DNA of 63,701 bases, from contig JAFXAD010000009.1 in assembly GCA_017522065.1 (NCBI GenBank), forward strand, positions 1 to 63,701, given 5' to 3'. Source of the stretch: Bacteroidales bacterium. GTDB taxonomy: Bacteria > Bacteroidota > Bacteroidia > Bacteroidales > P3. The notes under the pieces were generated by a model. It was not told where the DNA came from and searched no databases. It saw only the letters and a list, made by a program, of their open reading frames with translations. The stretch's first letter is position 1, and every line of letters starts with the position of its first letter. This document shows positions 1 through 63,701 of the stretch, one piece after another. A program made the position numbers and the translations under genes.

Positions 1-151
1 CTTTTCTCTCGCTTTGCGAAAACGTTCGCGTTTTGTTTGCAAAACAAATTTCTAAATATCAATTCGTTTAATTCGTACAATTGCTCATTGCATTTTCTTT
101 ATTCATTATGTATTCGCAGGCATACCACGCCGTTTTAAATAATTATTAGAG
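1..151 (+). repeat. MITE-like interspersed repeat, copy 1 (left end outside window)
   Basis: This AT-rich non-coding block is nearly identical to 29343-29497 and shares its right half with 56877-56967. Shared landmarks are TTCGTTTAATTCGTACAATT, then CATTGCATTTTCTTTATTC, then CATACCACGCCGTTT, ending in AATTATTAGAG. The right end normally reads TAGAGGT; here it is TAGAGTT, so the tip has diverged. The left end lies before the window. No protein is encoded; it looks like a small non-autonomous element. Confidence 0.75.
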
Positions 152-729
152 TTGTCAGTCTCGGATCTACTATTGTTTCTTGCATAAATATTTGTTTTAT
201 TGTTTGTTATTCAATTATCTTTTATTTAATTTGACGCTGCAAAATTACAACCATACCCTCATATATCTATTTCACAAAAAACATCATTATTTTCACAATA
301 AATACAAACCGATCAACCTGGAATACGATAAGTTCTTAACGGAGTATATTTGCCCTCTTTGTGGCAATTACATTTTTCCCGAAAAACTAATACATTATAA
401 TGCCCGAATCATATAAAATAATAAGTCGCTGGTTTTCAATTCAAAGGTTGGTGATTTTTCGACGTTCTTTCGGTGGTCCATCTATGACCCGTTTAAAAAA
501 GCATAACATTCTTAACAACCGTTGAAAAATACATTTTGCCATTCCCCGAAAAAATTGTATTTTTGCAGTCGATAAATCTACTGAATATCACGAAGTAATC
601 AACGGAGAAACTGCGATATGTGCCTCAAAGGTGGTACAACCACCACTTAAATAGGTAGTATATACAATAAAAACGAAAGAAGTGCGTTAGTAAGGTGGTA
701 TGAAACCCATATAATATAGTGGTACGCTT
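152..729. other. Intergenic region and long leader before the Fic gene
   Basis: From 152 to about 530 the DNA is AT-rich and I see no convincing gene. An open frame at 180-416 begins with TTG and is low-complexity, although its end contains CPLCG. From 567 to 729 lies a leader of about 160 nt downstream of the promoter. It holds a small hairpin (GGTGG, loop, CCACC near 630-645), a possible 10-codon upstream frame starting ATGTGCCTC near 618, and three short AGGTGGT/AGTGGT echoes. The length of the leader suggests post-transcriptional control, which is inference. Confidence 0.4.
535..566 (+). promoter_or_regulatory. Bacteroidales promoter for the Fic gene
   Basis: TTTG at 535-538 is followed after 19 bases by TATTTTTGC at 558-566, matching the Bacteroidetes -33/-7 pattern TTTG-N19-TAnnTTTG. 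It implies a start of transcription near 573 and an untranslated leader of about 155 nt. Confidence 0.7.
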
Positions 730-1803
730 ATGAAGATAGAAGAAATATACAACGACTGGAAGGCTCTTTTCCCGCTATCGGAGAAGCATGTGGAACTGTT
801 GCGTAACAAGTTTACGATCGAGTACAACTACAACAGCAACCACATCGAAGGCAACATGCTGACCTACGGGCAGACGGAGTTGCTCCTGCTGTTTGGCAAG
901 GTGAGCGGCGAAGGAGACCTGAAGGACTTTGTCGATATGAAAGCCAGTCAGGTGGGCGTTGAGATGGTGATGGAAGCCGTACGCGACAAAGGCATACCGC
1001 TGACACAGAACTTCATCCGTCAACTGCACAAAGTGCTTCTACGCGAGGACTACACCGTCTATCGTGACCTTCCTGGAGGTGGACAGACAAGCTACACCGT
1101 CCATGCCGGGCAGTATAAGACGCGCCCCAACAGCGTCATTACCCGATATGGCGACCGTTTCGAATATGCGTCGCCCGAAGAAACGGCCTCGCTGATGAGC
1201 GACCTTGTGGATTGGTACAACGCTTCCGAGCAGGAAGGCAAGCTGTCGCCTGTTGAGCTGGCTGCTTTGTTCCATTACCGCTACATCCGCATCCACCCCT
1301 TCGAAGACGGCAACGGACGTATCGCCCGCCTGATGGTGAACTACATTATGGCCCGTCACGGGTGGCCCATGATTGTCATCCGCAACCGCAAAAAGGCTGA
1401 ATACCTTGAGGCCTTGCATCGTGCTGACCAGAAAATAGGCAAAGTGCCCTCCGACGGTGCTCACGCCACCATAGGCAAAATTGCTTCCTTCCTTGCCTTC
1501 TTCCGCCAGACGGTGTGCGAGGAGATGCAATGCGAGATAGACATCGTGAGGAATGCCGACAAGGACACCTGGTGGTACGACGGTCAGCGGATCCACTTCA
1601 GGAGCGGGAATGGCAGTCGCCTGCTTGCGCTCCTGCGCGACAAGTCCTTCGTCACCTTCTCCGAGATGGCGGACTATCTGTCGGTCAACCGTTCTGCTGT
1701 ACAGAAGCAGGTAGAGAGCTTCCGCAAGAAAGGCTATCTCGACCGCCGCGACGATGGCAGCTGGCATGTTTTGGCCTTAAACTCAAACATCAAAAAAGCG
1801 TAG
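730..1803 (+). CDS. Fic family protein (probable AMPylase/nucleotidyl transferase)
   Basis: The 357-residue protein carries the complete Fic catalytic motif HPFEDGNGR at residues 189-197; the histidine is the catalytic base and the DGNGR loop binds the nucleotide phosphates. Residues 36-42 read SNHIEGN, which fits the N-terminal inhibitory motif (S/T)xxxE(G/N) of class II Fic proteins, so the enzyme is probably self-inhibited. The C-terminal 70 residues look like a winged helix (TFSEMADYLSVNRSAVQKQ), suggesting DNA binding or autoregulation. Fic enzymes usually transfer AMP to Ser/Thr/Tyr of a target protein; the target cannot be read here. It sits 47 bp upstream of the restriction-modification gene on the same strand, so it may guard or regulate that system (inference). 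All key residues are present. Confidence 0.93.
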   Translation: MKIEEIYNDWKALFPLSEKHVELLRNKFTIEYNYNSNHIEGNMLTYGQTELLLLFGKVSGEGDLKDFVDMKASQVGVEMVMEAVRDKGIPLTQNFIRQLHKVLLREDYTVYRDLPGGGQTSYTVHAGQYKTRPNSVITRYGDRFEYASPEETASLMSDLVDWYNASEQEGKLSPVELAALFHYRYIRIHPFEDGNGRIARLMVNYIMARHGWPMIVIRNRKKAEYLEALHRADQKIGKVPSDGAHATIGKIASFLAFFRQTVCEEMQCEIDIVRNADKDTWWYDGQRIHFRSGNGSRLLALLRDKSFVTFSEMADYLSVNRSAVQKQVESFRKKGYLDRRDDGSWHVLALNSNIKKA

Positions 1804-1820
1804 ACATCGCTCAACATTCG

Positions 1821-1829
1821 TATCTTTGC
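1821..1829 (+). promoter_or_regulatory. -7 element for the type IIG restriction-modification gene
   Basis: TATCTTTGC lies 21 bases before the ATG of the 1851 gene and just after the Fic stop codon. The -33 region is not clear. It would let the restriction-modification gene be transcribed separately from the Fic gene. Confidence 0.55.
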
Positions 1830-1850
1830 AGATTGAAAATATAGAACAAT

Positions 1851-4800
1851 ATGTTATTCCAAAAGAACATACTGAAGAAATACAATGCGACGCTTGCACC
1901 CGAAAATGTAGAGCGTTCGTGGGTGCAATATAAGAGTTATTTTCTCAACCCCGAGATACAGCAGAATATCCGCCAGTCGAACGAAGAGCAGTTCCAGGAG
2001 GGCTTCCTCCGCGAGCTATTCGTTAAAGTGCTGGGATATACCCTCAATCCCTCGCCCGACTATAACCTCATCACCGAACAAAAGAACGAGACCGACTCCA
2101 AGAAAGCCGACGGCGCCATACTGCAGGACGGAAAAGTCATAGGCGTTATCGAACTGAAAGACCATAAGACCACCGACCTATCAAAAGTCGAAGCACAAGC
2201 TTTCAATTACAAGAGCCAGCATCCCGATGCCCGTATGGTAGTCATCTCCAACTTCGAGAAACTGCGCCTCTATATCGACAATGCTGTCGAGTATCGCGAG
2301 TGGAACCTCTTCCGCCTTTCCGAGCAGGAATTCCAAGAGTTGTATCTTGTCCTTGCATGGCCACAGGTGCAGCGAGGTGTGGCTTGCACGATGAAACAAG
2401 AGTCGGTGTCCAACGAAGACCAAATCACAAAAGCCCTCTACAAAGACTATTCGCAATTCAAACGAGTCCTCTTTGCCGACATCATTGCCCGTAACCCTTA
2501 CCAAGAAGGTAACGCTTGGACAGCAGACGAGAAAGCGTGGCAGCTTCTGCTCTTCAAGAAGACACAGAAACTACTCGACCGCTTGCTCTTCATCTTCTTT
2601 GCCGAAGATGGAGGGTTGTTGCCTCCCAACTCGATGATTCAGATTATCGACCAATGGGAGAAGTTGAGGGATTTGGATGCGTATGTACCTCTTTACGACC
2701 GCATTAAAAAGTACTTCGGCTATATGAACACCGGCTTTCAGGGCAAGAAGTACGACATCTTCGCATACAATGGAGGCCTCTTCAAGCCCGACGAGGTGCT
2801 GGATAATATCGTCATCAGCGACGAGCCGCTGGTGGAACACACCCGCCGACTCTCCACTTATGATTTCGGGAGCGAGGTTGACGTGAACATCCTTGGCCAT
2901 ATCTTCGAGAACTCCTTGTCGGAAATCGAGGAAGTCAGCCAGCAGATCAACAGCGGCGAGAAGCCGCAAACCTCCAAGCGCAAGCAGGACGGCGTATTCT
3001 ACACCCCACAGTACATCACCAAGTATATCGTCGAAAACACCGTGGGCCGCCTCTGCACCGAAAAGAAAAGCGAGCTGGGCATTGTGGAGGAAGAGTATTT
3101 CGCTGATAAGAACCGCCAGAAACAAACCAAGCTGAAACTGCTCGAGAAACTGAACCAATACCGTGAGTGGCTGCTGCAACTCACCATCCTCGACCCTGCC
3201 TGTGGCAGCGGCGCCTTCCTCAATGCAGCGCTGCAGTTCCTTATGGCAGAGCATTCCCTTATCGACGAGATGCAGGCGAAAGTCACGGGCGACGCCATCG
3301 TCTTCCAAGGAATTGAGAACAGCATCCTGGAGAACAACCTCTATGGCGTAGATATCAACGAAGAGAGTGTCGAAATAGCACAGCTGGCCCTTTGGCTGCG
3401 AACAGCCAAACCTCGCCGCAAACTCAACACACTTAACAAGAACATCAAGTGCGGCAATTCCCTAATCAGCGACCCCGCCGTCGCAGGAGACAAAGCCTTC
3501 GACTGGCAAAAGGAATTCCCTCAAGTCTTCGAGAAAGGCGGCTTCGATGTGGTGATAGGTAATCCGCCATATGTGCAACTCCAGAGCCTTGGGGAGGTGA
3601 GCGATGTTTATGCACAATGTGGATATGAAACATACAATAAGAGTGCTGATCTTTACTGTCTATTTACAGAAAAAGGATATAGTCTTCTAAAGACAGGTGG
3701 TGTGCAGTCGTTTATTATGCCAAACAAATGGATGCTCGTTTCTTATGGCAAAGAACTGCGTAAGTTTATGTCAAAGACGGACTTGCTGCAAATAATCAAC
3801 TTCGGCGATGTACAATTCTTCGACGAGGCTACCATCTACGTCTGCATCTTTGTGACAAGAAAAAGCGACAATCGAGATGACAAGGTACTTGCCCTGTCAC
3901 TCAACAAGAAAACTTATCACGGCGACTTCCTGCATGAAGTACCGGAGCAGTTGGCGTCCTACCCTGCTGAAACATTCGGTGAAGCAGAATGGATTATTCA
4001 ACCCAAAGCCCACCTCAACATTTTGCAGAAGATGCTGAATGGCACTGCCCTAAAGGATATGCCAATATCTATAAACTATGGTATTAAGACAGGCTTTAAC
4101 GATGCCTTCTTCATCGATGGTGCCACAAAAGACAAGCTCATAGCAGAAGACCCAAAGAGTGCTGAATTGATACATCCATTGTTGAGAGGACGAGATTTAC
4201 AAGCATGGTACACATCTAATGATAATCAATATTTGATTAATCCTCACAATGGATTACCAAAGGAAAAAATTGCTCCAATTAGCATTGAAGATTATCCAGC
4301 AATAAAACAGCATTTAGAGCCTTTTTTTACAAAACTTTCTAAAAGACTTGACAAAGGAGTCTCACCATACAACCTTAGAAATTGTGATTATATTAAGGAA
4401 TTTGCTAAACCCAAAATAATGTACCCTAATATGACCTCTATATTCCCGTTTACCTATGACGAGAATGGGTTTTATGGCAATGACAAAACCTTTATGATTA
4501 CTGCCAATGATGATACTGTCAATCTAAAATTCATTACTGCCATATTCAATTCAAAGTTGTGTAAGCTTTGGATCTGGTATAACTGTCCAGAATTACAAGG
4601 TGGCACACGAGAAATCCGCAAGGTCTATTTCGAGAATTTCCACATACCTATCAACACAGACATGCAACCCTTGGCAGACTTGACGGATAAGCAAATGAAT
4701 CATATTGGTCAGTTGCAAGATAAGCGTAATCGTTTCCTGCGTCGCTTGACGGAGAATATCGAAGGTGTGAAGATAACGACAGCCTTGCAGACATTCGACC

Positions 4801-5051
4801 AGATGGACTTCGCTGCCTTTGTGGCAGAGCTGAAGAAGCAGAAAATCAAACTCACCCTCCAGCAGCAGGACGAGTGGGAAGACTACTTCCGCCAGTATGC
4901 CGACGCTTGCCACCAACTCACCGACCAAATCGATGCTACCGACCGCGAAATCGACCTTCGCGTATATCACCTCTACGGCCTCACCTACGACGAAGTACTC
5001 ACCGTCGACCCCAATACAACCATTACCAAAGAAGAATACGAGAACGAATGA
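1851..5051 (+). CDS. Type IIG restriction-modification enzyme (nuclease-methylase fusion)
   Basis: A single 1066-residue chain joins three parts. Residues 1-180 form a type I R-subunit-like nuclease domain with a PD-(D/E)xK signature: D87 within ADGAI, then E101 and K103 within VIELK. The centre is an N6-adenine methylase with motif I DPACGSGAF at about 448 and motif IV NPPY at 571-574. The C-terminal third (about 700-1000) is a TaqI-like target recognition domain, and its stretch from roughly 4190 to 4600 is more AT-rich than the rest, as expected for a swapped specificity module. Such enzymes methylate one or both strands of an asymmetric site and cut outside it. The gene overlaps the pentapeptide-repeat gene by ATGA. 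Its end (LTYDEVL...EEYENE) strongly resembles the end of the methylase at 37637-41356, showing common ancestry. Recognition sequence unknown. Confidence 0.92.
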   Translation: MLFQKNILKKYNATLAPENVERSWVQYKSYFLNPEIQQNIRQSNEEQFQEGFLRELFVKVLGYTLNPSPDYNLITEQKNETDSKKADGAILQDGKVIGVIELKDHKTTDLSKVEAQAFNYKSQHPDARMVVISNFEKLRLYIDNAVEYREWNLFRLSEQEFQELYLVLAWPQVQRGVACTMKQESVSNEDQITKALYKDYSQFKRVLFADIIARNPYQEGNAWTADEKAWQLLLFKKTQKLLDRLLFIFFAEDGGLLPPNSMIQIIDQWEKLRDLDAYVPLYDRIKKYFGYMNTGFQGKKYDIFAYNGGLFKPDEVLDNIVISDEPLVEHTRRLSTYDFGSEVDVNILGHIFENSLSEIEEVSQQINSGEKPQTSKRKQDGVFYTPQYITKYIVENTVGRLCTEKKSELGIVEEEYFADKNRQKQTKLKLLEKLNQYREWLLQLTILDPACGSGAFLNAALQFLMAEHSLIDEMQAKVTGDAIVFQGIENSILENNLYGVDINEESVEIAQLALWLRTAKPRRKLNTLNKNIKCGNSLISDPAVAGDKAFDWQKEFPQVFEKGGFDVVIGNPPYVQLQSLGEVSDVYAQCGYETYNKSADLYCLFTEKGYSLLKTGGVQSFIMPNKWMLVSYGKELRKFMSKTDLLQIINFGDVQFFDEATIYVCIFVTRKSDNRDDKVLALSLNKKTYHGDFLHEVPEQLASYPAETFGEAEWIIQPKAHLNILQKMLNGTALKDMPISINYGIKTGFNDAFFIDGATKDKLIAEDPKSAELIHPLLRGRDLQAWYTSNDNQYLINPHNGLPKEKIAPISIEDYPAIKQHLEPFFTKLSKRLDKGVSPYNLRNCDYIKEFAKPKIMYPNMTSIFPFTYDENGFYGNDKTFMITANDDTVNLKFITAIFNSKLCKLWIWYNCPELQGGTREIRKVYFENFHIPINTDMQPLADLTDKQMNHIGQLQDKRNRFLRRLTENIEGVKITTALQTFDQMDFAAFVAELKKQKIKLTLQQQDEWEDYFRQYADACHQLTDQIDATDREIDLRVYHLYGLTYDEVLTVDPNTTITKEEYENE

Positions 5052-5953
5052 ACGAACTTGCTTTTATCCTCTTGTCTAAAGTGGGAATACCTGTTGGCGG
5101 GTTTCTCCCGCTCATTGTTGCCATTCTCGTTATATATTGGGCCTATCGGAAAGACAACCCCAGCTCGACCTATATGCGGACTGGTGTTGATGCCAACCAA
5201 GAAAGACGGAACGCACTTCAAACCAAGGCGGTAAAGGACGAGATTGCCCGTTCACGGGCCACGGCTTCTGCTAGTGGAGCCTATGTGATTCCAGAGGACA
5301 AGAAAGACGCTCTTTGGGATTACTCCGGTCAGAACCTTACAGGTGCCAACTTCGCAGGGAAAGATCTTTCGTTTGTCAAATTCGACAACGCCATCCTGAC
5401 AAAGGCTAATTTCTCGTATGCCAATCTTGACCACGCTTCGTTCAAAGGGGCCAACCTCGAAAGAGCCGATTTATATTCTGCCAATTTTAAAGAAACAGAT
5501 TTCCGTGGAGCGAATATGTTCGGCTGCAACTACTGCGGCTGCGAGATAATGGGCATGATACTTGGCGATTTGCCGAAACTTGAGCCAGACGAGGACCATC
5601 CGTTTGCCATCAAAAACATTAAAGGCGAGGTAATCGCAACACTTGGCAAAGACGAGGCCTGCACCGAAGATCTGACCACCGCCTACCTTGACAATCTGGA
5701 CTTAAGTCATGCCAATTTAGAGAATGCAGACCTTCACGATGCCTATATTGGTTTTTGTAACCTTACTGGTGCCAACCTCCGTAATGCAGACCTTAGCAGT
5801 GCCATCATAAAATGCTGCACCGTGACCGATGCCGACTTCTCTGGTGCCGACCTCAGCAATGCCCAAATCGACATTACAACCGACATCTGGCTCGACGCCA
5901 TTACCGACGACGAAACGGTCTTCCCCTCGCACCACAGACCTTCATACATGTAA
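5048..5953 (+). CDS. Membrane-anchored pentapeptide-repeat protein
   Basis: Starts at the ATG of the ATGA overlap with the preceding gene, giving 301 residues; an upstream start would run through the methylase in another frame. Residues 10-30 form one hydrophobic segment (FLPLIVAILVIYWAY). Two blocks of A(D/N)Lxx repeats follow, for example NLTGANF, NLERADLYSANF, NLENADL, NLTGANLRNADL, predicted to fold as right-handed quadrilateral beta-helices. Between the blocks is a non-repeat spacer ending in CTEDLTTAYLDNLDL. A decayed copy of that spacer lies at 8350-8511. Some pentapeptide proteins mimic DNA; here the overlap with a DNA-cutting enzyme makes a modulating role conceivable, but that is inference. 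Confidence 0.88.
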   Translation: MNELAFILLSKVGIPVGGFLPLIVAILVIYWAYRKDNPSSTYMRTGVDANQERRNALQTKAVKDEIARSRATASASGAYVIPEDKKDALWDYSGQNLTGANFAGKDLSFVKFDNAILTKANFSYANLDHASFKGANLERADLYSANFKETDFRGANMFGCNYCGCEIMGMILGDLPKLEPDEDHPFAIKNIKGEVIATLGKDEACTEDLTTAYLDNLDLSHANLENADLHDAYIGFCNLTGANLRNADLSSAIIKCCTVTDADFSGADLSNAQIDITTDIWLDAITDDETVFPSHHRPSYM

Positions 5954-6035
5954 GAATAAAACAGCAAAGACTATCGAAAATGACAGAGACCAACCGCATA
6001 GAATTCAAACGAGAACTGACCGACGACCTTGACAA
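5946..6035 (+). repeat. Junction repeat, left copy (pentapeptide end / AlbA start)
   Basis: About 90 bp from TACATGTAAGAATAAAACAG through the first codons of an AlbA-type gene recur at 8468-8557 with roughly 85 percent identity by eye. The two copies bracket the ATPase and metallophosphoesterase genes, as if those genes had been inserted at a seam between an ancestral pentapeptide gene and an AlbA-type gene. Confidence 0.75.
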
Positions 6036-6075
6036 TGAAAAGTTAGTGAATAGTGGACTGCATGAATATAATTAA
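5980..6075 (+). pseudogene. 5' remnant of an AlbA_2/Schlafen-type ATP-binding gene
   Basis: 31 codons begin MTETNRIEFKRELTDDLD and then run into unrelated sequence and a stop. The motif NRIEFKRELTDDLD is the usual start of the AlbA_2 (divergent AAA-4, RecG-like) regulators common in Bacteroides. The next expected segment (a helix followed by FLNY and a GG nucleotide-binding stretch) is absent. I read it as the broken start of that gene. The same start appears again at 8504. Confidence 0.65.
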
Positions 6076-6080
6076 CGACA

Positions 6081-6167
6081 ATGAGCAATAAGAAATCCAT
6101 ACTTTTTTTCAACGACCACGAGGTGCGGGCCGTGTGGGAATCGCGTCGGATGCAGATTAAATTTTGA
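6081..6167 (+). pseudogene. 5' remnant of a BRO-family/DinD-like gene
   Basis: 28 codons begin MSNKKSILFFNDHEVRAVW and stop after MQIKF. This matches the N-terminal strand pattern of BRO-N (phage antirepressor-like) proteins, which normally continue with WWFSVVD and about 250 more residues. Only the start survives, six bases after the AlbA remnant, so two unrelated gene starts sit side by side with no bodies. Confidence 0.55.
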
Positions 6168-6312
6168 AGTAATAATTATATTATATTTGCGCAGTTTATT
6201 TATTTTGTTATTATTTACAGCAAATCTTGTTCAAATTTTTTGCATGTTCAAAAATTTTGAACAACAATGGAAGGGGCGTCCTATGGATGTAATTTAGCAT
6301 CAAAAAAACATG

Positions 6313-6373
6313 ACTTTTTTGGAATCTATTCCCAAAAAGTTACAACTTTTTAGGAGTTAATTCCAAAAAAGTT
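6313..6373 (+). promoter_or_regulatory. Two tandem 28-30 bp palindromic operators
   Basis: Palindrome one (6313-6340) pairs ACTTTTTTGGAAT with ATTCCCAAAAAGT; palindrome two (6344-6373) pairs AACTTTTTAGGA with TCCAAAAAAGTT. They share the half-site ACTTTTTnGGAAT and are spaced three bases apart. The second ends one base before the -7 element at 6375 and covers the -33 region, the right place for a repressor. The gene they control, an AAA-DUF4143 protein, is the simplest candidate regulator, but no partner is proven. Confidence 0.7.
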
Positions 6374-6374
6374 A

Positions 6375-6383
6375 TATATTTGC
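6375..6383 (+). promoter_or_regulatory. -7 element for the DUF4143 ATPase gene
   Basis: TATATTTGC sits 20 bases before the ATG at 6403 and directly after the second palindrome, giving a very short leader. Confidence 0.65.
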
Positions 6384-6402
6384 ATCGTAAATATACCGTA
6401 TT

Positions 6403-7524
6403 ATGATTAGTCGTTTCCTTTCGAAAACAATTGAGGACAAGTTGTTTAAAGGCAAAGTTATTGTACTTTTAGGTGCTAGACAAGTGGGAAAAACCACCTT
6501 GCTGAAACAAATTCTGACAAAAAACGAAGAGGTATTATGGTTGAATGGTGACGAAATGCAAGTACAAAACCTTTTCAACAATGCGTCGGCGGACAGACTT
6601 ATTTCAGAGTTTGGGAACAACAAGATAGTGATACTGGACGAGGCTCAACGCATAAAGGACATCGGACTACGACTGAAGCTGCTTGCTGACTCGGATAGCG
6701 ACATACAAGTGATTGCCACAGGCAGTTCGTCGTTCGATTTGGCAAACAATGTGAACGAACCTCTGACGGGCAGGAAATGGGAATATCGGATGTTCCCCCT
6801 GTCGTTTGGCGAGATGGTGGCACATCACGGGAAAATGAAAGAGATGCGCATGTTGCCCCGCCGTATCGTCTACGGCTACTACCCCGAGGTGGTGATGAAC
6901 GACGGGAATGAAGTGGAGATACTCAAGTTGTTGACGGATGCCTATCTGTATAAAGACATTCTTTCGTGGGAGAACATCAAGCATCCCGACAAACTACAGA
7001 CCCTCCTGCGTGCCCTTGCATATCAGGTGGGGTCTCAGGTGTCGTTCAACGAATTAAGCCAAATGTGCTCTCTCGACAATAAGACTGTGGAGCGATATGT
7101 CACCCTTTTGGAGCAATGCTATATCATCTTCCGGTTACCCTCCTTCTCACGCAATCTGCGACACGAACTGAAGTCGAGCCGTAAAATATATTTCTACGAC
7201 AATGGCATACGCAATGCTTTGATTGCCGACTTCAACGCTCCCGAGATCAGACAAGACATAGGAGCCTTGTGGGAGAATTTTGTCATTGCAGAGCGTATGA
7301 AGTGCAACGAGTACCACCGTCGGTGGGTGAATTCGTATTTTTGGCGTACAAAGCAACAGCAGGAAGTGGACTACCTGGAAGAGGGAGGAGGAAAACTGAG
7401 CGCATACGAGATAAAATGGAACCCGCGCACCAAAGCATCTCTTACCAAGACCTTCGCCGAAGCCTATCCAAATACCGAACTAGAGGTTATCACTCCCGAA
7501 AACATAACTGACTTTCTAATTTAG
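6403..7524 (+). CDS. AAA_14/DUF4143 family ATPase
   Basis: The 373-residue protein has a Walker A GARQVGKT at residues 24-31, a Walker B VILDEAQ near 75, and the C-terminal DUF4143 domain with a PD-(D/E)xK-like fold signature (VDYLEEGGGKLSAYEIKW near 330-350). Members of this family are common orphan genes in Bacteroidota accessory DNA; most have no known function and are suspected of roles in defence or toxin-antitoxin-like behaviour. It is flanked by remnants and by the duplicated junction repeats, so it looks like cargo. Length is normal and all ATPase motifs are intact. Confidence 0.88.
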   Translation: MISRFLSKTIEDKLFKGKVIVLLGARQVGKTTLLKQILTKNEEVLWLNGDEMQVQNLFNNASADRLISEFGNNKIVILDEAQRIKDIGLRLKLLADSDSDIQVIATGSSSFDLANNVNEPLTGRKWEYRMFPLSFGEMVAHHGKMKEMRMLPRRIVYGYYPEVVMNDGNEVEILKLLTDAYLYKDILSWENIKHPDKLQTLLRALAYQVGSQVSFNELSQMCSLDNKTVERYVTLLEQCYIIFRLPSFSRNLRHELKSSRKIYFYDNGIRNALIADFNAPEIRQDIGALWENFVIAERMKCNEYHRRWVNSYFWRTKQQQEVDYLEEGGGKLSAYEIKWNPRTKASLTKTFAEAYPNTELEVITPENITDFLI

Positions 7525-7554
7525 GTCGGCCCGTATGGCACAGATTTTTGAACC

Positions 7555-8337
7555 ATGAAAATACAATTTGTTAGCGACCTGCACCTGGAATTTCCAGAGA
7601 ACCGTGCCTATCTTGCGGAGCATCCGTTGGAGGTGAAGGGCGACATATTGCTCGTTGCGGGCGACACCGCCTATCTCGACCTTCCCGATTCCAAGGAGGA
7701 CACCTATTCGCGGTATGCTTTCTGGGATTGGGCCTCGGAACACTATCAACGAGTGATTGTATGCTTTGGCAATCACGATTTCTATGGGCACTATGACCTC
7801 GCCACCATTCCCGACGGCTACTGCAAGCAGATACGGTCAAACGTGCATGCATACTATAATGGAGTTGTCAATATGGGTGATGTCGATATCTTTGTCTCTA
7901 CCCTTTGGGCGTATATCAAACCCGAAAACTCCTATCTGACAGAGAGGGGCGTGAGTGACTTTTACCGAATCAGATATAACGGCCACCGTCTTTCGTCCGA
8001 CACCTTCAACCTTGAGCATGAGCGCTGTCTGCAGTTTGTGAAGAAGGCCGTCTCGGAGAGTATTGCAAAGTTCAAGATCACGCTCACACATCATGTGCCG
8101 ACAGGGCTATGCACCGCTCCTGAGTTCCGCGACAGCCTTATAAACGGAGCCTTTACTGTGGAATTGGGCAACTACATCGCAGAGTCAGGCATCGACTATT
8201 GGATTTACGGGCACTCGCATAGAAATATCGACGCACAGATTGGCGACACACGTATCATTTCTAACCAGTTGGGGTACGTCTCTCATGGAGAACATAGAAC
8301 TAACGGATTTGACCCAGGACGATGCATAATATTATAA
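7555..8337 (+). CDS. Calcineurin-like metallophosphoesterase
   Basis: 260 residues with the full set of metal-binding motifs: SDLHLE (5-10), AGDT (about 35-38), GNHDFYGH (about 67-74), a late HHVPTG and GHSHRN. These bind two divalent metals for hydrolysis of phosphoesters. The substrate is not predictable; YfcE/Sbc-like and nucleotide-hydrolysing enzymes share the pattern. It starts 30 bp after the DUF4143 gene on the same strand and probably shares its transcript. It ends just before the decayed pentapeptide copy. No damage is visible. Confidence 0.88.
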   Translation: MKIQFVSDLHLEFPENRAYLAEHPLEVKGDILLVAGDTAYLDLPDSKEDTYSRYAFWDWASEHYQRVIVCFGNHDFYGHYDLATIPDGYCKQIRSNVHAYYNGVVNMGDVDIFVSTLWAYIKPENSYLTERGVSDFYRIRYNGHRLSSDTFNLEHERCLQFVKKAVSESIAKFKITLTHHVPTGLCTAPEFRDSLINGAFTVELGNYIAESGIDYWIYGHSHRNIDAQIGDTRIISNQLGYVSHGEHRTNGFDPGRCIIL

Positions 8338-8349
8338 TATGAAGAAAAT

Positions 8350-8511
8350 ATGCAGGAACAACCTATCGTAATCAAGAACATGCAGGGAGAGGTAATCGCC
8401 CGACTTGGAGAGGAACAAGGCTGCACCGATGACCTCAGCACGGCATACCTCGACGAATTGGACCTTCGTACATGTAAGAATAAAACAGCAAAGACTATCA
8501 ACTATGCCTGA
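8350..8511 (+). pseudogene. Decayed internal fragment of a pentapeptide-repeat gene
   Basis: 53 codons translate with a segment EVIARLGEEQGCTDDLSTAY, closely matching EVIATLGKDEACTEDLTTAY in the intact protein at 5048-5953. After LDELDLR the frame jumps into the DNA that in the intact gene surrounds the stop codon, so the whole second repeat block has been deleted, apparently between short GACTT/GACCTT matches. Neither the transmembrane start nor any repeat block remains. Confidence 0.75.
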
Positions 8512-8557
8512 GGCAAACCGCATAGAATTCAAACGAGAACTAACCGACGACCTCGAC
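8468..8557 (+). repeat. Junction repeat, right copy
   Basis: Partner of 5946-6035. Both copies contain ACATGTAAGAATAAAACAGC and GCATAGAATTCAAACGAGAA. The copies differ in several silent-looking positions, so the duplication is not recent or came from a related donor. Confidence 0.75.
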
Positions 8558-8617
8558 ATAGAAAAAGAGATAAAAGTGCTATTATGTACTGGCTGTTTCC
8601 CCATAGATTGTAAATAA
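8504..8617 (+). pseudogene. Second 5' remnant of an AlbA_2/Schlafen-type gene
   Basis: 37 codons begin MPEANRIEFKRELTDDLDIE, an even better match to the usual AlbA_2 start than the copy at 5980, and then leave the family after KE with a stop 15 bp before the RhuM gene. It overlaps the pentapeptide remnant by eight bases. Confidence 0.65.
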
Positions 8618-8631
8618 AACACACAGCAATT

Positions 8632-9648
8632 ATGAAGAAAAAAGAAATACAACAAACCCAGCATAGCATCGTCCTCTATCAGAACGACGATAGCAATGTA
8701 TGTGTCAGCGTCTACTACAACAATGAGACCTTCTGGCTGACACAGAAAGCAATGGCAGAGCTATTTGGATGCTCGACCGACAACATATCCCTCCACTTGA
8801 AGAAAATCTTTTCCGAAGGAGAACTGGATAAGAATTCAGTTACCGAGAAAAACTCGGCAACTGCCTCTGACGGCAAAAACTACTTGACCACATTCTACAA
8901 TCTTGATGCCGTTATTGCTGTTGGATATCGCGTTAACTCCCATCAAGCAACCGCATTCCGCATTTGGGCTACCAAGACTCTGAAGGAATATATCACTAAG
9001 GGATTTGTCTTGAATGATGACATGCTCAAGAACGGACAACCTTTCGGTAAGGACTATTTCGATGAGTTGCTAGAACGTATCCGTGAGATTCGTGCCAGCG
9101 AACGCCGTGCCTACCAGAAGATTGCCGATGTCTTCGAACAATGCAGTTACGACTACGACAAGAAGAGTGAGACCACCAAAGCTTTCTACTCCTTTGTACA
9201 GAATAAACTGCATTTTGCTGTGACGGGCAAGACCGCTGCAGAGCTTATCTATGAACGTGCTGATTCTGCACAACCCACAATGGGACTTACCACTTGGAGC
9301 GCAGCACCCGATGGCAAGATTCTGAAGCGTGATGTCACCATAGCCAAGAACTACTTGAACGAGAAAGAGCTGTCGCGTCTCAATCGGTTAGTGACAATGT
9401 TTATCGACTATGCCGAATTGATGGCCGAGGATGAGATATTGATGAGCATGGCTGACTGGCTGAAGCAGACTGATGTGTTCCTCTCCACCAACCGCCGCAA
9501 TATCCTCGCCGACAAAGGTACTGTTTCTCACGACCAAGCCGTCGATAAAGCCACCAAAGAATACGAGATATTCCGCATCCGCCAAGACCGTGAATACATC
9601 TCAGACTTCGACCGTGAAACCGAGAAATATCTAAAAGGTGAAAATTGA
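8632..9648 (+). CDS. RhuM family protein (virulence RhuM/Fic-neighbour type)
   Basis: 338 residues. The N-terminal third has the RhuM/KilA-like DNA-binding layout (FWLTQKAMAELFGCSTDNIS, then HLKKIF and YNLDAVIAVGYRVNS), followed by RIWATKTLKEYITKGFVLND and a long helical C-terminus. RhuM proteins occur on pathogenicity and restriction-modification islands; their biochemical role is unsettled, probably DNA binding. The gene is intact, starts at ATG 8632 and overlaps the following AraC-type gene by 11 bases. Its position at the island edge fits the usual company of Fic and restriction-modification genes. Confidence 0.9.
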   Translation: MKKKEIQQTQHSIVLYQNDDSNVCVSVYYNNETFWLTQKAMAELFGCSTDNISLHLKKIFSEGELDKNSVTEKNSATASDGKNYLTTFYNLDAVIAVGYRVNSHQATAFRIWATKTLKEYITKGFVLNDDMLKNGQPFGKDYFDELLERIREIRASERRAYQKIADVFEQCSYDYDKKSETTKAFYSFVQNKLHFAVTGKTAAELIYERADSAQPTMGLTTWSAAPDGKILKRDVTIAKNYLNEKELSRLNRLVTMFIDYAELMAEDEILMSMADWLKQTDVFLSTNRRNILADKGTVSHDQAVDKATKEYEIFRIRQDREYISDFDRETEKYLKGEN

Positions 9649-10459
9649 CTTTCTATACTCTACTGACTTTCTGGCGATGAATGCGCCGGATCTGGGCCAC
9701 ACCTGCATGCACCTGCTTTGCACGGCAGGGGAGGGGAGTTTTGTGTTCAACGAGAAGTGCTACCACATCGCGAAGAACGACTTGGTGGTTATCCCTTTTC
9801 CCAACCGCGCCAGGAACCTGGCCGCAGCGCCAGGGATGGAGGTGGAGTGGTTTGCTGCCGACAACAAGTTCCTGCAGAGCCTCCTGCCCTCAAACAACTA
9901 CAGTATCGGCGGGTCTGTGTCGCTCAACCAGAACCCTGTCATCAAACTCAACGACCGCCAGGCAGCCATACTGCTTGCCGACTTCCGCCGCCTGCGCGAC
10001 CGCATGGAGGACCGCGACCTGCTCTTCTACCGCGAGTTGATGGGAAGCCTCTGCCTGACGATGATGTATGACATCTTCGAGCCCCATGCGCAGCGCGACC
10101 CCACGTCGACGCACAGCGACCGCACCGCATACATCGTCAAGCAGTTCCTTGCGTTGCTCGACACTGGCATCTGCCGTACCGAGCGCGAGGTGTGCTACTT
10201 CGCCGAACGGCTGAACGTGTCGCCGAAGTACCTGTCGGCTACCATCAAGCGCGTCACCGGCCACAGCGTGAGCAGCTTCATCAACCGGGCTACAGTCTCC
10301 ATATTGAAAAAGTATCTTGATGACGAGCGCCTGTCGCTCACCCAGATAGCGGACCAGATGAACTTCAACACGCTGAGCTACTTCAGCCGCTACTGCCAGA
10401 AGCATCTGGGGCAGTCGCCCAGCGACTACCGCCGCAGCCTGCAGCCATCGCTAATTTGA
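9638..10459 (+). CDS. AraC family transcriptional regulator
   Basis: 273 residues from a GTG start inside the RhuM gene; the alternative ATG at 9677 would drop the conserved-looking start KIDFLYSTDF. The N-terminal half resembles a cupin sensor domain; the last 100 residues hold two helix-turn-helix motifs (FAERLNVSPKYLSATIKR and LTQIADQMNFNTLSYFSRY) typical of AraC/XylS DNA binding. Its stop overlaps the end of the convergent TonB receptor gene by nine bases. It may control that receptor or the RhuM gene, but no operator can be assigned. Confidence 0.9.
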   Translation: MKIDFLYSTDFLAMNAPDLGHTCMHLLCTAGEGSFVFNEKCYHIAKNDLVVIPFPNRARNLAAAPGMEVEWFAADNKFLQSLLPSNNYSIGGSVSLNQNPVIKLNDRQAAILLADFRRLRDRMEDRDLLFYRELMGSLCLTMMYDIFEPHAQRDPTSTHSDRTAYIVKQFLALLDTGICRTEREVCYFAERLNVSPKYLSATIKRVTGHSVSSFINRATVSILKKYLDDERLSLTQIADQMNFNTLSYFSRYCQKHLGQSPSDYRRSLQPSLI

Positions 10460-12793
10460 TTCGCCTTCGCGGGCACGCGATTGCAGCTCCATCTTGCCGA
10501 AACGGAGAGTGACGGAGATCGACACGAAGCGGCTGTCGGTGTGCGAGGTGCTGTAGGCGAGCAGCAGCGGGTTGGTGCTCCACGACTGCGATCGGTTCCA
10601 GTTGAAGAGGTCGCTGACGTTGAGGGCCACCGACAGCCGTTTCTGCAGGAAGTCGGTGCTGACGCCCAGGTCGATGCTGTGGCTGCCCTGACTCTGTGCG
10701 AATAGCGACTGTGTGGGCGAAGCGTAGTTGCCCGACAGGTTGATGCGCACACGGCGGGCGATGTTGGCCCAGCAGTTGAGGCGGAAGCTGTAGGAGGTCA
10801 TCGTACTGCTGTAGTGTCCGGCCTTGGGGTGGTCCACCTCGTAGCCCGACTGGTAGAGGTTGGCGTAGAGGCGGAAGTTGAGCCAGGCGACAGGGCGATA
10901 GGTGACGTTGCCTTCGATGCCTAATCTGAAGCTGGAACCAACATTGTAGGGCATACGGTAGCTGACGATGCGGCCGAGGAATGGGTCGACTTCGGTACCG
11001 GCCTCGTCGCAATAGCTGATGTTGCCCGACGACAGGCGAGCATAGCTCTCGATGCCGACGGAGCCGACTTTCGAGAAATAGCGGTTCCAACTAAGGTCGA
11101 AATTGTGGGTGTGTTCTGAGTGGAGGCCTGGATTGCCCACCTTGTAGCTGTCCTCGCTGTAGCGACGTGCTGAAGAGAGGTTTTCGGCCGAAGGCAACGT
11201 TGTGGCAAGCGAGTAGTTGAATCGGAAATAGTGCATGCTGGCTGTACGGTAGGTGAGCCCGAGCGAGGGACGCAGATAGAAGCGGCTGAGGGTGGTGTCG
11301 TCATCGAAGAGGGCGTCGAGCTGGTAGTGGCTTGTGGTCCAATAGCCGCGCAGCCCGAGGGTCATGGTGACTGATTTCCATTTGTGGCGCAGGCTGACAT
11401 TGGCCGAAATTTGGCTGCCGTTTTCGTGCTTGTCGAAGCGTCGCAAGGTGTCGCTGATGGAGTAGACCGTGGCTGCGGTGTCGAAATAGGAAGGAGTGGA
11501 ATAGTTGCGGTTGTATGTGGGCGTAAGGGTCAGGCCTGCCGTCAGTTCGTCGCTTTTGGAGAGCGGACGGTTGTAGGAAGCACTGAGCGAAAGGCTGTTG
11601 TTTGTCATCCCGCCCACGTAGCGCTTGCCGAAGTCGAAGAGTGCCGAAGGCAGTGAGCCTGCCAGCAGGTCGTAGTTGCGCTCCACGGTGCGGTTGTTAC
11701 GACTGACGTTGAGGTTGTCGTATAAGCCAAGTGTGAAATTGTGACCCTCATTGTCGAACTTGTGCTTCCATTGCATGTTGGCCATGCCGGTGAGGTTGAA
11801 GTCTTTTGCCTGCTCGCTGTCGTTCAGCCGATAGTGGAACTCTTGCGGCCAGAAATACTGTTGGTCGGTCACAGCTAACGTGCTGCTTTGCGAGGGAAAA
11901 GCCATGGCCATTGCGAAGAGGCTGAGGTCGTTCATCGAGTCCAGCTTGTAGTTGAGCGACAGGAAGAGGTTGGCGTTCAGTCGGTCGATGTCATTTTGGT
12001 TGGATGAATGGCTGATGGCGGTGGTGTCGAAACCTGTATCCGACAGTTGCCTCATGACTTGCGACGACTGATTGTTGCTGTGCTTTGGCGTATAGCCTGT
12101 GCCGAGATATATATTTGTTGTGAACCGTTCGTTCTGTAGCACGTAGCTTGCCCAAGGACTGATGGAGGGGCGGTTCGAAAGGCCTGTGCCGAACGAGAGG
12201 AAGTGGCTGTTTCGCAGCTTGGCGCTGGTGACAATGTTGATGATGTGGCAGCCTTCTGCCACCATGTATTTGGCCGAGGGGTTCTTGATGACCTCGATGC
12301 GCGAGATGGCGTCGGCAGGGAGCGACTCGAGGTATACCTTTAGTGTCGAGCCGTTCATGTGGGTGGGGTAGCCGTTGAGCCAAATCTCGATGTTCGAGGA
12401 GCCACGCATGGAGATGTTGCCATCGATGTCCACCTCGACGCTCGGGGCGTTCTGCAGCGCGTCGAGGGCTGTGAGACCGCTGACGGTCTCGTCGTTCGAC
12501 ACGTTGTAGTTCACCACTTCGTCGTCCATGCTGTAGATGGGGCGTGGTGCCCGCACGGCAATGGTTTTCAGGGTGTGCATCTGTTGCTGCATACGGAGAC
12601 TGTCGAGTCGCAGCGAGTCTTGGAGCGACTGCACGTGGAGGCTGTCGGGCATTTTTTTAGTGGTGTCGGCAGTAGCAGACTCGTGTTCTGCAATAACGGC
12701 CTTCAGCGCATCGAGAACCTCGATGGGAATCTGGGCTGAAATCTTTACGAAAGGGCATAGCAATAGCCCTATGAGGAATGCTAATTTCTTCAT
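10451..12793 (-). CDS. TonB-dependent outer-membrane receptor (beta-barrel family)
   Basis: 780 residues with a signal peptide (MKKLAFLIGLLLCPFVKISA) and a plug domain around 85-200 (LKTIAVRAPRP, SGLTALDALQNAPSVEVD, ISRIEVIKNPSAKY) followed by a large barrel, as in the PF14905-type outer-membrane receptors. It lacks an N-terminal carboxypeptidase-like domain, and no SusD partner follows, so a polysaccharide-uptake role is unlikely; a small ligand or metal is more likely (inference). The stretch between its start and the next gene upstream is filled with the composite leader repeat. Confidence 0.9.
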   Translation of the reverse strand: MKKLAFLIGLLLCPFVKISAQIPIEVLDALKAVIAEHESATADTTKKMPDSLHVQSLQDSLRLDSLRMQQQMHTLKTIAVRAPRPIYSMDDEVVNYNVSNDETVSGLTALDALQNAPSVEVDIDGNISMRGSSNIEIWLNGYPTHMNGSTLKVYLESLPADAISRIEVIKNPSAKYMVAEGCHIINIVTSAKLRNSHFLSFGTGLSNRPSISPWASYVLQNERFTTNIYLGTGYTPKHSNNQSSQVMRQLSDTGFDTTAISHSSNQNDIDRLNANLFLSLNYKLDSMNDLSLFAMAMAFPSQSSTLAVTDQQYFWPQEFHYRLNDSEQAKDFNLTGMANMQWKHKFDNEGHNFTLGLYDNLNVSRNNRTVERNYDLLAGSLPSALFDFGKRYVGGMTNNSLSLSASYNRPLSKSDELTAGLTLTPTYNRNYSTPSYFDTAATVYSISDTLRRFDKHENGSQISANVSLRHKWKSVTMTLGLRGYWTTSHYQLDALFDDDTTLSRFYLRPSLGLTYRTASMHYFRFNYSLATTLPSAENLSSARRYSEDSYKVGNPGLHSEHTHNFDLSWNRYFSKVGSVGIESYARLSSGNISYCDEAGTEVDPFLGRIVSYRMPYNVGSSFRLGIEGNVTYRPVAWLNFRLYANLYQSGYEVDHPKAGHYSSTMTSYSFRLNCWANIARRVRINLSGNYASPTQSLFAQSQGSHSIDLGVSTDFLQKRLSVALNVSDLFNWNRSQSWSTNPLLLAYSTSHTDSRFVSISVTLRFGKMELQSRAREGESN

Positions 12794-13000
12794 TTAGTAA
12801 GGGATAAAGGGTTGGAAAGGTTAAAGGGTTATAGGGTTGGAGGGTTTGCTCCACTTCGGTCGCAGGCCTGCAAGTAGGCGGGGAGGGTTGTAGGGTTATA
12901 AGGGTTGAAAGTTGTTTTCGTTTTCGTCTTCGTTTTCGTACGAAGTTGTTTTCGTTTTCGTCTTCGTTTTCGTACGAAGTTGTTTTAGTTTTCGTTTTTG
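12794..13000 (-). repeat. Composite leader repeat ahead of the 12793 gene (three modules)
   Basis: Read in coding direction: AAAACGAA-rich tract with TTCGTACGAA palindromes (12910-13000), short TAACCC tract, palindromic block (12845-12886) whose plus strand begins TTTGCTCCACTTCGGTCGCA, then a TAACCC/CCTTTAACC tract down to the start codon at 12793. The order and orientation are the same as at 16380-16683, 19500-19672 and 22036-22440. Confidence 0.8.
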
Positions 13001-13600
13001 TTAAGGGGTTTGCAGTGTGGACTTTAGTTCGTCTCTTTTCTTGAGGACGTATAGAATGGTCTGCGCGTAGACTTCATTGTTAGGGCAGTGGAACACGAGG
13101 ACTGTTCGCGTGGAGTCGGAATGGTAGATGAGGTACACGCCGTTGTCGCCCGGCAGTGGTGTACGCGCCATGAACTGCATGTTGGTTGTTTTGGGATGGT
13201 CGTAGGCTTTGCCGTCCTTGTCTGTTACGGGTGTGATGTTGATATTGGCCGATTTGATGTTGCTGAACAGGATCGAGAGCATCGATTCGGTGATGGTGGT
13301 GGTCTTGTTGCCGTCAAGGCTGTCAATGTTGTGTGCGAAAGCGTCGAGACCGGTATTTTTCTTCTTCTTGTCGGTGGTTGGCAGCGCCTTGAGGGCGTTC
13401 ATCATGTGGCGGAAGGCGATGTCGTCGTCGGCTTCGAGCATGGTCACGGTCACCTTCGTGCCGTCGGCGACGGGCAGACCTTCGATGCACGACGCTTCGA
13501 TGCCGCTGCGTTGCGCAAAGGCTTTGTATATGGCGGTTTGGCCTTTCAAAGGTGCTATGATGAGGCAGGCAACAATAAGCGATAGGATTTTTTGTTTCAT
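13001..13600 (-). CDS. Exported protein of unknown function
   Basis: 199 residues with a clear signal peptide (MKQKILSLIVACLIIAPLKG). I do not recognise a domain. Visible features are a Lys run (KKKKN) near residue 80, a likely all-beta C-terminus (GVYLIYHSDSTRTVLVFHC) and no lipobox, so it is probably periplasmic. It is the last gene of a minus-strand set with the ECF sigma factor and its broken partner, separated from the latter by only 19 bases, so it may be a target or partner of that regulatory pair. Confidence 0.75.
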   Translation of the reverse strand: MKQKILSLIVACLIIAPLKGQTAIYKAFAQRSGIEASCIEGLPVADGTKVTVTMLEADDDIAFRHMMNALKALPTTDKKKKNTGLDAFAHNIDSLDGNKTTTITESMLSILFSNIKSANINITPVTDKDGKAYDHPKTTNMQFMARTPLPGDNGVYLIYHSDSTRTVLVFHCPNNEVYAQTILYVLKKRDELKSTLQTP

Positions 13601-13619
13601 ATTAATAAATTGTTATGGA

Positions 13620-13940
13620 TTAATCTAAAGATTCGATTACAGTCAAGAACCGTTGCATAACTTCGTCGGCGTTGCAATTGTCCTCGCAATAGACGCGGAC
13701 GCCTTCTTTCGACATGCTGTAGCTGGAATGTGACTGCTCGTTTTGGGCCACGAGCACATCGGACTTCTGTGATGTCGAGGTTCGGGCTATCAGCACAGCA
13801 GCAATGGCGGCAAGGACAATGGCGGCTGCCGCTGCATAATGCCATTAGGGGGAGGTGCTGCGCTTCCGTCCGGCCTCCATTTCCAGAAGGTTCCTGTGCT
13901 CGTGGTGGATCTGTTCTATCAGTTGGTCAATATTTTTCAT
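13620..13940 (-). pseudogene. Sigma-factor partner (anti-sigma-like membrane protein) with an in-frame stop
   Basis: From the ATG at 13940 (ATGA overlap with the sigma gene stop) 31 codons read MKNIDQLIEQIHHEHRNLLE... up to STSP, then TAA at 13845-13847. In the same frame the reading continues for 74 codons: WHYAAAAAIVLAAIAAVLIA (a single membrane helix), then SYSMSKEGVRVYCEDNCNAD and a natural TAA at 13620. The continuous frame, coupled start and downstream membrane helix show a 106-codon gene interrupted by one nonsense codon. The size and placement are those of a short anti-sigma or sigma-coupled membrane protein. If truncated, the 31-residue product lacks the helix. Confidence 0.75.
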
Positions 13941-14443
13941 GTTCTATGTTCTATCTTGTCATTGATTTCTTTCAGATGCTTTCTGATGCGCGACAGGCGT
14001 GTCTGCACGTTGGTCAGACTGATGCCCAGCATGCAGGCTATCTCGTCGTGTTGCCAGCCGTCGAGGTATAGTCCGATCAGCTGCTGTTCCTTGGTGGGCA
14101 GGAGGGTTATGAGCTCGTGCAAATGGTCGACCTGCTCGTTGTGGGAGGGATTTCCGACTGCGAAGACGCTGTCGTGCTGATTCACTTCATCGTCGATTGA
14201 TATGGTTTGAATTTGTCTTCCGCGGTGCCGTCGCCAACTGATGCCGGTGTTGACGGCCACGCGCCACACCCAGGTAACCCCGCGCGCCGTGGGCCGGTAG
14301 CGTGCCCATCCGCGCCACAGGTTGAGCACGATGTCCTGTCGTAGATCCTCGCGGTCCTCGGCCGTGTGGGCGAAGGAGCGGCACACGTGGTCGATGGCCG
14401 CCGAGTGTTGTTCTATCATTGTCAGGAATGGGTGTTGCATCAT
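13937..14443 (-). CDS. ECF-type RNA polymerase sigma factor
   Basis: I place the start at ATG 14443 (MMQHPFLTMIEQHSAAIDHV), giving 168 residues; the open frame extends 28 codons further but that part reads like untranslated sequence. Region 2 is seen in AHTAEDREDLRQDIVLNLWR and region 4 in LPTKEQQLIGLYLDGWQHDE, with the helix-turn-helix IACMLGISLTNVQTRLSRI. Short size without region 3 marks the extracytoplasmic-function group. It is translationally coupled to the interrupted partner gene and probably governs this small operon and unknown outside genes; if the partner is inactive the sigma factor may be deregulated (inference). Confidence 0.92.
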   Translation of the reverse strand: MMQHPFLTMIEQHSAAIDHVCRSFAHTAEDREDLRQDIVLNLWRGWARYRPTARGVTWVWRVAVNTGISWRRHRGRQIQTISIDDEVNQHDSVFAVGNPSHNEQVDHLHELITLLPTKEQQLIGLYLDGWQHDEIACMLGISLTNVQTRLSRIRKHLKEINDKIEHRT

Positions 14444-14590
14444 ATCCCTATTAAACGCCGTAAAAGGAAAAAAATCACACGCCCCCCCAAAAAAAAGTGA
14501 AACGCAATAAAGGTCATAAGTGGGCAAGTCGTTTTGCCATGCTCCGTCATTTGTGCTATGTGCATCTTTGTCATTTGACGAAACAAAAAA

Positions 14591-14620
14591 GTCGCGAAAG
14601 TCAATCCAGACTTTCGCGAC
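14591..14620. terminator. Bidirectional rho-independent terminator
   Basis: Perfect 12-bp stem GTCGCGAAAGTC / GACTTTCGCGAC with a six-base loop. On the minus strand it is followed by a T-run (plus strand AAACAAAAAA at 14581-14590), so it ends the lipoprotein transcript. Confidence 0.85.
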
Positions 14621-14652
14621 ATGATGAATTTTTTAGTTGTGAAGAATTGCTC

Positions 14653-15069
14653 TTACTGCTCTTTGAAGTTAAGCGTAATCTTGTTGGTGCCGAATAATTG
14701 TGCTTCTTCGCCATCAATGTCAAATGACATTACGATGGTCTTGTCATCCTTGTTGTAGGTGAAATTCTGCTCGCCATCGAAAACGCCCTTCTCGCCATCG
14801 AAGGTATAGGTGCCTTCGTCTGAGTCTCTGTCTGAATACAAGGTCTGTCCCATAGCTGACATGGAAACGTTGACATCCATTGCGTACTTGGTCTCGTCAA
14901 TGAATTTAATTGTCATGTCCATAGCGACATCGGCTGCAATGCCTTCAACGGTGATGTTGTTGGTGTAGTTAGCCTTCCAAGTGGTGCCAGGCAGACTGAC
15001 TTCTTTGCCGCATGATGTAAGAAGCATTACAAAGGCAACTGCTAGTGTGAAAAAAACATTTCTTTTCAT
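14653..15069 (-). CDS. Small lipoprotein of unknown function
   Basis: 138 residues from ATG 15069. The signal sequence ends in a lipobox, VMLLTSCGKE, so the mature protein starts with a lipidated cysteine. The rest is acidic and beta-rich with repeated TY/TF strands (GTYTFDGEKGVFDGEQNF), similar in feel to lipocalin-like or DUF-type Bacteroidota lipoproteins, but I cannot name a family. It has its own promoter at 15120 and a terminator, so it is a single-gene unit. Confidence 0.82.
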   Translation of the reverse strand: MKRNVFFTLAVAFVMLLTSCGKEVSLPGTTWKANYTNNITVEGIAADVAMDMTIKFIDETKYAMDVNVSMSAMGQTLYSDRDSDEGTYTFDGEKGVFDGEQNFTYNKDDKTIVMSFDIDGEEAQLFGTNKITLNFKEQ

Positions 15070-15119
15070 TTGTTTGATTTTTAATTTGTTAAACAAAATG
15101 ACGAGTTAACTGTCTATTT

Positions 15120-15128
15120 GCAAAAATA
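15120..15128 (-). promoter_or_regulatory. -7 element for the small lipoprotein gene
   Basis: Minus-strand TATTTTTGC (plus strand GCAAAAATA) lies about 50 bases before the ATG at 15069 and rules out starts further upstream. Confidence 0.6.
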
Positions 15129-15175
15129 TAAAAATATTTCATTATGACAAAATAAATGTATCCTTTTGAAATTTC

Positions 15176-16366
15176 TCAACGCAGACGGTTGCGTTCGAAA
15201 TTGCCTCGCGTCACGGCAAAGAACAGTGCCACGCCGACAATGTGGATTGCCGCTACGCCAATAAATGCTGCCGCGTAGCCTACGTGTTCGGCGACGATGC
15301 CGCCCAGCAGTATGCCGAGTCCGAGACCGAGGTCCCAGCCGGTGAGGATGGTGCTGTTGGCCGTGCCGCGTTCGTTGTGCTGCGCCAGATCCACAATCAT
15401 GTTCTGCATCGATGGCCACATGTGACCGTTGCCCAAGCCGATGAGCAGCGCCGAGCCGTAGTAGCCGATGGGATGATGCACGGTGGCGAAGAGCAGGTAG
15501 CCAATCGTCGAGACGAGGATGCCCTCGGCGGCGTTGTGCACTATCTTGCCCTCTCGCAGGGCTCGTCCGCCCTGTATGCGCGACAGCATCAGACCGCCGC
15601 TCAGTATGGCGAAGTAGGTGCCAGTGCCGGTGGTGATACCAAGGGTCTCTTTGCTGTAGATGGCTAAGTAGTTGCTCAGCACGCCGTAGCAGAAACCGAA
15701 CACCACCACGTTGAGCCCCACAAGCCATCCGCGCACAAGGAAGAAGCGGTCGAGCGACAGTTTCTTCTTGTCCTGCATCAGCTGACGTTCGGGCAGTGTG
15801 ATGGTAGCGTCGACGGCGAAGCCGATGAGGGCAACGACAAGTGCGAGGATGAAAAGCAGTTGGAAACTGTGGGTCTGCGTGTAGACGTAAACGCCCACGG
15901 TGGGGGCGATGGCGGTGCCCAAGTTGTTGCTCAATCCGTAGTAGCCGATGCCTTCGGTGCGTCGCGACGAGGGCAGCACATCGATTGCCACGGTGCTGTT
16001 GGCTACGGACGAGGCTCCGAAGGGACCGCCGTGCAGGGTGCGGACGATGAAGAATAGCAGCAATGACCCCGCCACCAGATAGCCACCAAATATGACGGCG
16101 TTGAGCAGCAGGGCTATCAGAAGCACCTTCTTGCGAGGAAAGCTGTCGGCCAGGTAGCCGCTGAAGGGACGCACGAGCAGTGCGGCGACGATGTAGCCTG
16201 CGAGCACCAGACCGATAGTGTCCTTGGTGGCGCCAAACTGCTCGCTAAGGTAGAGCGGCAGCAGTGGCGTCAGCAGGTAACCCGAAAAGGCCATGGTGAA
16301 ATTGGCCACCATGACCTTCCAGTAGTTGGCGTTCCAGAGTCGTTCTTGTGGTTTTACATTTTCCAT
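15176..16366 (-). CDS. Major facilitator superfamily transporter
   Basis: 396 residues with about twelve membrane helices. The loop after helix 2 reads GYLADSFPRKKVLL, the MFS motif A, and helix 1 starts FTMAFSGYLLTPLLPLYL. It has the compact build of drug/metabolite exporters of the DHA1 type. The substrate cannot be read; arabinose-efflux-like and multidrug proteins look alike at this level. It starts at ATG 16366, preceded by the composite leader repeat, and points the same way as the TonB receptor upstream, 317 bases away. Confidence 0.88.
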   Translation of the reverse strand: MENVKPQERLWNANYWKVMVANFTMAFSGYLLTPLLPLYLSEQFGATKDTIGLVLAGYIVAALLVRPFSGYLADSFPRKKVLLIALLLNAVIFGGYLVAGSLLLFFIVRTLHGGPFGASSVANSTVAIDVLPSSRRTEGIGYYGLSNNLGTAIAPTVGVYVYTQTHSFQLLFILALVVALIGFAVDATITLPERQLMQDKKKLSLDRFFLVRGWLVGLNVVVFGFCYGVLSNYLAIYSKETLGITTGTGTYFAILSGGLMLSRIQGGRALREGKIVHNAAEGILVSTIGYLLFATVHHPIGYYGSALLIGLGNGHMWPSMQNMIVDLAQHNERGTANSTILTGWDLGLGLGILLGGIVAEHVGYAAAFIGVAAIHIVGVALFFAVTRGNFERNRLR

Positions 16367-16379
16367 AACTACTCCATTA

Positions 16380-16683
16380 ACGCCGTCTGCAGAGATTTAT
16401 TATAAAGGGTTGAAAAGGTTATAGGGTTATAGGGTTATAGGGTTGGAGGGTTATAGGGTTATAGGGTTATAGGGTTATAGGGTTTGCTCCACTTCGGTCG
16501 CAGGCCTGCAAGCAGGCGGGGAGGTTAAAGGTTTGCTCCACTTCGGTCGCAGGCCTGCAAGCAGGAAGGAAGGGTTGAAGGGTTAGAAGGTTGTTTTCGT
16601 TTTCGTCTTCGTTTTCGTACGAAGTTTTCTTCGTTTTCGTCTTCGTTTTCGTACGAAGTTTTCTTCGTCTTCATACAAAGTTG
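16380..16683 (-). repeat. Composite leader repeat ahead of the MFS gene (double palindromic block)
   Basis: This 317-base gap holds no gene. In coding direction: AAAACGAA-rich tract with two TTCGTACGAA sites (16585-16683), two copies of the palindromic block (16532-16572 and 16483-16524), then a run of ATAACCC units (16400-16482). The run looks telomere-like but is irregular. The first 14 bases before the start codon are unique. Confidence 0.8.
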
Positions 16684-18750
16684 TCAGAGTGACAGTTTCA
16701 GTCCTGCAAAGATGGTGCGAGGCAGGGAGGGTCCGTAGATATACTGCGAGTCGCGCTCGTGACCGCTGTCGAGGTCGCGCTGGTAGCTGTCGAAGAGGTT
16801 CTGGATGCCGGCGTCGATTTGTAGCGTGGTGCTTTCGCCGCAGGGAATAGTGTAGGTGGCTTTGAGGGAGAGGTCGAAGAAGGATGGTGTGGTTTCACGG
16901 TGCACATGACCGTCGGCGCCGTGTTTGTCTTGTTCGGCGACGTGGTGGTAGACAATCATGGGACCTGTGAAGATGCCTGAGATGTTGAATTGCAGATGTT
17001 TGGTCGGGGAGTATATTCCGGTGAGGTAGGCATAGAGGTTGGGGGCGCGTTCCATGCGCTGTTCGTATATGCCTTCGTCCCATTCTTTGCCTTGTCCGCT
17101 GTATCGGCTGCTTTGCCAGGTGCCACCAATCTGCAGGCGCATTGTCTCCATGGGCGAAAGCGTCAGCTCGGCATTGAGGCCCTTGACGGTGGCTCCGTCG
17201 GCGTTACGCCGTTCGTAGTGGAGGTATCCGCTTGTGGTGTCGTCAAAGAGCAGCTCGTTGACGAAGGCGTCGGTGATGGATGTGTAGAAGCCTTCGATCA
17301 TGAGGTCGGCTTCGAGTTTGCCGATGTGGAAGCAGTAGTTGACCGATGCTGTTGCTGAATAGGAGCGTTCCATGTGCAGGTCGTCGGCATTGGTGATGCG
17401 GTAGAGTTCGCCGCCGACGGCACCGACGTGGAGGTCCTCGTCGTATACTTGGGGTGCGCGGAATCCTGTTGCGAAGCCGGTGCGGAGGGTGAGATGCGTC
17501 GTGGGTGCGTAGCGGAGGTTGAGTCGGGGACTGACAACGGGGGCATTGACGAGGGAGTGCTTGTCGATTCGTGCGCCGACGAGGAGGCCCCAACGACTTT
17601 GTTTCCATTCGTTCTGGAGGTAGGCGCTGACGATGCCGGTCTGTTGGTGCAGGGTGTCGGGCGAGCCGTATGTGTGGTCAGCGAGGCGGTCGAGGGTGTG
17701 TTCGAGTCCGGCTGTGAGCTCGGCGGGTGCGAACCAGAGTGTGTCGAAATGGCGGCTATAGAGGGCTCCATAGTTGAGGGTCAGCTCGTTGGTGTTGCCG
17801 TAGGCGGTACCGATGGGGTCGTTGTCTTCGCGTTCGCCGTAATAACTCTGACGGTCGACATGCTGCATCGAGGCGAAGAGGGAGGCGTGTCGTATCCCGT
17901 TGGAAGGCAGCCAGTCCCATTTCAGGTTGGCGCAGTGGATGTCGTGCTCGCCGCCTTCGGATATATGGGCCAATGGCGACGGGAGGTCGAGGCGGTCGCC
18001 ACCGCGACGGAAGTCGTGGATGTTGTGGTATTCGAGTCCGAGCTTGGTGACGTCTGAGGTGCGGATAAATCCCTTGAGTCCAAGCATGTGGGCTTTGAGG
18101 AGTCCCACTTCCGAGAATCCGTCGCCGTTGCGGTCGTAGGCGTCGCGATGGCGGTTGTGGCCGAAGATTGCGAGACCGGCACGACGGTCGCGGCTAAGCA
18201 CGGAGGCGTTGAACTGGTTGGAGAGGTCGATGGCGGAGCCTCCGACAAGGCGAGTGGTGTTGGCGATTGAGGCTTCGTTGGCGAGGGGCTCGCGGGTGAT
18301 GACGTTGACGACGCCGGCAATGGCGTTGCTGCCGTAGAGGGCGGAGCCGCCGCCACGAAGGATTTCGACGCGGTCAATAAGGGCTGTGGGCAGTTGGTCG
18401 AGGAGGTAGACACCCACCAGGGAGCTGTTGACTGGACGGCTGTCGATGAGAATCTGCGAGTAGGCCTGACCGAGACCGTTGATACGCAGCTCGTTGGAGC
18501 CGCAGTTCTGGCATGTGTTTTCGACTCTCAGGCCTGTGCCTAAGCGCAGGCTTTCGCCAAGGCTGACGGCGGAGAGGGCTTCCATTTGGTTTTTGTCGAC
18601 GACGCCGACTGCTTGGGGTGCTTCGCCTCGTGAGGTGGCGTGTTGTGTGGCGGTGACAACGACTTGCCGTAGTCTGATGGTGTCGCTGTGGCTCTGGGCA
18701 GAAGCCCCAAGGGTGATGAGGGTAAATATGGTGAAGAATATTTTTTTCAT
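16684..18750 (-). CDS. TonB-dependent receptor, probable metal or metallophore uptake
   Basis: 688 residues: signal peptide (MKKIFFTIFTLITLGASAQS), TonB-box-like stretch RQVVVTATQ, plug domain with SLGESLRLGTGLRVE, then CQNCGSNELRINGLG, ALYGSNAIAGVVNVITREP, and a 22-strand barrel ending in RTIFAGLKLSL. The CxxCG motif in the plug is typical of a subgroup of Bacteroidota receptors of CirA/BtuB type. The gene upstream encodes a His- and Cys-rich exported protein, which points to a metal (copper, zinc, cobalt) or metal complex as ligand; this is inference. Start at ATG 18750 is followed by a perfect signal peptide. Confidence 0.9.
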   Translation of the reverse strand: MKKIFFTIFTLITLGASAQSHSDTIRLRQVVVTATQHATSRGEAPQAVGVVDKNQMEALSAVSLGESLRLGTGLRVENTCQNCGSNELRINGLGQAYSQILIDSRPVNSSLVGVYLLDQLPTALIDRVEILRGGGSALYGSNAIAGVVNVITREPLANEASIANTTRLVGGSAIDLSNQFNASVLSRDRRAGLAIFGHNRHRDAYDRNGDGFSEVGLLKAHMLGLKGFIRTSDVTKLGLEYHNIHDFRRGGDRLDLPSPLAHISEGGEHDIHCANLKWDWLPSNGIRHASLFASMQHVDRQSYYGEREDNDPIGTAYGNTNELTLNYGALYSRHFDTLWFAPAELTAGLEHTLDRLADHTYGSPDTLHQQTGIVSAYLQNEWKQSRWGLLVGARIDKHSLVNAPVVSPRLNLRYAPTTHLTLRTGFATGFRAPQVYDEDLHVGAVGGELYRITNADDLHMERSYSATASVNYCFHIGKLEADLMIEGFYTSITDAFVNELLFDDTTSGYLHYERRNADGATVKGLNAELTLSPMETMRLQIGGTWQSSRYSGQGKEWDEGIYEQRMERAPNLYAYLTGIYSPTKHLQFNISGIFTGPMIVYHHVAEQDKHGADGHVHRETTPSFFDLSLKATYTIPCGESTTLQIDAGIQNLFDSYQRDLDSGHERDSQYIYGPSLPRTIFAGLKLSL

Positions 18751-18754
18751 TTTT

Positions 18755-18905
18755 GAAAGGGGTTGAAAGGTTGAAGGGTTAAAGGGTTAAATGGGTTTGA
18801 TGGGTTTGATGGGTTTGATGGGTTTGATGGGTTGAGAAATTGAAGACTACAACCTGTAAATCTTAACTTTAACTTTAACCTTAACTTTAACGTTAAATTT
18901 TTTTT
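18755..18905 (-). repeat. Leader repeat of the TonB receptor gene with 9-bp tandem units
   Basis: Next to the start codon lies the CCTTTCAACCC-type tract. From 18787 to 18833 the plus strand repeats GGGTTTGAT about four to five times in perfect 9-bp steps, followed at 18860-18895 by TTAACTTTAACC units. Only the third module of the composite repeat is present. The perfect 9-bp units could vary in number by slippage and change the leader length. Confidence 0.7.
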
Positions 18906-19131
18906 AACTGTTCCGTATCTGAGCGGAATGGGTTTATAAGATCTGCCAGTCCTCGCAAATTGATGCCGGTGGCCTTGTGGAGCCGGCAATGCGAGCGGGC
19001 GATTTTATAAACGGGCGAATTGATAGCAATGTTTGGTCGCATCGATTTTGCGATGCAGCCAATCAACATGTACTATATTCGATTAATTGTGTGGGGGAAT
19101 GGGTGTTTGCAAATGCTTACCGTGCAGATGC
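18906..19131. other. Unassigned intergenic segment between His-rich gene and TonB receptor
   Basis: About 225 bases without a convincing gene. It contains a GCCGG...CCGGC inverted pair near 18965-18987 and a direct repeat CTTACCGTGCAGATG at 19117-19141. I looked for a cobalamin riboswitch because of the adjacent receptor and did not find the B12 box. Confidence 0.4.
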
Positions 19132-19464
19132 TTACCGTGCAGCCTGTTGCGGAGGTGCCCGCAGATGGGGCTCTGCAAATTGTTGGTGGACTACATGTTT
19201 GGTGAGATGATTGGACTGGAGTGGTTGTGCAGCCAATTTGAAGAAAGGATTGCCTGTAGCAGTGGGGGTGTAGTCCTGCCCGAGGATGTGACAATAGAGG
19301 CAATCGTTGTGGTGATGGTGTTGTGATTCGAAGTGTCCGACACATTGCAGGCAGTAGTCTTCGATGTCCAGCGTGTCATGATGCACATGTACTGCTGGCA
19401 GAATAACCAGCGGCAGATATGTTACGAGTAGTATAAACGCCGCAATATGAGACTTTTGGTGCAT
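19132..19464 (-). CDS. Small His/Cys-rich exported or membrane protein
   Basis: I start it at ATG 19464 (MHQKSHIAAFILLVTYLPLV), 110 residues, because a -7 element at 19487-19495 lies just upstream. One hydrophobic N-terminal segment (signal or anchor) is followed by HVHHDTLDIEDYCLQCVGHF, SQHHHHNDCLYCHILGQDY and a basic tail. Two CxxC motifs and three His clusters are a clear metal-binding pattern and recall DUF2946-like proteins found near copper genes. It precedes the TonB receptor on the same strand, so both may serve import or sensing of one metal. The metal is not determined. Confidence 0.78.
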   Translation of the reverse strand: MHQKSHIAAFILLVTYLPLVILPAVHVHHDTLDIEDYCLQCVGHFESQHHHHNDCLYCHILGQDYTPTATGNPFFKLAAQPLQSNHLTKHVVHQQFAEPHLRAPPQQAAR

Positions 19465-19486
19465 TTGTCGTCTTCGTTTTCGTGAT

Positions 19487-19495
19487 GCAAATATA
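19487..19495 (-). promoter_or_regulatory. -7 element for the His/Cys-rich gene
   Basis: Minus-strand TATATTTGC (plus strand GCAAATATA) 22 bases before ATG 19464. It decides the start against an ATG further upstream. Confidence 0.65.
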
Positions 19496-19499
19496 CGAA

Positions 19500-19672
19500 A
19501 AAAGTTGAAAAGGGTGGAGGGTTTGAGGGTTTGCTCCACTTCGGTCGCAGGCCTGTAAGCAGGCAGGGAGGGTTGGAGGAATGAAAGTTGTTTTCGTTTT
19601 CGTCTTCGTTTTCGTCTTCGTTTTCGTCTTTGTTTTTGTCTTCGTCTTCGTTTTCGTTTTTGTACGAAGTTG
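19500..19672 (-). repeat. Composite leader repeat ahead of the His/Cys-rich gene
   Basis: In coding direction: AAAACGAA/AAGACGAA tract (19585-19672), palindromic block (19530-19571; plus strand TTTGCTCCACTTCGGTCGCA), short CCTCAAACCCTCCACCC tract, then the promoter at 19487. As at 22453, the repeat lies upstream of the promoter here rather than inside the leader. Confidence 0.8.
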
Positions 19673-19677
19673 AAGGT

Positions 19678-20049
19678 TTAGTCGTTTTTTGCATTAGGGA
19701 CGGCGAAGAGGACGGTCAGTGCGCCTATGGCACCGGCAATGAGGACGATGGGTCGTGCCACTGAGCCGGCTGGGATAAAGACAAAGACGGACAGGAGCAC
19801 GAAGAAAACCATGACGCCTACGGCTCCGGCTTTTTGTGTGGCTGTCATGCCTCCGCGACGCTGGTAGGAACGAATATAGGTCCCGAGCCATGAGGAGAGA
19901 AGCCATTGCTGCAGTCGTGGCGACGAGCGATAGAAGAGCCACGAGGCTAACAAAAGGAAGGGTGTGGTGGGCAATCCGGGCACCACCACACCCATCGTTC
20001 CGAGTCCTACGCAAATGATGCCAAGGACAATAAAAATGGATCGTTTCAT
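19678..20049 (-). CDS. DUF454/YbaN family inner-membrane protein
   Basis: 123 residues, two to three membrane helices, with the family signature GTMGVVVPGLPTTPFLLLAS near residues 17-36 and SWLFYRSSPRLQQWL after it. YbaN proteins are widespread small membrane proteins without a proven function. The start codon overlaps the flavin reductase stop by ATGA, so the two are translationally coupled. Confidence 0.9.
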   Translation of the reverse strand: MKRSIFIVLGIICVGLGTMGVVVPGLPTTPFLLLASWLFYRSSPRLQQWLLSSWLGTYIRSYQRRGGMTATQKAGAVGVMVFFVLLSVFVFIPAGSVARPIVLIAGAIGALTVLFAVPNAKND

Positions 20050-20621
20050 TTCTGTTTGGCCAATGCTGCTCCGGCATTCCAGGCTTTGCCTACCTGTTCA
20101 CCACTGATGTAGTATCCGTTCTGGAACTGGTCGAAGGTGAGGGCATTGAGTTTAGAGGGGTCTACTTTACCGTTAGCGGCGAGCACTTTTTCGTCGGCAG
20201 CGACATTAATGATGCGTCCAACGATGCAGTGGAGGTTCTCGGTATTGACCTCTTCGGCGAGTTCACATTCCATCACGAGAGGGAATTCGTCGACGATGGG
20301 GGCGTTGACGTGGCTGCTGCGGGTGGCGTGGTAGCCTGTGCGTTCGAACTTGTCGGGGGTCTTGTTGCCTGTGGCTATGCCAAAGTAGTCGGCGACATCC
20401 ATGTGGTCGCGGTCGGCGATGCTGACGGTGAAGGCTTTGGTGGCCAGTATGTTTTTAGTGGTTTTGTGGTCTTTGCCGATGAAGAGGGCTATTTTGTCCA
20501 TGTCGCAGATCATGCCCCAAGCGGCATTCATGACGTTGACGCGGCCGCTTTCGTCGTAGGCGGCGACCATAAGTACCGGCATCGGATATACGGCCGGCAG
20601 AATTCCAAGATCTTTTTTCAT
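20046..20621 (-). CDS. Flavin reductase family protein
   Basis: 191 residues with the FMN-binding split-barrel pattern: MPVLMVAAYDESGRVNVMNA, AWGMICDMDKIALFIG, then TTKNILATKAFTVSIAD. These enzymes bind FMN and pass electrons from NAD(P)H, or act as flavoredoxins, in the cytoplasm. The donor and acceptor are not visible. It is the first gene of a two-gene unit with the DUF454 gene; 15 bases upstream of its start begins a short AACCCT tract (module three of the leader repeat, 20630-20655). Confidence 0.9.
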   Translation of the reverse strand: MKKDLGILPAVYPMPVLMVAAYDESGRVNVMNAAWGMICDMDKIALFIGKDHKTTKNILATKAFTVSIADRDHMDVADYFGIATGNKTPDKFERTGYHATRSSHVNAPIVDEFPLVMECELAEEVNTENLHCIVGRIINVAADEKVLAANGKVDPSKLNALTFDQFQNGYYISGEQVGKAWNAGAALAKQK

Positions 20622-20666
20622 TGTTTAGTGGGGTTAAAAGGGTTGGAGGGTTTTAGAGTTTAGAGC

Positions 20667-20775
20667 ACCTCTAATAATTATTTAAAACGGCGAATTGTAC
20701 GAATTAATCGAACTGATATTTATAAATTTGTTTTGCTAACAAAACGCGAATTAAACGAATTTTAAAGATTACCTT
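20667..20775 (-). repeat. MITE-like interspersed repeat, copy 2 (reverse orientation)
   Basis: Plus strand begins ACCTCTAATAATT and continues AAAACGGCGAATTGTACGAA, the reverse complement of the right half of copies 1 and 4. The inner GTTTTGC-GCAAAAC-like inverted motif is seen as TTTGTTTTGCTAACAAAAC. The far end is degenerate (AAAGATTACC instead of AGAGGTTACC). Confidence 0.65.
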
Positions 20776-20844
20776 TAAGAGTTTTAGGGGTTTTATACAA
20801 AACGAGAATTAATCGAATTATTGTGGTTGGCATGAAATAAAAAA

Positions 20845-20866
20845 TCCCGTAGCGTGCGCTGCGGGA
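20845..20866 (-). terminator. Terminator of the DUF362 gene
   Basis: Nine-pair stem TCCCGTAGCG/CGCTGCGGGA with a four-base loop; on the minus strand it is followed by a T-rich run (plus strand AAATAAAAAA). Confidence 0.8.
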
Positions 20867-20887
20867 CTTTGAAATTGGTGTATGTCG

Positions 20888-21868
20888 TTAGTCGATGCTG
20901 ACGATGTGATACTTGCGAGTGCCGAGACCGATTTTTTCGGCGTGTTCGACGGTGTGGATACCGTGCTGCTTCTCGATGCGCTGAATGAGGGCAGTATTGT
21001 CGTCGCCTTCAGTGTTCTTGTGGTTGTATACGAGGTCGAGGCAAGCCTGGTCGAGTGCTACGGGGTCGGTCGAGGCGAGGATGCCGATATTCTTCAGCTC
21101 GGGGGCGTGGGGGTTGCCGTCGCAGTCGCAGTCGATCGAGATGTTGTTCATGACGTTGATGTAGACGATGCCATTGCGACCGGTGAAGTAGTTGTGTACG
21201 CCTTGCGAAGCGGCAGCCATACTCTCGAGGAAGCCGTCCTGGTCGTCGTCAATCCATTCGGTGGTGCTGCGTCCGGCGCTGTGGATGTAGAGTTTGCCGG
21301 CAGTGGAGGCTACGCCGATGCTCTGGTTCTTGAGGACTCCACCGTAGCCACCCATGGCGTGACCCTTGAAGTGAGCGAGGTTGATCATGAAATCGTAGTT
21401 GGCCAAGTGGCTGCCGACGATATCGTACTTGATGTGTGTGGTGTCGACCACGGGGATCTGCATGGTGCCTTCCTCGTCCATGAGGTCGAAGGGAGCGATG
21501 TCGAGGAATCCGTGTTCGCGGATGGTCTTCCAGTGCGCCTTGGTGTCCATGCGGGTGCCGGGATAGGCGGTGTTGCACTCTACAAGGGTGCCGTTCACGC
21601 TCTTGACGAAGTCGCCGATGAGGGCGGGTTGCAGATAGTGGGTGTTGCCACCTTCGCCGGAGCTGATTTTCACGGCTACACGTCCTTCGGCTTTGACGCC
21701 GAGGGCTTCGTAGATCTTGATGAGCGATTGGGGAGTGATTTCGGTAGTCATGTAGACTGTTGCGCCTTCTTCGACAACGGCGGTGGTGTCGACGGCGGGT
21801 TGGCTGTTACCTTTGCAGCTGCAGAGCATCAGGGCTGCTGCTGCGAGCATAAATAGGGTTCTTTTCAT
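20888..21868 (-). CDS. DUF362 domain lipoprotein
   Basis: 326 residues. The signal sequence ends in the lipobox MLCSCKGN. The body has the DUF362 layout: SGEGGNTHYLQPALIGDFVK, then HFKGHAMGGYGGVLKN and later DCDCDGNPHAPELKNIGILA with STDPVALDQACLDLV. DUF362 proteins often carry ferredoxin-like clusters; here only the first part is present and the late Cys residues are few. It appears to be a surface or periplasmic single-gene unit with its own promoter and terminator. Function unknown. Confidence 0.88.
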   Translation of the reverse strand: MKRTLFMLAAAALMLCSCKGNSQPAVDTTAVVEEGATVYMTTEITPQSLIKIYEALGVKAEGRVAVKISSGEGGNTHYLQPALIGDFVKSVNGTLVECNTAYPGTRMDTKAHWKTIREHGFLDIAPFDLMDEEGTMQIPVVDTTHIKYDIVGSHLANYDFMINLAHFKGHAMGGYGGVLKNQSIGVASTAGKLYIHSAGRSTTEWIDDDQDGFLESMAAASQGVHNYFTGRNGIVYINVMNNISIDCDCDGNPHAPELKNIGILASTDPVALDQACLDLVYNHKNTEGDDNTALIQRIEKQHGIHTVEHAEKIGLGTRKYHIVSID

Positions 21869-21936
21869 AATTTAGTTTTATAATAAGATGTTAAATATTA
21901 ACTGTTTATTCTGAAAAAGCTATTCTTTTTGTGAAT

Positions 21937-21945
21937 GCAAAAATA
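21937..21945 (-). promoter_or_regulatory. -7 element for the DUF362 gene
   Basis: Minus-strand TATTTTTGC (plus GCAAAAATA) about 70 bases before ATG 21868. Confidence 0.6.
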
Positions 21946-22029
21946 CATGTTTTATAAAATGTATGTGTTATACATTTTACTTCATTTTTTTCATATTTTG
22001 CATCACCCGTTTTCGTGAGGCAGCGAAAA

Positions 22030-22440
22030 AAACTTCGTACGAAAAAAAACTTCGTACGAAAACGAAAACAACTTTGTACGAAAACGAAAACGAAAACGAA
22101 AACAACTTTGTACGAAAACGAAAACTAAAACGAAAACAACTCTCAACCCTTTCTGCCTGCTTGCAGGCTTGCGACCGAAGTGGAGCAAACCCTTTCAACC
22201 TTTTCAACCCTCCAACCCTTCCTGCCTGCTTGCAGGCCTGCGACCGAAGAGGAGCAAACCTTTAACCTTTCTGCCTGCTTGCAGGCTTGCGACCGAAGTG
22301 GAGCAAACCTTTAACCTTTATCCTTTAACCTTTAATCTTTAATCTTTAATCTTTAACCTTTAACCTTTCTGCCTGCTTGCAGGCCTGCGACCGAAGTGGA
22401 GCAAACCTTTAACCTTTAACCCTTTCACCCCTTTCAAACC
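22030..22440 (+). repeat. Longest composite leader repeat, four palindromic blocks
   Basis: The 724-base gap between the divergent DUF362 and ABC genes contains no gene. In plus direction it reads: a tract of GTACGAAAACG units with TTCGTACGAA palindromes (22036-22140); four palindromic blocks (22155-22188, 22222-22258, 22271-22308, 22369-22408), each with CCTGCTTGCAGG and GACCGAAGNGGAGCAAA; and CCTTTAACC/ATCTTTA tracts between and after. Then follow the promoter at 22453 and about 130 bases of unique leader. The orientation agrees only with the plus-strand gene. Confidence 0.82.
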
Positions 22441-22452
22441 TTCAAATTTTTG

Positions 22453-22461
22453 TATATTTGC
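22453..22461 (+). promoter_or_regulatory. -7 element for the ABC transporter gene
   Basis: TATATTTGC immediately after the composite repeat. The transcript would have a leader of about 125 nt before ATG 22593. Confidence 0.6.
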
Positions 22462-22592
22462 AAAGTTTTCATGCGATACGTTTTTGACTTTATGTTTCCT
22501 TTATTTAGTTTTAAATCATGCGGTTAGCTGTGGATGGAGGTGCCACGTAATTAGACAATTTTTTTTATAAACATATCACAACTTTATTTCTG

Positions 22593-24044
22593 ATGAAGAA
22601 AATACTACTATTGCTTTTTGTCGCCTGCATGGTTGCGTGCGGGCATAAGGCGGAACCGACGGTCACGCTGGAATCGGAAGCCGACATTGCGGGCAAGCGT
22701 GTCGGATACACGTCGGGTACTATTTACGAACTGATGTTTTCGCCGCGTACCGACATCGAGAAGTTCAGTTTCAACATGCAGTCCGATGCCATCGAAGCCC
22801 TCGTCAAGGGTCAGGTGGACGTTGTCCTCGACGACGACTGCAACATTCCCAAGGACGAACAACGCCGCCTGGGCGTGCGGCTGGTTTTGCATGGCGAGAA
22901 GAGTTTTGAATGTGCTTTTGCTATGCACAAGGACAGCAAGGCGCTGTGTGAAGGACTGAGTTTGTTTATCGACAGCCTGCGGTCGACTGGCGAGTTGCAG
23001 TCGATCTACAATCGCTGGTTCGAGTCCGATGTTCCGGGCGAGGTGAGGATGCCCGATTTTGGCCCCAAACCGCAGGGCGAACCTCTGCGCGCCGCTATGG
23101 GCACTACTATGCCGCCGGTCTCTTTCCCCGTCGGCAGCGAAGGATGCGGCTTCGAACCTGAAATACTGACGCGATATGCCTATTCTGTCGGACGGCCTAT
23201 TGAGATTCAGTTTCTGCCGACAGGATCGGCAATAGCGGCATTGCAGAGCAAGAAGGTCGACTTCCTTGGTGGTGCCATTTTCATTACCGAAGAGCGTCAG
23301 AAAACCATGCTTTTCTCTGCCTCGCACTTCAGCGCCCATCCCGGATATTTCGTAAAGGACGCATCAATGCAAGCAAATGTGTCGTTCGGCGACCGCATGA
23401 AGAATGCCGTCAAAAACAACCTCGTCGTCGAGGACCGCTGGCGCTACATCACTGACGGACTTTGGGAGACGGTAAAGATTTCTGTTTTTGCCATACTGCT
23501 GGGCACAGTTTTCGGTTGCGGCATCTGCTGGATGCGCATGAGCCGACGCAAATGGCTGAGCGTCACGGCAAAGGTGTATATCGACCTGATGCGTGGCATA
23601 CCTATGCTTGTGCTTCTGATGATAATGTTCTACGTCGTCCTTGCCAAGGTCGGCGTCGGTGCCACTACGGTAGCAGTGGTGGCCTTTGCTCTCAACTTCG
23701 CGGCATACGTCAGCGAGATGTTCCGCACGGCAATAGGGGCTGTAGGCAAAGGCCAGACGGAGGCCGGACTGGCGTTGGGTTTCACCCGTTGGCAGACGTT
23801 CATCCATATCGTTGCGCCACAGGCACTGCGCAATGTGATGCCCGTATACAAGGGCGAAGCCATCTCGTTGGTGAAGAACACGTCGATTGTCGGCTACATT
23901 GCCATACAAGACCTTACGCGAGCCAGCGACATGATTAGAACCCGCACTTTCGATGCCTTTTTCCCATTGCTTTTGGTGACAATAATATACTTTATCATCG
24001 CATGGGTGCTGGGAAAACTGCTCGATTTGGCCATAAAGAAGTGA
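22593..24044 (+). CDS. Amino-acid ABC transporter, fused substrate-binding protein and permease
   Basis: 483 residues. A lipoprotein signal (MKKILLLLFVACMVACG) leads into a bilobed solute-binding domain of the polar amino acid type (about 25-265, with QSDAIEALVKGQVDVVLDD and SIYNRWFE), then a GlnP/HisM-type permease from about 285 with five helices and the conserved EAA loop EAGLALGFTRWQTFIHIVAP. Fusion of binding protein and permease keeps the receptor tethered to the membrane. Substrate is probably a polar amino acid such as glutamine; specificity cannot be read. The matching ATPase gene follows at 24355 but a MITE-like repeat separates them by 310 bases. Confidence 0.92.
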   Translation: MKKILLLLFVACMVACGHKAEPTVTLESEADIAGKRVGYTSGTIYELMFSPRTDIEKFSFNMQSDAIEALVKGQVDVVLDDDCNIPKDEQRRLGVRLVLHGEKSFECAFAMHKDSKALCEGLSLFIDSLRSTGELQSIYNRWFESDVPGEVRMPDFGPKPQGEPLRAAMGTTMPPVSFPVGSEGCGFEPEILTRYAYSVGRPIEIQFLPTGSAIAALQSKKVDFLGGAIFITEERQKTMLFSASHFSAHPGYFVKDASMQANVSFGDRMKNAVKNNLVVEDRWRYITDGLWETVKISVFAILLGTVFGCGICWMRMSRRKWLSVTAKVYIDLMRGIPMLVLLMIMFYVVLAKVGVGATTVAVVAFALNFAAYVSEMFRTAIGAVGKGQTEAGLALGFTRWQTFIHIVAPQALRNVMPVYKGEAISLVKNTSIVGYIAIQDLTRASDMIRTRTFDAFFPLLLVTIIYFIIAWVLGKLLDLAIKK

Positions 24045-24075
24045 GTTAAATTAAAAATTAAAATTAATAAAGGGT

Positions 24076-24232
24076 ACCTCTGATAATTTCTTTTCAAACG
24101 GCGAATAAATACTTGTAAACCTTAACCTTATTTTGAACACGAATAAAAACAAATAACACGAATGGATTTCTACAACCCAATGAATTTGTTTTGCAAGCAA
24201 AACACTAATCAAACGAATTATAGTGGTTACCT
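24076..24232 (+). repeat. MITE-like interspersed repeat, copy 3, inside the ABC operon
   Basis: Begins ACCTCTGATAATTTCTTTTC and contains AAACGGCGAA and TTTGTTTTGCAAGCAAAAC, ends near TAGTGGTTACC. It lies between the permease and ATPase genes of one transporter. Between 24277 and 24345 follow two further AT-rich units reading GAACACGAATAAATATTTAT and GAGCACGAATAAATATTTAT. Confidence 0.65.
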
Positions 24233-24354
24233 TAATTATTATTCTCATAAATGAGAATTCTAAAATTTCAATATTTTGAACACGAATAAATATTTATAAA
24301 CCTTAACTTTTATTTTGAGCACGAATAAATATTTATAAAGTTAAATTTTTAGAA

Positions 24355-25440
24355 ATGATTACTGTAAAGCATCTTACCAAACAATATATTGATCCGGACG
24401 GTTCTGTTTTCCAAGTACTGAAAGATGTCAACTGCGAAATCGAACGCGGCGAAGTAATAAGCATTATCGGACCTTCGGGTACGGGCAAGAGTACCTTCCT
24501 CCGTGCCCTCAATCTCTTGGACCCGCCCACCAGCGGCGAAATTCTTTGGAATGGCGAGAACATCCTTGCCAAAGGCTACCCCCTCAACAAGTTTCGTCAG
24601 AAGATGGGCATGGTGTTCCAGAGTTTCAACCTCTTCGAGCATCTGAGCATTCTCGACAATGTGACATTGGGACCTATGAAACTGCTGGGCCTGTCGCGTT
24701 CGCAAGCAGAGGAGGAGGCAATGACCATGCTGCGCAAGGTGGGCATGGGCGAGAAGGCAGCCTCGATGCCGGGCGACCTGTCGGGTGGGCAGAAGCAGCG
24801 CGTGGCTATAGCACGTAGTCTGGCCATGCACCCCGATGCCATCCTTTTCGACGAGCCGACGTCGGCACTCGACCCGACGATGGTGGGCGAGGTGCTCAGC
24901 GTAATGCGGCAATTGGCAAGCGAGGGGATGACGATGCTCATCGTAACCCACGAGATGAAGTTCGCCCGCAACGTGAGCACTCGTGTATTCTTTATGAATG
25001 AAGGAATTATCTATGAGGACGGAACCCCTGAGCAGATATTCGAACATCCGGTCCATAGTGCGACGAAGGCGTTCGTGCAGCGCATCCACAAACTGGTGTT
25101 CGAGGTCGACGGAGCCGATTTCGACATGCTCGACGCGAAGTCGCAGATGGGGCGTTTCTGCATAAAATATAATGTAGCATCGAAGGTCGAAGCCGCCAAT
25201 CGGATTGTCGACCTGATGGGCCAGTCGGTGATGTCGCGTCTATATCCCTACACCTTGCGCCTGACACACAGCGAGCAGACTGAGGTGACGGCCCTCGACT
25301 TCATGAAAGAGAATATTCAGGATTCGCCGCTGCGGATGCCGCAAACCGACAGCACCCTTCTTGACAAGCTTCGCGAACACTGCCAAGAGATTGTCGAAGA
25401 ACCGACAACGCGCGGATTCAGAGTGAAGTTTATACTCTGA
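24355..25440 (+). CDS. Amino-acid ABC transporter ATP-binding protein with C-terminal extension
   Basis: 361 residues. Residues 1-245 are a complete GlnQ/HisP ATPase: Walker [10 protein letters not shown] (about 39-47), Q-loop, signature [15 protein letters not shown], Walker [14 protein letters not shown] and switch His in THEMKFA. The remaining 115 residues ([20 protein letters not shown] to the end) are not part of normal GlnQ and carry no motif I recognise; a regulatory ACT-like or ligand-sensing domain is possible. It works with the fused permease at 22593-24044 at the inner membrane. Confidence 0.92.
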
Positions 25441-25463
25441 TAGGGAACGCTTAATGTATGTAA

Positions 25464-25499
25464 AAAAGAGGCTTGCACCTGTTGGGGCAAGCCTCTTTT
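25464..25499. terminator. Bidirectional terminator between the ATPase gene and gcvT
   Basis: Thirteen-base arms AAAAGAGGCTTGC / GCAAGCCTCTTTT with a ten-base loop; A and T runs on both sides serve both convergent transcripts. Confidence 0.88.
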
Positions 25500-25517
25500 C
25501 AATAAATCTGTCGTGAA

Positions 25518-26624
25518 TTATCCCTCGTAGAAGGGCATCTTGACGGTGATGGCCTTGAGGAGTTTCTCGCGGATCTTGATGTAGATTTCGGTGCCGATCT
25601 TGGCGTATTCGGCCTTGATGAGGGCGGTGCCGATGTTCTTGCCGGTGCTGGGGCTGGGAGAGCCGCTGCGGACCTCGCCGATCTTGTTGCCTTCAGCGTC
25701 GCAGACATCGTAGCCGTTGCGGGCGATACCGCGGTCAATCATCTCGAAACCGGCGACTTTGCGTTTGAAACCGGCAGCCTTCTGAGCCAGGAGGAGTTCC
25801 TTGTTGATGAAGTTGTTGTTCTCGGCTTTCAGCTTGACGATGAATGCCAACGGAGCCTCGAGGGGGCTGACGGTGTCGTCCATCTCGTGGCCGTAGAGGG
25901 CGAAGCCCTTCTCGAGACGCAGGGTGTCGCGGCAGCCAAGACCTGCGGGCATAATGCCGTATTCCTTACCAGCCTCGAAGACAGCGTCCCAGACCTCGAT
26001 GGCTTTCTCCTTGGGGATGTAGATCTCGCATCCGCCGGCGCCGGTGTAGCCCGTGGTCGAGAGGATGATGTTGGGAATGCCTGCGAAAGTGAGGATCTTG
26101 AAGGTGTAGTACTCCATGTCGACTATGTTCTCAGAGGTCAGCTTCTGCATGGCCTTGAGTGCGTTGGGACCTTGGACAGCAAGCTGAGCCCACTGCTCGC
26201 TCTCGTTGACGAAGTCGCGACCGAGCTCCATGCCCATCTTGTCGGCAATCTGGCTCATCCAATTCCAGTCTTTGTCGATGTTGGCAGCGTTGGGGACCAT
26301 GAAATACTCATCGTCGTGAACGCGATAGACGAGCATGTCGTCTACGACGCCACCCTGACCGTTGGGCAGGCAGGTGTACTGCACCTTGCCGTCGAAGAGG
26401 TCCTCGACGTTGTTGGTGGTGACATACTGCATGAAGTGCTTGGCGATGGGGCCTTTGGCGCGGAACTCGCCCATGTGGCTGACGTCGAAAACGCCAACGT
26501 TGTTGCGGACGTTGTTGTGCTCTTCGACAAGACCTGTGTATTGGATGGGCATGTTGTAGCCTGCGAATTCGGCCATCTTAGCGCCGAGTTTGATGTGTAA
26601 ATCTGTGTAAGGGGTTGTTTTCAT
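25518..26624 (-). CDS. gcvT: Aminomethyltransferase (glycine cleavage system T protein)
   Basis: 368 residues, standard for GcvT. It begins MKTTPYTDLHIKLGAKMAEF with the folate-binding fold that follows, including VFDVSHMGEFRAKGP and TGYTGAGGCEIYIP, and ends with the C-terminal barrel. It transfers the aminomethyl group from the lipoyl H-protein to tetrahydrofolate, releasing ammonia. The other gcv genes are not in the window, as is usual in Bacteroidales where they are scattered. No defect is visible. Confidence 0.96.
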   Translation of the reverse strand: MKTTPYTDLHIKLGAKMAEFAGYNMPIQYTGLVEEHNNVRNNVGVFDVSHMGEFRAKGPIAKHFMQYVTTNNVEDLFDGKVQYTCLPNGQGGVVDDMLVYRVHDDEYFMVPNAANIDKDWNWMSQIADKMGMELGRDFVNESEQWAQLAVQGPNALKAMQKLTSENIVDMEYYTFKILTFAGIPNIILSTTGYTGAGGCEIYIPKEKAIEVWDAVFEAGKEYGIMPAGLGCRDTLRLEKGFALYGHEMDDTVSPLEAPLAFIVKLKAENNNFINKELLLAQKAAGFKRKVAGFEMIDRGIARNGYDVCDAEGNKIGEVRSGSPSPSTGKNIGTALIKAEYAKIGTEIYIKIREKLLKAITVKMPFYEG

Positions 26625-26787
26625 TTATATAAATTTAAAGTTTGTTGTCGATTGATTTACATGGTATTTGCTGTTACATGTCCTAATCTAACGATTAGTT
26701 TCTTTTTTTATTGTATGCAAAAGAAAAAAAAGGCAATAAAACGAACGGATTCGCGTTTGCATCTGTAAATAAAACATAACCGACAGC

Positions 26788-27303
26788 ATGATTAGATATA
26801 TTTCCGACAGGGATCACTACAGCGAAGTTCTTGCCCGTTGCGAGGGGGTTAAACATGACCTATGGATTGCAACGGCCGACATCAAGGACCTGTATGTCGA
26901 AGACGGGAATAGGGTAGTGCCGTTTCTGTCGGTCCTCGACAAGCTGACAAAACGCGGCGTCGACGTCCGGCTGTTGCACGCCAAGGAACCTGGAGGAAAC
27001 TTCCGCGACGATTTCGACCGCTTCCCGGGCCTCTGGTCCAAGCTGGAGCGCAAACTTTGCCCGCGAGTACACTTCAAGATTATGGTCTTCGACTGCTCGA
27101 TGGTGTATATCGGCTCGGCCAACCTAACGGGTGCGGGTATCGGTATGAAGGGCGACGGAACACGAAATTTCGAGGCTGGCATACTTACCGACGAGACCGC
27201 CCTTGTCGATGCCGCTGCCGACCACCTCGACAGCGTATGGCAGGGTGTGCACTGCAAGAAATGCCGTCGCAAAGACTTCTGCGGCGACCGGATTGAGAAT
27301 TGA
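26788..27303 (+). CDS. PLD-like domain protein with one HKD-type motif
   Basis: 171 residues. One catalytic half is present: H95-F-K97 followed by GSANLTGAG at 109-117, so a dimer would be needed to form the active site, as in Nuc-type PLD nucleases. The C-terminus carries CKKCRRKDFC, a likely metal-binding or structural cysteine cluster. Enzymes of this type hydrolyse phosphodiesters of nucleic acids or lipids. The gene is preceded by about 160 bases of AT-rich sequence and followed directly by the composite leader repeat of the next gene. Confidence 0.82.
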   Translation: MIRYISDRDHYSEVLARCEGVKHDLWIATADIKDLYVEDGNRVVPFLSVLDKLTKRGVDVRLLHAKEPGGNFRDDFDRFPGLWSKLERKLCPRVHFKIMVFDCSMVYIGSANLTGAGIGMKGDGTRNFEAGILTDETALVDAAADHLDSVWQGVHCKKCRRKDFCGDRIEN

Positions 27304-27435
27304 AATTCGTACGAAAACGACTTCGTACGAAAACGAAGACGAAAACGAAAACAACTCTTCACCTTTTAACCTTTAACCTTTAACCTTTAACCCTATAACC
27401 CTTTAACCTTTAACCTTTAACCTTTCAAACCCTTT
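27304..27435 (+). repeat. Composite leader repeat ending at the acetyltransferase start codon
   Basis: In plus direction: GTACGAAAACG tract with two sites (27306-27355), then nine or so units of CCTTTAACC/CCCTATAACC (27358-27435) that run directly into ATG 27436. The palindromic block is missing here. Module order and orientation agree with the other copies. Confidence 0.8.
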
Positions 27436-27999
27436 ATGACCGAATACGAAAAAATGATAAACAACCTTCCGTACGACTATACGGACGAGGATATTCAGCG
27501 GCGCATTCTCCACACCTACCATGCCATGCGCGCTTTCAACCAATGCGGAGCCTGGGATATGGACGAGGCACGTCGCTGTATGCTCGACTTGTTGCCCAAT
27601 GCCCACCCGTCGGCACTTGTCATACCGCCGTTCCACTGCGACCACGGCGAGCGTATAACCCTTGGCGAACATGTGGTAATCAATTTCAACGGCGTATTCC
27701 TCGACGGCGGCGGAATCACCATCGGCAACCATACGCTGATAGGCCCCAACTGCCAGTTGCTGACTCCCGACCATCCGCACGACTACATCGAGCGTCGCAA
27801 GACCATTGAGACGGGCCTGCCTATCCGTATCGGCGACGACTGCTGGCTGGGGGGCGGAGTGACGGTCTGTCCCGGAGTGACGATAGGCAACCGCGTGATT
27901 GTCGGTGCCGGCAGTGTGGTGACGCACGACATACCCGACGATGTGGTCGTGGCTGGCAATCCCGCAAGGATAATCCGCAAAACAGAAAATGCCAAATGA
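27436..27999 (+). CDS. Maltose O-acetyltransferase-like hexapeptide transferase
   Basis: 187 residues. It has the Maa N-terminal cap (EYEKMINNLPYDYTDEDIQ) and a left-handed beta-helix with hexapeptide repeats: GNHTLIGPNCQLLTPDHPHD (catalytic His in the HPHD loop), then IRIGDDCWLGGGVTVCPGVT and GNRVIVGAGSVVTHDIPDD. It acetylates a sugar hydroxyl from acetyl-CoA; galactoside, maltose and other sugar acetyltransferases share this pattern. Its stop overlaps the next small gene by ATGA. Confidence 0.92.
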   Translation: MTEYEKMINNLPYDYTDEDIQRRILHTYHAMRAFNQCGAWDMDEARRCMLDLLPNAHPSALVIPPFHCDHGERITLGEHVVINFNGVFLDGGGITIGNHTLIGPNCQLLTPDHPHDYIERRKTIETGLPIRIGDDCWLGGGVTVCPGVTIGNRVIVGAGSVVTHDIPDDVVVAGNPARIIRKTENAK

Positions 28000-28256
28000 T
28001 CACCATCGATACCACTGAAATGTGTTCGCACCTGCAGCAGAAACTATTTGCCGATGACGGTGTCTATCATCATATATGGCTGGCGATGCAGGACGACGCC
28101 GAAGTCACCGCCTTCGTGCGTTCGCGCCAGCTGCATATCTATCGCAATGGAAGGAAGGTGCTGGTTCTGCCTGGCAAGTCGGCTCCGAAGATAATCAGAG
28201 AAGACCCTTTGTGCGATATGCTTGCATCGGAGGCTCGGTCTGTGGCAGAGTCATGA
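27996..28256 (+). CDS. Small protein of unknown function
   Basis: 86 residues, started at the ATGA overlap with the acetyltransferase gene, which supports translation. No known domain; the sequence has alternating basic strands (RSRQLHIYRNGRKVLVLPGK) that suggest a small beta-sheet. No membrane segment or signal peptide. Function unknown. Confidence 0.65.
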   Translation: MITIDTTEMCSHLQQKLFADDGVYHHIWLAMQDDAEVTAFVRSRQLHIYRNGRKVLVLPGKSAPKIIREDPLCDMLASEARSVAES

Positions 28257-28279
28257 TAATATTTGAACCTTAAATACTT

Positions 28280-28882
28280 ATGGCAAAGAATTTTGAAGAT
28301 ACGATACACGATAACCTGCATCAGTACCTTGTCGGCATGAAGATGGTCGACGAGCGTCTGCAGGAGTGTCCCGACGTCGAGGAACGCTGGCCGTCGATAG
28401 GCAATTCCTATATCCCCGACGGCGCGCGCGAGTTCCGCAACTATCCCGTTGCCAGCCTCGGCTGGATGATGTATATCGGCATGGCGGTCGCCAAACTATG
28501 GGATGAAGAATGCCAGTGGCATTCGATAGCGTCACGAAGTGTGGCGAGCAGAGTGAAGCCAAGCGGAGAACAAAACGAATGGGAAATCTACTCGCAGTTA
28601 GACGACATGTACATCTATATGCGCGACAAGCGCGGCTACGACGAGATGGACGAGTTTATTCGCGAGGACGTGCTGATGCTTCGTGGCAAGGAATCGGACG
28701 CCCTCGAGGAGGTCGTCAGCGAATGCGCCACACGTGTCAACTACGAGCTGATGCGCGAGCGTTTGGAGCCAGGCACGAAAGAAGCCTTCGACGGCTATGT
28801 GGCTTGTCTGCACCAGCTCTACCTTTTCGGCATGGCTATGCAGCTCCACCGCATGGGCTACCACATGAAGCGGGTAATTTAG
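28280..28882 (+). CDS. Conserved-looking cytoplasmic protein with an apparent in-frame insert
   Basis: 200 residues, mainly helical, no signal peptide. I do not recognise a family. Residues from about 78 to 100 (CQWHSIASRSVASRVKPSGE) differ from their surroundings: they are Ser/Arg-rich, lie between LWDEE and WEIYSQLDDM, and the DNA has a 7-bp inverted repeat GAATGCC-AGT-GGCATTC at the left edge and the pentamer GAATG again at the right edge. The segment looks like a small repeat inserted in frame. The rest has a clear helical pattern and the ORF ends normally near the 3' end of the converging pseudogene. Confidence 0.7.
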   Translation: MAKNFEDTIHDNLHQYLVGMKMVDERLQECPDVEERWPSIGNSYIPDGAREFRNYPVASLGWMMYIGMAVAKLWDEECQWHSIASRSVASRVKPSGEQNEWEIYSQLDDMYIYMRDKRGYDEMDEFIREDVLMLRGKESDALEEVVSECATRVNYELMRERLEPGTKEAFDGYVACLHQLYLFGMAMQLHRMGYHMKRVI

Positions 28883-28884
28883 CT

Positions 28885-29190
28885 TTAACTCCATAAACCC
28901 CACTTCCACAGGCTTGCTAAGCAGCCAGGTGGCGACACTGTCAATCTGCTCAAGGACTGTCGCGTGTTCGTTTAGGTTGCTGGCAAAAATCTCAATATTG
29001 CTCATCACCATCATGGCCGACAATCTGCGGTCCTTGACGCGTTGAATGTTGTCTGTGATTTTTCGGCAGCAATAGTGAGCAGCAGCGATATGGTTGTACC
29101 TATTACAATCATGCCTATCTGTTTCCAAAAACTATTGCCTTTGGCGTCCACGTTGACCTTGGGTGGTTTCATGATTTTAATTTGTGACAT
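28885..29190 (-). pseudogene. Frameshifted and 3'-truncated membrane protein gene
   Basis: From ATG 29190 (or 29172) the minus strand reads MKPPKVNVDAKGNSFWKQIG and a hydrophobic helix MIVIGTTISLLLTIAAEK, then the frame fails. A T5 run at 29059-29063 (A5 on the coding strand) marks the break: with one more A the reading continues as ITDNIQRVKDRRLSAMMVMS, NIEIFASNL, then ATWLLSKPVEVGFMELK. Past about 28885 the frame leaves the protein and runs antisense to the 28280 gene, so the 3' end is also lost. The intact protein would be a single-pass membrane protein of about 200 residues. Confidence 0.72.
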
Positions 29191-29280
29191 ATATATAGAT
29201 GTTGTTTTTCAGGTTGCAAAAAAAGCATTTTTTTAAACATGGACACTTTCAGCCCCAAAACGCAATAAAATCTATAGGAA

Positions 29281-29497
29281 ACCTCTATAATTCGTTTAAT
29301 TATCTTCGTTGACATTTCTTTGGCTCGGAAAAGCAAACAAGTTTTCTTTTCTCTCGCTTTGCGAAACGTTCGCGTTTTGTTAGCAAAACAAATTTCTAAA
29401 TATCAATTCGTTTAGTTCGTACAATTGCTCATTGCATTTTCTTTATTCATTATGTATTCGCTGGCATACCACGCCGTTTTAAATAATTATTAGAGGT
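29281..29497 (+). repeat. MITE-like interspersed repeat, copy 4 (most complete)
   Basis: 217 bp bounded by ACCTCTATAATT and AATTATTAGAGGT, a 12-13 bp imperfect terminal inverted repeat. It contains the full shared core (TTTTCTCTCGCTTTGCG, TTTTGTTAGCAAAACAAATT, TTCGTACAATTGCTCATTGC, CATACCACGCCG). No open frame. Flanking target duplication is not obvious. Confidence 0.75.
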
Positions 29498-29501
29498 GCT
29501 C

Positions 29502-29918
29502 TTAATACTTCTCACATAGTTTTGAATCGAACGAATCATGCAACTCGCTGCCGATGTGCTTGATGTCTTTCAGTTTCATATCCTTCGTTATGCGACAATT
29601 GCCATATCTGGGATAGATGTCGACGAAGCAGCCATCGACGAAGCAGTCGGTGAGGGCCTTCTCGGCTTCGCCCACCGTCATGCTGCTGTCGAGCGTCAGC
29701 TCGGCAGCGTGGTCGGGGTTAATGAATCCCTTCAGCGGCACCTCGTCGAGCTGGCGCCGCTTGTTGTGGATGATACGCACTTCGGCTTTCCCATCGAAAA
29801 GATAATCAAAGAAATGGCTGAACTCACCGACGGTCATTTCCTTGAAGGCCTCCTCTTCGATGGCTGTCGCCCCCTGGGGGATGATACCTTTCCCATCTAT
29901 TACTTCATATTTTGCCAT
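29502..29918 (-). CDS. Cytoplasmic protein of unknown function
   Basis: 138 residues from ATG 29918; a -7 element at 29953-29961 excludes an upstream start. The first 28 residues (VIDGKGIIPQGATAIEEEAF) resemble the opening turn of BspA-type leucine-rich repeats, but no further repeat follows. The rest is mixed alpha/beta with acidic segments, no signal peptide or membrane helix. Function unknown. Confidence 0.7.
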   Translation of the reverse strand: MAKYEVIDGKGIIPQGATAIEEEAFKEMTVGEFSHFFDYLFDGKAEVRIIHNKRRQLDEVPLKGFINPDHAAELTLDSSMTVGEAEKALTDCFVDGCFVDIYPRYGNCRITKDMKLKDIKHIGSELHDSFDSKLCEKY

Positions 29919-29952
29919 AGTTTTTTGTTTTGTTTGGCAGCCCTTTCGAACT

Positions 29953-29961
29953 GCAAAGATA
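29953..29961 (-). promoter_or_regulatory. -7 element for the 29502-29918 gene
   Basis: Minus-strand TATCTTTGC (plus GCAAAGATA), 35 bases before ATG 29918. Confidence 0.62.
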
Positions 29962-30035
29962 TGAAAAAATTCCGAATTACACACACAAACACTTTAAAGC
30001 ATTTTGTTGAATGCGCATTACCACTTGAATGTTTT

Positions 30036-31634
30036 TTATTTTCCAAAACCTATTCTCCGCTCGCTGCGGTGACTGTCAATGCGCTCGTTGGCACACAACT
30101 CCTCCAAAGCCCGCCCTGCGTCGGCGCTCTCGCCATGCAGTATGCAGCTGACAGTATACTTGCGGGCGATGTTCTCTATCTGGCCACCGCTGAAATCATA
30201 CTCTTCGGCAAGGGTGGCGACGATACTATCAGACATCTCGGGAATCATCGTCTGCCATATCTTGCTGCGCACCTCGGCGTCGGGCTTCTCGAAACGTATC
30301 TTGTAGAGGAAGCGACGCTCGAAGGCGCTGTCGAGGTTCTCCGTGAGGTTGGTAGTGGCGATAAGGATGCCGTCCAAGGTCTCCATCTCCTGCAGGATGA
30401 TGTTCTGGATGGTGTTCTCCATCTTGTCAACGGCGTTTTGTGCCCCTTGCTTGCGGATGCCGATGATGGCGTCGGCTTCATTGAAGAGGAGGATGGGGGC
30501 GACGTCGAACTTCTTCACCAGCGCACGGTAGCGGTCGAAGAGGGCTTTGATGTTCTTCTCGCTCTCGCCGACCCACTTGCTCTTGATCTGCGGCACATCG
30601 ACCACCATCACCTGTCGCCCCGTGCGGCGCGCCAGCTGGTACACCGTCTCTGTCTTCCCCGTTCCCGGTCCTCCGTGAAAGAGGCAGGAGAACCCATGAC
30701 GGAAGCCCCGCTGTTCCATGCGCTTGTGAATCTCCTTGTACTGCTCCACTCCCAGCAGCGAAGTCAGCTCCTCGACCTGACGGCCAACGTTTTCGCTGAA
30801 GAAAAGCTCTTTGGCAGCGAGCCCCTCGGGCAGCAGCACATCGGCGAGTTTCTCGTCGGTACTGCCGATATTGAACTCGCCCAGCAGCTCGCGCTTGGCC
30901 TCTTCGGTAAGCTTGTAGCGCGTGTTGTCGGCAATACCTTCAACACAAAGGTGCTCTATCAGCTTGTTCTGCATCAACCGGTGGTCACCTCGGCGCAGGT
31001 TGCCTTTGGCGCGGTTGAGGTCTGCTTTGTCGAAGAAGAGGTCCTCCAGTTGGCCGAAGCGGATGTCGTCATCGTTGTCGTTCACCAACTTGTGGCAGAA
31101 GAAGAGCAGTAGCAGCAAATCCTCGTCACAGAGGTTGAGCGCATCGATTTTCTGTGCGAGGACCACCTGCGGGTTCTCCTCAATCATAGCCGTCATCTCG
31201 TCCAGCAGCTCGCGGGCCGAGACGGCATCGTCGTCGAGGTCTTCGAACCACATATTCATATACTCCAGCATGCTGCCCGCGTCGAGGCCCGTGCGTTTGG
31301 GCAGTTGGTACACCTCGTTGTGCTTGAGCGACTTGACAACTATGGGGGGCACATCGAAAGAGTCTTCGTCGTTGGCGTCGCGATAGCGCAGCAGGCGGCG
31401 GTGGACGAGGGCGTCGATGTCGCTGCCGTAGCTGAGGATGCGGATGGTGTTGAGGTCAAGGAACGAGGCCAGGTCGTCGAAGTCAATGCGGCGAGGGGCT
31501 CTCTCCATACAGGCGCAGAAGAGGGCCGCCTGACGGGGTGTGATGCCGTAGCTGTCGGCGAGGAACTTCAGCTCTGCCTTGCAGCTGATGAAGAACTGGT
31601 CGCACAGTTGCGAGTCTTTGGCGCCTTCGACCAC
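30036..31634 (-). CDS. AAA+ ATPase (orphan, Bacteroidota type), 5' end out of frame
   Basis: 532 residues from the first in-frame start, GTG 31634. Walker A is GGPGTGKTETV (about 315), Walker B LLFNEADAI with Asn for the usual first Asp, followed by TTNLTENLDSAFERRFLYKI (sensor and Arg finger), so this is a classic AAA+ protein of the FtsH/ClpX-like oligomeric type with a long helical N-terminal domain. The reading frame remains open upstream to about 31752 (FTLLSAIERVVEGAKDSQ looks like protein) but has no start codon. An ATG at 31725 with a good start (MGKTKVTNNSHQ) is out of frame by one base. Adding one 8-bp unit to the tandem repeat at 31665-31696 would join them. So the annotated GTG product may be the off state. 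Confidence 0.85.
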   Translation of the reverse strand: MVEGAKDSQLCDQFFISCKAELKFLADSYGITPRQAALFCACMERAPRRIDFDDLASFLDLNTIRILSYGSDIDALVHRRLLRYRDANDEDSFDVPPIVVKSLKHNEVYQLPKRTGLDAGSMLEYMNMWFEDLDDDAVSARELLDEMTAMIEENPQVVLAQKIDALNLCDEDLLLLLFFCHKLVNDNDDDIRFGQLEDLFFDKADLNRAKGNLRRGDHRLMQNKLIEHLCVEGIADNTRYKLTEEAKRELLGEFNIGSTDEKLADVLLPEGLAAKELFFSENVGRQVEELTSLLGVEQYKEIHKRMEQRGFRHGFSCLFHGGPGTGKTETVYQLARRTGRQVMVVDVPQIKSKWVGESEKNIKALFDRYRALVKKFDVAPILLFNEADAIIGIRKQGAQNAVDKMENTIQNIILQEMETLDGILIATTNLTENLDSAFERRFLYKIRFEKPDAEVRSKIWQTMIPEMSDSIVATLAEEYDFSGGQIENIARKYTVSCILHGESADAGRALEELCANERIDSHRSERRIGFGK

Positions 31635-31664
31635 GCGCTCGATGGCTGAGAGGAGAGTAAAGCG

Positions 31665-31696
31665 ATTGCGTGATTGCGTGATTGCTTGATTGGTGG
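31665..31696. repeat. 8-bp tandem repeat that sets the reading frame of the AAA+ gene
   Basis: Plus strand ATTGCGTG, ATTGCGTG, ATTGCTTG, ATTGGTGG: two perfect and two imperfect 8-bp units between ATG 31725 and GTG 31634 (91 bases apart, 91 = 1 modulo 3). One extra unit makes 99, divisible by three. Confidence 0.7.
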
Positions 31697-31841
31697 CTGT
31701 TGTTGGTGACTTTCGTTTTTCCCATAATGCTTGATTTTTGGCTTTTCTCTATATAAATAGTGACGAATGCCAAAAATTCAAAGTATTAACACTCTTTAAC
31801 ATTGTGCAGCACCCAGGAGACTTCCCTTTCGGAAAAATAAA

Positions 31842-31871
31842 GCCCGCCGAGCAGTCGATTGCTCAGCGGGC
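31842..31871 (-). terminator. Terminator-like hairpin after the DUF234 ATPase gene
   Basis: Stem GCCCGCCGAGCA/TGCTCAGCGGGC with a six-base loop; one mismatch. Very similar in sequence to the hairpin at 33501-33539, and both are followed by TGTGGATAA. Confidence 0.75.
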
Positions 31872-31904
31872 ATTCTGTGGATAATCGGAGATTCTGTTAT
31901 GATG

Positions 31905-33248
31905 TCAAAGTAGCCGAAGGACATCCTCAGGCAACAGGGCGTTGCCTTGGTCTTCATCTGGACGCACTTTAGTAAACAGTTTGACAATAACTTTCTTTCC
32001 CTCTACAAACGGCAGGAAAGGCACTATCTTACTAATGCCATTTGTCAGAAGTCGGCCGTTCTCACCTTTTGTCCACTTGCATTCTCCTATTAGGATTGTA
32101 GAGTGGTCAAGCGATTCGGCCACCATATCTAGCTCAACATCCTTGCTCTCGGCCCGGCCTTCCTCGTTCATCACGGTAATCTTTCCCCACCAGCGGCGGC
32201 ACATCCCGTAAGCAACTCCGTCTATCTCGTTCCCGCTGACGGCATCACGGCAGATATGCTCCCACCAGTAACCCACGTGGCCGGGGAAATCCCTTTCGAA
32301 AGCCGCAACTACAGGCGCATCACGCCTCAGCTCGATAAACGACTTGTTAGGCGCCACGAACTTATTATAGAAGTGAAGGAAAGGGTCGGCAATCCTGTAA
32401 AGGCTTTTCTTTGACGACTTCGCTGATTCGCCAAAGGGAACCTCTTTTTCAAGGTAGCCCAGGTCTATCAGTTTTGCCAAAGGCCTGGAAAGATTAGTTG
32501 CCGGCTCACCCAGCCGTGAGGCAATCTCAGAGAGACGGTTGACTCCGCATCCCACGACCGACATAATGGTCGATGTTTTGACTATATCCTTCATGTCGTC
32601 ACGGAAAAGGCGTTGGGGTTCTTCATAGAGGGCTCCCATGTCCGACAGGACATTCGCCCAGATGGCCTCACTAAGCGTGCTGGATGACTCTGCCAGCTTC
32701 CAATATCGCGGCACTCCTCCCCATACCGAATAGTGCTCAATGCACGTCTGTGCATCCAAACCCAAGGCCTCCTGCAGATAGTTGGCAGCGATTGCTTTCA
32801 TACCGAAGTCGGCATCCGTCCTCCCGTATAGCGGCGAGCTCTCATCGTGTGTGAGGTTATACATCATCTGCTGTGACGAGCCGCACAGAATCAAGTTATA
32901 CTTCAACTTGTCGGTATTTGAATCCAGCAAGCCTTGAATGACAGAAGGAAGCGAAGGGGTGCCCTCTGCGAGGTAGGGAAACTCGTCCAGGCAGAGGGTT
33001 ATCTTTTCTGTCACACGGTGGTTGATGGCAACGAACAATGCGCGCCAGTCTTTATATATGGCATCGTCAAAGCCGGGGAATACATGGGCTACCATACTGG
33101 ACAGTCCTGCCATCTGGTTTACCGGGTCAGTCCTATCGGCCTCATAATAGATGTCCTTCTCTGTAAGCACTTTTCCAATCAGCGTTGATTTGCCAATCCT
33201 GCGCCGTCCACGGATAATGACAAACGATGGAGAATCGGAGTTTAACAA
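31905..33248 (-). CDS. DUF234-type (archaeal-like) ATPase, start region disrupted
   Basis: 447 residues from TTG 33248. Walker A GRRRIGKST follows within 25 residues, Walker B LCLDEFPYL, then GSSQQMMYN and a winged-helix region (LSEIASRLGEPATNLSRPL) and the C-terminal DUF234 nuclease-like part (DVELDMVAESLDHSTILIGE). The true start is probably ATG 33293: it reads MKFVD, then TGA (33276-33278), then KKEIERIQHLLNS in the same frame. A CGA-to-TGA change would explain it, because relatives start with a basic residue there. The TTG may rescue a shortened but nearly complete protein. Confidence 0.82.
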   Translation of the reverse strand: MLNSDSPSFVIIRGRRRIGKSTLIGKVLTEKDIYYEADRTDPVNQMAGLSSMVAHVFPGFDDAIYKDWRALFVAINHRVTEKITLCLDEFPYLAEGTPSLPSVIQGLLDSNTDKLKYNLILCGSSQQMMYNLTHDESSPLYGRTDADFGMKAIAANYLQEALGLDAQTCIEHYSVWGGVPRYWKLAESSSTLSEAIWANVLSDMGALYEEPQRLFRDDMKDIVKTSTIMSVVGCGVNRLSEIASRLGEPATNLSRPLAKLIDLGYLEKEVPFGESAKSSKKSLYRIADPFLHFYNKFVAPNKSFIELRRDAPVVAAFERDFPGHVGYWWEHICRDAVSGNEIDGVAYGMCRRWWGKITVMNEEGRAESKDVELDMVAESLDHSTILIGECKWTKGENGRLLTNGISKIVPFLPFVEGKKVIVKLFTKVRPDEDQGNALLPEDVLRLL

Positions 33249-33275
33249 GTGCTGAATACGTTCAATTTCTTTCTT

Positions 33276-33293
33276 TCAGTCAACGAATTTCAT
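33276..33293 (-). other. Original start of the DUF234 gene with nonsense codon 6
   Basis: ATG AAA TTC GTT GAC TGA reads MKFVD-stop and continues without a shift into the ATPase. The promoter at 33440-33448 is placed for this ATG. Confidence 0.65.
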
Positions 33294-33439
33294 CTTCCCA
33301 TTGATTATGTTTCGTAAACATAATGTTTATGCAGCATAACGCCCTGGCGTATTGTACTGTCAACTTATTGTATTGTTAACCGTTGTAATACTGTAAATTA
33401 AATTCTGAAATATTCATTTCCCAAACCGCTATTTACGGT
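33294..33439 (-). other. Leader of the DUF234 gene with small palindromes
   Basis: About 145 untranslated bases with AAACAT-A-ATGTTT near 33312-33324 and several TATTGTAnTGT echoes at 33350-33390. No gene is visible. Confidence 0.4.
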
Positions 33440-33448
33440 GCAAAGATA
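33440..33448 (-). promoter_or_regulatory. -7 element for the DUF234 gene
   Basis: Minus-strand TATCTTTGC (plus GCAAAGATA). Confidence 0.6.
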
Positions 33449-33500
33449 CAACTTTTTCTCAGTTCTGCATTTTTTTTCTTCAAAAGAACACACCCTATAT

Positions 33501-33539
33501 AAAACGCCCGCCGCGCAGTTGCTGCTCGGCGGGCGTTTT
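33501..33539 (-). terminator. Terminator of the decayed type III locus
   Basis: Perfect 13-base arms AAAACGCCCGCCG/CGGCGGGCGTTTT with a 13-base loop, directly downstream (minus strand) of the fragment at 33557-33619. Confidence 0.85.
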
Positions 33540-33556
33540 GTGGATAAACGCTTTTA

Positions 33557-33619
33557 TTAATATTCTATCAGTACTTTATCCGTATCGTCCTTGACACAAA
33601 GAGTCCTTATCTCTGTATT
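33557..33619 (-). pseudogene. C-terminal tail of a deleted restriction gene
   Basis: Twenty codons end in TLCVKDDTDKVLIEY followed by TAA and a terminator. The composition and place, right behind a methyltransferase fragment, suit the last codons of a type III Res subunit, but the fragment is too short to be certain. The junction with 33670 carries a 23-bp tandem duplication (33622-33644 and 33645-33667). Confidence 0.4.
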
Positions 33620-33621
33620 CC

Positions 33622-33667
33622 AAAAATAATTTTAAGAAATGGCCAAAAATAATTTTAAGAAATGGCC
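33622..33667. repeat. 23-bp tandem duplication at the deletion scar
   Basis: AAAAATAATTTTAAGAAATG plus GCC occurs twice in succession with no mismatch, exactly where the two type III fragments meet. Confidence 0.85.
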
Positions 33668-33669
33668 AA

Positions 33670-34010
33670 AATTATCCGTCTTCGAACAAACGTTTGCAAA
33701 CTCTTCTTCTGTCAGAATCACCTCCCAATGCTCCTCGTCGCGGCGCATATTGGGCAGCGTGTTGTCGCCGTTGCATAGATGACGTCGAATTCCGTATCGC
33801 GCGTACGGATGTCCATCTTGTCGAAGAAATTGCAGAGTTTTTCGTTGTCCACCTCCTTGCAGTTGCGCCAGATGACCTGCGTCTTCAATCCGTCGCGGCG
33901 GGCATCACCGTCAAAGACCGGTTGATCTACTATTCCCAGCTCATCCTTCCCTTCTATATGTCATTCCTCCTCACCGAGGTGTGAGTAGAACAAGTGGCGT
34001 CCAAGTTGTC
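33670..34010 (-). pseudogene. Remnant of a type III/adenine-specific DNA methyltransferase
   Basis: Minus strand translates, with breaks, as HLGEEE-stop-HIEGKDELGIVDQ, GLKTQVIWRNC, KEVDNEKLCNFFDKMDIRTR, EFDVIY, then one base is missing and the other frame gives GDNTLPNMRRDEEHW and VILTEEEF. This is the C-terminal region typical of Mod subunits of type III systems in Bacteroidota. At least one nonsense codon and one frameshift are present, the catalytic motifs are absent, and no partner gene survives. Confidence 0.6.
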
Positions 34011-34130
34011 TTGTTAGAATTCACCAATTTGATGTATTCTGAATCGCGTTTATTAGGTGCGAGATGCCGCAATTGGGTGGTTTGTAAGTATTTTGTAATT
34101 AATATATTATAGATCTCGATTAATAAAAAG

Positions 34131-34162
34131 TTGCATTTCTGGAGATAAAGTTGTAAGTTTGC
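34131..34162 (+). promoter_or_regulatory. Promoter of the second defence island
   Basis: TTGC at 34131-34134, 19 bases, then TAAGTTTGC at 34154-34162, about 32 bases before ATG 34195. Confidence 0.68.
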
Positions 34163-34194
34163 ACTCTGAAATGTCGTTCTAAAAAACAATCAAG

Positions 34195-37100
34195 ATGATT
34201 ATTGACAACAAGAAGAATCGTTATCCCGATAATCCACTCAATATTATCACTCTTTGGGATTTTATTAATGTATTTTCCGGGAAAGAATCTGGAGAAAAGG
34301 GGAAGTTGGATTTGGTGACAGGATACTTCACTATTGCTGCTTTGAGCAAAATGTATGAGGACTTCCCTGAAGACAACCATATCAGAATAATTTCGTCAGA
34401 AATCGTTCAGGATGACTATAAGAAAGACCTTGTTGTCGATATCCTTGGCGGAGATGTGGATCTAATGTCAATAGGCCAACTGGATAAACAGGCTCAGCAG
34501 GCCATTGCTTTTTTGGAACGTGAGAGCGTGGAGATGCGTGCCGAAATACCCGATTTTTGCCACGCGAAAGCATATATCTTCAACAACAGCAATCCTCGCA
34601 ATCAAAGCTACTATATTACAGGTTCCTCAAATTTCACTCCCGCAGGGTTGGGCATAAAGAAAGCCGCCAATGTGGAACTGAATATTGCTGAAAATTGTAA
34701 TACCAGCAATTCTGAATTCAGAGAACTGCAAAGTTGGTATGAAGATATCTGGAAGGAGGCACGTACTGAAGTGCCTGAAGATATTAATGACAAACGTTCT
34801 GCAAAAATCCCAATCAAAGAATACTTTATCCGCAAGATAAAAGAGTACTTCCGCACATATTCGCCGGAGGAAATCTACTACAAGATACTTTATGAGCTGT
34901 TCAATTCCGATATTGATTTAGAATCCGGGATAGAACACCGTGAGGATATGCAAACATTGCAGAACAGCGAGATATGGAATACGTTGTTTAACTACCAGCA
35001 GAAAGGCGTCATCTCGCTCATCAAGATGCTGCGTAAGTACAATGGTGCTATCCTTGCCGACGCTGTTGGTTTGGGTAAGACGTTCTCCGCATTGGCCGTC
35101 ATCAAATATTTCCAAACCAAGGGTTATACTACTGTACTATTCTGTCCCAAAAAACTGCAACAGAACTGGGCACAGTATCATGTGGGTAGCAACTCGCGAT
35201 TTGAAAAAGACGGATTCAACTATGAAGTTCGTTTCCATACCGACCTTCAAGATGACCGTTTGCAAAACAATTATGACTATTATAAACTCGACGTCCTTCA
35301 GAATCGTGAAAGGTTGCTGATTGTGATAGATGAAAGCCATAACCTGCGCAACGAGAAGTCGAGCCGATATGCCGAATTATTGGAAAAACTAATTAAGATA
35401 CAATCGCAGAAGCCTGGCCGTCAGTTAAAAGTCTTACTGCTTTCGGCCACACCTATCAATACAGGGTTGCGCGATGTAAAGGGACAGTTCAACCTGATTG
35501 GACGAGGAAAAGATGACGCGTTCAATACTGTTGACTTCGGAGTGGAATCGTTGAAAGACCTCTTTACCGACAGCCAGAGGAAATACACCGATTGGTGTGG
35601 GGACGATAATCGTACCGTCGGCTCTTTTATCGCCAAACTGCAACCAAAATTCTTTAACCTTACCGACAAACTGATAGTTGCCCGTACCCGCAATCTTATA
35701 GAAAAGACTCTGGGTGAGAATATGGGCTTTCCTAAAAAGGACAAGCCTGTCAATATCTATCAAGGCGTTGACCATTTCGGCAAGTATAAAACCACCGACG
35801 AGATATATGAGGCTTTCGATAAGTTGACGCTGACTGCCTACCAACCAAGTTTGTTTATCCCCGAATCGCAGAAGGAAGCCAAAAAAGGTGCCAAAAGTGA
35901 TTGGGATGACAATGTGAACCGTGAGCGTTTTCTCGTCAAGATGATGGGCATACTCTTTATGAAGCGACTTGAAAGTTCGTGGCATTCGTGTATGCTAACG
36001 GTAAAGAAGGTTCTCGATGTACACAAACAGACCTTAGAGCTCGTGGAGGCCTATAAGAAGAATAAAGGAACCGGCACATTGCCTACAGGTGAGAGTGTTG
36101 GGGAGGATGATGACCAGATGGAGGAACAGTTCGCTCTGCGAAAAGGCACCATTCGCCTGTCGGAGATGAAGAATCTTGGAGGTTTCGAAGCAGGTCTAAG
36201 ATACAATGTAAACCGCTTGACGGAGATTCACGACAGTTTGCAGGCATTTGAAACGGCATATCGTAACGGCACGGAGAAGGACCTGAAATTGGAAGAGCTG
36301 ATAAAGATCCTAAACAAGAAGAAAGAAGCAGAAAACAAGAAAATAGTCATCTTCACGGCTTACAGCGACACGGCTAAGTTCCTGTTCGATGAGTTGCAGG
36401 AGCGTGGATTCAACCGTATAGCCTCCGTTTCGGGCTCGGCGACATATACGTCGGGGCTCCACCAGACGAACGACTTCCAGGAGGTGCTGCAAAGTTTTGC
36501 ACCTTACAGCAAACTCTATAAGGAAAAGGATTGGGACAGCCTCTATGCAGATGCTGGGATTGACACTAACAAATATTACAAGTTGCACAATGGCAAGGGG
36601 CGCTGGGAGGTGCCGTTCGAACTATGGAAACAAACCGTCAAGGTACACCGTCCGGACATTCAGCGACTGCTGGACGACCCCATCGACATATTGATTGCAT
36701 CCGACTGCCTCTCAGAAGGACAGAACCTACAGGATGCCGATATGCAGGTAAACTATGATATCCATTGGAACCCGGTGCGATTGATTCAACGTTTCGGACG
36801 TATCGACCGTATTGGTTCTCCAAACAAAAAGGTAAAATGTGTCAACTTCTGGCCCGCCGCATCATTTGAGCAATACCTGAATCTGGAAGATCGTATTATG
36901 AATCGTATGGCAACGATGAATCTCGTTGGTTCAGAGACCCAGGAACTCAACGATGCATACCTGAAGATGGTTCAAGACAATCCGTTGGTCGACAAGAATG
37001 CCAACCGTTTGCTTGCTGAACTCCAGAGCAACAGCATCAGCGACATAGAATCGCCCCATACGCTATCGCTTAAAGATTTCTCCTTTGAGGTTTATCGTCA

Positions 37101-37620
37101 AGATTTGATCGATTATTTCGAGAAAAACAAAGATTTCTTCCGTAGTATACCGAATGGTGTTTTCTCCGGATTCCGTGCATTGGACAGCCTTTCCGAGCAT
37201 ATTCCAGAGAGTTTGGTCGCCGTTGTGGGGTATCCTCATCGCGAGGAGGGCAGCAAGAAGTCGTATTCCGAGATATACTTGATGTGCCAACCAGTTGACA
37301 CCAATCTGCCAGCCACCTATAAAGAACTGAACCGCGCCGAGGTGCTGGACTTCCTGCGTCAAAACAAAAAACAGGAACGCTTTGTGCCGGAATGGATAGA
37401 GGCTGCAGACAACAAACGGCTGAAACATTTGACGGAGATCCTCCAGTCGTGGATGAAGATGAAAGTACCACAGCAGGCCACTGCTGCCATTCTTCAATTA
37501 GCACAGACAAGAAGAGGTGTGGCTAAAACTGCCACCAACGTCAGAAACACCCAACTAATGGAAGAAAAATTCAAACTTGAGAATTTTGATTTGATAGTGT
37601 GGGAATATATAAGTAAGTGA
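34195..37620 (+). CDS. PLD nuclease-SNF2 helicase fusion of a restriction/defence system
   Basis: 1141 residues. N-terminal PLD-like nuclease: H123-A-K125 and GSSNFTPAGL at 143-152. SNF2-type helicase: motif I DAVGLGKT (K295), motif II DESH at 379-382, motif III LLSATPINTGL, and the C-terminal motifs V/VI SEGQNLQDADMQVNYDIHWN and LIQRFGRIDRIGS. A middle segment (about 560-720) is helical and charged. It translocates on DNA by ATP hydrolysis and can cut through the PLD part. The DNA methylase gene follows 16 bases later, so the pair forms a restriction-modification unit with separate nuclease-helicase and modification subunits. It resembles a compact relative of DISARM-like or type I/ISP-like systems, without DrmA/DrmB. 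Confidence 0.9.
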   Translation: MIIDNKKNRYPDNPLNIITLWDFINVFSGKESGEKGKLDLVTGYFTIAALSKMYEDFPEDNHIRIISSEIVQDDYKKDLVVDILGGDVDLMSIGQLDKQAQQAIAFLERESVEMRAEIPDFCHAKAYIFNNSNPRNQSYYITGSSNFTPAGLGIKKAANVELNIAENCNTSNSEFRELQSWYEDIWKEARTEVPEDINDKRSAKIPIKEYFIRKIKEYFRTYSPEEIYYKILYELFNSDIDLESGIEHREDMQTLQNSEIWNTLFNYQQKGVISLIKMLRKYNGAILADAVGLGKTFSALAVIKYFQTKGYTTVLFCPKKLQQNWAQYHVGSNSRFEKDGFNYEVRFHTDLQDDRLQNNYDYYKLDVLQNRERLLIVIDESHNLRNEKSSRYAELLEKLIKIQSQKPGRQLKVLLLSATPINTGLRDVKGQFNLIGRGKDDAFNTVDFGVESLKDLFTDSQRKYTDWCGDDNRTVGSFIAKLQPKFFNLTDKLIVARTRNLIEKTLGENMGFPKKDKPVNIYQGVDHFGKYKTTDEIYEAFDKLTLTAYQPSLFIPESQKEAKKGAKSDWDDNVNRERFLVKMMGILFMKRLESSWHSCMLTVKKVLDVHKQTLELVEAYKKNKGTGTLPTGESVGEDDDQMEEQFALRKGTIRLSEMKNLGGFEAGLRYNVNRLTEIHDSLQAFETAYRNGTEKDLKLEELIKILNKKKEAENKKIVIFTAYSDTAKFLFDELQERGFNRIASVSGSATYTSGLHQTNDFQEVLQSFAPYSKLYKEKDWDSLYADAGIDTNKYYKLHNGKGRWEVPFELWKQTVKVHRPDIQRLLDDPIDILIASDCLSEGQNLQDADMQVNYDIHWNPVRLIQRFGRIDRIGSPNKKVKCVNFWPAASFEQYLNLEDRIMNRMATMNLVGSETQELNDAYLKMVQDNPLVDKNANRLLAELQSNSISDIESPHTLSLKDFSFEVYRQDLIDYFEKNKDFFRSIPNGVFSGFRALDSLSEHIPESLVAVVGYPHREEGSKKSYSEIYLMCQPVDTNLPATYKELNRAEVLDFLRQNKKQERFVPEWIEAADNKRLKHLTEILQSWMKMKVPQQATAAILQLAQTRRGVAKTATNVRNTQLMEEKFKLENFDLIVWEYISK

Positions 37621-37636
37621 ATAAATAATAGTCATT

Positions 37637-40600
37637 ATGAATACAATACTGAAACTTTTTACGGCAGGATCATTGTTCGATGCATGTGCTGCGATGCTTC
37701 GCCATCTGCATATTGAATTCAACGAGGTTACACGCACTCCGGTGCCTTTCGAAAGCCTATATCCTAACCAGATGCCCAAATCGTTGTGTGGGGTTTTGTC
37801 AAAAGTGGATAAAACTTATTTCATAGGCACAATAGACGAGGCTTCTCTATCGGGTAATGCTTCTCGTCAGGACAAAGACGATGTAACGACGCTGGCAAAA
37901 GAGGAACGATATGTGGGGATGATGGTTTTTGCCGTTGACATCCATCCGAACCAAAATATTACGCGAACGGAATTGGCAATACTCACTCGTGGATTCAACC
38001 GCATTGCATCGGCGCAGCCGGTGGTGCTGTTTATCAGACAGGGAAATCATCTTTCGCTGTCCACCTGCGAACGAAGTGAATACACACAGCAATGGCGTGA
38101 TGGCGAAAAGCTCGGAAAAGTCAGTTTGCTTCGAAATATTGATTGCGATCACCCTCATCGCGGACATATCGACATTCTGGAAAGCATTGGAGACAAGGTC
38201 TATCCATCATTTGAAGAGCTCTACAAACATTGGATGGATGTTTTCTCTTCAGAATTGCTTACTAAGAGATTCTACACCGAACTCAGCGAATGGTACGCGT
38301 GGGCCACAAAGGTGATTCGTTTTCCCAATGCTCTTGATGATGACAAAGACGATGCCAAATATAATACCGAGAGTGGTATTCGTTTGGTAACGCGACTTAT
38401 CTTTGTTTGGTTTTTGAAACAGAAGGGGTTGGTTCCCGAAGAGTTCTTTGACGAAAAATCGCTTCGGCAAATCCTTAGAGATTTTGATCCGACGCAAAAA
38501 GAACACTCCTTGTTTGGCTATATGTCCAAAGAGAGCAAATATTACAAGGCCATCTTACAGAACCTCTTTTTCGCCATGTTGAACACGCCGTTGACAGAAC
38601 GGAATGACTTTTCGCGTGGATTTAGAAAATATGATGCCGATGGCAAAGCCTCTGGAGCCAATCGTGGCGACCATCACCTTATGCGTTATAAAAAATACTT
38701 TGTCAATCCCGACGAGTTTCTCAGTTTGGCGAACAAGGTCCCGTTCCTCAACGGAGGATTGTTCGAATGTTTGGATGATGTAGAAAAAAAGTTCTATCTT
38801 GATGGTTTCTCTGAAAATGAAAAAGTAAGCAAATCACTCTGTGTACCCGACTACCTGTTTTTCGGAGAGCAAGAGAATATTGACCTTTCTGAATGGTATG
38901 ACGACGATCAAAAACGTCGGATGAAAGTTCGCGGTATCATTGATATACTGAAAAGCTATCAATTTACCATAGAGGAAAACACACCTTACGAACAAGAAGT
39001 ATCACTCGACCCAGAATTGTTAGGCAAGGTGTTTGAAAATTTGCTTGCTTCGTACAATCCTGAAACAAAAAAGACCGCACGCAAGTCAACAGGTTCGTAT
39101 TACACTCCTCGAGAAATAGTCCAATATATGGTCAACGAAAGCCTTGTGGCTTATCTAAAAGAGGCTGTAGATAAAGATTTAGAGAAGCAATACAGACAAC
39201 TTCTTGATTATACAGAAAAAGAGGTCGACCTGACTTTGGAGCAGAAACGCCGAATCATACTGGCACTCTATCAATGTAAGGTGCTTGATCCCGCTTGTGG
39301 TTCCGGAGCATTCCCGATGGGCATGTTGCAGCAGATGGTTCATTTGTTAACCGAACTTGATCCCGACAATGTTATCTGGAAACATCTCATAGAAGAAAAG
39401 TCAAAACAAGAGTTAGCAGATAGTCTCAACAATTATAGTCAAGAGGAACGCGACGAGGTGCAAGCTGATATTAACCGTAGTTTTGACCTCAGCCAGAACG
39501 CCCCTGACTATGCACGCAAACTATACCTTATTGAGAATTGCATCTACGGTGTGGATATCCAAACCACTGCCATTCAGATAAGTAAGCTGAGGTGCTTTAT
39601 CTCATTGGTGGTAGATCAGAAGGTGAATGATAATCCTGTAGACAACTATGGCATACGTCCGCTTCCTAATCTAGAAGCCCGCTTTGTTGCCGCCAACACC
39701 CTTATCGGTATTAATAACGACCTTTCTTTGGCTAATACAGACGAGGTGATGGAAATCAAGTCCAAGTTGAAAGAGGCTAATCACCGTATTTTTAGTGCAA
39801 AAACAATGCGTACCAAACGCAAGTGGAAAGACGCAATTATAGATTATCGAAAAAAATTAGGTGATGCATTAGAGAAGACAGGTTTTATCACGCACGACGA
39901 AGCCATTTTGGTATCATCCTGGGATATGTTTAATCAAAATAAGACATCCTCTTTTTTTGATAAGGATTGGATGTTTGGTGTAACCGATGGTTACAATATT
40001 GTAATCGGAAACCCTCCATATATAAAAGAATACACCAACAAAGCGGCATTTGATGGTTTTAGGGAAACAAGTCCTTATTATATGGGGAAAATGGATTTGT
40101 GGTATGGTTTTGCTTGCCACGGAATTGACTTCCTCAAGCCTAATGGTGTTCTATGTTTTATTGCACAAAACAACTGGACAACAAGCGCAGGTGCAAAGAA
40201 GATGCGAAATAAGGTGATAAATGATTGTCAAATACTTCAAATGCTCGACTTTAATACTTATATGATATTTGAGAGTGCTGACATTCAGACAATGATAATG
40301 CTATTTAAACGAAATCAAGACATTGACAATTACCATTTTGATTACCGAACTATTACCCAGGGTGACGAAAAAGAAGATATGTTAGCATTGCTTGAAAAAC
40401 GACATAGAAACACAAAGTATTTAGATCCAACATTCACACGCAAAGCATTTTATGACAAATTGTTTACTTTCTCAGGAAACAATCAAATAATTGAGAAGGT
40501 ATCAAACGGCAAGTCTTTTCTCAATAATAATGAAGTTGCACAAGGAATAGTATTCCCGCAAGACTATCTAAATAAACAAGGAGCGAACAAGTTGGGTAAT

Positions 40601-41356
40601 AAATATCCCATTGGTACTGGCATTTTCGGATTAGACCAAAAAGAAAAAGAATCTATGAATCTAACTAAAGATGAAATGGAACTGATAAAGCCTTATTTTA
40701 CTACAGAACAAATTCATAGATATTATACGGATCCTCATAATACACAATGGATGATCTATACGGATTCATCATTCAAGGAAAAAGAAAAGATGAATGTTTA
40801 TCCAAATATCAAAGAACATCTAGATAAGTTTATAAGTGTTTATACATCTGATAATAAGCCATATGGTTTACATAGATGCAGGAAACAGAGTTTCTTTCAA
40901 GGTGAAAAAATTATTTCATTGCGCAAATGCGTAGATAAACCATGTTTCTCATATTCAGACTTTGATTGTTATGTCACACAGACTTTCTTTAGCATTAAAA
41001 CTGCTCGTTGGGATATGAAGTTTCTAACGGGAGTTTTAAATTCAAAACTAGTTGCATTTTGGCTAAGGCACAAAGGCAAGATGCAGGGAAATAATTATCA
41101 AGTTGACAAGGAACCTTTAATGGGAATACCATTACCTGTTGTAAATAATATGCAGCAACAACCTATTATTTCAATAGTTGACCAAATCCTTGAAGCAAAG
41201 AATTCTAATCCGGAAACAGATACAACAGGTTTGGAATACAATATAGACAGACTTGTATGCCATCTCTACAACTTAACCTATGACGAGGTGTTGTTCATTT
41301 ACGAAAACGAGAAACCACCATTTTCAAGAGAACAATATGAGAATGAAAACGAGTAA
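37637..41356 (+). CDS. Large adenine DNA methylase (Eco57I/PglX-like) of the second defence island
   Basis: 1239 residues. Motif I DPACGSGAF begins at residue 551, motif IV NPPY is at 792-795, and the C-terminal 350 residues are a TaqI-like recognition domain with a strongly AT-rich coding sequence (about 40200-41200). The first 450 residues have no PD-(D/E)xK signature that I can identify, so unlike the 1851 gene this one is probably modification only and depends on the helicase-nuclease encoded upstream. The end LTYDEVL...EQYENENE matches the end of the first methylase. It presumably protects host sites by N6-adenine methylation. Confidence 0.9.
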   Translation: MNTILKLFTAGSLFDACAAMLRHLHIEFNEVTRTPVPFESLYPNQMPKSLCGVLSKVDKTYFIGTIDEASLSGNASRQDKDDVTTLAKEERYVGMMVFAVDIHPNQNITRTELAILTRGFNRIASAQPVVLFIRQGNHLSLSTCERSEYTQQWRDGEKLGKVSLLRNIDCDHPHRGHIDILESIGDKVYPSFEELYKHWMDVFSSELLTKRFYTELSEWYAWATKVIRFPNALDDDKDDAKYNTESGIRLVTRLIFVWFLKQKGLVPEEFFDEKSLRQILRDFDPTQKEHSLFGYMSKESKYYKAILQNLFFAMLNTPLTERNDFSRGFRKYDADGKASGANRGDHHLMRYKKYFVNPDEFLSLANKVPFLNGGLFECLDDVEKKFYLDGFSENEKVSKSLCVPDYLFFGEQENIDLSEWYDDDQKRRMKVRGIIDILKSYQFTIEENTPYEQEVSLDPELLGKVFENLLASYNPETKKTARKSTGSYYTPREIVQYMVNESLVAYLKEAVDKDLEKQYRQLLDYTEKEVDLTLEQKRRIILALYQCKVLDPACGSGAFPMGMLQQMVHLLTELDPDNVIWKHLIEEKSKQELADSLNNYSQEERDEVQADINRSFDLSQNAPDYARKLYLIENCIYGVDIQTTAIQISKLRCFISLVVDQKVNDNPVDNYGIRPLPNLEARFVAANTLIGINNDLSLANTDEVMEIKSKLKEANHRIFSAKTMRTKRKWKDAIIDYRKKLGDALEKTGFITHDEAILVSSWDMFNQNKTSSFFDKDWMFGVTDGYNIVIGNPPYIKEYTNKAAFDGFRETSPYYMGKMDLWYGFACHGIDFLKPNGVLCFIAQNNWTTSAGAKKMRNKVINDCQILQMLDFNTYMIFESADIQTMIMLFKRNQDIDNYHFDYRTITQGDEKEDMLALLEKRHRNTKYLDPTFTRKAFYDKLFTFSGNNQIIEKVSNGKSFLNNNEVAQGIVFPQDYLNKQGANKLGNKYPIGTGIFGLDQKEKESMNLTKDEMELIKPYFTTEQIHRYYTDPHNTQWMIYTDSSFKEKEKMNVYPNIKEHLDKFISVYTSDNKPYGLHRCRKQSFFQGEKIISLRKCVDKPCFSYSDFDCYVTQTFFSIKTARWDMKFLTGVLNSKLVAFWLRHKGKMQGNNYQVDKEPLMGIPLPVVNNMQQQPIISIVDQILEAKNSNPETDTTGLEYNIDRLVCHLYNLTYDEVLFIYENEKPPFSREQYENENE

Positions 41357-41360
41357 ATAC

Positions 41361-41405
41361 CCATCAATATGACCAAACAGGAAAAGCTTTACAGTATCAT
41401 TGAGA
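41361..41405 (+). repeat. Second-island junction repeat, left copy
   Basis: CCATCAATATGACCAAAC and GGAAAAGCTTTACAG and ATCATNGAGAA recur at 42604-42648 with three or four mismatches over 45 bases. The two copies bracket the DUF1016 gene. Confidence 0.78.
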
Positions 41406-41461
41406 ACTCCAAGGACGTAGGAGTGAAACTAGGCAAGGACGTGCTCCAGCAGGTGGAGTGA
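41369..41461 (+). pseudogene. Truncated gene start, first copy
   Basis: Thirty codons begin MTKQEKLYSIIENSKDVGVK and stop after LQQVE. It looks like the start of a longer coiled-coil protein; a related start occurs at 42612, and the small protein at 42676 has the expected continuation type (LNELEEEIIKKEI). If expressed it would be a 30-residue helix. Confidence 0.55.
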
Positions 41462-41501
41462 GATGAGCAATAATAGGGATAACTGTTAGTTTTGAAAAGG
41501 T

Positions 41502-42599
41502 ATGAATGCTGAACTAGTAACAAAACCCCAATCTGAAGATACCCTCTATGGCGACGTGTGCCAAATTATTGATGGTGCAAGGTCGCGTATTGCCACATAC
41601 CTGAACACCGAGGTCTGTATGACCAACTGGTATGTCGGCAAACGCATCAAGGAAGATGTTCTCTTCAACCAGCGTGCCGAATATGGCAAAAAGGTGCTCA
41701 AAAACTTGTCGGCTCGGCTTATTGACCGTTATGGGAGCGGATGGAGTGTATTCAAGCTTCAACATTGTGTACGCGCTGCGTACACTTTTTCGGAGGAGGA
41801 AATTGTGTACGCAACGCGTACACAATTGAGCTGGACACATCTGCGAACCCTAATGGGTATTAAAGACCCTCTTGAGCGACAGTTCTATGCCCAGATGTGT
41901 GGTATAGAACATTGGGACACACGTACCCTCGATGAGAAGATTGACCAGCAACTCTATCAGCGTACCGCCATCAGCCGTCGCCCGGAAGAAGTTATCCGAA
42001 AGGAGTTGGACGCCACGAAAGAGACCAACCACCTCCTGCCCGATATGGTATTTCGGAGCAGTTACTTTCTCGACATTCTTGGGCTTCCGGACATCTATAC
42101 GGAGAAAGATCTGGAGAATGCAATCATCACGCAGATGGAGGGCTTCATCGGCGAGCTGGGTTCCGACTTTTCCTTTGTCGCCCGGCAGAAAAGAATAACC
42201 GTCGACAGCACCGACTACTATATAGATCTGCTCTTCTTTCACCGAGAATTACGTCGGTTGGTGGCAATCGACTTGAAACTGGGCAAATTCAAACCCGAAC
42301 ACGAAGGGCAGATGCTGCTCTACCTGCGCTACTTGAACCAAAACGAACGCAAGCCGTGGGAGGAGTCGCCCATAGGACTGATACTATGTTCCGAGGGCAA
42401 TACAGAGCACATCGAATACCTGATGCTCGACGAGAACAGCCCCATAAAGGTGGCGCAATACTACACGCAGCTACCAGACAAGAAACTGCTTGCCGAGAAG
42501 TTGAAAAAAGCTATCGCCATTGCGAAAGAGCATTGTCAACAGCGCGATAAAGAGAAATGCCCCGTCGCGTCAAACAGCTTAGATTTACCGAACAATTAA
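41502..42599 (+). CDS. DUF1016/YhcG family PD-(D/E)xK nuclease
   Basis: 365 residues. N-terminal DUF1016 helical domain (YVGKRIKEDVLFNQRAEYGK, VFKLQHCVRAAYTFSE) and C-terminal nuclease-like domain with YIDLLFFHRELRRLVAIDLK, LGKFKPEHEGQMLLYLRYL and ILCSEGNTEHIEYLML. D in YIDLLF, D in IDLK and K in the same strand form the PD-(D/E)xK core. YhcG-type proteins frequently accompany type I and IIG restriction-modification genes and are thought to cut DNA. The gene is intact but lies between two copies of the junction repeat, so it looks like exchangeable cargo. Confidence 0.92.
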   Translation: MNAELVTKPQSEDTLYGDVCQIIDGARSRIATYLNTEVCMTNWYVGKRIKEDVLFNQRAEYGKKVLKNLSARLIDRYGSGWSVFKLQHCVRAAYTFSEEEIVYATRTQLSWTHLRTLMGIKDPLERQFYAQMCGIEHWDTRTLDEKIDQQLYQRTAISRRPEEVIRKELDATKETNHLLPDMVFRSSYFLDILGLPDIYTEKDLENAIITQMEGFIGELGSDFSFVARQKRITVDSTDYYIDLLFFHRELRRLVAIDLKLGKFKPEHEGQMLLYLRYLNQNERKPWEESPIGLILCSEGNTEHIEYLMLDENSPIKVAQYYTQLPDKKLLAEKLKKAIAIAKEHCQQRDKEKCPVASNSLDLPNN

Positions 42600-42603
42600 A
42601 TCC

Positions 42604-42668
42604 CCATCAATATGACCAAACTGGAAAAGCTTTACAGCATCATCGAGAATATTAATAATTATAATTAA
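42604..42668 (+). pseudogene. Junction repeat right copy with truncated gene start
   Basis: ATG 42612 reads MTKLEKLYSIIEN, then NNYN and TAA at 42666-42668. It matches the start at 41369 and stops at the edge of the shared segment. Confidence 0.6.
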
Positions 42669-42675
42669 TAATGAT

Positions 42676-42879
42676 ATGTCACGTTTAGAAGATTTGTATA
42701 AAGCAAAAGAGATTTTGCGTCGAGAGAAGCTTGAATTGAGCGATAAACAGGAGAAGCAGTTGAATGAGCTTGAAGAGGAAATCATCAAGAAGGAGATCAT
42801 TTGGGTGCGTCAAATAGACGCACCTTTTTTTATGACTTATTCAAAATATGACCAAAAAATGACCAAATTTGGGATATAA
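42676..42879 (+). CDS. Small coiled-coil protein
   Basis: 67 residues, ATG 42676. Residues 1-42 form a highly charged helix (LEDLYKAKEILRREKLELSD, then EKQLNELEEEIIKKEII), the remainder (VRQIDAPFFMTYSKYDQKMT) looks like an accidental tail. Probably the rest of a coiled-coil regulator whose longer form had the MTKxEKLYSIIEN start. Its role is unknown. Confidence 0.5.
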   Translation: MSRLEDLYKAKEILRREKLELSDKQEKQLNELEEEIIKKEIIWVRQIDAPFFMTYSKYDQKMTKFGI

Positions 42880-42882
42880 AAG

Positions 42883-42935
42883 AAAAAGGATTTTGCATTT
42901 TGCTCTTTTGGGAGTTATTTGCAAAATCCTTTTTT
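42883..42935. terminator. Bidirectional terminator between the island and tRNA-Leu
   Basis: Long stem AAAAAGGATTTTGC / GCAAAATCCTTTTTT with a 24-base loop. It ends the island transcript in plus direction and the tRNA transcript in minus direction. Confidence 0.8.
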
Positions 42936-42937
42936 CG

Positions 42938-43020
42938 TACCCCGGGAGGGACTTGAACCCTCACGCCGTTGCCGGCAGCAGATTTTGAGTCTACCGTGTC
43001 TACCATTCCACCACCAGGGC
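42938..43020 (-). tRNA. tRNA-Leu (anticodon CAA)
   Basis: Minus strand folds into a class II cloverleaf: acceptor GCCCTGG/CCGGGGT with a G-U pair at each of two positions, D-arm with TGGTAGACAC, anticodon arm GTAGA-CTCAAAA-TCTGC giving anticodon CAA, a variable arm GCC-GGCAAC-GGCGT, T-arm GAGGG-TTCAAGT-CCCTC and discriminator A. No CCA is encoded. The 3' end faces the second defence island, the usual orientation for a tRNA used as an integration site. Confidence 0.93.
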
Positions 43021-43171
43021 AGGTTTTTTGGTTGGAAAATAAAAAATGAAAATCGAAATATGCTGTTGTCTTTTATTTCATTATGGCTTTTTCAAGCCCA
43101 TTTGTCATCTTCGTTTTCCGAATGCAAAAGTACGCTTTTTTTTTATTCTGACAAATTTTTTTTCATTTCTT

Positions 43172-43202
43172 TTTGTAATCCAAAAAAATGTAGTATTTTT
43201 GC
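43172..43202 (+). promoter_or_regulatory. Promoter of prs
   Basis: TTTG at 43172-43175 and TATTTTTGC at 43194-43202 with 18 bases between; 26 bases before ATG 43229. Confidence 0.7.
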
Positions 43203-43228
43203 ATTCCATTTAAATCCATATTAAAGGC

Positions 43229-44209
43229 ATGCAAACATCTGATAAAGTATTCATTTTCGCGGGTCGTGCCACTGCCGACCTCGCCCGTCGTGTGGCTGAA
43301 ATTTATGGAATACCTCTGGGCAACTCCACAGTTTTTCAGTATGCCGACGGTGAATTCCAACCCTCTTTCGAGGAAACAATTCGTGGCGGAATCGTTTTCA
43401 TCATCCAGTCGACGACTCCTCCTACCGACAATCTTTTCGAACTCCTTATGATGGTCGACGCTGCAAAGCGCGCCTCGGCAGGCAAGATTGTTGCCGTAAT
43501 ACCTTATTATGGGTTTGCCCGTCAGGACCGCAAGGACAAACCGCATGTGCCTATCGCATCGCGACTTATAGCTGATATGCTTGTGGCTGCCGGTGTCGAC
43601 CGCCTTATCACTATGGATCTCCATGCCGATCAGATCCAAGGTTTCTTCAACATCCCTGTCGATCACCTGTTCGGCTCGTCGCTTTTCATGCCCTATATCC
43701 GCGAGAAGTTCGATATCGAGGATGTCATGTTCGCTTCGCCCGACATGGGTGGCAGCAAACGTGCCGGCATGTATGCCAAAACACTCAACAACAGCTTCGT
43801 GATCTGCTACAAGCATCGTAACAAACCGAACGAAATCGGTGAGATGCGTCTCATCGGCGATGTCGAAGGCAAGCATGTCATCCTGCTCGACGACCTTATC
43901 GACACAGGTTCGACTATCTGCAAGGCTGCAGGAATCATCAAAGCCAGCGGTGCCAAGAGTGTCCGTGCCATGATTACCCATCCTGTCCTTTCCGGCAATG
44001 CCATCGAGAAAATCGAAAACTCTGAACTCGAAGAACTTGTGGTCAGCGATACAATCCCGCTGAAACGCGAATCGTCGAAAATTCGTGTCCTCTCCTGCGA
44101 CTGGCTTTTCGCCGAGGCTATCCGCCGCGTCACCAACTGCGAGTCGCTCGACAACCTCTACGAGACGACAATCCATCACAAGGGTGTGATCCACAGAATT
44201 GAACATTGA
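43229..44209 (+). CDS. prs: Ribose-phosphate pyrophosphokinase
   Basis: 326 residues, class I PRPP synthetase. Typical motifs are FQYADGEFQPSFEETIRGG near residue 36, YYGFARQDRKDKP (the ATP loop), LITMDLHADQIQGFF, and the PRPP-binding loop VILLDDLIDTGSTI. The enzyme transfers pyrophosphate from ATP to ribose 5-phosphate and supplies PRPP for nucleotides, His and Trp synthesis. It stands alone with its own promoter, followed 47 bases later by the ribosomal protein gene on the same strand. This marks the return to core genome after the defence island. Confidence 0.97.
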   Translation: MQTSDKVFIFAGRATADLARRVAEIYGIPLGNSTVFQYADGEFQPSFEETIRGGIVFIIQSTTPPTDNLFELLMMVDAAKRASAGKIVAVIPYYGFARQDRKDKPHVPIASRLIADMLVAAGVDRLITMDLHADQIQGFFNIPVDHLFGSSLFMPYIREKFDIEDVMFASPDMGGSKRAGMYAKTLNNSFVICYKHRNKPNEIGEMRLIGDVEGKHVILLDDLIDTGSTICKAAGIIKASGAKSVRAMITHPVLSGNAIEKIENSELEELVVSDTIPLKRESSKIRVLSCDWLFAEAIRRVTNCESLDNLYETTIHHKGVIHRIEH

Positions 44210-44256
44210 TATTTTTATTAATTAACCTATTTTATAATCATTAAAATTTAAACAAA

Positions 44257-44835
44257 ATGAGAGTAGTATCTATGAGCGGTGCTCTGCGCGAGCACGTAGG
44301 GAAAAAAGATGCTAAGGCTTTGCGTCGCGACGCAAAGGTTCCATGTGTTATGTACGGTAAGGACGAGCAGATTGCTTTCAGCGTTGCTCAGACTGCATTC
44401 GACCGCATCATCTTCAATCCGGAACCTTGCTTTGTCGAAATCGAAATCAACGGTGTCAAGCATAGCGCTATGCTGAAGGATATCGAATTCCACCCCGTGA
44501 CCGACATCGTCTATCATGCTGATTTCTATGAACTGAGCGACAACAAGCCCATCGTCATGTCAATCCCTGTCCATACCACCGGTACCTCTGTAGGAGTTAT
44601 GAAGGGCGGTAAGTTGGCTTACAAGCAGAAACGCCTCAATGTCAAGGCTCTGCCCGCTAACATGCCTAACGAAATCCTCATCGACATCACCAAGCTCGAT
44701 GTCGCACAGCGTATCAAGGTCCAGGACATCCAGACCAACAACTACGAGTTCCTCAACCCCAAGAGCAGCGAGGTCCTCGTTGTCAACAGCACCCGTGCAT
44801 CCGCAACTGCCGACACTGAGGATGCTGCTGAATAA
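44257..44835 (+). CDS. rplY: 50S ribosomal protein L25 (CTC form)
   Basis: 192 residues: the L25 domain (residues 1-95, GALREHVGKKDAKALRRDAK and VPCVMYG) plus the CTC C-terminal domain ending in an acidic tail (ATADTEDAAE). L25 binds 5S rRNA. The gene follows prs, as in many bacteria where prs and ctc are neighbours. It is closed by a strong terminator. Confidence 0.96.
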   Translation: MRVVSMSGALREHVGKKDAKALRRDAKVPCVMYGKDEQIAFSVAQTAFDRIIFNPEPCFVEIEINGVKHSAMLKDIEFHPVTDIVYHADFYELSDNKPIVMSIPVHTTGTSVGVMKGGKLAYKQKRLNVKALPANMPNEILIDITKLDVAQRIKVQDIQTNNYEFLNPKSSEVLVVNSTRASATADTEDAAE

Positions 44836-44860
44836 TGGTTGCTTGTCAAAAATGCCTATA

Positions 44861-44890
44861 GAGTCGCGACGACTGTTCGCGACTCTTTTT
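44861..44890 (+). terminator. Terminator of rplY
   Basis: Nine-base perfect stem GAGTCGCGA/TCGCGACTC followed by TTTTTT. Confidence 0.9.
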
Positions 44891-44933
44891 TGCATATACT
44901 GTCAGTCGTTTCGTTACATATTATCAGCTGTTT

Positions 44934-45716
44934 ATGAAGTACCTCCTTTTCGATCTCGACCGCACGCTGTGGGATTTCGACGGCAATGCCGACCGTACCT
45001 ATCGTGCTATGTATGACGTTTTCGGATTGGAGCAAATGTGCCACGTAGATTTCGACACTTTCCACGAACGTTATCGTGTTATAAATGATGCCCTTTGGGA
45101 AGCTTATCGCAACGGCACCGTCACCAAGGAGATGGTGGCGATACGTCGCTTCTCGCTGACCTTTGCCGAGTTCGGCTGCGATGCATCGTCGCCTGCCATC
45201 GTGCGCCTGTCGCAGAAAATGTCCGACTACTATGTCGTTGAGGGCACCCATCAGACAGGACTTATGCCAGGCGCACGCGAGTTGCTCGAATGGCTTGACA
45301 CTCAGCGTGAACGCTATAGTCTTGCTGTGATAACGAACGGCTTTTCAGAGGCTCAGATTCCAAAGATGCGGACATCGGGGATTGACCGTTTTTTTAGCAA
45401 ATTCTTCCTTTCTGAAGATATCGGATTCATGAAGCCCGACTGGCGGTTTTTTGAGGTCGCCCTCCAAAGGCTCAATGCAGAGCCTGACGAGTGTCTCGTC
45501 ATTGGCGACGACTACAAGGTCGACATTGCCGGAGCCATGGCTGTCGGTATCCCGCAAGTGTGGTACAATTACAGACACCAGACTCTTCCTCAGGGTGCTA
45601 TGCCGCCGACTTTGGAGATTGACAACCTCTTGTCTCTGAAAACAATTCTTGCTGCACCCGAACCCGTCGGCGCCTTTTCGTCCACGGGGACAAAACACTC
45701 AAACGACAAAAAATAA
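44934..45716 (+). CDS. HAD-superfamily hydrolase, YjjG-like noncanonical nucleotidase
   Basis: 260 residues. HAD motif I is DLDRTLWDF (D7, D9), motif II TNGFSEAQIPKM, motif III near KPDWRFF, motif IV GDDYKVDIAGAM. YjjG proteins remove phosphate from noncanonical pyrimidine nucleotides; the related Gph/PhnX enzymes have a different cap. The last 25 residues after LKTILAAPEP are unusual and low-complexity, possibly due to read-through into the leader of era. Start ATG 44934 is 44 bases after the terminator. Confidence 0.88.
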   Translation: MKYLLFDLDRTLWDFDGNADRTYRAMYDVFGLEQMCHVDFDTFHERYRVINDALWEAYRNGTVTKEMVAIRRFSLTFAEFGCDASSPAIVRLSQKMSDYYVVEGTHQTGLMPGARELLEWLDTQRERYSLAVITNGFSEAQIPKMRTSGIDRFFSKFFLSEDIGFMKPDWRFFEVALQRLNAEPDECLVIGDDYKVDIAGAMAVGIPQVWYNYRHQTLPQGAMPPTLEIDNLLSLKTILAAPEPVGAFSSTGTKHSNDKK

Positions 45717-45759
45717 CACCTCAACAACCAGTATTTCAATATTCCAACATCCAATAACC

Positions 45760-46641
45760 ATGCACAAATCAGGATTTGTTAATATCATCGGTAACCCCAA
45801 CGTAGGAAAGTCCACGCTGATGAATGCTCTTGTCGGCGAGAAGCTCAGTATCATCACCAGCAAGGCACAGACAACGCGCCACCGCATCATGGGCATCGTC
45901 AACGGCGAGGATTTCCAGATTGTCTATACCGACACCCCTGGCATTGTCAACCCACACTACAAGCTCCATGAGCAGATGATGGGTTTTGTTGGCAGTGCCC
46001 TTCAGGATGCCGACCTGTTTCTGCTTGTCACCGAAGTGGGAGAGACCCTCAAAAACCAACAGGTGTTGCAAAAGGTGATTGATTCTGAAGTGCCTGTAAT
46101 ATTGGTCATCAATAAGATAGACCTGTCCGACCAAACCTCCATCGTGGACAAGATGGCCTATTGGCAGGAACAGATTCCGCGTGCCGTGGTGGTCCCTTGC
46201 TCTGCAACCGAAGGCTTCAATGTCGATAAAATTTTCGACCTCATTCTTGAAAAACTTCCCGAGAATCCGCCCTATTTCCCAAAAGATGAGCTTACCGACC
46301 GTTCGATGCGTTTCTTTGTCTCCGAGATAGTCCGCGAAAAGATTCTCTTACTCTTCGACAAGGAGATTCCGTACAGCTGCGAGGTTGTTGTGCAGAGTTA
46401 CAAAGAGGGGGAGAGCCTCGACAAAATCTCAGCATTGATTTTTGTCGAACGGGAAAGCCAGAAGGCCATCATTATCGGTCATCAGGGCAAGTCAATCAAA
46501 AAACTTGGCATCGAAGCACGCAAGGACATAGAGGAATTTACCGGCAAAAAGTGTTTCCTCGATTTGCGTATCAAGGTGCTGAAAGACTGGCGCAACAGCG
46601 ACGTGGCGCTGCGTCAGTTCGGCTACGAAACGAGCGACTGA
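45760..46641 (+). CDS. era: GTPase Era
   Basis: 293 residues from ATG 45760 (MHKSGFVNIIGNPNVGKST); the upstream part of the open frame overlaps the preceding gene in another frame and is not Era-like. G1 GNPNVGKS at 11-18, G3 DTPG, G4 NKID, and the C-terminal KH domain (AIIIGHQGKSIKKLGIEAR). Era binds the 3' end of 16S rRNA and assists assembly of the small ribosomal subunit at the membrane face. Normal length and complete motifs. Confidence 0.97.
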   Translation: MHKSGFVNIIGNPNVGKSTLMNALVGEKLSIITSKAQTTRHRIMGIVNGEDFQIVYTDTPGIVNPHYKLHEQMMGFVGSALQDADLFLLVTEVGETLKNQQVLQKVIDSEVPVILVINKIDLSDQTSIVDKMAYWQEQIPRAVVVPCSATEGFNVDKIFDLILEKLPENPPYFPKDELTDRSMRFFVSEIVREKILLLFDKEIPYSCEVVVQSYKEGESLDKISALIFVERESQKAIIIGHQGKSIKKLGIEARKDIEEFTGKKCFLDLRIKVLKDWRNSDVALRQFGYETSD

Positions 46642-46706
46642 CAAGCCGTTTTCTCCCTGTAGGATTATTCTGCTACGGTTTTCAAAAGACCGTCATTTGC
46701 GCAGGA

Positions 46707-47486
46707 TTAGAAATACTCTATCTCGCGGGTGACGATGTACTGCATTATTGGGTCGCCGTCAATGAGTTCGCTTTCGGTGCGGCGTGTCCAGTTGCCGTTA
46801 GTGTCGTATTCGTATTGGAAAATAGTGATATACATTTCGGGCTCAGCCTCGCTGTAGTCGTAAAGTGTCTGCGATACGGGTTCGTTGTTTTCGTCGTACT
46901 CGTAGCGCCATTCCTGCATTTTTTTGCCGTTACGGTCAAAGACGACTTTCTTGTCGACGTTGTTGCCTGCGTAGGTGAAGACTTCGCGTTTGTATATGTT
47001 GCCTGCGGCGTCGTTCAGCGAGCGCTGCACCAGTCGGCCTTGTGCGTCGAAGCGCACCAGTGTGCGGCTCTCAATCTGTCGCTCGGCATCTTCTACCCAC
47101 ATCTCTTTCAGTACGTTCTGTGCATCGTATGAGTAGTATGTGCGGCCGATGACATTCTCGTTGTTGTCGACAATCTGCTCCACCGTCGTGAGTCCGAAGC
47201 CGTCGTGTTTGAAGCGTGAGCGGAAGATGATGTCGGCCTCGGGAGTGACGTAAGCCATTGTTTTTCGCCAACCTTTGCTGTTGTATGTGGTCTCAAGACG
47301 CTCCAACATATCGCCTTCCGAGGTTACGCCTTGGAAATCAGTGCGAGCCTCGTAGGTCACCTTTGTCACGTTTTTCACTCTGCCGTGCAGCCCGTCGAGG
47401 GTTACGTCGGAGGCAAGTTTCTGGGCTGGAAGCATGGCTGTCAAACCCATAAAAAGTGTAGCGAAAAGAATGTTTCTTATTTTCAT
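46707..47486 (-). CDS. Exported protein with YD-like strands, function unknown
   Basis: 259 residues from ATG 47486 with signal peptide MKIRNILFATLFMGLTAMLP and A-Q cleavage. The body is a series of alternating strands such as TYNSKGWRKTMAYV, YYSYDAQNVLKEMWV, RFDAQGRLVQRSL, EYDENNEPVSQTLYDYS and EYDTNGNWTRRTE, each with Y-D-x-x-G-N turns reminiscent of YD/RHS-type repeats in a small protein. Probably periplasmic or surface-bound. It is divergent from the symporter gene. Confidence 0.82.
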   Translation of the reverse strand: MKIRNILFATLFMGLTAMLPAQKLASDVTLDGLHGRVKNVTKVTYEARTDFQGVTSEGDMLERLETTYNSKGWRKTMAYVTPEADIIFRSRFKHDGFGLTTVEQIVDNNENVIGRTYYSYDAQNVLKEMWVEDAERQIESRTLVRFDAQGRLVQRSLNDAAGNIYKREVFTYAGNNVDKKVVFDRNGKKMQEWRYEYDENNEPVSQTLYDYSEAEPEMYITIFQYEYDTNGNWTRRTESELIDGDPIMQYIVTREIEYF

Positions 47487-47564
47487 AACAAAGTGTTTCT
47501 TATCAGTTTGTGCTATATTTGCAAAGATTATTGATTCAATTCTTAAAAAGCAAAAATACAAAAG

Positions 47565-47598
47565 TTGGGCGACATGGCAAAAAAATTCGTATTTTTGC
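47565..47598 (+). promoter_or_regulatory. Promoter of the symporter gene
   Basis: TTG at 47565-47567, then TATTTTTGC at 47590-47598, 20 bases before ATG 47618. A second element, TATATTTGC, lies at 47513-47521. Confidence 0.6.
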
Positions 47599-47617
47599 AA
47601 ACTTAAATCAATAACGG

Positions 47618-49111
47618 ATGTCTACGCAAAATATTATATTGCTATGTTTTATTTTATACACGGCGTTGCTCTTTTTCGTCATGTGGCTCACGTCGCGCCG
47701 TGCGTCAAGCAATGATGCTTTCTTTCGTGCCGGTCGCAAATCGCCTTGGTTTGTAGTGGCTTATGGTATGCTCGGTGCTTCGTTGTCTGGCGTGACATTC
47801 ATGTCGGTTCCGGGAGGTGTATATTATGGTGCCTTCACTTATATGCCCCTTGTGTTCGGCTACGTCATCGGTTATTTTGTCATCGCTTTTCTCCTCTTGC
47901 CGCTCTATTACAAGCTGAATCTCACATCTATCTATTCTTACCTCGACCAACGCTTCGGCAGTACGTCGGAAAAGACGGGCGCCATATTCTTCATACTTTC
48001 CCGTCTTTTGGGCTCTGCATTGCGCATGTATCTGGTTGTCTTTGTGCTTTATGAGCTCGTGTTCCGCTCGTGGGGCATCCCGTTCTGGATTCCCGCGGTG
48101 GTTTTCATCGCCCTCATTTTGCTCTACACTTTCCGTGGCGGACTGAAGACCGTGGTGTGGACCGATACACTGCAGACCACCTTCCTGCTCCTCGCTGCCA
48201 TAGCCACGGTGGTGGTTATTCTGAAAAATCTGAATATCAGTATTCCCGAACTGCTTAGCGCCAGTGCCTCCGAAGGCTATACCCGCATTTGGGAAACCGA
48301 TTTCAACCACCCAAAATTCTATTGGAAACAGATAATCTCCGGGGCTTTTATTACAATCACGATGACGGGACTTGATCAGGATATGATGCAGAAGAACTTG
48401 ACTTGCAAGTCGCTGCGCGATGCGCAGAAGAATGTTATTACCTCCAGTTTCCTCTTTGTCGTGGTGAATCTGCTTTTCCTCACGCTCGGTGCTGCCCTCA
48501 TATACTATGCCTCGCATACAGGACTGCAACTGCCGGTGGGTGCCGACGGACGCGTGTTGGGCGACAAGATTTATCCCATGATAGCGCAGTCGATGGGTGG
48601 CTTCACCCTTGTGTGCTTCATCCTTGGCATGGTCGCTGCAGGCTACAGTAGCGCCGATGGCACATTGACGGCGCTGACGACAACGTTCTGCTATGATTTC
48701 CTTCATTTCGACAAGCGCAAGAGCCTCGACGAGAAGCATCAGGTGCGCTATCGCAAGATGGTGCATGTCGGGTTTGCAATCCTTTATCTGTTGGTGATTA
48801 TAGCTTTCCGTCCATTCCACAACGACTCGCTGATTAACATACTGTTCGATGTCGCCGGCTACACCTACGGCCCGCTCCTCGGCCTGTATGCCTTTGGCTT
48901 GTTCACCAAGTGGAGTGTGCGCGACCGCTGGGTGCCTGTTGTTGCCGTTGTATGCCCTGTGATATGCTATCTTCTTAAAATCTATTCCGCACAGCTGTTC
49001 GGAGGCTATCAGCTTGGATTCGAATTGCTTCTGCTCAACGGCATACTCACCTTCATAGGACTTGTACTCATACGCCGAAAATCGCCCGCAGCTCTTCAAA
49101 ATGAACAATAA
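47618..49111 (+). CDS. Sodium:solute symporter (SSS family)
   Basis: 497 residues, about thirteen membrane helices. Helix 1 runs IILLCFILYTALLFFVMWLT and the conserved beginning SNDAFFRAGRKSPWFVVAYG follows, with GMLGASLSGVTF and VPGGVYYGAFTY in the sodium-binding bundle; later ITITMTGLDQDMMQKNL. This fold imports sugars, sialic acid or other small solutes with Na+. The ligand is not deducible. A DUF4831 gene follows 21 bases later on the same strand. Confidence 0.92.
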   Translation: MSTQNIILLCFILYTALLFFVMWLTSRRASSNDAFFRAGRKSPWFVVAYGMLGASLSGVTFMSVPGGVYYGAFTYMPLVFGYVIGYFVIAFLLLPLYYKLNLTSIYSYLDQRFGSTSEKTGAIFFILSRLLGSALRMYLVVFVLYELVFRSWGIPFWIPAVVFIALILLYTFRGGLKTVVWTDTLQTTFLLLAAIATVVVILKNLNISIPELLSASASEGYTRIWETDFNHPKFYWKQIISGAFITITMTGLDQDMMQKNLTCKSLRDAQKNVITSSFLFVVVNLLFLTLGAALIYYASHTGLQLPVGADGRVLGDKIYPMIAQSMGGFTLVCFILGMVAAGYSSADGTLTALTTTFCYDFLHFDKRKSLDEKHQVRYRKMVHVGFAILYLLVIIAFRPFHNDSLINILFDVAGYTYGPLLGLYAFGLFTKWSVRDRWVPVVAVVCPVICYLLKIYSAQLFGGYQLGFELLLLNGILTFIGLVLIRRKSPAALQNEQ

Positions 49112-49132
49112 CAAACAAACATATATTATACT

Positions 49133-50326
49133 ATGCATAAACGATTTGTGATAAAGCTTTTAACACTTGTTTTAATAGCCTTTACCCTCGACTCATGCAG
49201 TCAATACAAGGTCTATTCCGTCAAGGACAGCCCAAACCTTCGAATTGGTGGCGGGGTGATGTATGCTCTTCCCAAAACGCAGCTCTGTGTTGCTGTGACT
49301 GTCGAAAGACGCGACCTGAGCAAGGCCCCATACAGTGCCTACGCTATCGACTACCTCGGCGTCGACCCCAGCGCTATCGACACCTCTTTCCAGATTGTCG
49401 ACATCGATGTCAGTGGACGCAATGTTGCCGATCCGGACTATTTCTATTACGTCAAAGTCCGTCGTGGCTCGGTGTCGGTCGACAACAACCACCTGCTCCT
49501 TTCCATAGGAATGGACGCACAGGCCGCCAATCCAATGAAAGAACAAAAACAACCTTCGGCCACCAAAGTGAAGACCGAAGTGCGTCCCGAATACAACCTG
49601 TACGACCATGCCGACACGCTCTATACGCGTTTCGACGCGCCTGGCTATCCTACGATGGTGTCGACCCGCAAGGACGTGCGCAGTGTCAAGCAACGTGCTG
49701 CTGCCGCCGCCGAGCGACTCGACGAGGTGCAGACCAAGAAACAGGAACTCCTTAATGGTGAATATGAGGGTTCATACGGTTCTGAATCAGTCCAGTATCT
49801 GTTCTCGCAACTCGACAAGCAGGAACGCGAAATCGTCGCCTCGTTCTGTGGCACGGTGCGTCGCGAGACGGTCACTTTCTATGTCGATCCGGTGATGAAA
49901 CGCAAGGAGGATTTCACCGACACTGTCGTGTGGTTCTCTCCGCAAACCGGTTTCTCGTACGAGGCCGACAGCCTTGCCGAAGGTGTTTTCCCTATTGTCT
50001 GTACGGTACATAGCGACAACACTATGCGTTCTGCCAACCGCTTTGTGCGCTACCATACTTCGGGTGTGACGTCCAACAGCGCGGCTGGACATACGGGAAA
50101 GGCGGCATCGAAATTCCGCTCGCGCAAGAGTTTCCGCTATCGCATTCCTGACCAGGCCAAGGTCGATGTCTTCACACCTTCCTATTCTGTGAGCCGCTCG
50201 GTGCCTCTGTCGCAACTCGGCCCTATCGTCGAGCTGCCACGAATCAGTATTACGGCCATTTTTGACCCTGTAACCCACGACTTGATAAAGTTAGAACGCC
50301 GACAGACATCGACGATGACTTTTTGA
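49133..50326 (+). CDS. DUF4831 family lipoprotein
   Basis: 397 residues; lipobox TLDSCSQY gives a lipidated N-terminus. The family-typical segment SVKDSPNLRIGGGVMYALPK follows, then VERRDLSKAPYSAYAIDYLG and in the middle RKDVRSVKQRAAAAAERLDE, LLNGEYEG and QEREIVASFCGTVRRETVTF. DUF4831 proteins are found only in Bacteroidota; no function is known. It is probably surface or periplasmic and may act with the symporter gene ahead of it, but this is a guess from spacing. Confidence 0.92.
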   Translation: MHKRFVIKLLTLVLIAFTLDSCSQYKVYSVKDSPNLRIGGGVMYALPKTQLCVAVTVERRDLSKAPYSAYAIDYLGVDPSAIDTSFQIVDIDVSGRNVADPDYFYYVKVRRGSVSVDNNHLLLSIGMDAQAANPMKEQKQPSATKVKTEVRPEYNLYDHADTLYTRFDAPGYPTMVSTRKDVRSVKQRAAAAAERLDEVQTKKQELLNGEYEGSYGSESVQYLFSQLDKQEREIVASFCGTVRRETVTFYVDPVMKRKEDFTDTVVWFSPQTGFSYEADSLAEGVFPIVCTVHSDNTMRSANRFVRYHTSGVTSNSAAGHTGKAASKFRSRKSFRYRIPDQAKVDVFTPSYSVSRSVPLSQLGPIVELPRISITAIFDPVTHDLIKLERRQTSTMTF

Positions 50327-50351
50327 AAACTATTAATTTATTAACGTTCAC

Positions 50352-51284
50352 ATGCCATTCGAAATTTTGATTCTCGGCTCCGGAGCGGCGACACCTACTT
50401 TTAACCGCAATTGCAGTGCGCAGTATCTGACGATTTGCGGCACGCAAGTGCTTATAGACTGTGGCGAATCGACGCAAAACCAGATACGTAAATACCACAA
50501 GAAGTTCCAGACTATCAAAGCGATATTCATCTCGCACCTTCACGGCGACCATTTCTTCGGCCTGCCGGGACTCATATCGACTATGCACCTCTGTGGACGT
50601 ACCGAGCCGTTGACGGTCTATGCTCCCAAAGGGGCACGCGAATCGCTCATGCTGCTCTTCGAAGTGTCTGGTACCGAGCTGAGATTCGAACTGACAATAA
50701 ACGAAATCGATACGCTTGAACCCGTCGAGATTCATCATGACAAGAACTTCCGTGTCGTGGCATTCCCGCTACATCATTCTCTTCCGACCTATGGTTTTGT
50801 GTTCGAAGAGTTTACGCCTCTTCTCAACCTGCGTCCCAACGTCAGGGAGCAATACGGCATGTCCAACGACGAATGTGTGCGTGTGAAGCAGGGCGAGGAT
50901 CTTGTCTTGGCCGATGGTACCGTGGTGCCAAACGTCGAGTTGACGTTTCCTCCTGTAAAACCGCGTCGCTATGCCTATTGCTGCGACACGGCCTACGACG
51001 AGTCGATTATACCTGTCGTGGCGGGCGTGGATTTGCTCTGCATGGAGAGCACATTCGGCAGAGCCTTCGAGCAGTTGGCCAAAGACCGTTGCCACTGCAC
51101 TGCGGCACAGGCAGCCTCCATCGCTCTTCAGGCGGGTGCCGGAAAACTGATACTGACGCATTTCTCGGCCCGTTTCATCGACACCACACCGTTGCTCGCC
51201 GAGGCACGTTCGGTCTTTGCCAATACGGAGTGTGCCGCCGACGGCGCAATTTTCAAAATCGAGAATCAACAGGAACAGCTATAA
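50352..51284 (+). CDS. rnz: Ribonuclease Z
   Basis: 310 residues. Metal motif SHLHGDH at 61-67, upstream loop ILGSGAATPTFNRNCSAQYL, later FPLHHSLPTYGFVFEE and the C-terminal motif ILTHFSARF. It is a zinc beta-lactamase-fold enzyme that removes the 3' trailer of tRNA precursors. The local tRNA-Leu lacks an encoded CCA, which fits use of RNase Z. Normal length for the short form. Confidence 0.95.
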   Translation: MPFEILILGSGAATPTFNRNCSAQYLTICGTQVLIDCGESTQNQIRKYHKKFQTIKAIFISHLHGDHFFGLPGLISTMHLCGRTEPLTVYAPKGARESLMLLFEVSGTELRFELTINEIDTLEPVEIHHDKNFRVVAFPLHHSLPTYGFVFEEFTPLLNLRPNVREQYGMSNDECVRVKQGEDLVLADGTVVPNVELTFPPVKPRRYAYCCDTAYDESIIPVVAGVDLLCMESTFGRAFEQLAKDRCHCTAAQAASIALQAGAGKLILTHFSARFIDTTPLLAEARSVFANTECAADGAIFKIENQQEQL

Positions 51285-51309
51285 TTTTTATACACATCCA
51301 ATAATTTCA

Positions 51310-53643
51310 ATGTCCGACTTACTCTTACAACTCAACGAAGCCCAGCGCAACGCGGCAGCCTGCACGGAAGGCCCGGTAATGATCATTGCCGGTGCCGGTA
51401 GCGGCAAGACCCGAACCCTTACATATCGCATAGCTCATCTTATCGAGCTCGGCGTCGACGGCTTCAACATATTGGCTCTGACATTTACAAACAAGGCTGC
51501 GGCCGAAATGAAGGAACGTATCACCAAGTTGGTAGGCAATGAAGCCCGTAACCTCTGGATGGGCACCTTCCACTCCATCTTTGCCCGCATCCTGCGCGCC
51601 GAGGCCGACAAACTGGGCTACACCAACACCTTCACCATCTACGACAACGATGATAGCAAGTCGGCCATCAAGCAGATTGTCAAGGTGATGAATCTCGACC
51701 CTAAGGTCTATAATCCTGGTTATGTGCTTAGCCGCATCTCGATGGCCAAAAGCAGCCTGATAGGGCCGGAGGACTACTGTACAAACCCTGAAATTCAGCA
51801 AACCGACCAGACGGCCAAAAAGCCCATGATCGGTGAGATATACAAGCTCTACAACCGTCGTCTTCGCAATGCCATGGCGATGGATTTCGACGATTTGCTG
51901 TTCAATACCAATATTTTGTTGCGCGATTTCCCCGAGGTGTTGCTCAAATACCAGAACCGATTCCGCTATATTCTTGTCGACGAGTACCAGGATACCAACT
52001 ATGCCCAGTACCTTATTGTAAAGAAACTGGCGGCGCGCTTCCAAAACATCTGCGTGGTGGGCGACGATGCGCAGAGCATCTATGCCTTCCGTGGCGCCAA
52101 CATACAGAATATCTTCAACTTCAAACGCGACTATCCGACGGTGAAGCTCTTCAAGCTGGAGCAGAACTATCGCAGCACGAAGAATATCGTCAATGCTGCC
52201 AATTCTATAATTTCCAACAATAAAGAACAGATACAGAAAGAGATATGGACCGACAACGGCACCGGCAACCTCATCACGCTCCTGCAATGTAGCGACGAAC
52301 GTGACGAAGGCAACAAGGTGTGCGAATCGATTCTCGACGCCCATATCGGCGACAACCGTCCTTTCCGCGATTTCGCGATACTCTATCGCACCAACATCCA
52401 GAGCCGTGCCATCGAGGAGGCTCTGCGCCGCCAGAATGTCCCTTATCGCATCTATGCCGGCATCTCTTTCTACGGCCGCAAGGAAATCAAGGATGTGCTG
52501 GCGTATCTGCGCCTTGTCGCCAACAATCACGACGACGAGTCGCTGGCACGCATCATCAATCTGCCGGCACGTGGCATTGGCAACACCACGGTCGACCGTC
52601 TCCGTCTGGCCGCATCAGACAACGATGTGAGTATCTGGACGGTAATGGAGAATCTTTCCTCTTTCGGATTGGGTATCAACAGTGGTGTCATGAACAAGAT
52701 CGACGAATTCATGACGATGATCAAACTCTTTTCGTCGCACATCTACGACACCAATGCCTACGACCTCGCCAAACGCATTGTCAACGCCTCGGGCCTAATC
52801 ACGATGCTGCGCAACGACGACGACCCCGACAATGCCAACCGTATCGAGAATATCGAAGAGCTTCTGAACGGTATACAGGAATACTGTGAACGTGAGGAGA
52901 CAATAACCCCCGATGCCGACGATGCCGGTGCAGAAACCGATGGCGGTCCCGTTTTCAAGACTCTCGACATGTTCCTCCAGCAGGTGCTTCTGCTCACCTC
53001 CGAGGACAAGGACGACGATAAAGATGCCGACAAAGTGTCGCTCATGACCATCCATGCTGCCAAGGGATTGGAGTTCCCGTACGTCTATGTCGTCGGCATG
53101 GAAGAGAACCTTTTCCCGTCGATGCTCTCTATCTCTTCGCGCCAGGAACTTGAGGAAGAGCGCCGTCTGTTTTATGTCGCTGTGACTCGCGCCGAGGTGC
53201 AGCTGACGTTGTCGTATGCCACCATGCGGTTCCAGTATGGCAATATGTCGTATCAGGAGATGAGCCGTTTTGTCGAAGAGATCGACGACCGTTACCTGCT
53301 GATGCCGCGTCGCAGACCGTCGTTTCCCAAGGCGGGTTCTATGCCTCGCAGCAGGATGGGCTCAATGTCGGGCGAAACCTCTTTTGTGCGCAAAACCGCA
53401 AAACCGGCACAGCCGCCGGCAGGCTTTGTGCGGAAACCCAGCGGGCCGACTATGGGAAACAGTCCGGCCGAGATCGATGCCATCCAGGCGGGCATGACTG
53501 TGCAGCACTCAAAATTCGGCACCGGCAAGGTGCTCTCCGTCGAAGGCAGCGGCGACAGCCGCAAGGCGATAATATTCTTTGAAGGGGTAGGACAGAAGCA
53601 ACTGATGCTCAAGTTTGCAAAACTCTCGATAGTAGCGGGCTGA
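51310..53643 (+). CDS. pcrA: UvrD/PcrA-family DNA helicase
   Basis: 777 residues from ATG 51310 (MSDLLLQLNEAQRNAAACTE); earlier codons overlap rnz in another frame. Motif I GAGSGKT (28-34), motif II VDEYQDTNYAQYLI, motif III GDDAQSIYAFRGA, motif IV LEQNYRST, motif V LMTIHAAKGLEFPYVYVVGM and motif VI RRLFYVAVTRAE. A proline-rich linker leads to a C-terminal Tudor-like segment GMTVQHSKFGTGKVLSVEG, which PcrA uses to bind RNA polymerase. Role: 3'-5' unwinding in repair and replication conflict clearance. PcrA or UvrD naming is equivalent here. Confidence 0.95.
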   Translation: MSDLLLQLNEAQRNAAACTEGPVMIIAGAGSGKTRTLTYRIAHLIELGVDGFNILALTFTNKAAAEMKERITKLVGNEARNLWMGTFHSIFARILRAEADKLGYTNTFTIYDNDDSKSAIKQIVKVMNLDPKVYNPGYVLSRISMAKSSLIGPEDYCTNPEIQQTDQTAKKPMIGEIYKLYNRRLRNAMAMDFDDLLFNTNILLRDFPEVLLKYQNRFRYILVDEYQDTNYAQYLIVKKLAARFQNICVVGDDAQSIYAFRGANIQNIFNFKRDYPTVKLFKLEQNYRSTKNIVNAANSIISNNKEQIQKEIWTDNGTGNLITLLQCSDERDEGNKVCESILDAHIGDNRPFRDFAILYRTNIQSRAIEEALRRQNVPYRIYAGISFYGRKEIKDVLAYLRLVANNHDDESLARIINLPARGIGNTTVDRLRLAASDNDVSIWTVMENLSSFGLGINSGVMNKIDEFMTMIKLFSSHIYDTNAYDLAKRIVNASGLITMLRNDDDPDNANRIENIEELLNGIQEYCEREETITPDADDAGAETDGGPVFKTLDMFLQQVLLLTSEDKDDDKDADKVSLMTIHAAKGLEFPYVYVVGMEENLFPSMLSISSRQELEEERRLFYVAVTRAEVQLTLSYATMRFQYGNMSYQEMSRFVEEIDDRYLLMPRRRPSFPKAGSMPRSRMGSMSGETSFVRKTAKPAQPPAGFVRKPSGPTMGNSPAEIDAIQAGMTVQHSKFGTGKVLSVEGSGDSRKAIIFFEGVGQKQLMLKFAKLSIVAG

Positions 53644-53662
53644 TTCTTAGTTGCTTCGTCTC

Positions 53663-54880
53663 TTAGGCATATACCAGATAGCTGAGCTTGTCATCGCTGA
53701 ACAATTCGTTGGCAAGCTCTCTTATTTCTGTGGCTTTCACGTTTTCAATGTCGCGCTGCATCTCTTCGAGCGTGTCGACATGGTCGTAAGTCAGACGGCT
53801 TTTTCCGATGGCTTGCATCTCGTTCAGTGCCAGTTCGTTGTTGATTGCCATCTGTCCTATGTACTGTTGTTTGGCGGCGTGTAGCTGCAGCGTGGTGAGG
53901 GTTTGTTCGCGGAAGCGGAAAAGTTCGTTTCTGACCAGTTCCAGATAGTGGTCGTGGGCTTCGGGGTCGATGCCGGCATAGATGTAGAAGAGGCCGGCGT
54001 CGCTGAATGGCGAGAACTGCGACTCGATGGTGTAGCAGAAGCCGTACTTTTCGCGTATGGCCACATTGAGTCTGGAGTTCATTGCCGGGCCGCCGATGAT
54101 GTTGTTCAGCAGCGAGAAGGCCACCTTGCGGTCGTCGAAGGTGTCGACGGCGGCACATCCGGTCATGATGTGCATCTGGTGCGTGTGGCGCTTCAGGGTG
54201 ATGTCGAAGTGCTGGTATTGTGGCGCTTCGCTACGGTCTGCTGCCGAAGTCCTCATGCTGTAGTCGCCGAAATAGCGTTCGCAGAGGTGCACCACCTTCT
54301 TGAAATCGGCATTGCCGACAATCGAGATTACCATGCGGTCGGTGGTGTAGTTGCGCTGCAGGAAATCCCTTATGCTGTCGGTGTCGAAATGCTTGACGTT
54401 TTTCTTGTTGCCCAGTATGTTGTGTGCCAGCGGGTGGGTGCCGAAGATGTATTCCTCGAAGTCGTCGTAGATCTGGTCGGCTGGTGTGTCTTTGTATGAG
54501 TTTATCTCTTCAAGAACAACATCTTTCTCTTTTTCAATCTCTTTCTGCGGAAAAGTGGAATGGAAGATGATGTCGGCAAAGAGTTCCAGGCATCGTTCGA
54601 GGTGTATCGAGAGCGACGAAGCGTAGATGCATGTCTCCTCTTTGGTGGTGAATGCGTTGAGTTCGCCTCCGACGCCGTCAATACGGTTCAGTATGTGATA
54701 TGCCCGGCGGTGTTCGGTGCCTTTGAAAATGGAATGTTCTATGAAGTGGGCCATGCCTTCGTCGCTGCCCTTCTCGTCGCGCGACCCGATGTTGATGTAT
54801 ACGCCCGAATGTGTTACAATCGAGTTGTTCTGTTTGAAGACTATCCTTATTCCGTTGTTTAGAGTATGATATTGATACAT
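53663..54880 (-). CDS. M16 family zinc peptidase (pitrilysin type)
   Basis: 405 residues. Catalytic motif HFIEH at 45-49 (inverted zinc motif HxxEH) within MAHFIEHSIFKGTEHR, with the downstream Glu region (EETCIYASSLSIHLERCLEL). The C-terminal half is the usual structural domain without zinc ligands. No signal peptide is seen, so it acts in the cytoplasm as in YmxG-like bacterial processing proteases. It is convergent with the helicase gene, 20 bases apart, and its start is 34 bases from the end of the ligase-like gene on the same strand. Confidence 0.93.
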   Translation of the reverse strand: MYQYHTLNNGIRIVFKQNNSIVTHSGVYINIGSRDEKGSDEGMAHFIEHSIFKGTEHRRAYHILNRIDGVGGELNAFTTKEETCIYASSLSIHLERCLELFADIIFHSTFPQKEIEKEKDVVLEEINSYKDTPADQIYDDFEEYIFGTHPLAHNILGNKKNVKHFDTDSIRDFLQRNYTTDRMVISIVGNADFKKVVHLCERYFGDYSMRTSAADRSEAPQYQHFDITLKRHTHQMHIMTGCAAVDTFDDRKVAFSLLNNIIGGPAMNSRLNVAIREKYGFCYTIESQFSPFSDAGLFYIYAGIDPEAHDHYLELVRNELFRFREQTLTTLQLHAAKQQYIGQMAINNELALNEMQAIGKSRLTYDHVDTLEEMQRDIENVKATEIRELANELFSDDKLSYLVYA

Positions 54881-54914
54881 TTATGTTTGTGGTTAGTTGT
54901 TGGGTGTTGTGTGA

Positions 54915-56600
54915 CTATTGTTGCGGCGTGTTTCCGGTCACATGTTCAGCCACTGTCTCTCTGTGCCATACTGTCAAGAGGCACAGAAACAGTGTCGAGA
55001 AAACGCATCCTGCAAGGGTCTCGATGGTGTCTTCCGACACGAAGGAGATGAGGATGATGCATATCAGGGCTGCCGCTACGGGCAGTTGGAGGAGTCTCTC
55101 TTTGCATAAGGCTCTGACGAAGGCAATGGCGATGATGGCAAATCCGACGATGCCAAAAGCCACAAGCAGTGTCAGATACTGGTTGTGTGCATGTTTTGTG
55201 GTTCCTGCCAACTGCGACTTGTCGGCTTCGAGTTGCCGGTGGCATTCGTCAACCACGTCGCCGGTACCTACACCTGCTATCGGGTGCTTTAGGAACACTG
55301 TCCAGGCGTTTTTCCACAGTTCGAGACGCTGTGCCATGGTGAATCCTTTGACGGCACTGGTCTTGCGATGGCATTCGTATTCGAACAGCATCACGTAGTA
55401 CATCTTCTCTATCGCGTTGCCTTTGATGTAGATAGGGTTGGCGATGCCTTTCTCGATAGCGGCCACGTCGTCTTTGTCGAGCAGCTGCATGCCTACGCTG
55501 TCCTTGGTGGTTCCCAAGGCGTTGAGGTATCTTATCAGTGTGAGGCAGATGCTGTATTCGTTAGGGGTTGGGGAGTCGATGTCGAGGGTGCTTCGTTTCG
55601 ACCACTCTTGTCTCAGCTCTTCCTTGCAGATGTAGTGGTTGATGATGTTGCCGTTCTCGATAAGGCCGTCGCTCTTGTGGGTGTAAGGGTTGCCGTTGGC
55701 GGTGGTGGTGGCGAGCGGGGCGGTGGCGAGCGGTATCATGTCGTAGTAGCGGTGCACCATCACCGTCGACACGGTGCATACGACTGCAAGCATTGCTCCG
55801 AGCAGCGATGCTATGCCAATGCGTAGCCCTTTGCTGTGGATGCGTCTCCAGTAGGCTGCCAGAACTATTGACGCGGTCATGAAGAGTATGATGAATGCTG
55901 TATACGAGCGTAGCAGCAGCAGGAAGTCGACGAACGATGCCATCATGACTATCACGACCCACGACAGCCAGTCTGTCAGGCAGATGGCGATACCGCTACG
56001 TCCTTTCCGTTGCGACAGTTTCTTGTAGCGCTCGGTGAGGAACCAGACGGAGAGGGTCAGGGCCAGGCATACGTTGAGCGAGAAACGGATATGCGATATG
56101 AAGGGAATGATTTCGCGGTAGGGGAGGTCGGCTATCGTCGCGAGGCGTATGCGTCCTATAATGGTTGCTACGAATACTGTAGCTGTGAAGGTGAAGAAGA
56201 GCCACGTGAGCTGTTTGCGGTTCAGTGGCTGCGATGTCAGCACGACGAGCGGTATAGCCAGCAGGGGCAGCTTCTTGAAGATGTCGTCCCATCCGTAGGC
56301 TGTGTTATCGCTGGGTATCATCCATGCAAGGTGTATGCACATCAGCACTACGAAGGCGCCGAGCAGCGGATTGGCACGCAGTCTGCCGTCGGCTGTGAAT
56401 TTGCGCCTCATGTCCCATTCCAACGCCCAATTCACGGCAAGGAGTATCTCCATGCCGCTCATCATGAATTTGCTTACCGACTGGGCTCCAGCCAACACAA
56501 ACAGCAGCAGGAAGTATATTGCATGATGTATCGTCAGGCGTATCGACCTCTGGCCCGATGCATCACAGACTGTGGGAAAATATGTTTGAAGTAGAGACAA
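54915..56600 (-). CDS. O-antigen ligase/polymerase-like membrane protein
   Basis: 561 residues from TTG 56600; the first ATG is 46 codons later and would cut off the first membrane helix, so TTG is favoured. About eleven helices, a large external loop after helix nine (about 300-430), and the Wzy_C signature HPIAGVGTGDVVDE followed by TKHAHNQYLTLLVAFGIVGF. Such enzymes join or polymerise surface glycans on the outer face of the inner membrane. The external loop carries acidic residues typical for the family. The leader is filled by module three of the composite repeat. Confidence 0.87.
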   Translation of the reverse strand: MSLLQTYFPTVCDASGQRSIRLTIHHAIYFLLLFVLAGAQSVSKFMMSGMEILLAVNWALEWDMRRKFTADGRLRANPLLGAFVVLMCIHLAWMIPSDNTAYGWDDIFKKLPLLAIPLVVLTSQPLNRKQLTWLFFTFTATVFVATIIGRIRLATIADLPYREIIPFISHIRFSLNVCLALTLSVWFLTERYKKLSQRKGRSGIAICLTDWLSWVVIVMMASFVDFLLLLRSYTAFIILFMTASIVLAAYWRRIHSKGLRIGIASLLGAMLAVVCTVSTVMVHRYYDMIPLATAPLATTTANGNPYTHKSDGLIENGNIINHYICKEELRQEWSKRSTLDIDSPTPNEYSICLTLIRYLNALGTTKDSVGMQLLDKDDVAAIEKGIANPIYIKGNAIEKMYYVMLFEYECHRKTSAVKGFTMAQRLELWKNAWTVFLKHPIAGVGTGDVVDECHRQLEADKSQLAGTTKHAHNQYLTLLVAFGIVGFAIIAIAFVRALCKERLLQLPVAAALICIILISFVSEDTIETLAGCVFSTLFLCLLTVWHRETVAEHVTGNTPQQ

Positions 56601-56604
56601 GGGA

Positions 56605-56775
56605 AGGGTTTGAAGGGTTAAAGGGTTATAGGGTTAAAAGGTTTTAGGGTTTTAGGGTTAAAGGTTAAAGGTTAAAGGGTTTTAGGGTTAAAGGGTTTAG
56701 GGTTAAAGGGTTAAAGGGTTAAAGGGTTTGAAAGGGTTAAAGGGTTTGAAGGGTTAAAAGTTTGGAGAGTTAAAA
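56605..56775 (-). repeat. CCTTTAACC-type leader tract ahead of the ligase-like gene
   Basis: About 170 bases of TAACCC/CCTTTAACCC units on the coding strand, beginning four bases before the TTG start. Only the third module of the composite repeat is present and it is its longest uninterrupted example. Confidence 0.8.
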
Positions 56776-56865
56776 TATTACTATTTAAACTTCTCTTTTG
56801 AAAGATTTTTAAACAGATTTTCGAGCGATTTTGAGCGCAGCGACCAAAAAAAGAAATTTGTGGTA

Positions 56866-56969
56866 ACCTCTAAAATTTCGTTTAATTCGTACAATTGCTC
56901 ATTGCATTTTCTTTATTCATTATGTATTCGCAGGCATACCACGCCGTTTGAAAAGTAATAATTAGAGGT
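56866..56969 (+). repeat. MITE-like interspersed repeat, copy 5 (internally deleted)
   Basis: 104 bp from ACCTCTAAAATTTCG to TAATTAGAGGT. It has the right half of copies 1 and 4 joined directly to the left tip. The flank at 56811-56847 contains GATTTTGAGCGCAGCGACC, the reverse complement of the REP-like unit at the end of the window. Confidence 0.75.
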
Positions 56970-56976
56970 GCCCTTA

Positions 56977-58632
56977 TTATTTTTTGAGGATTTCGTTGTA
57001 TTTTTTCTTGTCTTTAAGTATTTCGATAGCTTTCAGCACTTCGGGGTCGGTTTGCAGCGAGCCCTCCAGTCGTCCGCCGGCATAGTAGTAGCGCACCAGT
57101 ATTTCGGCTTTCAGCATTTCGCTTATCTCTTCGCGGAATTTTTTCAGGTCGTCCGATTTGTCCTGTTTCAGCTTTTCCTCAAGGTTTTCAATCTGTTGCG
57201 AGAGGGCTTCGTAGTAGTTCTCTTCTTTGGCTACGTCGCGCAGTTCTTTCAGCAGGTGTTCGGTGTTGGTCGAGTAGCTGTAGTCCTTGTCCGACAGGTA
57301 TTTGCAGAAGTCGTTGTAGATTTCGTCGCTAATCTCAAATTCAGATGGCGGTGCTATGGTTGCGTGTTTCTTGACGAATTCGTTTACGTAATTGAAGATG
57401 TGGAATTTGGATATAAGCGTAGAGCTTAAAGCCGACATGTATTCCGGCTCCACCTCGATGTCGGGTTCTATGCCGAAGCCGTCGTATACGGTTCTGCCGT
57501 TCGATGTCTTGAAGGCAGTCTTGAGCGAGTCGGGCACCTTGGTGGCGCGTCCGTTTTCGTCACGATGGCTGTAGTCGAGGGCCTGAATGCAGCGTCCGCT
57601 GGGAATATAGTATTTGGAGACGGTTATCTTCATCTGGCTGTTGTAGATGAGAGGCATCACGTTCTGCACCAAGCCTTTGCCATACGAGCGCGAGCCTACG
57701 ATGACGGCTCTATCGAGGTCCTGCAGGCTGCCGGCAGTGATTTCCGATGCCGATGCGCTGTATCCGTTGATGAGCACGGCAACGGGTATCTCGGTGTCCT
57801 CCGGTGCCATGCGTGTGTAGCTTCTGGTGTTTTTGGTCGACACCTTGCCTTTGGTTTCCACTATCAGTTGTCCTTTGCGCACGAAGAGGTTCACCAGGTC
57901 CACGGCTTCGTTCATCAGTCCGCCTCCGTTGTTGCGGAGGTCAAGAATGAAGCCTTCCATGCCGGGGTTCTCGCGTTTCAGTCGCACGAAGGCGTCGCGC
58001 ACGTTCTTGGCGGCCTCCTTTGTGAACTCGTCCAGTTTCACGTATCCTATATTACCTTTCAGCATGCCGCTATAGGGCACGTTGGGGAGCCTTATCTCGG
58101 CGCGTGTTATTGTGCGTTCGAAGCTTTTGCCGTCGCGTTCCAGTTTCAGAACAACGTCGGTGCCGGCCTGTCCGCGCATTGCCGAGCTGACGTCGCCGTT
58201 GTTCTTGCCTTGGGTCGATACACCGTTGACGGCCAGGATGCGGTCGCCGGCACGCAGCCCTGCTTTGTCGGCGGGGAGGTCTTTGTATGGCTCCGAGATG
58301 TAAATCTTGTCGTCTTGCTGGTGAATGAGGGCACCGATACCGCCGTATTCGCCAAGCAGTTGCAGCTTCACGTCCTCCATGTCCGATTCAGGATAGTAGA
58401 CGGTGTATGGGTCGAGCGATGCCAACATTGCGTCGATGGCTTTCTTCATGGTGGCACCCGGGTCGACGTCGTCGACGTAGTTCACATACAGCGTCTGGTA
58501 TACTTTGCTGAAAATCTCAAGGTTTTTCGACAGTTCGAAACTGCGGTCTTGTGGCATTGTGGTCTGAGCTTTTGCCGATGGCATCAGCGTCAGTATCGCA
58601 GTCATTGTAAGAAGGACAATCTTTCTGGTCAT
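56977..58632 (-). CDS. S41 family C-terminal processing peptidase
   Basis: 551 residues with signal peptide MTRKIVLLTMTAILTLMPSA. A helical N-terminal part, a PDZ domain (about 90-170, GGIGALIHQQDDKIYISEPY) and the peptidase core: LDLRNNGGGLMNEAVDLVNL, catalytic Ser in GYSASASEITAGSLQD and Lys in SRSYGKGLVQ. The last 150 residues are helical and charged. Acts in the periplasm on C-termini of envelope proteins. Complete family, no damage. Confidence 0.94.
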   Translation of the reverse strand: MTRKIVLLTMTAILTLMPSAKAQTTMPQDRSFELSKNLEIFSKVYQTLYVNYVDDVDPGATMKKAIDAMLASLDPYTVYYPESDMEDVKLQLLGEYGGIGALIHQQDDKIYISEPYKDLPADKAGLRAGDRILAVNGVSTQGKNNGDVSSAMRGQAGTDVVLKLERDGKSFERTITRAEIRLPNVPYSGMLKGNIGYVKLDEFTKEAAKNVRDAFVRLKRENPGMEGFILDLRNNGGGLMNEAVDLVNLFVRKGQLIVETKGKVSTKNTRSYTRMAPEDTEIPVAVLINGYSASASEITAGSLQDLDRAVIVGSRSYGKGLVQNVMPLIYNSQMKITVSKYYIPSGRCIQALDYSHRDENGRATKVPDSLKTAFKTSNGRTVYDGFGIEPDIEVEPEYMSALSSTLISKFHIFNYVNEFVKKHATIAPPSEFEISDEIYNDFCKYLSDKDYSYSTNTEHLLKELRDVAKEENYYEALSQQIENLEEKLKQDKSDDLKKFREEISEMLKAEILVRYYYAGGRLEGSLQTDPEVLKAIEILKDKKKYNEILKK

Positions 58633-58794
58633 TGTATATGTGTATGTTGTTGTTGTTCAGTTTAGCGCAGCCGTCATCTGCTTTCAACGGCACCACTACA
58701 AAACGACATAATGTATTATTTATTGTTTTTCGACCAGACAAAAATCCCGAAATAAAATAATACCGTAATCCCGAAAAAAAACCGAAAAATAAAA

Positions 58795-59031
58795 TCACCC
58801 TCCCCATCCAACTTTGTCAAGTCTTCCGGAGGGCATGATGGGGTTGCCGCGAAGGAATGCGTCGACTTCGGCGTCGAGAAAATAGAGATTCCGTGAATTG
58901 TTGAAGCGGTAGGCCCTGATGATGTTGAGCCGCATCCATCGGTAGACGGTGCTCCGCGAGATGTTGAGTTTCCGTTCCAGTTGGTCGACGGTTATCCAGT
59001 TGTAGTCTGTTGATTGCACAATTGTTTCCAT
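58795..59031 (-). CDS. Small helix-turn-helix DNA-binding protein (excisionase/MerR-like)
   Basis: 78 residues from ATG 59031 (METIVQSTDYNWITVDQLER). The segment LERKLNISRSTVYRWMRLNI followed by IRAYRFNNSRNLYFLDAEVD is the winged helix of HTH_17/excisionase-type proteins common in Bacteroides mobile elements. Extensions upstream of 59031 are hydrophobic and read like leader. Six TCGCTA/TAGCGA sites lie just upstream and could be its operators. Confidence 0.85.
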   Translation of the reverse strand: METIVQSTDYNWITVDQLERKLNISRSTVYRWMRLNIIRAYRFNNSRNLYFLDAEVDAFLRGNPIMPSGRLDKVGWGG

Positions 59032-59103
59032 GTCAATGATTTTTTGTGCAAAACTACTGGTTAGCAGTTCGAAATGGCAGAATAGTAGTGTTGCTGTCGC
59101 AAT

Positions 59104-59289
59104 TGTAGCGAAAATACTCTTAACAATGTCCAAATCAGAAGGATGAAAGCCTTATCGCTACATTTTTCCGCTATATGCGGCTATAGTGTCGCTACCTCAA
59201 ATCGCTATCGACTCGCTAACAGAATGTATATGGATTTACATTACTGTTGTACAGTGTATTGTGGGTGACGACGAAGTGTAGCGAAAATA
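59104..59289. promoter_or_regulatory. Cluster of six TAGCGA/TCGCTA sites
   Basis: TAGCGA at 59106 and 59279 (both within TGTAGCGAAAATA) and TCGCTA at 59155, 59189, 59202 and 59213, all within 190 bases between the HTH gene and the coiled-coil gene. No gene occupies this stretch. The spacing suggests an operator or iteron-like array. Confidence 0.55.
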
Positions 59290-59311
59290 AATGTAGTTGG
59301 CAACTGCCTGT

Positions 59312-60019
59312 TTAGTCTGCCAGTGACGACTTTACGGTGAAATCCGCGTCGTCGGAACGCTCAAAAACGCGGTTCACAAGAATGTATTTGGGTTCGTCCT
59401 TGTAAGCCGAGCGTTTGAGGTTGGTTTGCAGATGTTTCATCTGCCAGTATTTCTCGAAGAAAGCCCATTTGATGTCGGGATCGACGACGGTCTGGAAGCA
59501 GCATGCGATGCGTGCCGCCACGGTGACGGTGCATTTTGGGGTGGGGCGGAGGTTGACGTCGACCAGGCCTGCGTCGCAGAGCCGTTGCCAGTAGTATACG
59601 GCCTTGTCGCATGCCACAGCATAGTATCGGCGGTCGTTGCGGAGCGTGGCGATGGTCTGTCGGTCGACCGGTCGCGGCGCACGTTTGCGGTCGAGTTGAC
59701 GCGGTGTGTTGCCATGGGTTGCGGCCAAGGTGTCGGAGGCTGAGAGCTGCACTGTCGGCTGGGCGCTCTGTCGTGGTACGTTGGCGGCGCGCAGGTCGTC
59801 CACCTGCTGCTGCAGGGCCTTGTTCTGTCGTCTGAGTTCTTCGCAGGTGGCCAGGGCGGAGTTGAGTCGGTTGAGGAGGAAATGTTCGCGGCGGAGGAGG
59901 GTCTTTATTTCGCGGTCGCGTCGGTCGATGAAGTCAAGATACTCCACGCTCTCCGTCGACTGTGGGGTCTGCAAGTCGGGGGAGTTCAATTCGGTCAGTA
60001 TCTCATCGAGCGTTTCCAT
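59312..60019 (-). CDS. Coiled-coil protein of unknown function
   Basis: 235 residues. Residues 30-80 form a coiled coil (REIKTLLRREHFLLNRLNSA, then LRRQNKALQQQVDDLRAA); a basic linker with many Arg/Pro (QLDRKRAPRPVDRQ) follows, and the C-terminus (YYAVACDKAVYYWQRLCDAG and WAFFEKYWQMKHLQTNLKRS) is helical and aromatic. No signal peptide. It shares orientation with the HTH gene and the intervening site cluster; both together resemble a small plasmid-like or phage-satellite module, though no replication or integration gene is present. Confidence 0.72.
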   Translation of the reverse strand: METLDEILTELNSPDLQTPQSTESVEYLDFIDRRDREIKTLLRREHFLLNRLNSALATCEELRRQNKALQQQVDDLRAANVPRQSAQPTVQLSASDTLAATHGNTPRQLDRKRAPRPVDRQTIATLRNDRRYYAVACDKAVYYWQRLCDAGLVDVNLRPTPKCTVTVAARIACCFQTVVDPDIKWAFFEKYWQMKHLQTNLKRSAYKDEPKYILVNRVFERSDDADFTVKSSLAD

Positions 60020-60158
60020 CGCTATTGTTTTCTGCTATGGTTCAGGTATTTGTCAGAAGTCTCCGCGACGTTTGGTGTCGCGGAGGGGTATGATTGTTTT
60101 GTTTTATGCTATTGGCGGCGACACGCTTGTGCCGCCGCCAGGGTTGGTCTGAATTTTT

Positions 60159-60866
60159 TTATTTTTTTGAGCCACCTGCGAGGGCGAGGATCAGTCCGAG
60201 GGCGACGCCGAGGAGGGCGGCGAAGAGGACCTGGAAGGTCTGCGGCAGGATGAAGGTAATGGTGTGTGCCGGGAACCAGAAGAGGGGTATCGTCTTCTTT
60301 ATGACCACATTCCACTGCACGTCCCAGTTGACCTTGGTGGCGAAGATTTCGCGCATCTTCATTGGGCGCAGCAGTCCGCGTACCGTGCCGCCGTTGTCGA
60401 GGATATGTATGTCGGTGCATTTGTGGAAAGTCATCATGACGGGAGCGAAGATGCTGTTCATCAGAACGCTGACGGCAAAGGCGATGCCGAGTTTGCCCCA
60501 TGTGAATTCTGGAGCTTTGAAGACTTCGACGAGCGAGGAGGGTTCACAGCCCATCACCGTTGCAAGGAACACCGGCACACCGCTTTTGAAGATGACCATG
60601 GCCATGGCAATACACATGCCGAGGAAGCCCCACACCATCATGCGCGGCACTATGCCGAAGCCCGGTTCGTTGTACACCCCTTTGCGGATGCGCAGGGCAA
60701 GCATCTCGCCGAGGGTGGCGAGGATGGCGAATTTGAAGAATGCCATGATATAAGGATGGGCGTCGGTTGTTTGCTTGAACCAGTCGAAAAACCCTGTTGC
60801 GGGAATGAAAAACGGTGTCAGTACTGCGACAACGCACAAAATCAGTATCCAGTCTTGTCTTTTCAT
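60159..60866 (-). CDS. Inner-membrane protein of unknown function
   Basis: 235 residues, about six helices: MKRQDWILILCVVAVLTPFF, FKFAILATLGEMLALRIRKG, MMVWGFLGMCIAMAMVIFK, IAFAVSVLMNSIFAPVMMTF, and ILPQTFQVLFAALLGVALGL. Cytoplasmic loops carry RIRKG and MKMREI. I do not recognise a family. The gene has its own promoter and ends just before the coiled-coil gene's start region. Confidence 0.8.
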   Translation of the reverse strand: MKRQDWILILCVVAVLTPFFIPATGFFDWFKQTTDAHPYIMAFFKFAILATLGEMLALRIRKGVYNEPGFGIVPRMMVWGFLGMCIAMAMVIFKSGVPVFLATVMGCEPSSLVEVFKAPEFTWGKLGIAFAVSVLMNSIFAPVMMTFHKCTDIHILDNGGTVRGLLRPMKMREIFATKVNWDVQWNVVIKKTIPLFWFPAHTITFILPQTFQVLFAALLGVALGLILALAGGSKK

Positions 60867-60928
60867 CGTGAATTGTAAATGTGTGTATTAAAGATGTTTA
60901 GTTGCTGTGTTAGTAATGCTTACGAAAT

Positions 60929-60937
60929 GCAAAGATA
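60929..60937 (-). promoter_or_regulatory. -7 element for the 60159-60866 gene
   Basis: Minus-strand TATCTTTGC (plus GCAAAGATA). Confidence 0.6.
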
Positions 60938-60978
60938 ATAAAAAACATTGATATATGTTAAAAAATGAAAAAAAATAC

Positions 60979-60987
60979 TATTTTTGC
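60979..60987 (+). promoter_or_regulatory. -7 element for the antiporter gene
   Basis: TATTTTTGC 28 bases before ATG 61016. Because it lies inside the longer open frame starting at 60965, that earlier ATG cannot be the start. Confidence 0.68.
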
Positions 60988-61015
60988 AAATCCAATTTTC
61001 AACTTTTCTAACCTC

Positions 61016-63262
61016 ATGTCTGCATTGCCTCCTCTATTCCTCGACCTTGCCATAATTCTCATTACGGCAGGTGTCATCACGGTAGTTTTCAAATGGTTGA
61101 AACAGCCCCTTGTTCTGGGCTACATCGTTGCCGGTTTTTTCATAGGCCCTTATTTTCCATGGTTCCCGGCAGTGAAGGATGCCACCGATGTGCATGTGTG
61201 GAGCGACATTGGAATCGTGTTCCTGATGTTCGCTTTGGGCTTGGAATTCAGTATTAAAAAGCTCAAACGTGTCGGTGCCACGGGTGCCATCACGGCATTG
61301 ACGGAGCTGGCGATAATGTTCCTTATCGGGTCGAGTGTAGGACGCCTGATGGGATGGTCGTCGATGGAGTGCATCTTCCTTGGCTGTATGCTTTCGATAT
61401 CGTCGACATCGATCATCATCAAATCGTTCGAGGACCTGAAACTCAAGCAGCAGAAATTCACCTCGTCGGTCACCGCGGTGCTCGTCGTGGAAGACATGAT
61501 TGCGGTGCTTCTGCTTGTGATACTCTCGACCATCTCGGTGAGCAAGAGCTTCAACGGCGGCGAGTTGGCCATGAGTTTCGTTAAGCTGATATTCTTCCTC
61601 ATAGTGTGGTTCACGTTTGGCATATTCCTGATACCCACTTTTTTGCGTTGGATGCGTAAGTACATGACCGAGGAGACGCTGTGTATCGTTGCCGTAGGCC
61701 TCTGTTTCGGTATGGTCGTTCTCGCCTCGTATGCAGGATTTTCGACGGCGTTGGGAGCCTTCGTCATGGGTGCGATATTGGCCGAAACCATCGAGGCAGA
61801 CGTCATCCACCGCATCATCACTCCAATCAAGAACCTCTTCTGCGCCGTGTTCTTCGTCTCGGTGGGTATGCTTGTCGACCCGCAGATCCTGGTCAAGTAC
61901 ATAGGTCCCATACTGATAATTGCCGGCACTGTGATACTCTTCAAGTCGAGTGCCGCCACGCTGGGCATCATCCTGTCGGGCAAGGACTTGAAGACGGCCA
62001 TCCAGTCGGGATTCTGCTTCTGCCAGATTGGTGAGTTCTCGTTCATCATCGCCGGTCTGGGTCTCTCGTTCGGTGTCATCAACCCCGACATTTACCCCAT
62101 CATCGTTTCTGTTTCGATAATCACCACATTCGTAACGCCCTACATGATCAAAGCGGCCAATCCGTTCTATAGCAGGGTGGAACCGCGCCTGCCGCAGAAG
62201 CTTAAGGATGCGCTGGAACGCTACAACAATTCGGCAAAGCAGACCAATCAGAGTGTCTCGGTGCGCCTCTTCCTCAAGAAGCAGCTGTCGTCGATCCTTA
62301 TCTATTCGGCCATCAATGGAGCTCTTTTCTTGATTTCCAACTCGTTGCTGAAGCCTTTGCTTAACAGCATTATAACTCAGGCCGACGGCTCGCCATCGTT
62401 CTGGGGTAATATGATAGGTATGGTCGCTACCCTGGTGGTTATGCTTCCTTTCGTCTGGGCTTTGGCTGTGCGCAACGTCAACCGTCAGCGTATCAAGGAG
62501 CTGCTCGACTCGAAGGAGTATAGTCAGGCCATCGTCATACCTGTGCTGCTGCTGCGCTATTTCCTTGCGCTGTTCTTCATCGGCCTCGTCATAGGCAGCT
62601 ACATCCACCTCGCCGTAGGTTTCCTCGTCATCCTTGCAATCTTCATAGTATTGATTGTCCTCTTCTCCAAACGGACCATAGGTTTTTATCAGCGTATTGA
62701 GAACCAGTTTATTGAGAACTTCAATTCGCGTCAGGCGCAGCAGTCGTTCAAGATTCCGACTCTTCTCGAAAGCAATTTCTACCTCGAACGCATACCGGTG
62801 ACTCAGTATTCGCCATTCGCAGGTCGCAGACTTATGGAAACAAATTTCCGCGAGGACTACGGCATCAATGTGGTCTCTATCGAGCGTGCTGGCGAGGTTC
62901 ACGATTTGCCGGCCAAGGATACCATCATATTGCCGGGCGACCGCCTGTCCGTGATGGGCAGCGAGGATCAGATTGCGCACCTTCGCAGTGCTCTCGATGT
63001 GGAGCCTGATATGCTTATTCACGACCATAGTGACAATGAATTGAATATCTATCGTTTGACGGTGCATGACAACAATCCGTTCATTGGTCTCACTATTTCG
63101 GAGTCGCATTTCTCGCAGCACTACCATGCTATGATTATTGCCATTGAGCGCGACGGGAAGCAGATTCTCAACCCGCGGTCCAACACGCGCTTTATGGAGG
63201 GGGATGTCGTGTGGTTCGTGTCGCCCGAAGACCTTGATATCCATCGATTCACGACGAACTGA
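61016..63262 (+). CDS. KefB-type cation:proton antiporter with RCK C-terminal domains
   Basis: 748 residues from ATG 61016. The CPA2 membrane domain (about 1-380) shows FIGPYFPWFPAVKD, ALGLEFSIKKLKRVGATGAI, AFVMGAILAETIEAD and NLFCAVFFVSVGMLVDPQIL; it exchanges K+ or Na+ for protons. A second set of helices (about 430-560) is followed by two TrkA-C/RCK_C domains: PVTQYSPFAGRRLMETNFRE with LPGDRLSVMGSEDQIAHLRS, and DNNPFIGLTISESHFSQHYH with EGDVVWFVSPEDL. The extra helices resemble CvrA/GerN-like or Bacteroidota-specific versions. Likely K+ efflux or pH control in the inner membrane. Confidence 0.93.
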   Translation: MSALPPLFLDLAIILITAGVITVVFKWLKQPLVLGYIVAGFFIGPYFPWFPAVKDATDVHVWSDIGIVFLMFALGLEFSIKKLKRVGATGAITALTELAIMFLIGSSVGRLMGWSSMECIFLGCMLSISSTSIIIKSFEDLKLKQQKFTSSVTAVLVVEDMIAVLLLVILSTISVSKSFNGGELAMSFVKLIFFLIVWFTFGIFLIPTFLRWMRKYMTEETLCIVAVGLCFGMVVLASYAGFSTALGAFVMGAILAETIEADVIHRIITPIKNLFCAVFFVSVGMLVDPQILVKYIGPILIIAGTVILFKSSAATLGIILSGKDLKTAIQSGFCFCQIGEFSFIIAGLGLSFGVINPDIYPIIVSVSIITTFVTPYMIKAANPFYSRVEPRLPQKLKDALERYNNSAKQTNQSVSVRLFLKKQLSSILIYSAINGALFLISNSLLKPLLNSIITQADGSPSFWGNMIGMVATLVVMLPFVWALAVRNVNRQRIKELLDSKEYSQAIVIPVLLLRYFLALFFIGLVIGSYIHLAVGFLVILAIFIVLIVLFSKRTIGFYQRIENQFIENFNSRQAQQSFKIPTLLESNFYLERIPVTQYSPFAGRRLMETNFREDYGINVVSIERAGEVHDLPAKDTIILPGDRLSVMGSEDQIAHLRSALDVEPDMLIHDHSDNELNIYRLTVHDNNPFIGLTISESHFSQHYHAMIIAIERDGKQILNPRSNTRFMEGDVVWFVSPEDLDIHRFTTN

Positions 63263-63701
63263 TTTTTCTGCTTGCTTGGAGGGGGATGCGCTACGCGCAG
63301 ATTTTTTTTTGAACACGAATTACTCGAATAGTACGAATCTCTTTTTTGGGGTCGCTGCGCTCAAAATCTTTAAAAAATCTGTTCAAAAATCTTTCACTGC
63401 CCATGCTTGGAGGGATGCGCTACGCGCAGAAATTCTTCAGAATTAATTTCAAATTTTACAAATTGGTGTTTTTGGTCGCTGCGCTCAAAATCTTTCACTG
63501 CCCATGCTTGGAGGGATGCGCTACGCGCAGAAATTCTTCAAAATTAATTTCAAATTTTACAAATTGGATTTTTGAGGTCGCTGCGCTCAAAATCGCTCGA
63601 AAATCGTTTTGAAAATCTTTCACTTTTTTTGAACACGAATTATACGAATAGAACGAATAATTTTTCTTGCCTATATTCACGAATGGTCGCACACGACCTG
63701 C
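63263..63701 (+). repeat. REP-like tandem repeat region at the window end
   Basis: No gene. Repeated blocks start GGTCGCTGCGCTCAAAATC (63350, 63473, 63575), continue with CTTTCACTGCCCATGCTTGG, AGGGATGCGCTACGCGCAGA (contains the hairpin TGCGC-TAC-GCGCA) and TTCAAATTTTACAAATTGG. Unit length is about 100-120 bp, with two near-complete and one partial unit. Both ends carry GAACACGAATTA with CGAATAG and ACGAAT. Related pieces occur at 24130-24345 and 56811-56847. Confidence 0.75.

Follow-up and report, generated by a model that had tools for sequence, protein, structure and literature searches.

Gene-end polarity of short tandem arrays and a palindromic repeat in the intergenic spacers of a Bacteroidales genus

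The repeats that precede several genes in the 63,701-nt stretch of Bacteroidales DNA analysed here (the window) are not supported as one strand-linked 5' element. Two of their three modules, M1 and M3, are members of a wider set of short-period arrays that obey a polarity rule at gene ends, and the remaining module, M2, is a palindromic repeat. We think it rather likely that the composite consists of slippage arrays and a selfish-type palindrome lodged in spacers that tolerate them, with the start-side orientation of the arrays kept by selection for openness. The host is a member of a Bacteroidales genus that is probably from the rumen.

Results

Layout of the composites

A first-pass annotation of the window had described three modules in a fixed order ahead of genes. 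Repeat analysis found M1, M2 and M3 in that order and at those coordinates, with 93% identity between 16481-16584 and 22206-22309 (104 nt) and between 12900-12995 and 22056-22151 (96 nt), and with TRF reporting 34-nt, 49/69-nt and 6-8-nt tandem arrays. Four composites of identical module order lie inside 10 kb. The stop-to-start spacer at 12794-13000 is wholly taken up by a composite and the one at 27304-27435 by M1 and M3, the covariance model finding no M2 in the latter gap. The features are as follows.

12799..12846, minus strand: M3 array of ~8-nt units, coding strand C-rich, 5 nt ahead of the start codon at 12793 (TRF, array table)
12844..12883, minus strand: M2 palindromic repeat (covariance model R1, 50.9 bits)
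12909..13002, minus strand: M1, 34-nt units with TTCGTACGAA, reaching the upstream gene's stop codon at 13001 (TRF, sequence)
16405..16484, minus strand: M3 array of ATAACCCT octamers (TRF)
16482..16521, minus strand: M2 copy (covariance model, 52.9 bits)
16531..16570, minus strand: second M2 copy (covariance model); relative contig L149 has one copy only
16593..16682, minus strand: M1, adjoining the stop codon at 16684 (TRF, sequence)
18760..18833, minus strand: M3-type array, 9 nt ahead of a start codon (array table)
18863..18900, no strand assigned: 6-nt array of opposite composition, coding strand G-rich (TRF, array table)
19488..19495, minus strand: promoter-like box TATATTTG, 3' of the composite and ahead of the start at 19463 (sequence; consensus assumed)
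19529..19568, minus strand: M2 copy (covariance model, 55.6 bits)
19588..19663, minus strand: M1 array, stop codon 19678 14 nt away (TRF, sequence)
22026..22141, plus strand: M1 in a divergent gap (TRF)
22151..22190, plus strand: M2 copy 1 of 4 (covariance model)
22220..22259, plus strand: M2 copy 2 of 4 (covariance model)
22269..22308, plus strand: M2 copy 3 of 4 (covariance model)
22306..22368, plus strand: M3 array of CCTTTAA heptamers (TRF, array table)
22367..22406, plus strand: M2 copy 4 of 4 (covariance model, 57.5 bits)
22402..22446, plus strand: M3 array (TRF, array table)
22453..22460, plus strand: promoter-like box TATATTTG, 3' of M3 (sequence; consensus assumed)
27306..27352, plus strand: M1, beginning 2 nt past the stop codon that ends at 27303 (TRF, sequence)
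27365..27425, plus strand: M3, start codon 27436 10 nt away (TRF, array table)
56604..56758, minus strand: M3-type array, 155 nt (TRF)

The partial copy proposed at 18755-18905 holds an M3-type array next to one of opposite composition. A transcribed leader had also been suggested, and M3-type arrays do abut start codons, but the boxes at 19488-19495 and 22453-22460, which we take to match the Bacteroides -7 consensus, lie 3' of the composite, so that at these two loci the composite probably stands upstream of the promoter and is not a leader. In an Rfam-type search of the window no known RNA family fell on the composites, and one tRNA alone reached the gathering threshold.

Comparison with a relative brought out turnover in the spacers. 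In contig L149 the spacer corresponding to 12794-13000 is unrelated, although the flanking genes are 93% identical, and holds no composite; the spacer at 16367-16683 is kept with one M2 and fewer units. Spacer replacement is suggested by one relative contig, with two gaps compared. Elsewhere in the bin of L149 longer matches reach 67-74%, short repeat matches of 37-58 nt reach 85-90% and the first 229 nt of a second contig reach 92%, so that L149 may be mis-binned.

A palindromic repeat in gaps and in protein genes

M2 is about 37-47 nt long and forms a hairpin with compensatory variation: 50 alignment cells carried changes on both sides, against a shuffled mean of 20.6, and none of 500 shuffles was as high. 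It can form two hairpins. The core, GCGACCGNAGNGGAGCAAA, has 14 exact sites in the 2.62-Mb own genome and 29 sites with up to 3 mismatches, compared with 4 for the reversed pattern. M2 matches were found in 40 of 59 genomes of the genus, with a maximum of 46 copies and 24 in the own genome, and outside the genus in 3 of 118 genomes, with a single weak match each.

Orientation was counted on 79 copies, which are 101 matches minus 22 rows (5 repeat fetches of one locus, 3 extra copies of an already-counted gap and 14 weak or partial matches of at most 34.4 bits). Matches to the core in coding sequence that we judged coincidental, such as those in L142, L143, L147 and L148, presumably GroEL-like from their reading frames, were left out as M2 copies. 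More than half of the copies counted (54/79) lie in gaps between genes. In codirectional gaps of relatives 16 copies have the same orientation as the genes and 24 the opposite, which is random; a hand count in the own genome gave 8:3.

Another 17 of the 79 copies lie on the same strand inside called genes of relatives, including valS, UDP-glucose dehydrogenase and rimO. All 17 have a span of 47 or 50, a single residue class modulo 3 that takes in 22 of the 54 intergenic copies. In valS, M2 is present at 1 of 30 loci and the other 29 have different short linkers. In UDP-glucose dehydrogenase it sits within a 52-aa stretch opposite 6 residues of the solved enzyme. Coding sequence of relatives also holds M2 together with arrays.

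No mobiliser of M2 was found among Y1-transposase loci or by comparison of copy numbers. The own genome has two Y1_Tnp matches, the strong one flanked by other palindromes, and a RAYT was rejected as mobiliser; among the matches listed, 31 Y1-transposase loci yielded a single complete M2 plus a weak partial match, and across the 59 genomes Y1-transposase and M2 copy number were not linked (rho 0.23, p 0.08). A phage origin was likewise set aside, as the M2 core had no exact counterpart in a viral collection.

Polarity of the arrays at gene ends

When up to 2 mismatches are allowed, the M1 motif TTCGTACGAAAACGAA has 68 sites in the own genome against 2 for the control; the M3 motif CCTTTAACCTTTAACC, with up to 1 mismatch allowed, has 109 against 0. 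In codirectional gaps, M1 nearer a stop was in the same orientation as the genes 17 times and opposite once, and nearer a start 10 and 8 times. Since M1 prefers stops and M3 starts, the fixed module order is explained by the gene ends. The coding-strand orientation that had been claimed for the whole composite holds for M3 next to starts and fails for M1 near starts (10:8) and for M2 in relatives (16:24).

The wider set was sampled in 1.09 Mb of sequence drawn from six genomes of the genus (130 strand-skewed arrays classified), the gene edges in all counts being predicted gene calls made in this analysis. The units include GGTTAAA, GGGTTATA, GAATTAA and others. In the codirectional start zone the coding strand was C-rich in 25 arrays and G-rich in 1, and in the stop zone it was G-rich in 30 and C-rich in 6; the own genome gave 20:0 C-rich at starts and 14:6 on the stop side, the latter not significant alone. 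The G-rich strand read outward, away from the gene, in 6 arrays and inward in none in convergent gaps, and in divergent gaps the ratio was 8:2. With the nearest edge within 50 nt and arrays about equidistant from two edges dropped, the G strand was outward at 26:3 for starts and 47:10 for stops. No clear array adjoined a tRNA in the flanks of 23 tRNAs. The composite had been called a 5' and not a 3' element, which was not confirmed: convergent gaps hold arrays as well, and so do positions directly past stop codons. Placement at random relative to gene strand and copies behind 3' ends, which the first-pass annotation had named as contrary to its proposal, were found for M2 and in part for the arrays.

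Avoidance of start codons does not by itself account for the polarity at starts: with own-genome fragments added, the bias remains 18:1 among arrays whose G strand is poor in start codons or free of them, so the gene caller's choice of starts does not create the bias. Stop-codon supply explains at best part of the stop-side polarity, which is 37:12 for arrays whose C strand is free of stops in at least one frame and 21:11 for those with stops in all three. Short gaps run against the start-side rule, above all in genome G002. Arrays at most 30 nt from both a stop and a start were G-rich in 21 cases and C-rich in 7 across the six genomes (15 and 4 in G002), and start-adjacent arrays were G-rich in 17 of 71, 9 of these 17 from G002. 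In computed folds, the mean unpaired probability of the start region was 0.68 with the native array and 0.51 with the array flipped, the native being better in 45 of 54, a comparison that is weak because flipping an array alters composition too.

Discussion

How might such a composite come about? Our preferred explanation is that two unrelated kinds of repeat gather in the tolerant spacers of the genus and there form a mosaic. M2 would be a small palindrome akin to REP and RPE elements, mostly confined to the genus and present both in gaps and inside protein genes. M1 and M3 would be short-period arrays that grow and shrink, presumably by slippage, as the difference in length at one locus suggests. 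The orientation of an array goes with the gene end that it touches, the coding strand being C-rich and G-poor before starts and mostly G-rich after stops, so that the series stop-M1-M2-M3-start may be read as two outward-facing arrays with a palindrome between them. Shine-Dalgarno pairing is little used in Bacteroidota, and the likely cause on the start side is selection that keeps the ribosome-loading region unstructured and free of G, judging from computed accessibility. The stop-side bias is beyond the reach of translation, and stop-codon content covers only part of it.

A single modular 5' element, acting as a transcribed leader or protein-binding platform and spreading as a unit, would agree with the like-ordered composites within 10 kb, with M3 abutting starts and with the lack of the 12794-13000 composite in the equivalent gap of L149. 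We consider it unlikely, in that M2 is randomly oriented in relatives and shares coding sequence with arrays, M1 prefers stops, and promoter-like boxes lie 3' of the composite at two loci. Of the proposed spreading, what stands is that M2 is multicopy and that a composite fills a gap where a relative differs; that the modules form one strand-linked 5' unit is not supported. It is very unlikely that the composite is a Rho-utilisation or terminator element that ends or tunes transcripts between genes, even though M3 RNA has CC every 7-9 nt with G nearly absent and M2 could supply hairpins, for the coding strand of arrays right after stops is mostly G-rich (30:6), whereas a loading site would be C-rich, and the random orientation of M2 in relatives again does not fit.

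Regulation by G-quadruplexes, in which the folded G-rich strand tunes expression, could draw on the repeated GGG runs of some arrays and on a polarity that agrees with passages of Rehm 2015 (PMC4692102). Quadruplex-like arrays were outward in 23 cases and inward in 2, but the 61 of 86 edge-near arrays without the quadruplex motif used share this polarity (50 outward, 11 inward), and we hold this explanation to be very improbable. We also doubt that a DNA-level process at gene edges writes G-rich repeats outward, by end extension or slippage of fixed polarity, until the arrays of neighbours meet head to head. Outward polarity is common to starts, stops and all gap types, and four gaps of G002 (L277, two in L278 and L280) carry an identical or similar unit inverted on both sides, as such a process might leave them; yet half of the pattern is already explained by start-side selection, short gaps provide exceptions, and we know of no enzyme or intermediate. 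An equal rule has been reported in Xanthomonas and Nostoc, according to passages of Rehm 2015 (PMC4692102). The broader proposal that outward polarity holds as a law throughout bacterial intergenic DNA, whatever the sequence, with one DNA-level process extending repeats from gene borders and M2-like palindromes riding along into gaps and protein linkers, seems to us improbable.

In this light a hitherto unexplained report on one quadruplex heptamer type from two distant lineages becomes a testable rule that seemingly has no need of quadruplexes. A genus so rich in arrays (130 in 1.09 Mb) allows models of selection to be separated from models of mutation. The genus also joins the lineages with palindromic elements in protein genes, which, going by literature passages and the titles they cite, include Rickettsia, Wolbachia and Methanocaldococcus.

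Comparison with known systems

Neither M2 nor polar arrays of rumen Bacteroidales were described in the leading literature results, which mostly lacked subscription journals; heptamers next to starts in Bacteroidetes are, however, reported by MacGregor 2015. The nearest likeness in polarity is with the GGGNATC/GGGGAYT heptamer arrays of Xanthomonas and Nostoc, which passages of Rehm 2015 (PMC4692102) describe as intergenic, between aligned genes, variable in length between relatives, and with the G-rich strand being the antisense one up to 50 bp from starts and the sense one up to the same distance from stops. In the present arrays, too, the G-rich strand points outward from whichever ORF is nearest, at its start as at its stop, short gaps excepted. 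As portrayed in those passages, that system has one quadruplex-forming heptamer type, whereas the Bacteroidales genus has many unrelated 6-12-nt units, most without quadruplex potential, and some arrays with an embedded palindrome.

The TAACTGA heptamers of Beggiatoaceae, also reported in Cyanobacteria and five Bacteroidetes, resemble M3-type arrays in abutting starts, stopping a few nt short of the start codon in the portions of MacGregor 2015 (PMC4679880) drawn on here. In F. litoralis 12 of 14 sets run forward to the start and one reversed set directly follows a stop, and Paludibacter propionicigenes has two sets (PMC4679880). That system is described with one fixed unit, unlike the many found here, and the word stem 'palindrom' is absent from the paper (PMC4679880).

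The STRR heptamers of filamentous cyanobacteria are intergenic short tandem repeats of ~7 nt, to which the present arrays are likened by unit length and site alone. REP elements form BIME mosaics. M2 is, like them, a short multicopy palindrome mostly between genes; among 33 aligned copies, unlike REPs, GTAG occurs in the terminal 8 nt in none (inside in 5) and CGTC anywhere in none, and 1 of the 31 Y1-transposase loci examined has a full M2. In passages of one account (PMC3733652), REPs are multicopy palindromes 20-40 bp long, of which some lie inside genes in several species, and CGTC repeats are reported in Bacteroidetes. Rickettsia palindromic elements (RPEs; Ogata et al. 2000) are described in parts of two papers (PMC2229807, PMC3733652) as short palindromic repeats that occupy gaps and also conserved protein genes, to which they are fused in frame, with lengths of 105-146 bp (PMC2229807) and ends in CGTC in R. 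conorii (PMC3733652). Set against these passages, M2 differs in its length, in having no CGTC tag and in lying within short-period arrays, and it is likened to RPEs by behaviour and not classed as one, since it too occupies both gaps and, in frame, protein genes.

Results

Modules and their genomic distribution

The draft genome comprises 2.62 Mb in 62 contigs and is 90.8% complete, and the window (63,701 bases) is its contig C4. The first-pass annotation had taken three repeat modules, ordered M1-M2-M3 on the coding strand, as one strand-linked 5' element ahead of genes; the module positions it reported were borne out by the sequence, by repeat analysis and by TRF. Each pattern read backwards at the same mismatch limit served as the control for genome-wide counts.

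Genome-wide module sites
Module; sites; mismatch limit; reversed pattern
M1, array; 68; 2; 2
M2, palindromic repeat; 29; 3; 4
M3, array of ~6-8-nt units; 109; 1; 0

Two spacers are filled by modules from stop to start:

12794-13000
27304-27435

In the stretches fetched, all three modules come together only between 12.8 and 22.4 kb of the window (at 19.5 kb with a weak M3), and in the others the modules are paired or single. The exact M2 core matched 43 stretches among named genome contigs, a search that may omit the records nearest the window. Since 39 of these carry the label Bacteroidales or Bacteroidetes, and a rumen is mentioned in 13 of the titles, the organism is taken to be an uncultured Bacteroidales, probably of the rumen.

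Array orientation at gene ends

Arrays of 5-12-nt units were sorted by gap type, with genes from a codon-based caller. The sample from the window's own genome was made up of the window, of fragments surrounding module hits, and of a further 400 kb picked independently of hits.

Arrays by coding-strand composition (C-rich, G-rich); own-genome gaps are codirectional, and the six genus genomes (1.09 Mb) include G033, sampled on M2-bearing contigs, G078 and G005, sampled at a transporter locus, and G002 and G036, sampled on contigs already known to contain M2-core matches
Position; own genome; six genomes
Start zone; 20, 0; 25, 1
Stop zone; 6, 14; 6, 30
Middle; 25, 4; 19, 5
Short gaps; 8, 3; 7, 21

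The six-genome count excludes 124 arrays that lie in coding sequence, 61 that lack strand skew and 4 located where a stretch ends, and its short gaps speak against a strict start-side rule. In these genomes the G-rich strand reads outward, away from the gene end, in all 6 arrays of convergent gaps and in 8 against 2 of divergent gaps. Within 30 nt of a start, own-genome arrays are C-rich in 29 cases and G-rich in 3. Array orientation is set by gene ends, not by gene strand. Arrays that lack a quadruplex motif are polar as well (50 outward, 11 inward). Four genomes of other families (0.18 Mb) held 10 arrays, one of them skewed.

M1 obeys the same end-dependent polarity: in codirectional gaps, 17 copies nearer the stop have the same orientation and 1 the opposite, with 10 and 8 nearer the start, and its A-rich strand faces outward in all 4 convergent gaps and in 4 of the 5 divergent ones (not counted are 9 copies within coding sequence and a single copy at an edge). 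The M1-then-M3 order can therefore be read as that of two outward-facing arrays.

In computed folds, the C-rich orientation gave a mean unpaired probability of 0.68 at -20 to +10, versus 0.51 for the same array flipped, and the native orientation was the more open in 45 of 54 arrays; the minimum free energy was -11.1 kcal/mol native versus -20.8 kcal/mol flipped. This gain in accessibility is a computed effect, and flipping an array alters composition as well. Among the 71 start-adjacent arrays, 17 are G-rich (9 from G002), which is against a strict rule.

Structure, spread and orientation of M2

Aligned M2 copies have in common CTGCCTG, a hairpin with compensatory stem changes and GGCCTGCGACCGNAGTGGAGCAAA; the alignment used for the covariation test was fitted to the covariance model, and an earlier one was not. 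Within the window, M2 is as short as 37 nt. With stricter filters and a limited number of candidates scored per genome, the model matched 40 of 59 genus genomes at E 0.001 or better and, outside the genus, 3 of 118, once each, at 21-25 bits (E 0.0001).

Orientation was scored for 79 of 101 matches in relatives, 22 being dropped. Codirectional gaps held 16 copies in the same orientation as the genes and 24 in the opposite one (p 0.27); the rest lay in convergent (7) or divergent (7) gaps, in called genes (20), at edges (4) or in a repeat of a gap (1). Seventeen of the 20 in-gene copies are read in the direction of the gene, giving peptides such as LPGSKGDTACDRSGAN; one of the other three is in a weakly supported gene. 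Hosts of the 17 include genes with matches to valyl-tRNA synthetase, UDP-glucose dehydrogenase, RimO, a YegS-type lipid kinase and a DUF58 protein. Several in-gene copies are bordered by G-poor short repeats of the kind seen in gaps. Of the own-genome copies examined, all are intergenic apart from one located where a short called gene ends and a divergent pair within a gene.

For valS, 59 genomes matched and 30 loci were fetched; M2 occupies a linker in which the 29 other loci read carry different short sequence, including some 9-nt-period repeats. This linker (loci L389-L418) follows an SGW motif and is variable across the loci, several of which have in-frame repeats such as SDQSDQSDK. In the UDP-glucose 6-dehydrogenase of G036 (L358:1022-2503), stretches of 52 and 53 aa stand opposite 6 and 14 residues of a solved homologue, and there is a further stretch of 19 aa; M2 lies in the 52-aa stretch, together with another repeat-like peptide, PARPQGAALNSDEINQ.

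A transposase partner for M2 was not found among the Y1 transposase matches in the own genome or in the 31 Y1-transposase loci examined, taken from the matches listed, and the copy numbers across 59 genomes of the genus.

Turnover and other repeats

Contig L149, from the bin of a near relative and perhaps mis-binned, matches the window at 93-94% identity across 10022-12799, 13009-14442 and 15180-16428. The comparison of leaders that the first-pass annotation had proposed came out differently at two spacers. At 12794-13000 the composite is absent from L149, whose spacer there consists of 97 unrelated nt that include another palindromic repeat; thus the composite is not required there. At 16367-16683 L149 has one M2 and fewer array units, so unit number changes. 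Window 14443-15179, with a called gene, is mostly absent from L149 (counterpart L149:4305-4467).

A second palindromic repeat, TACGCAAGC(A/G)TCC(C/T)T(G/A)CTTG, occurs in spacers of this lineage (L149:2773-2869; L022 near 1445). A Y1 transposase gene at L201:1380-2720 lies amid other palindromes (CAGCCGTTTCAACGGCTGG, GCACCCCTTTAGGGGTGC and others) in a REPtron-like arrangement, and another, at L360:700-1900 (G002), lies amid CCCCAGACNGCCGTCTGGGG and GCTCCCTTCGGGAGC repeats, between which one M2 copy is interspersed. A 28-nt sequence, GCTATGGCCAGCGACCGAAG(T/A)GGAGCTT, single or tandem in L173, L180, L181, L182, L191, L194 and L195, has the M2 core in common and different conserved surroundings; it is perhaps an insertion-sequence end. 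Further repeats in the window are:

63386-63594: 101-nt repeat in two copies, 95% matches, containing GAGGTCGCTGCGCTC
20722-20775 and 24180-24233: 54-nt pair in two gaps, 81% alike, ATAAATTTGTTTTGCTAACAAAACGCGAATTAAACGAATT-like sequence

Discussion

The composite stands as a real feature, and its reading as a strand-linked 5' element does not, given that M2 lies 16 same to 24 opposite and that the arrays follow gene ends. The expected enrichment of M2 on the coding strand ahead of starts gave way to random orientation in relatives and to copies inside genes. In place of that element, we lean toward a mosaic in which polar arrays are combined with a selfish-type palindrome as the more plausible account of the composite.

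The polar arrays and the palindrome are variants of kinds already known. Rehm et al. 2015 (PMC4692102) describe the same polarity rule for heptamer repeats and did not find a role for it. The unit in that study is quadruplex-forming, whereas the present arrays are polar even where the quadruplex motif is missing.
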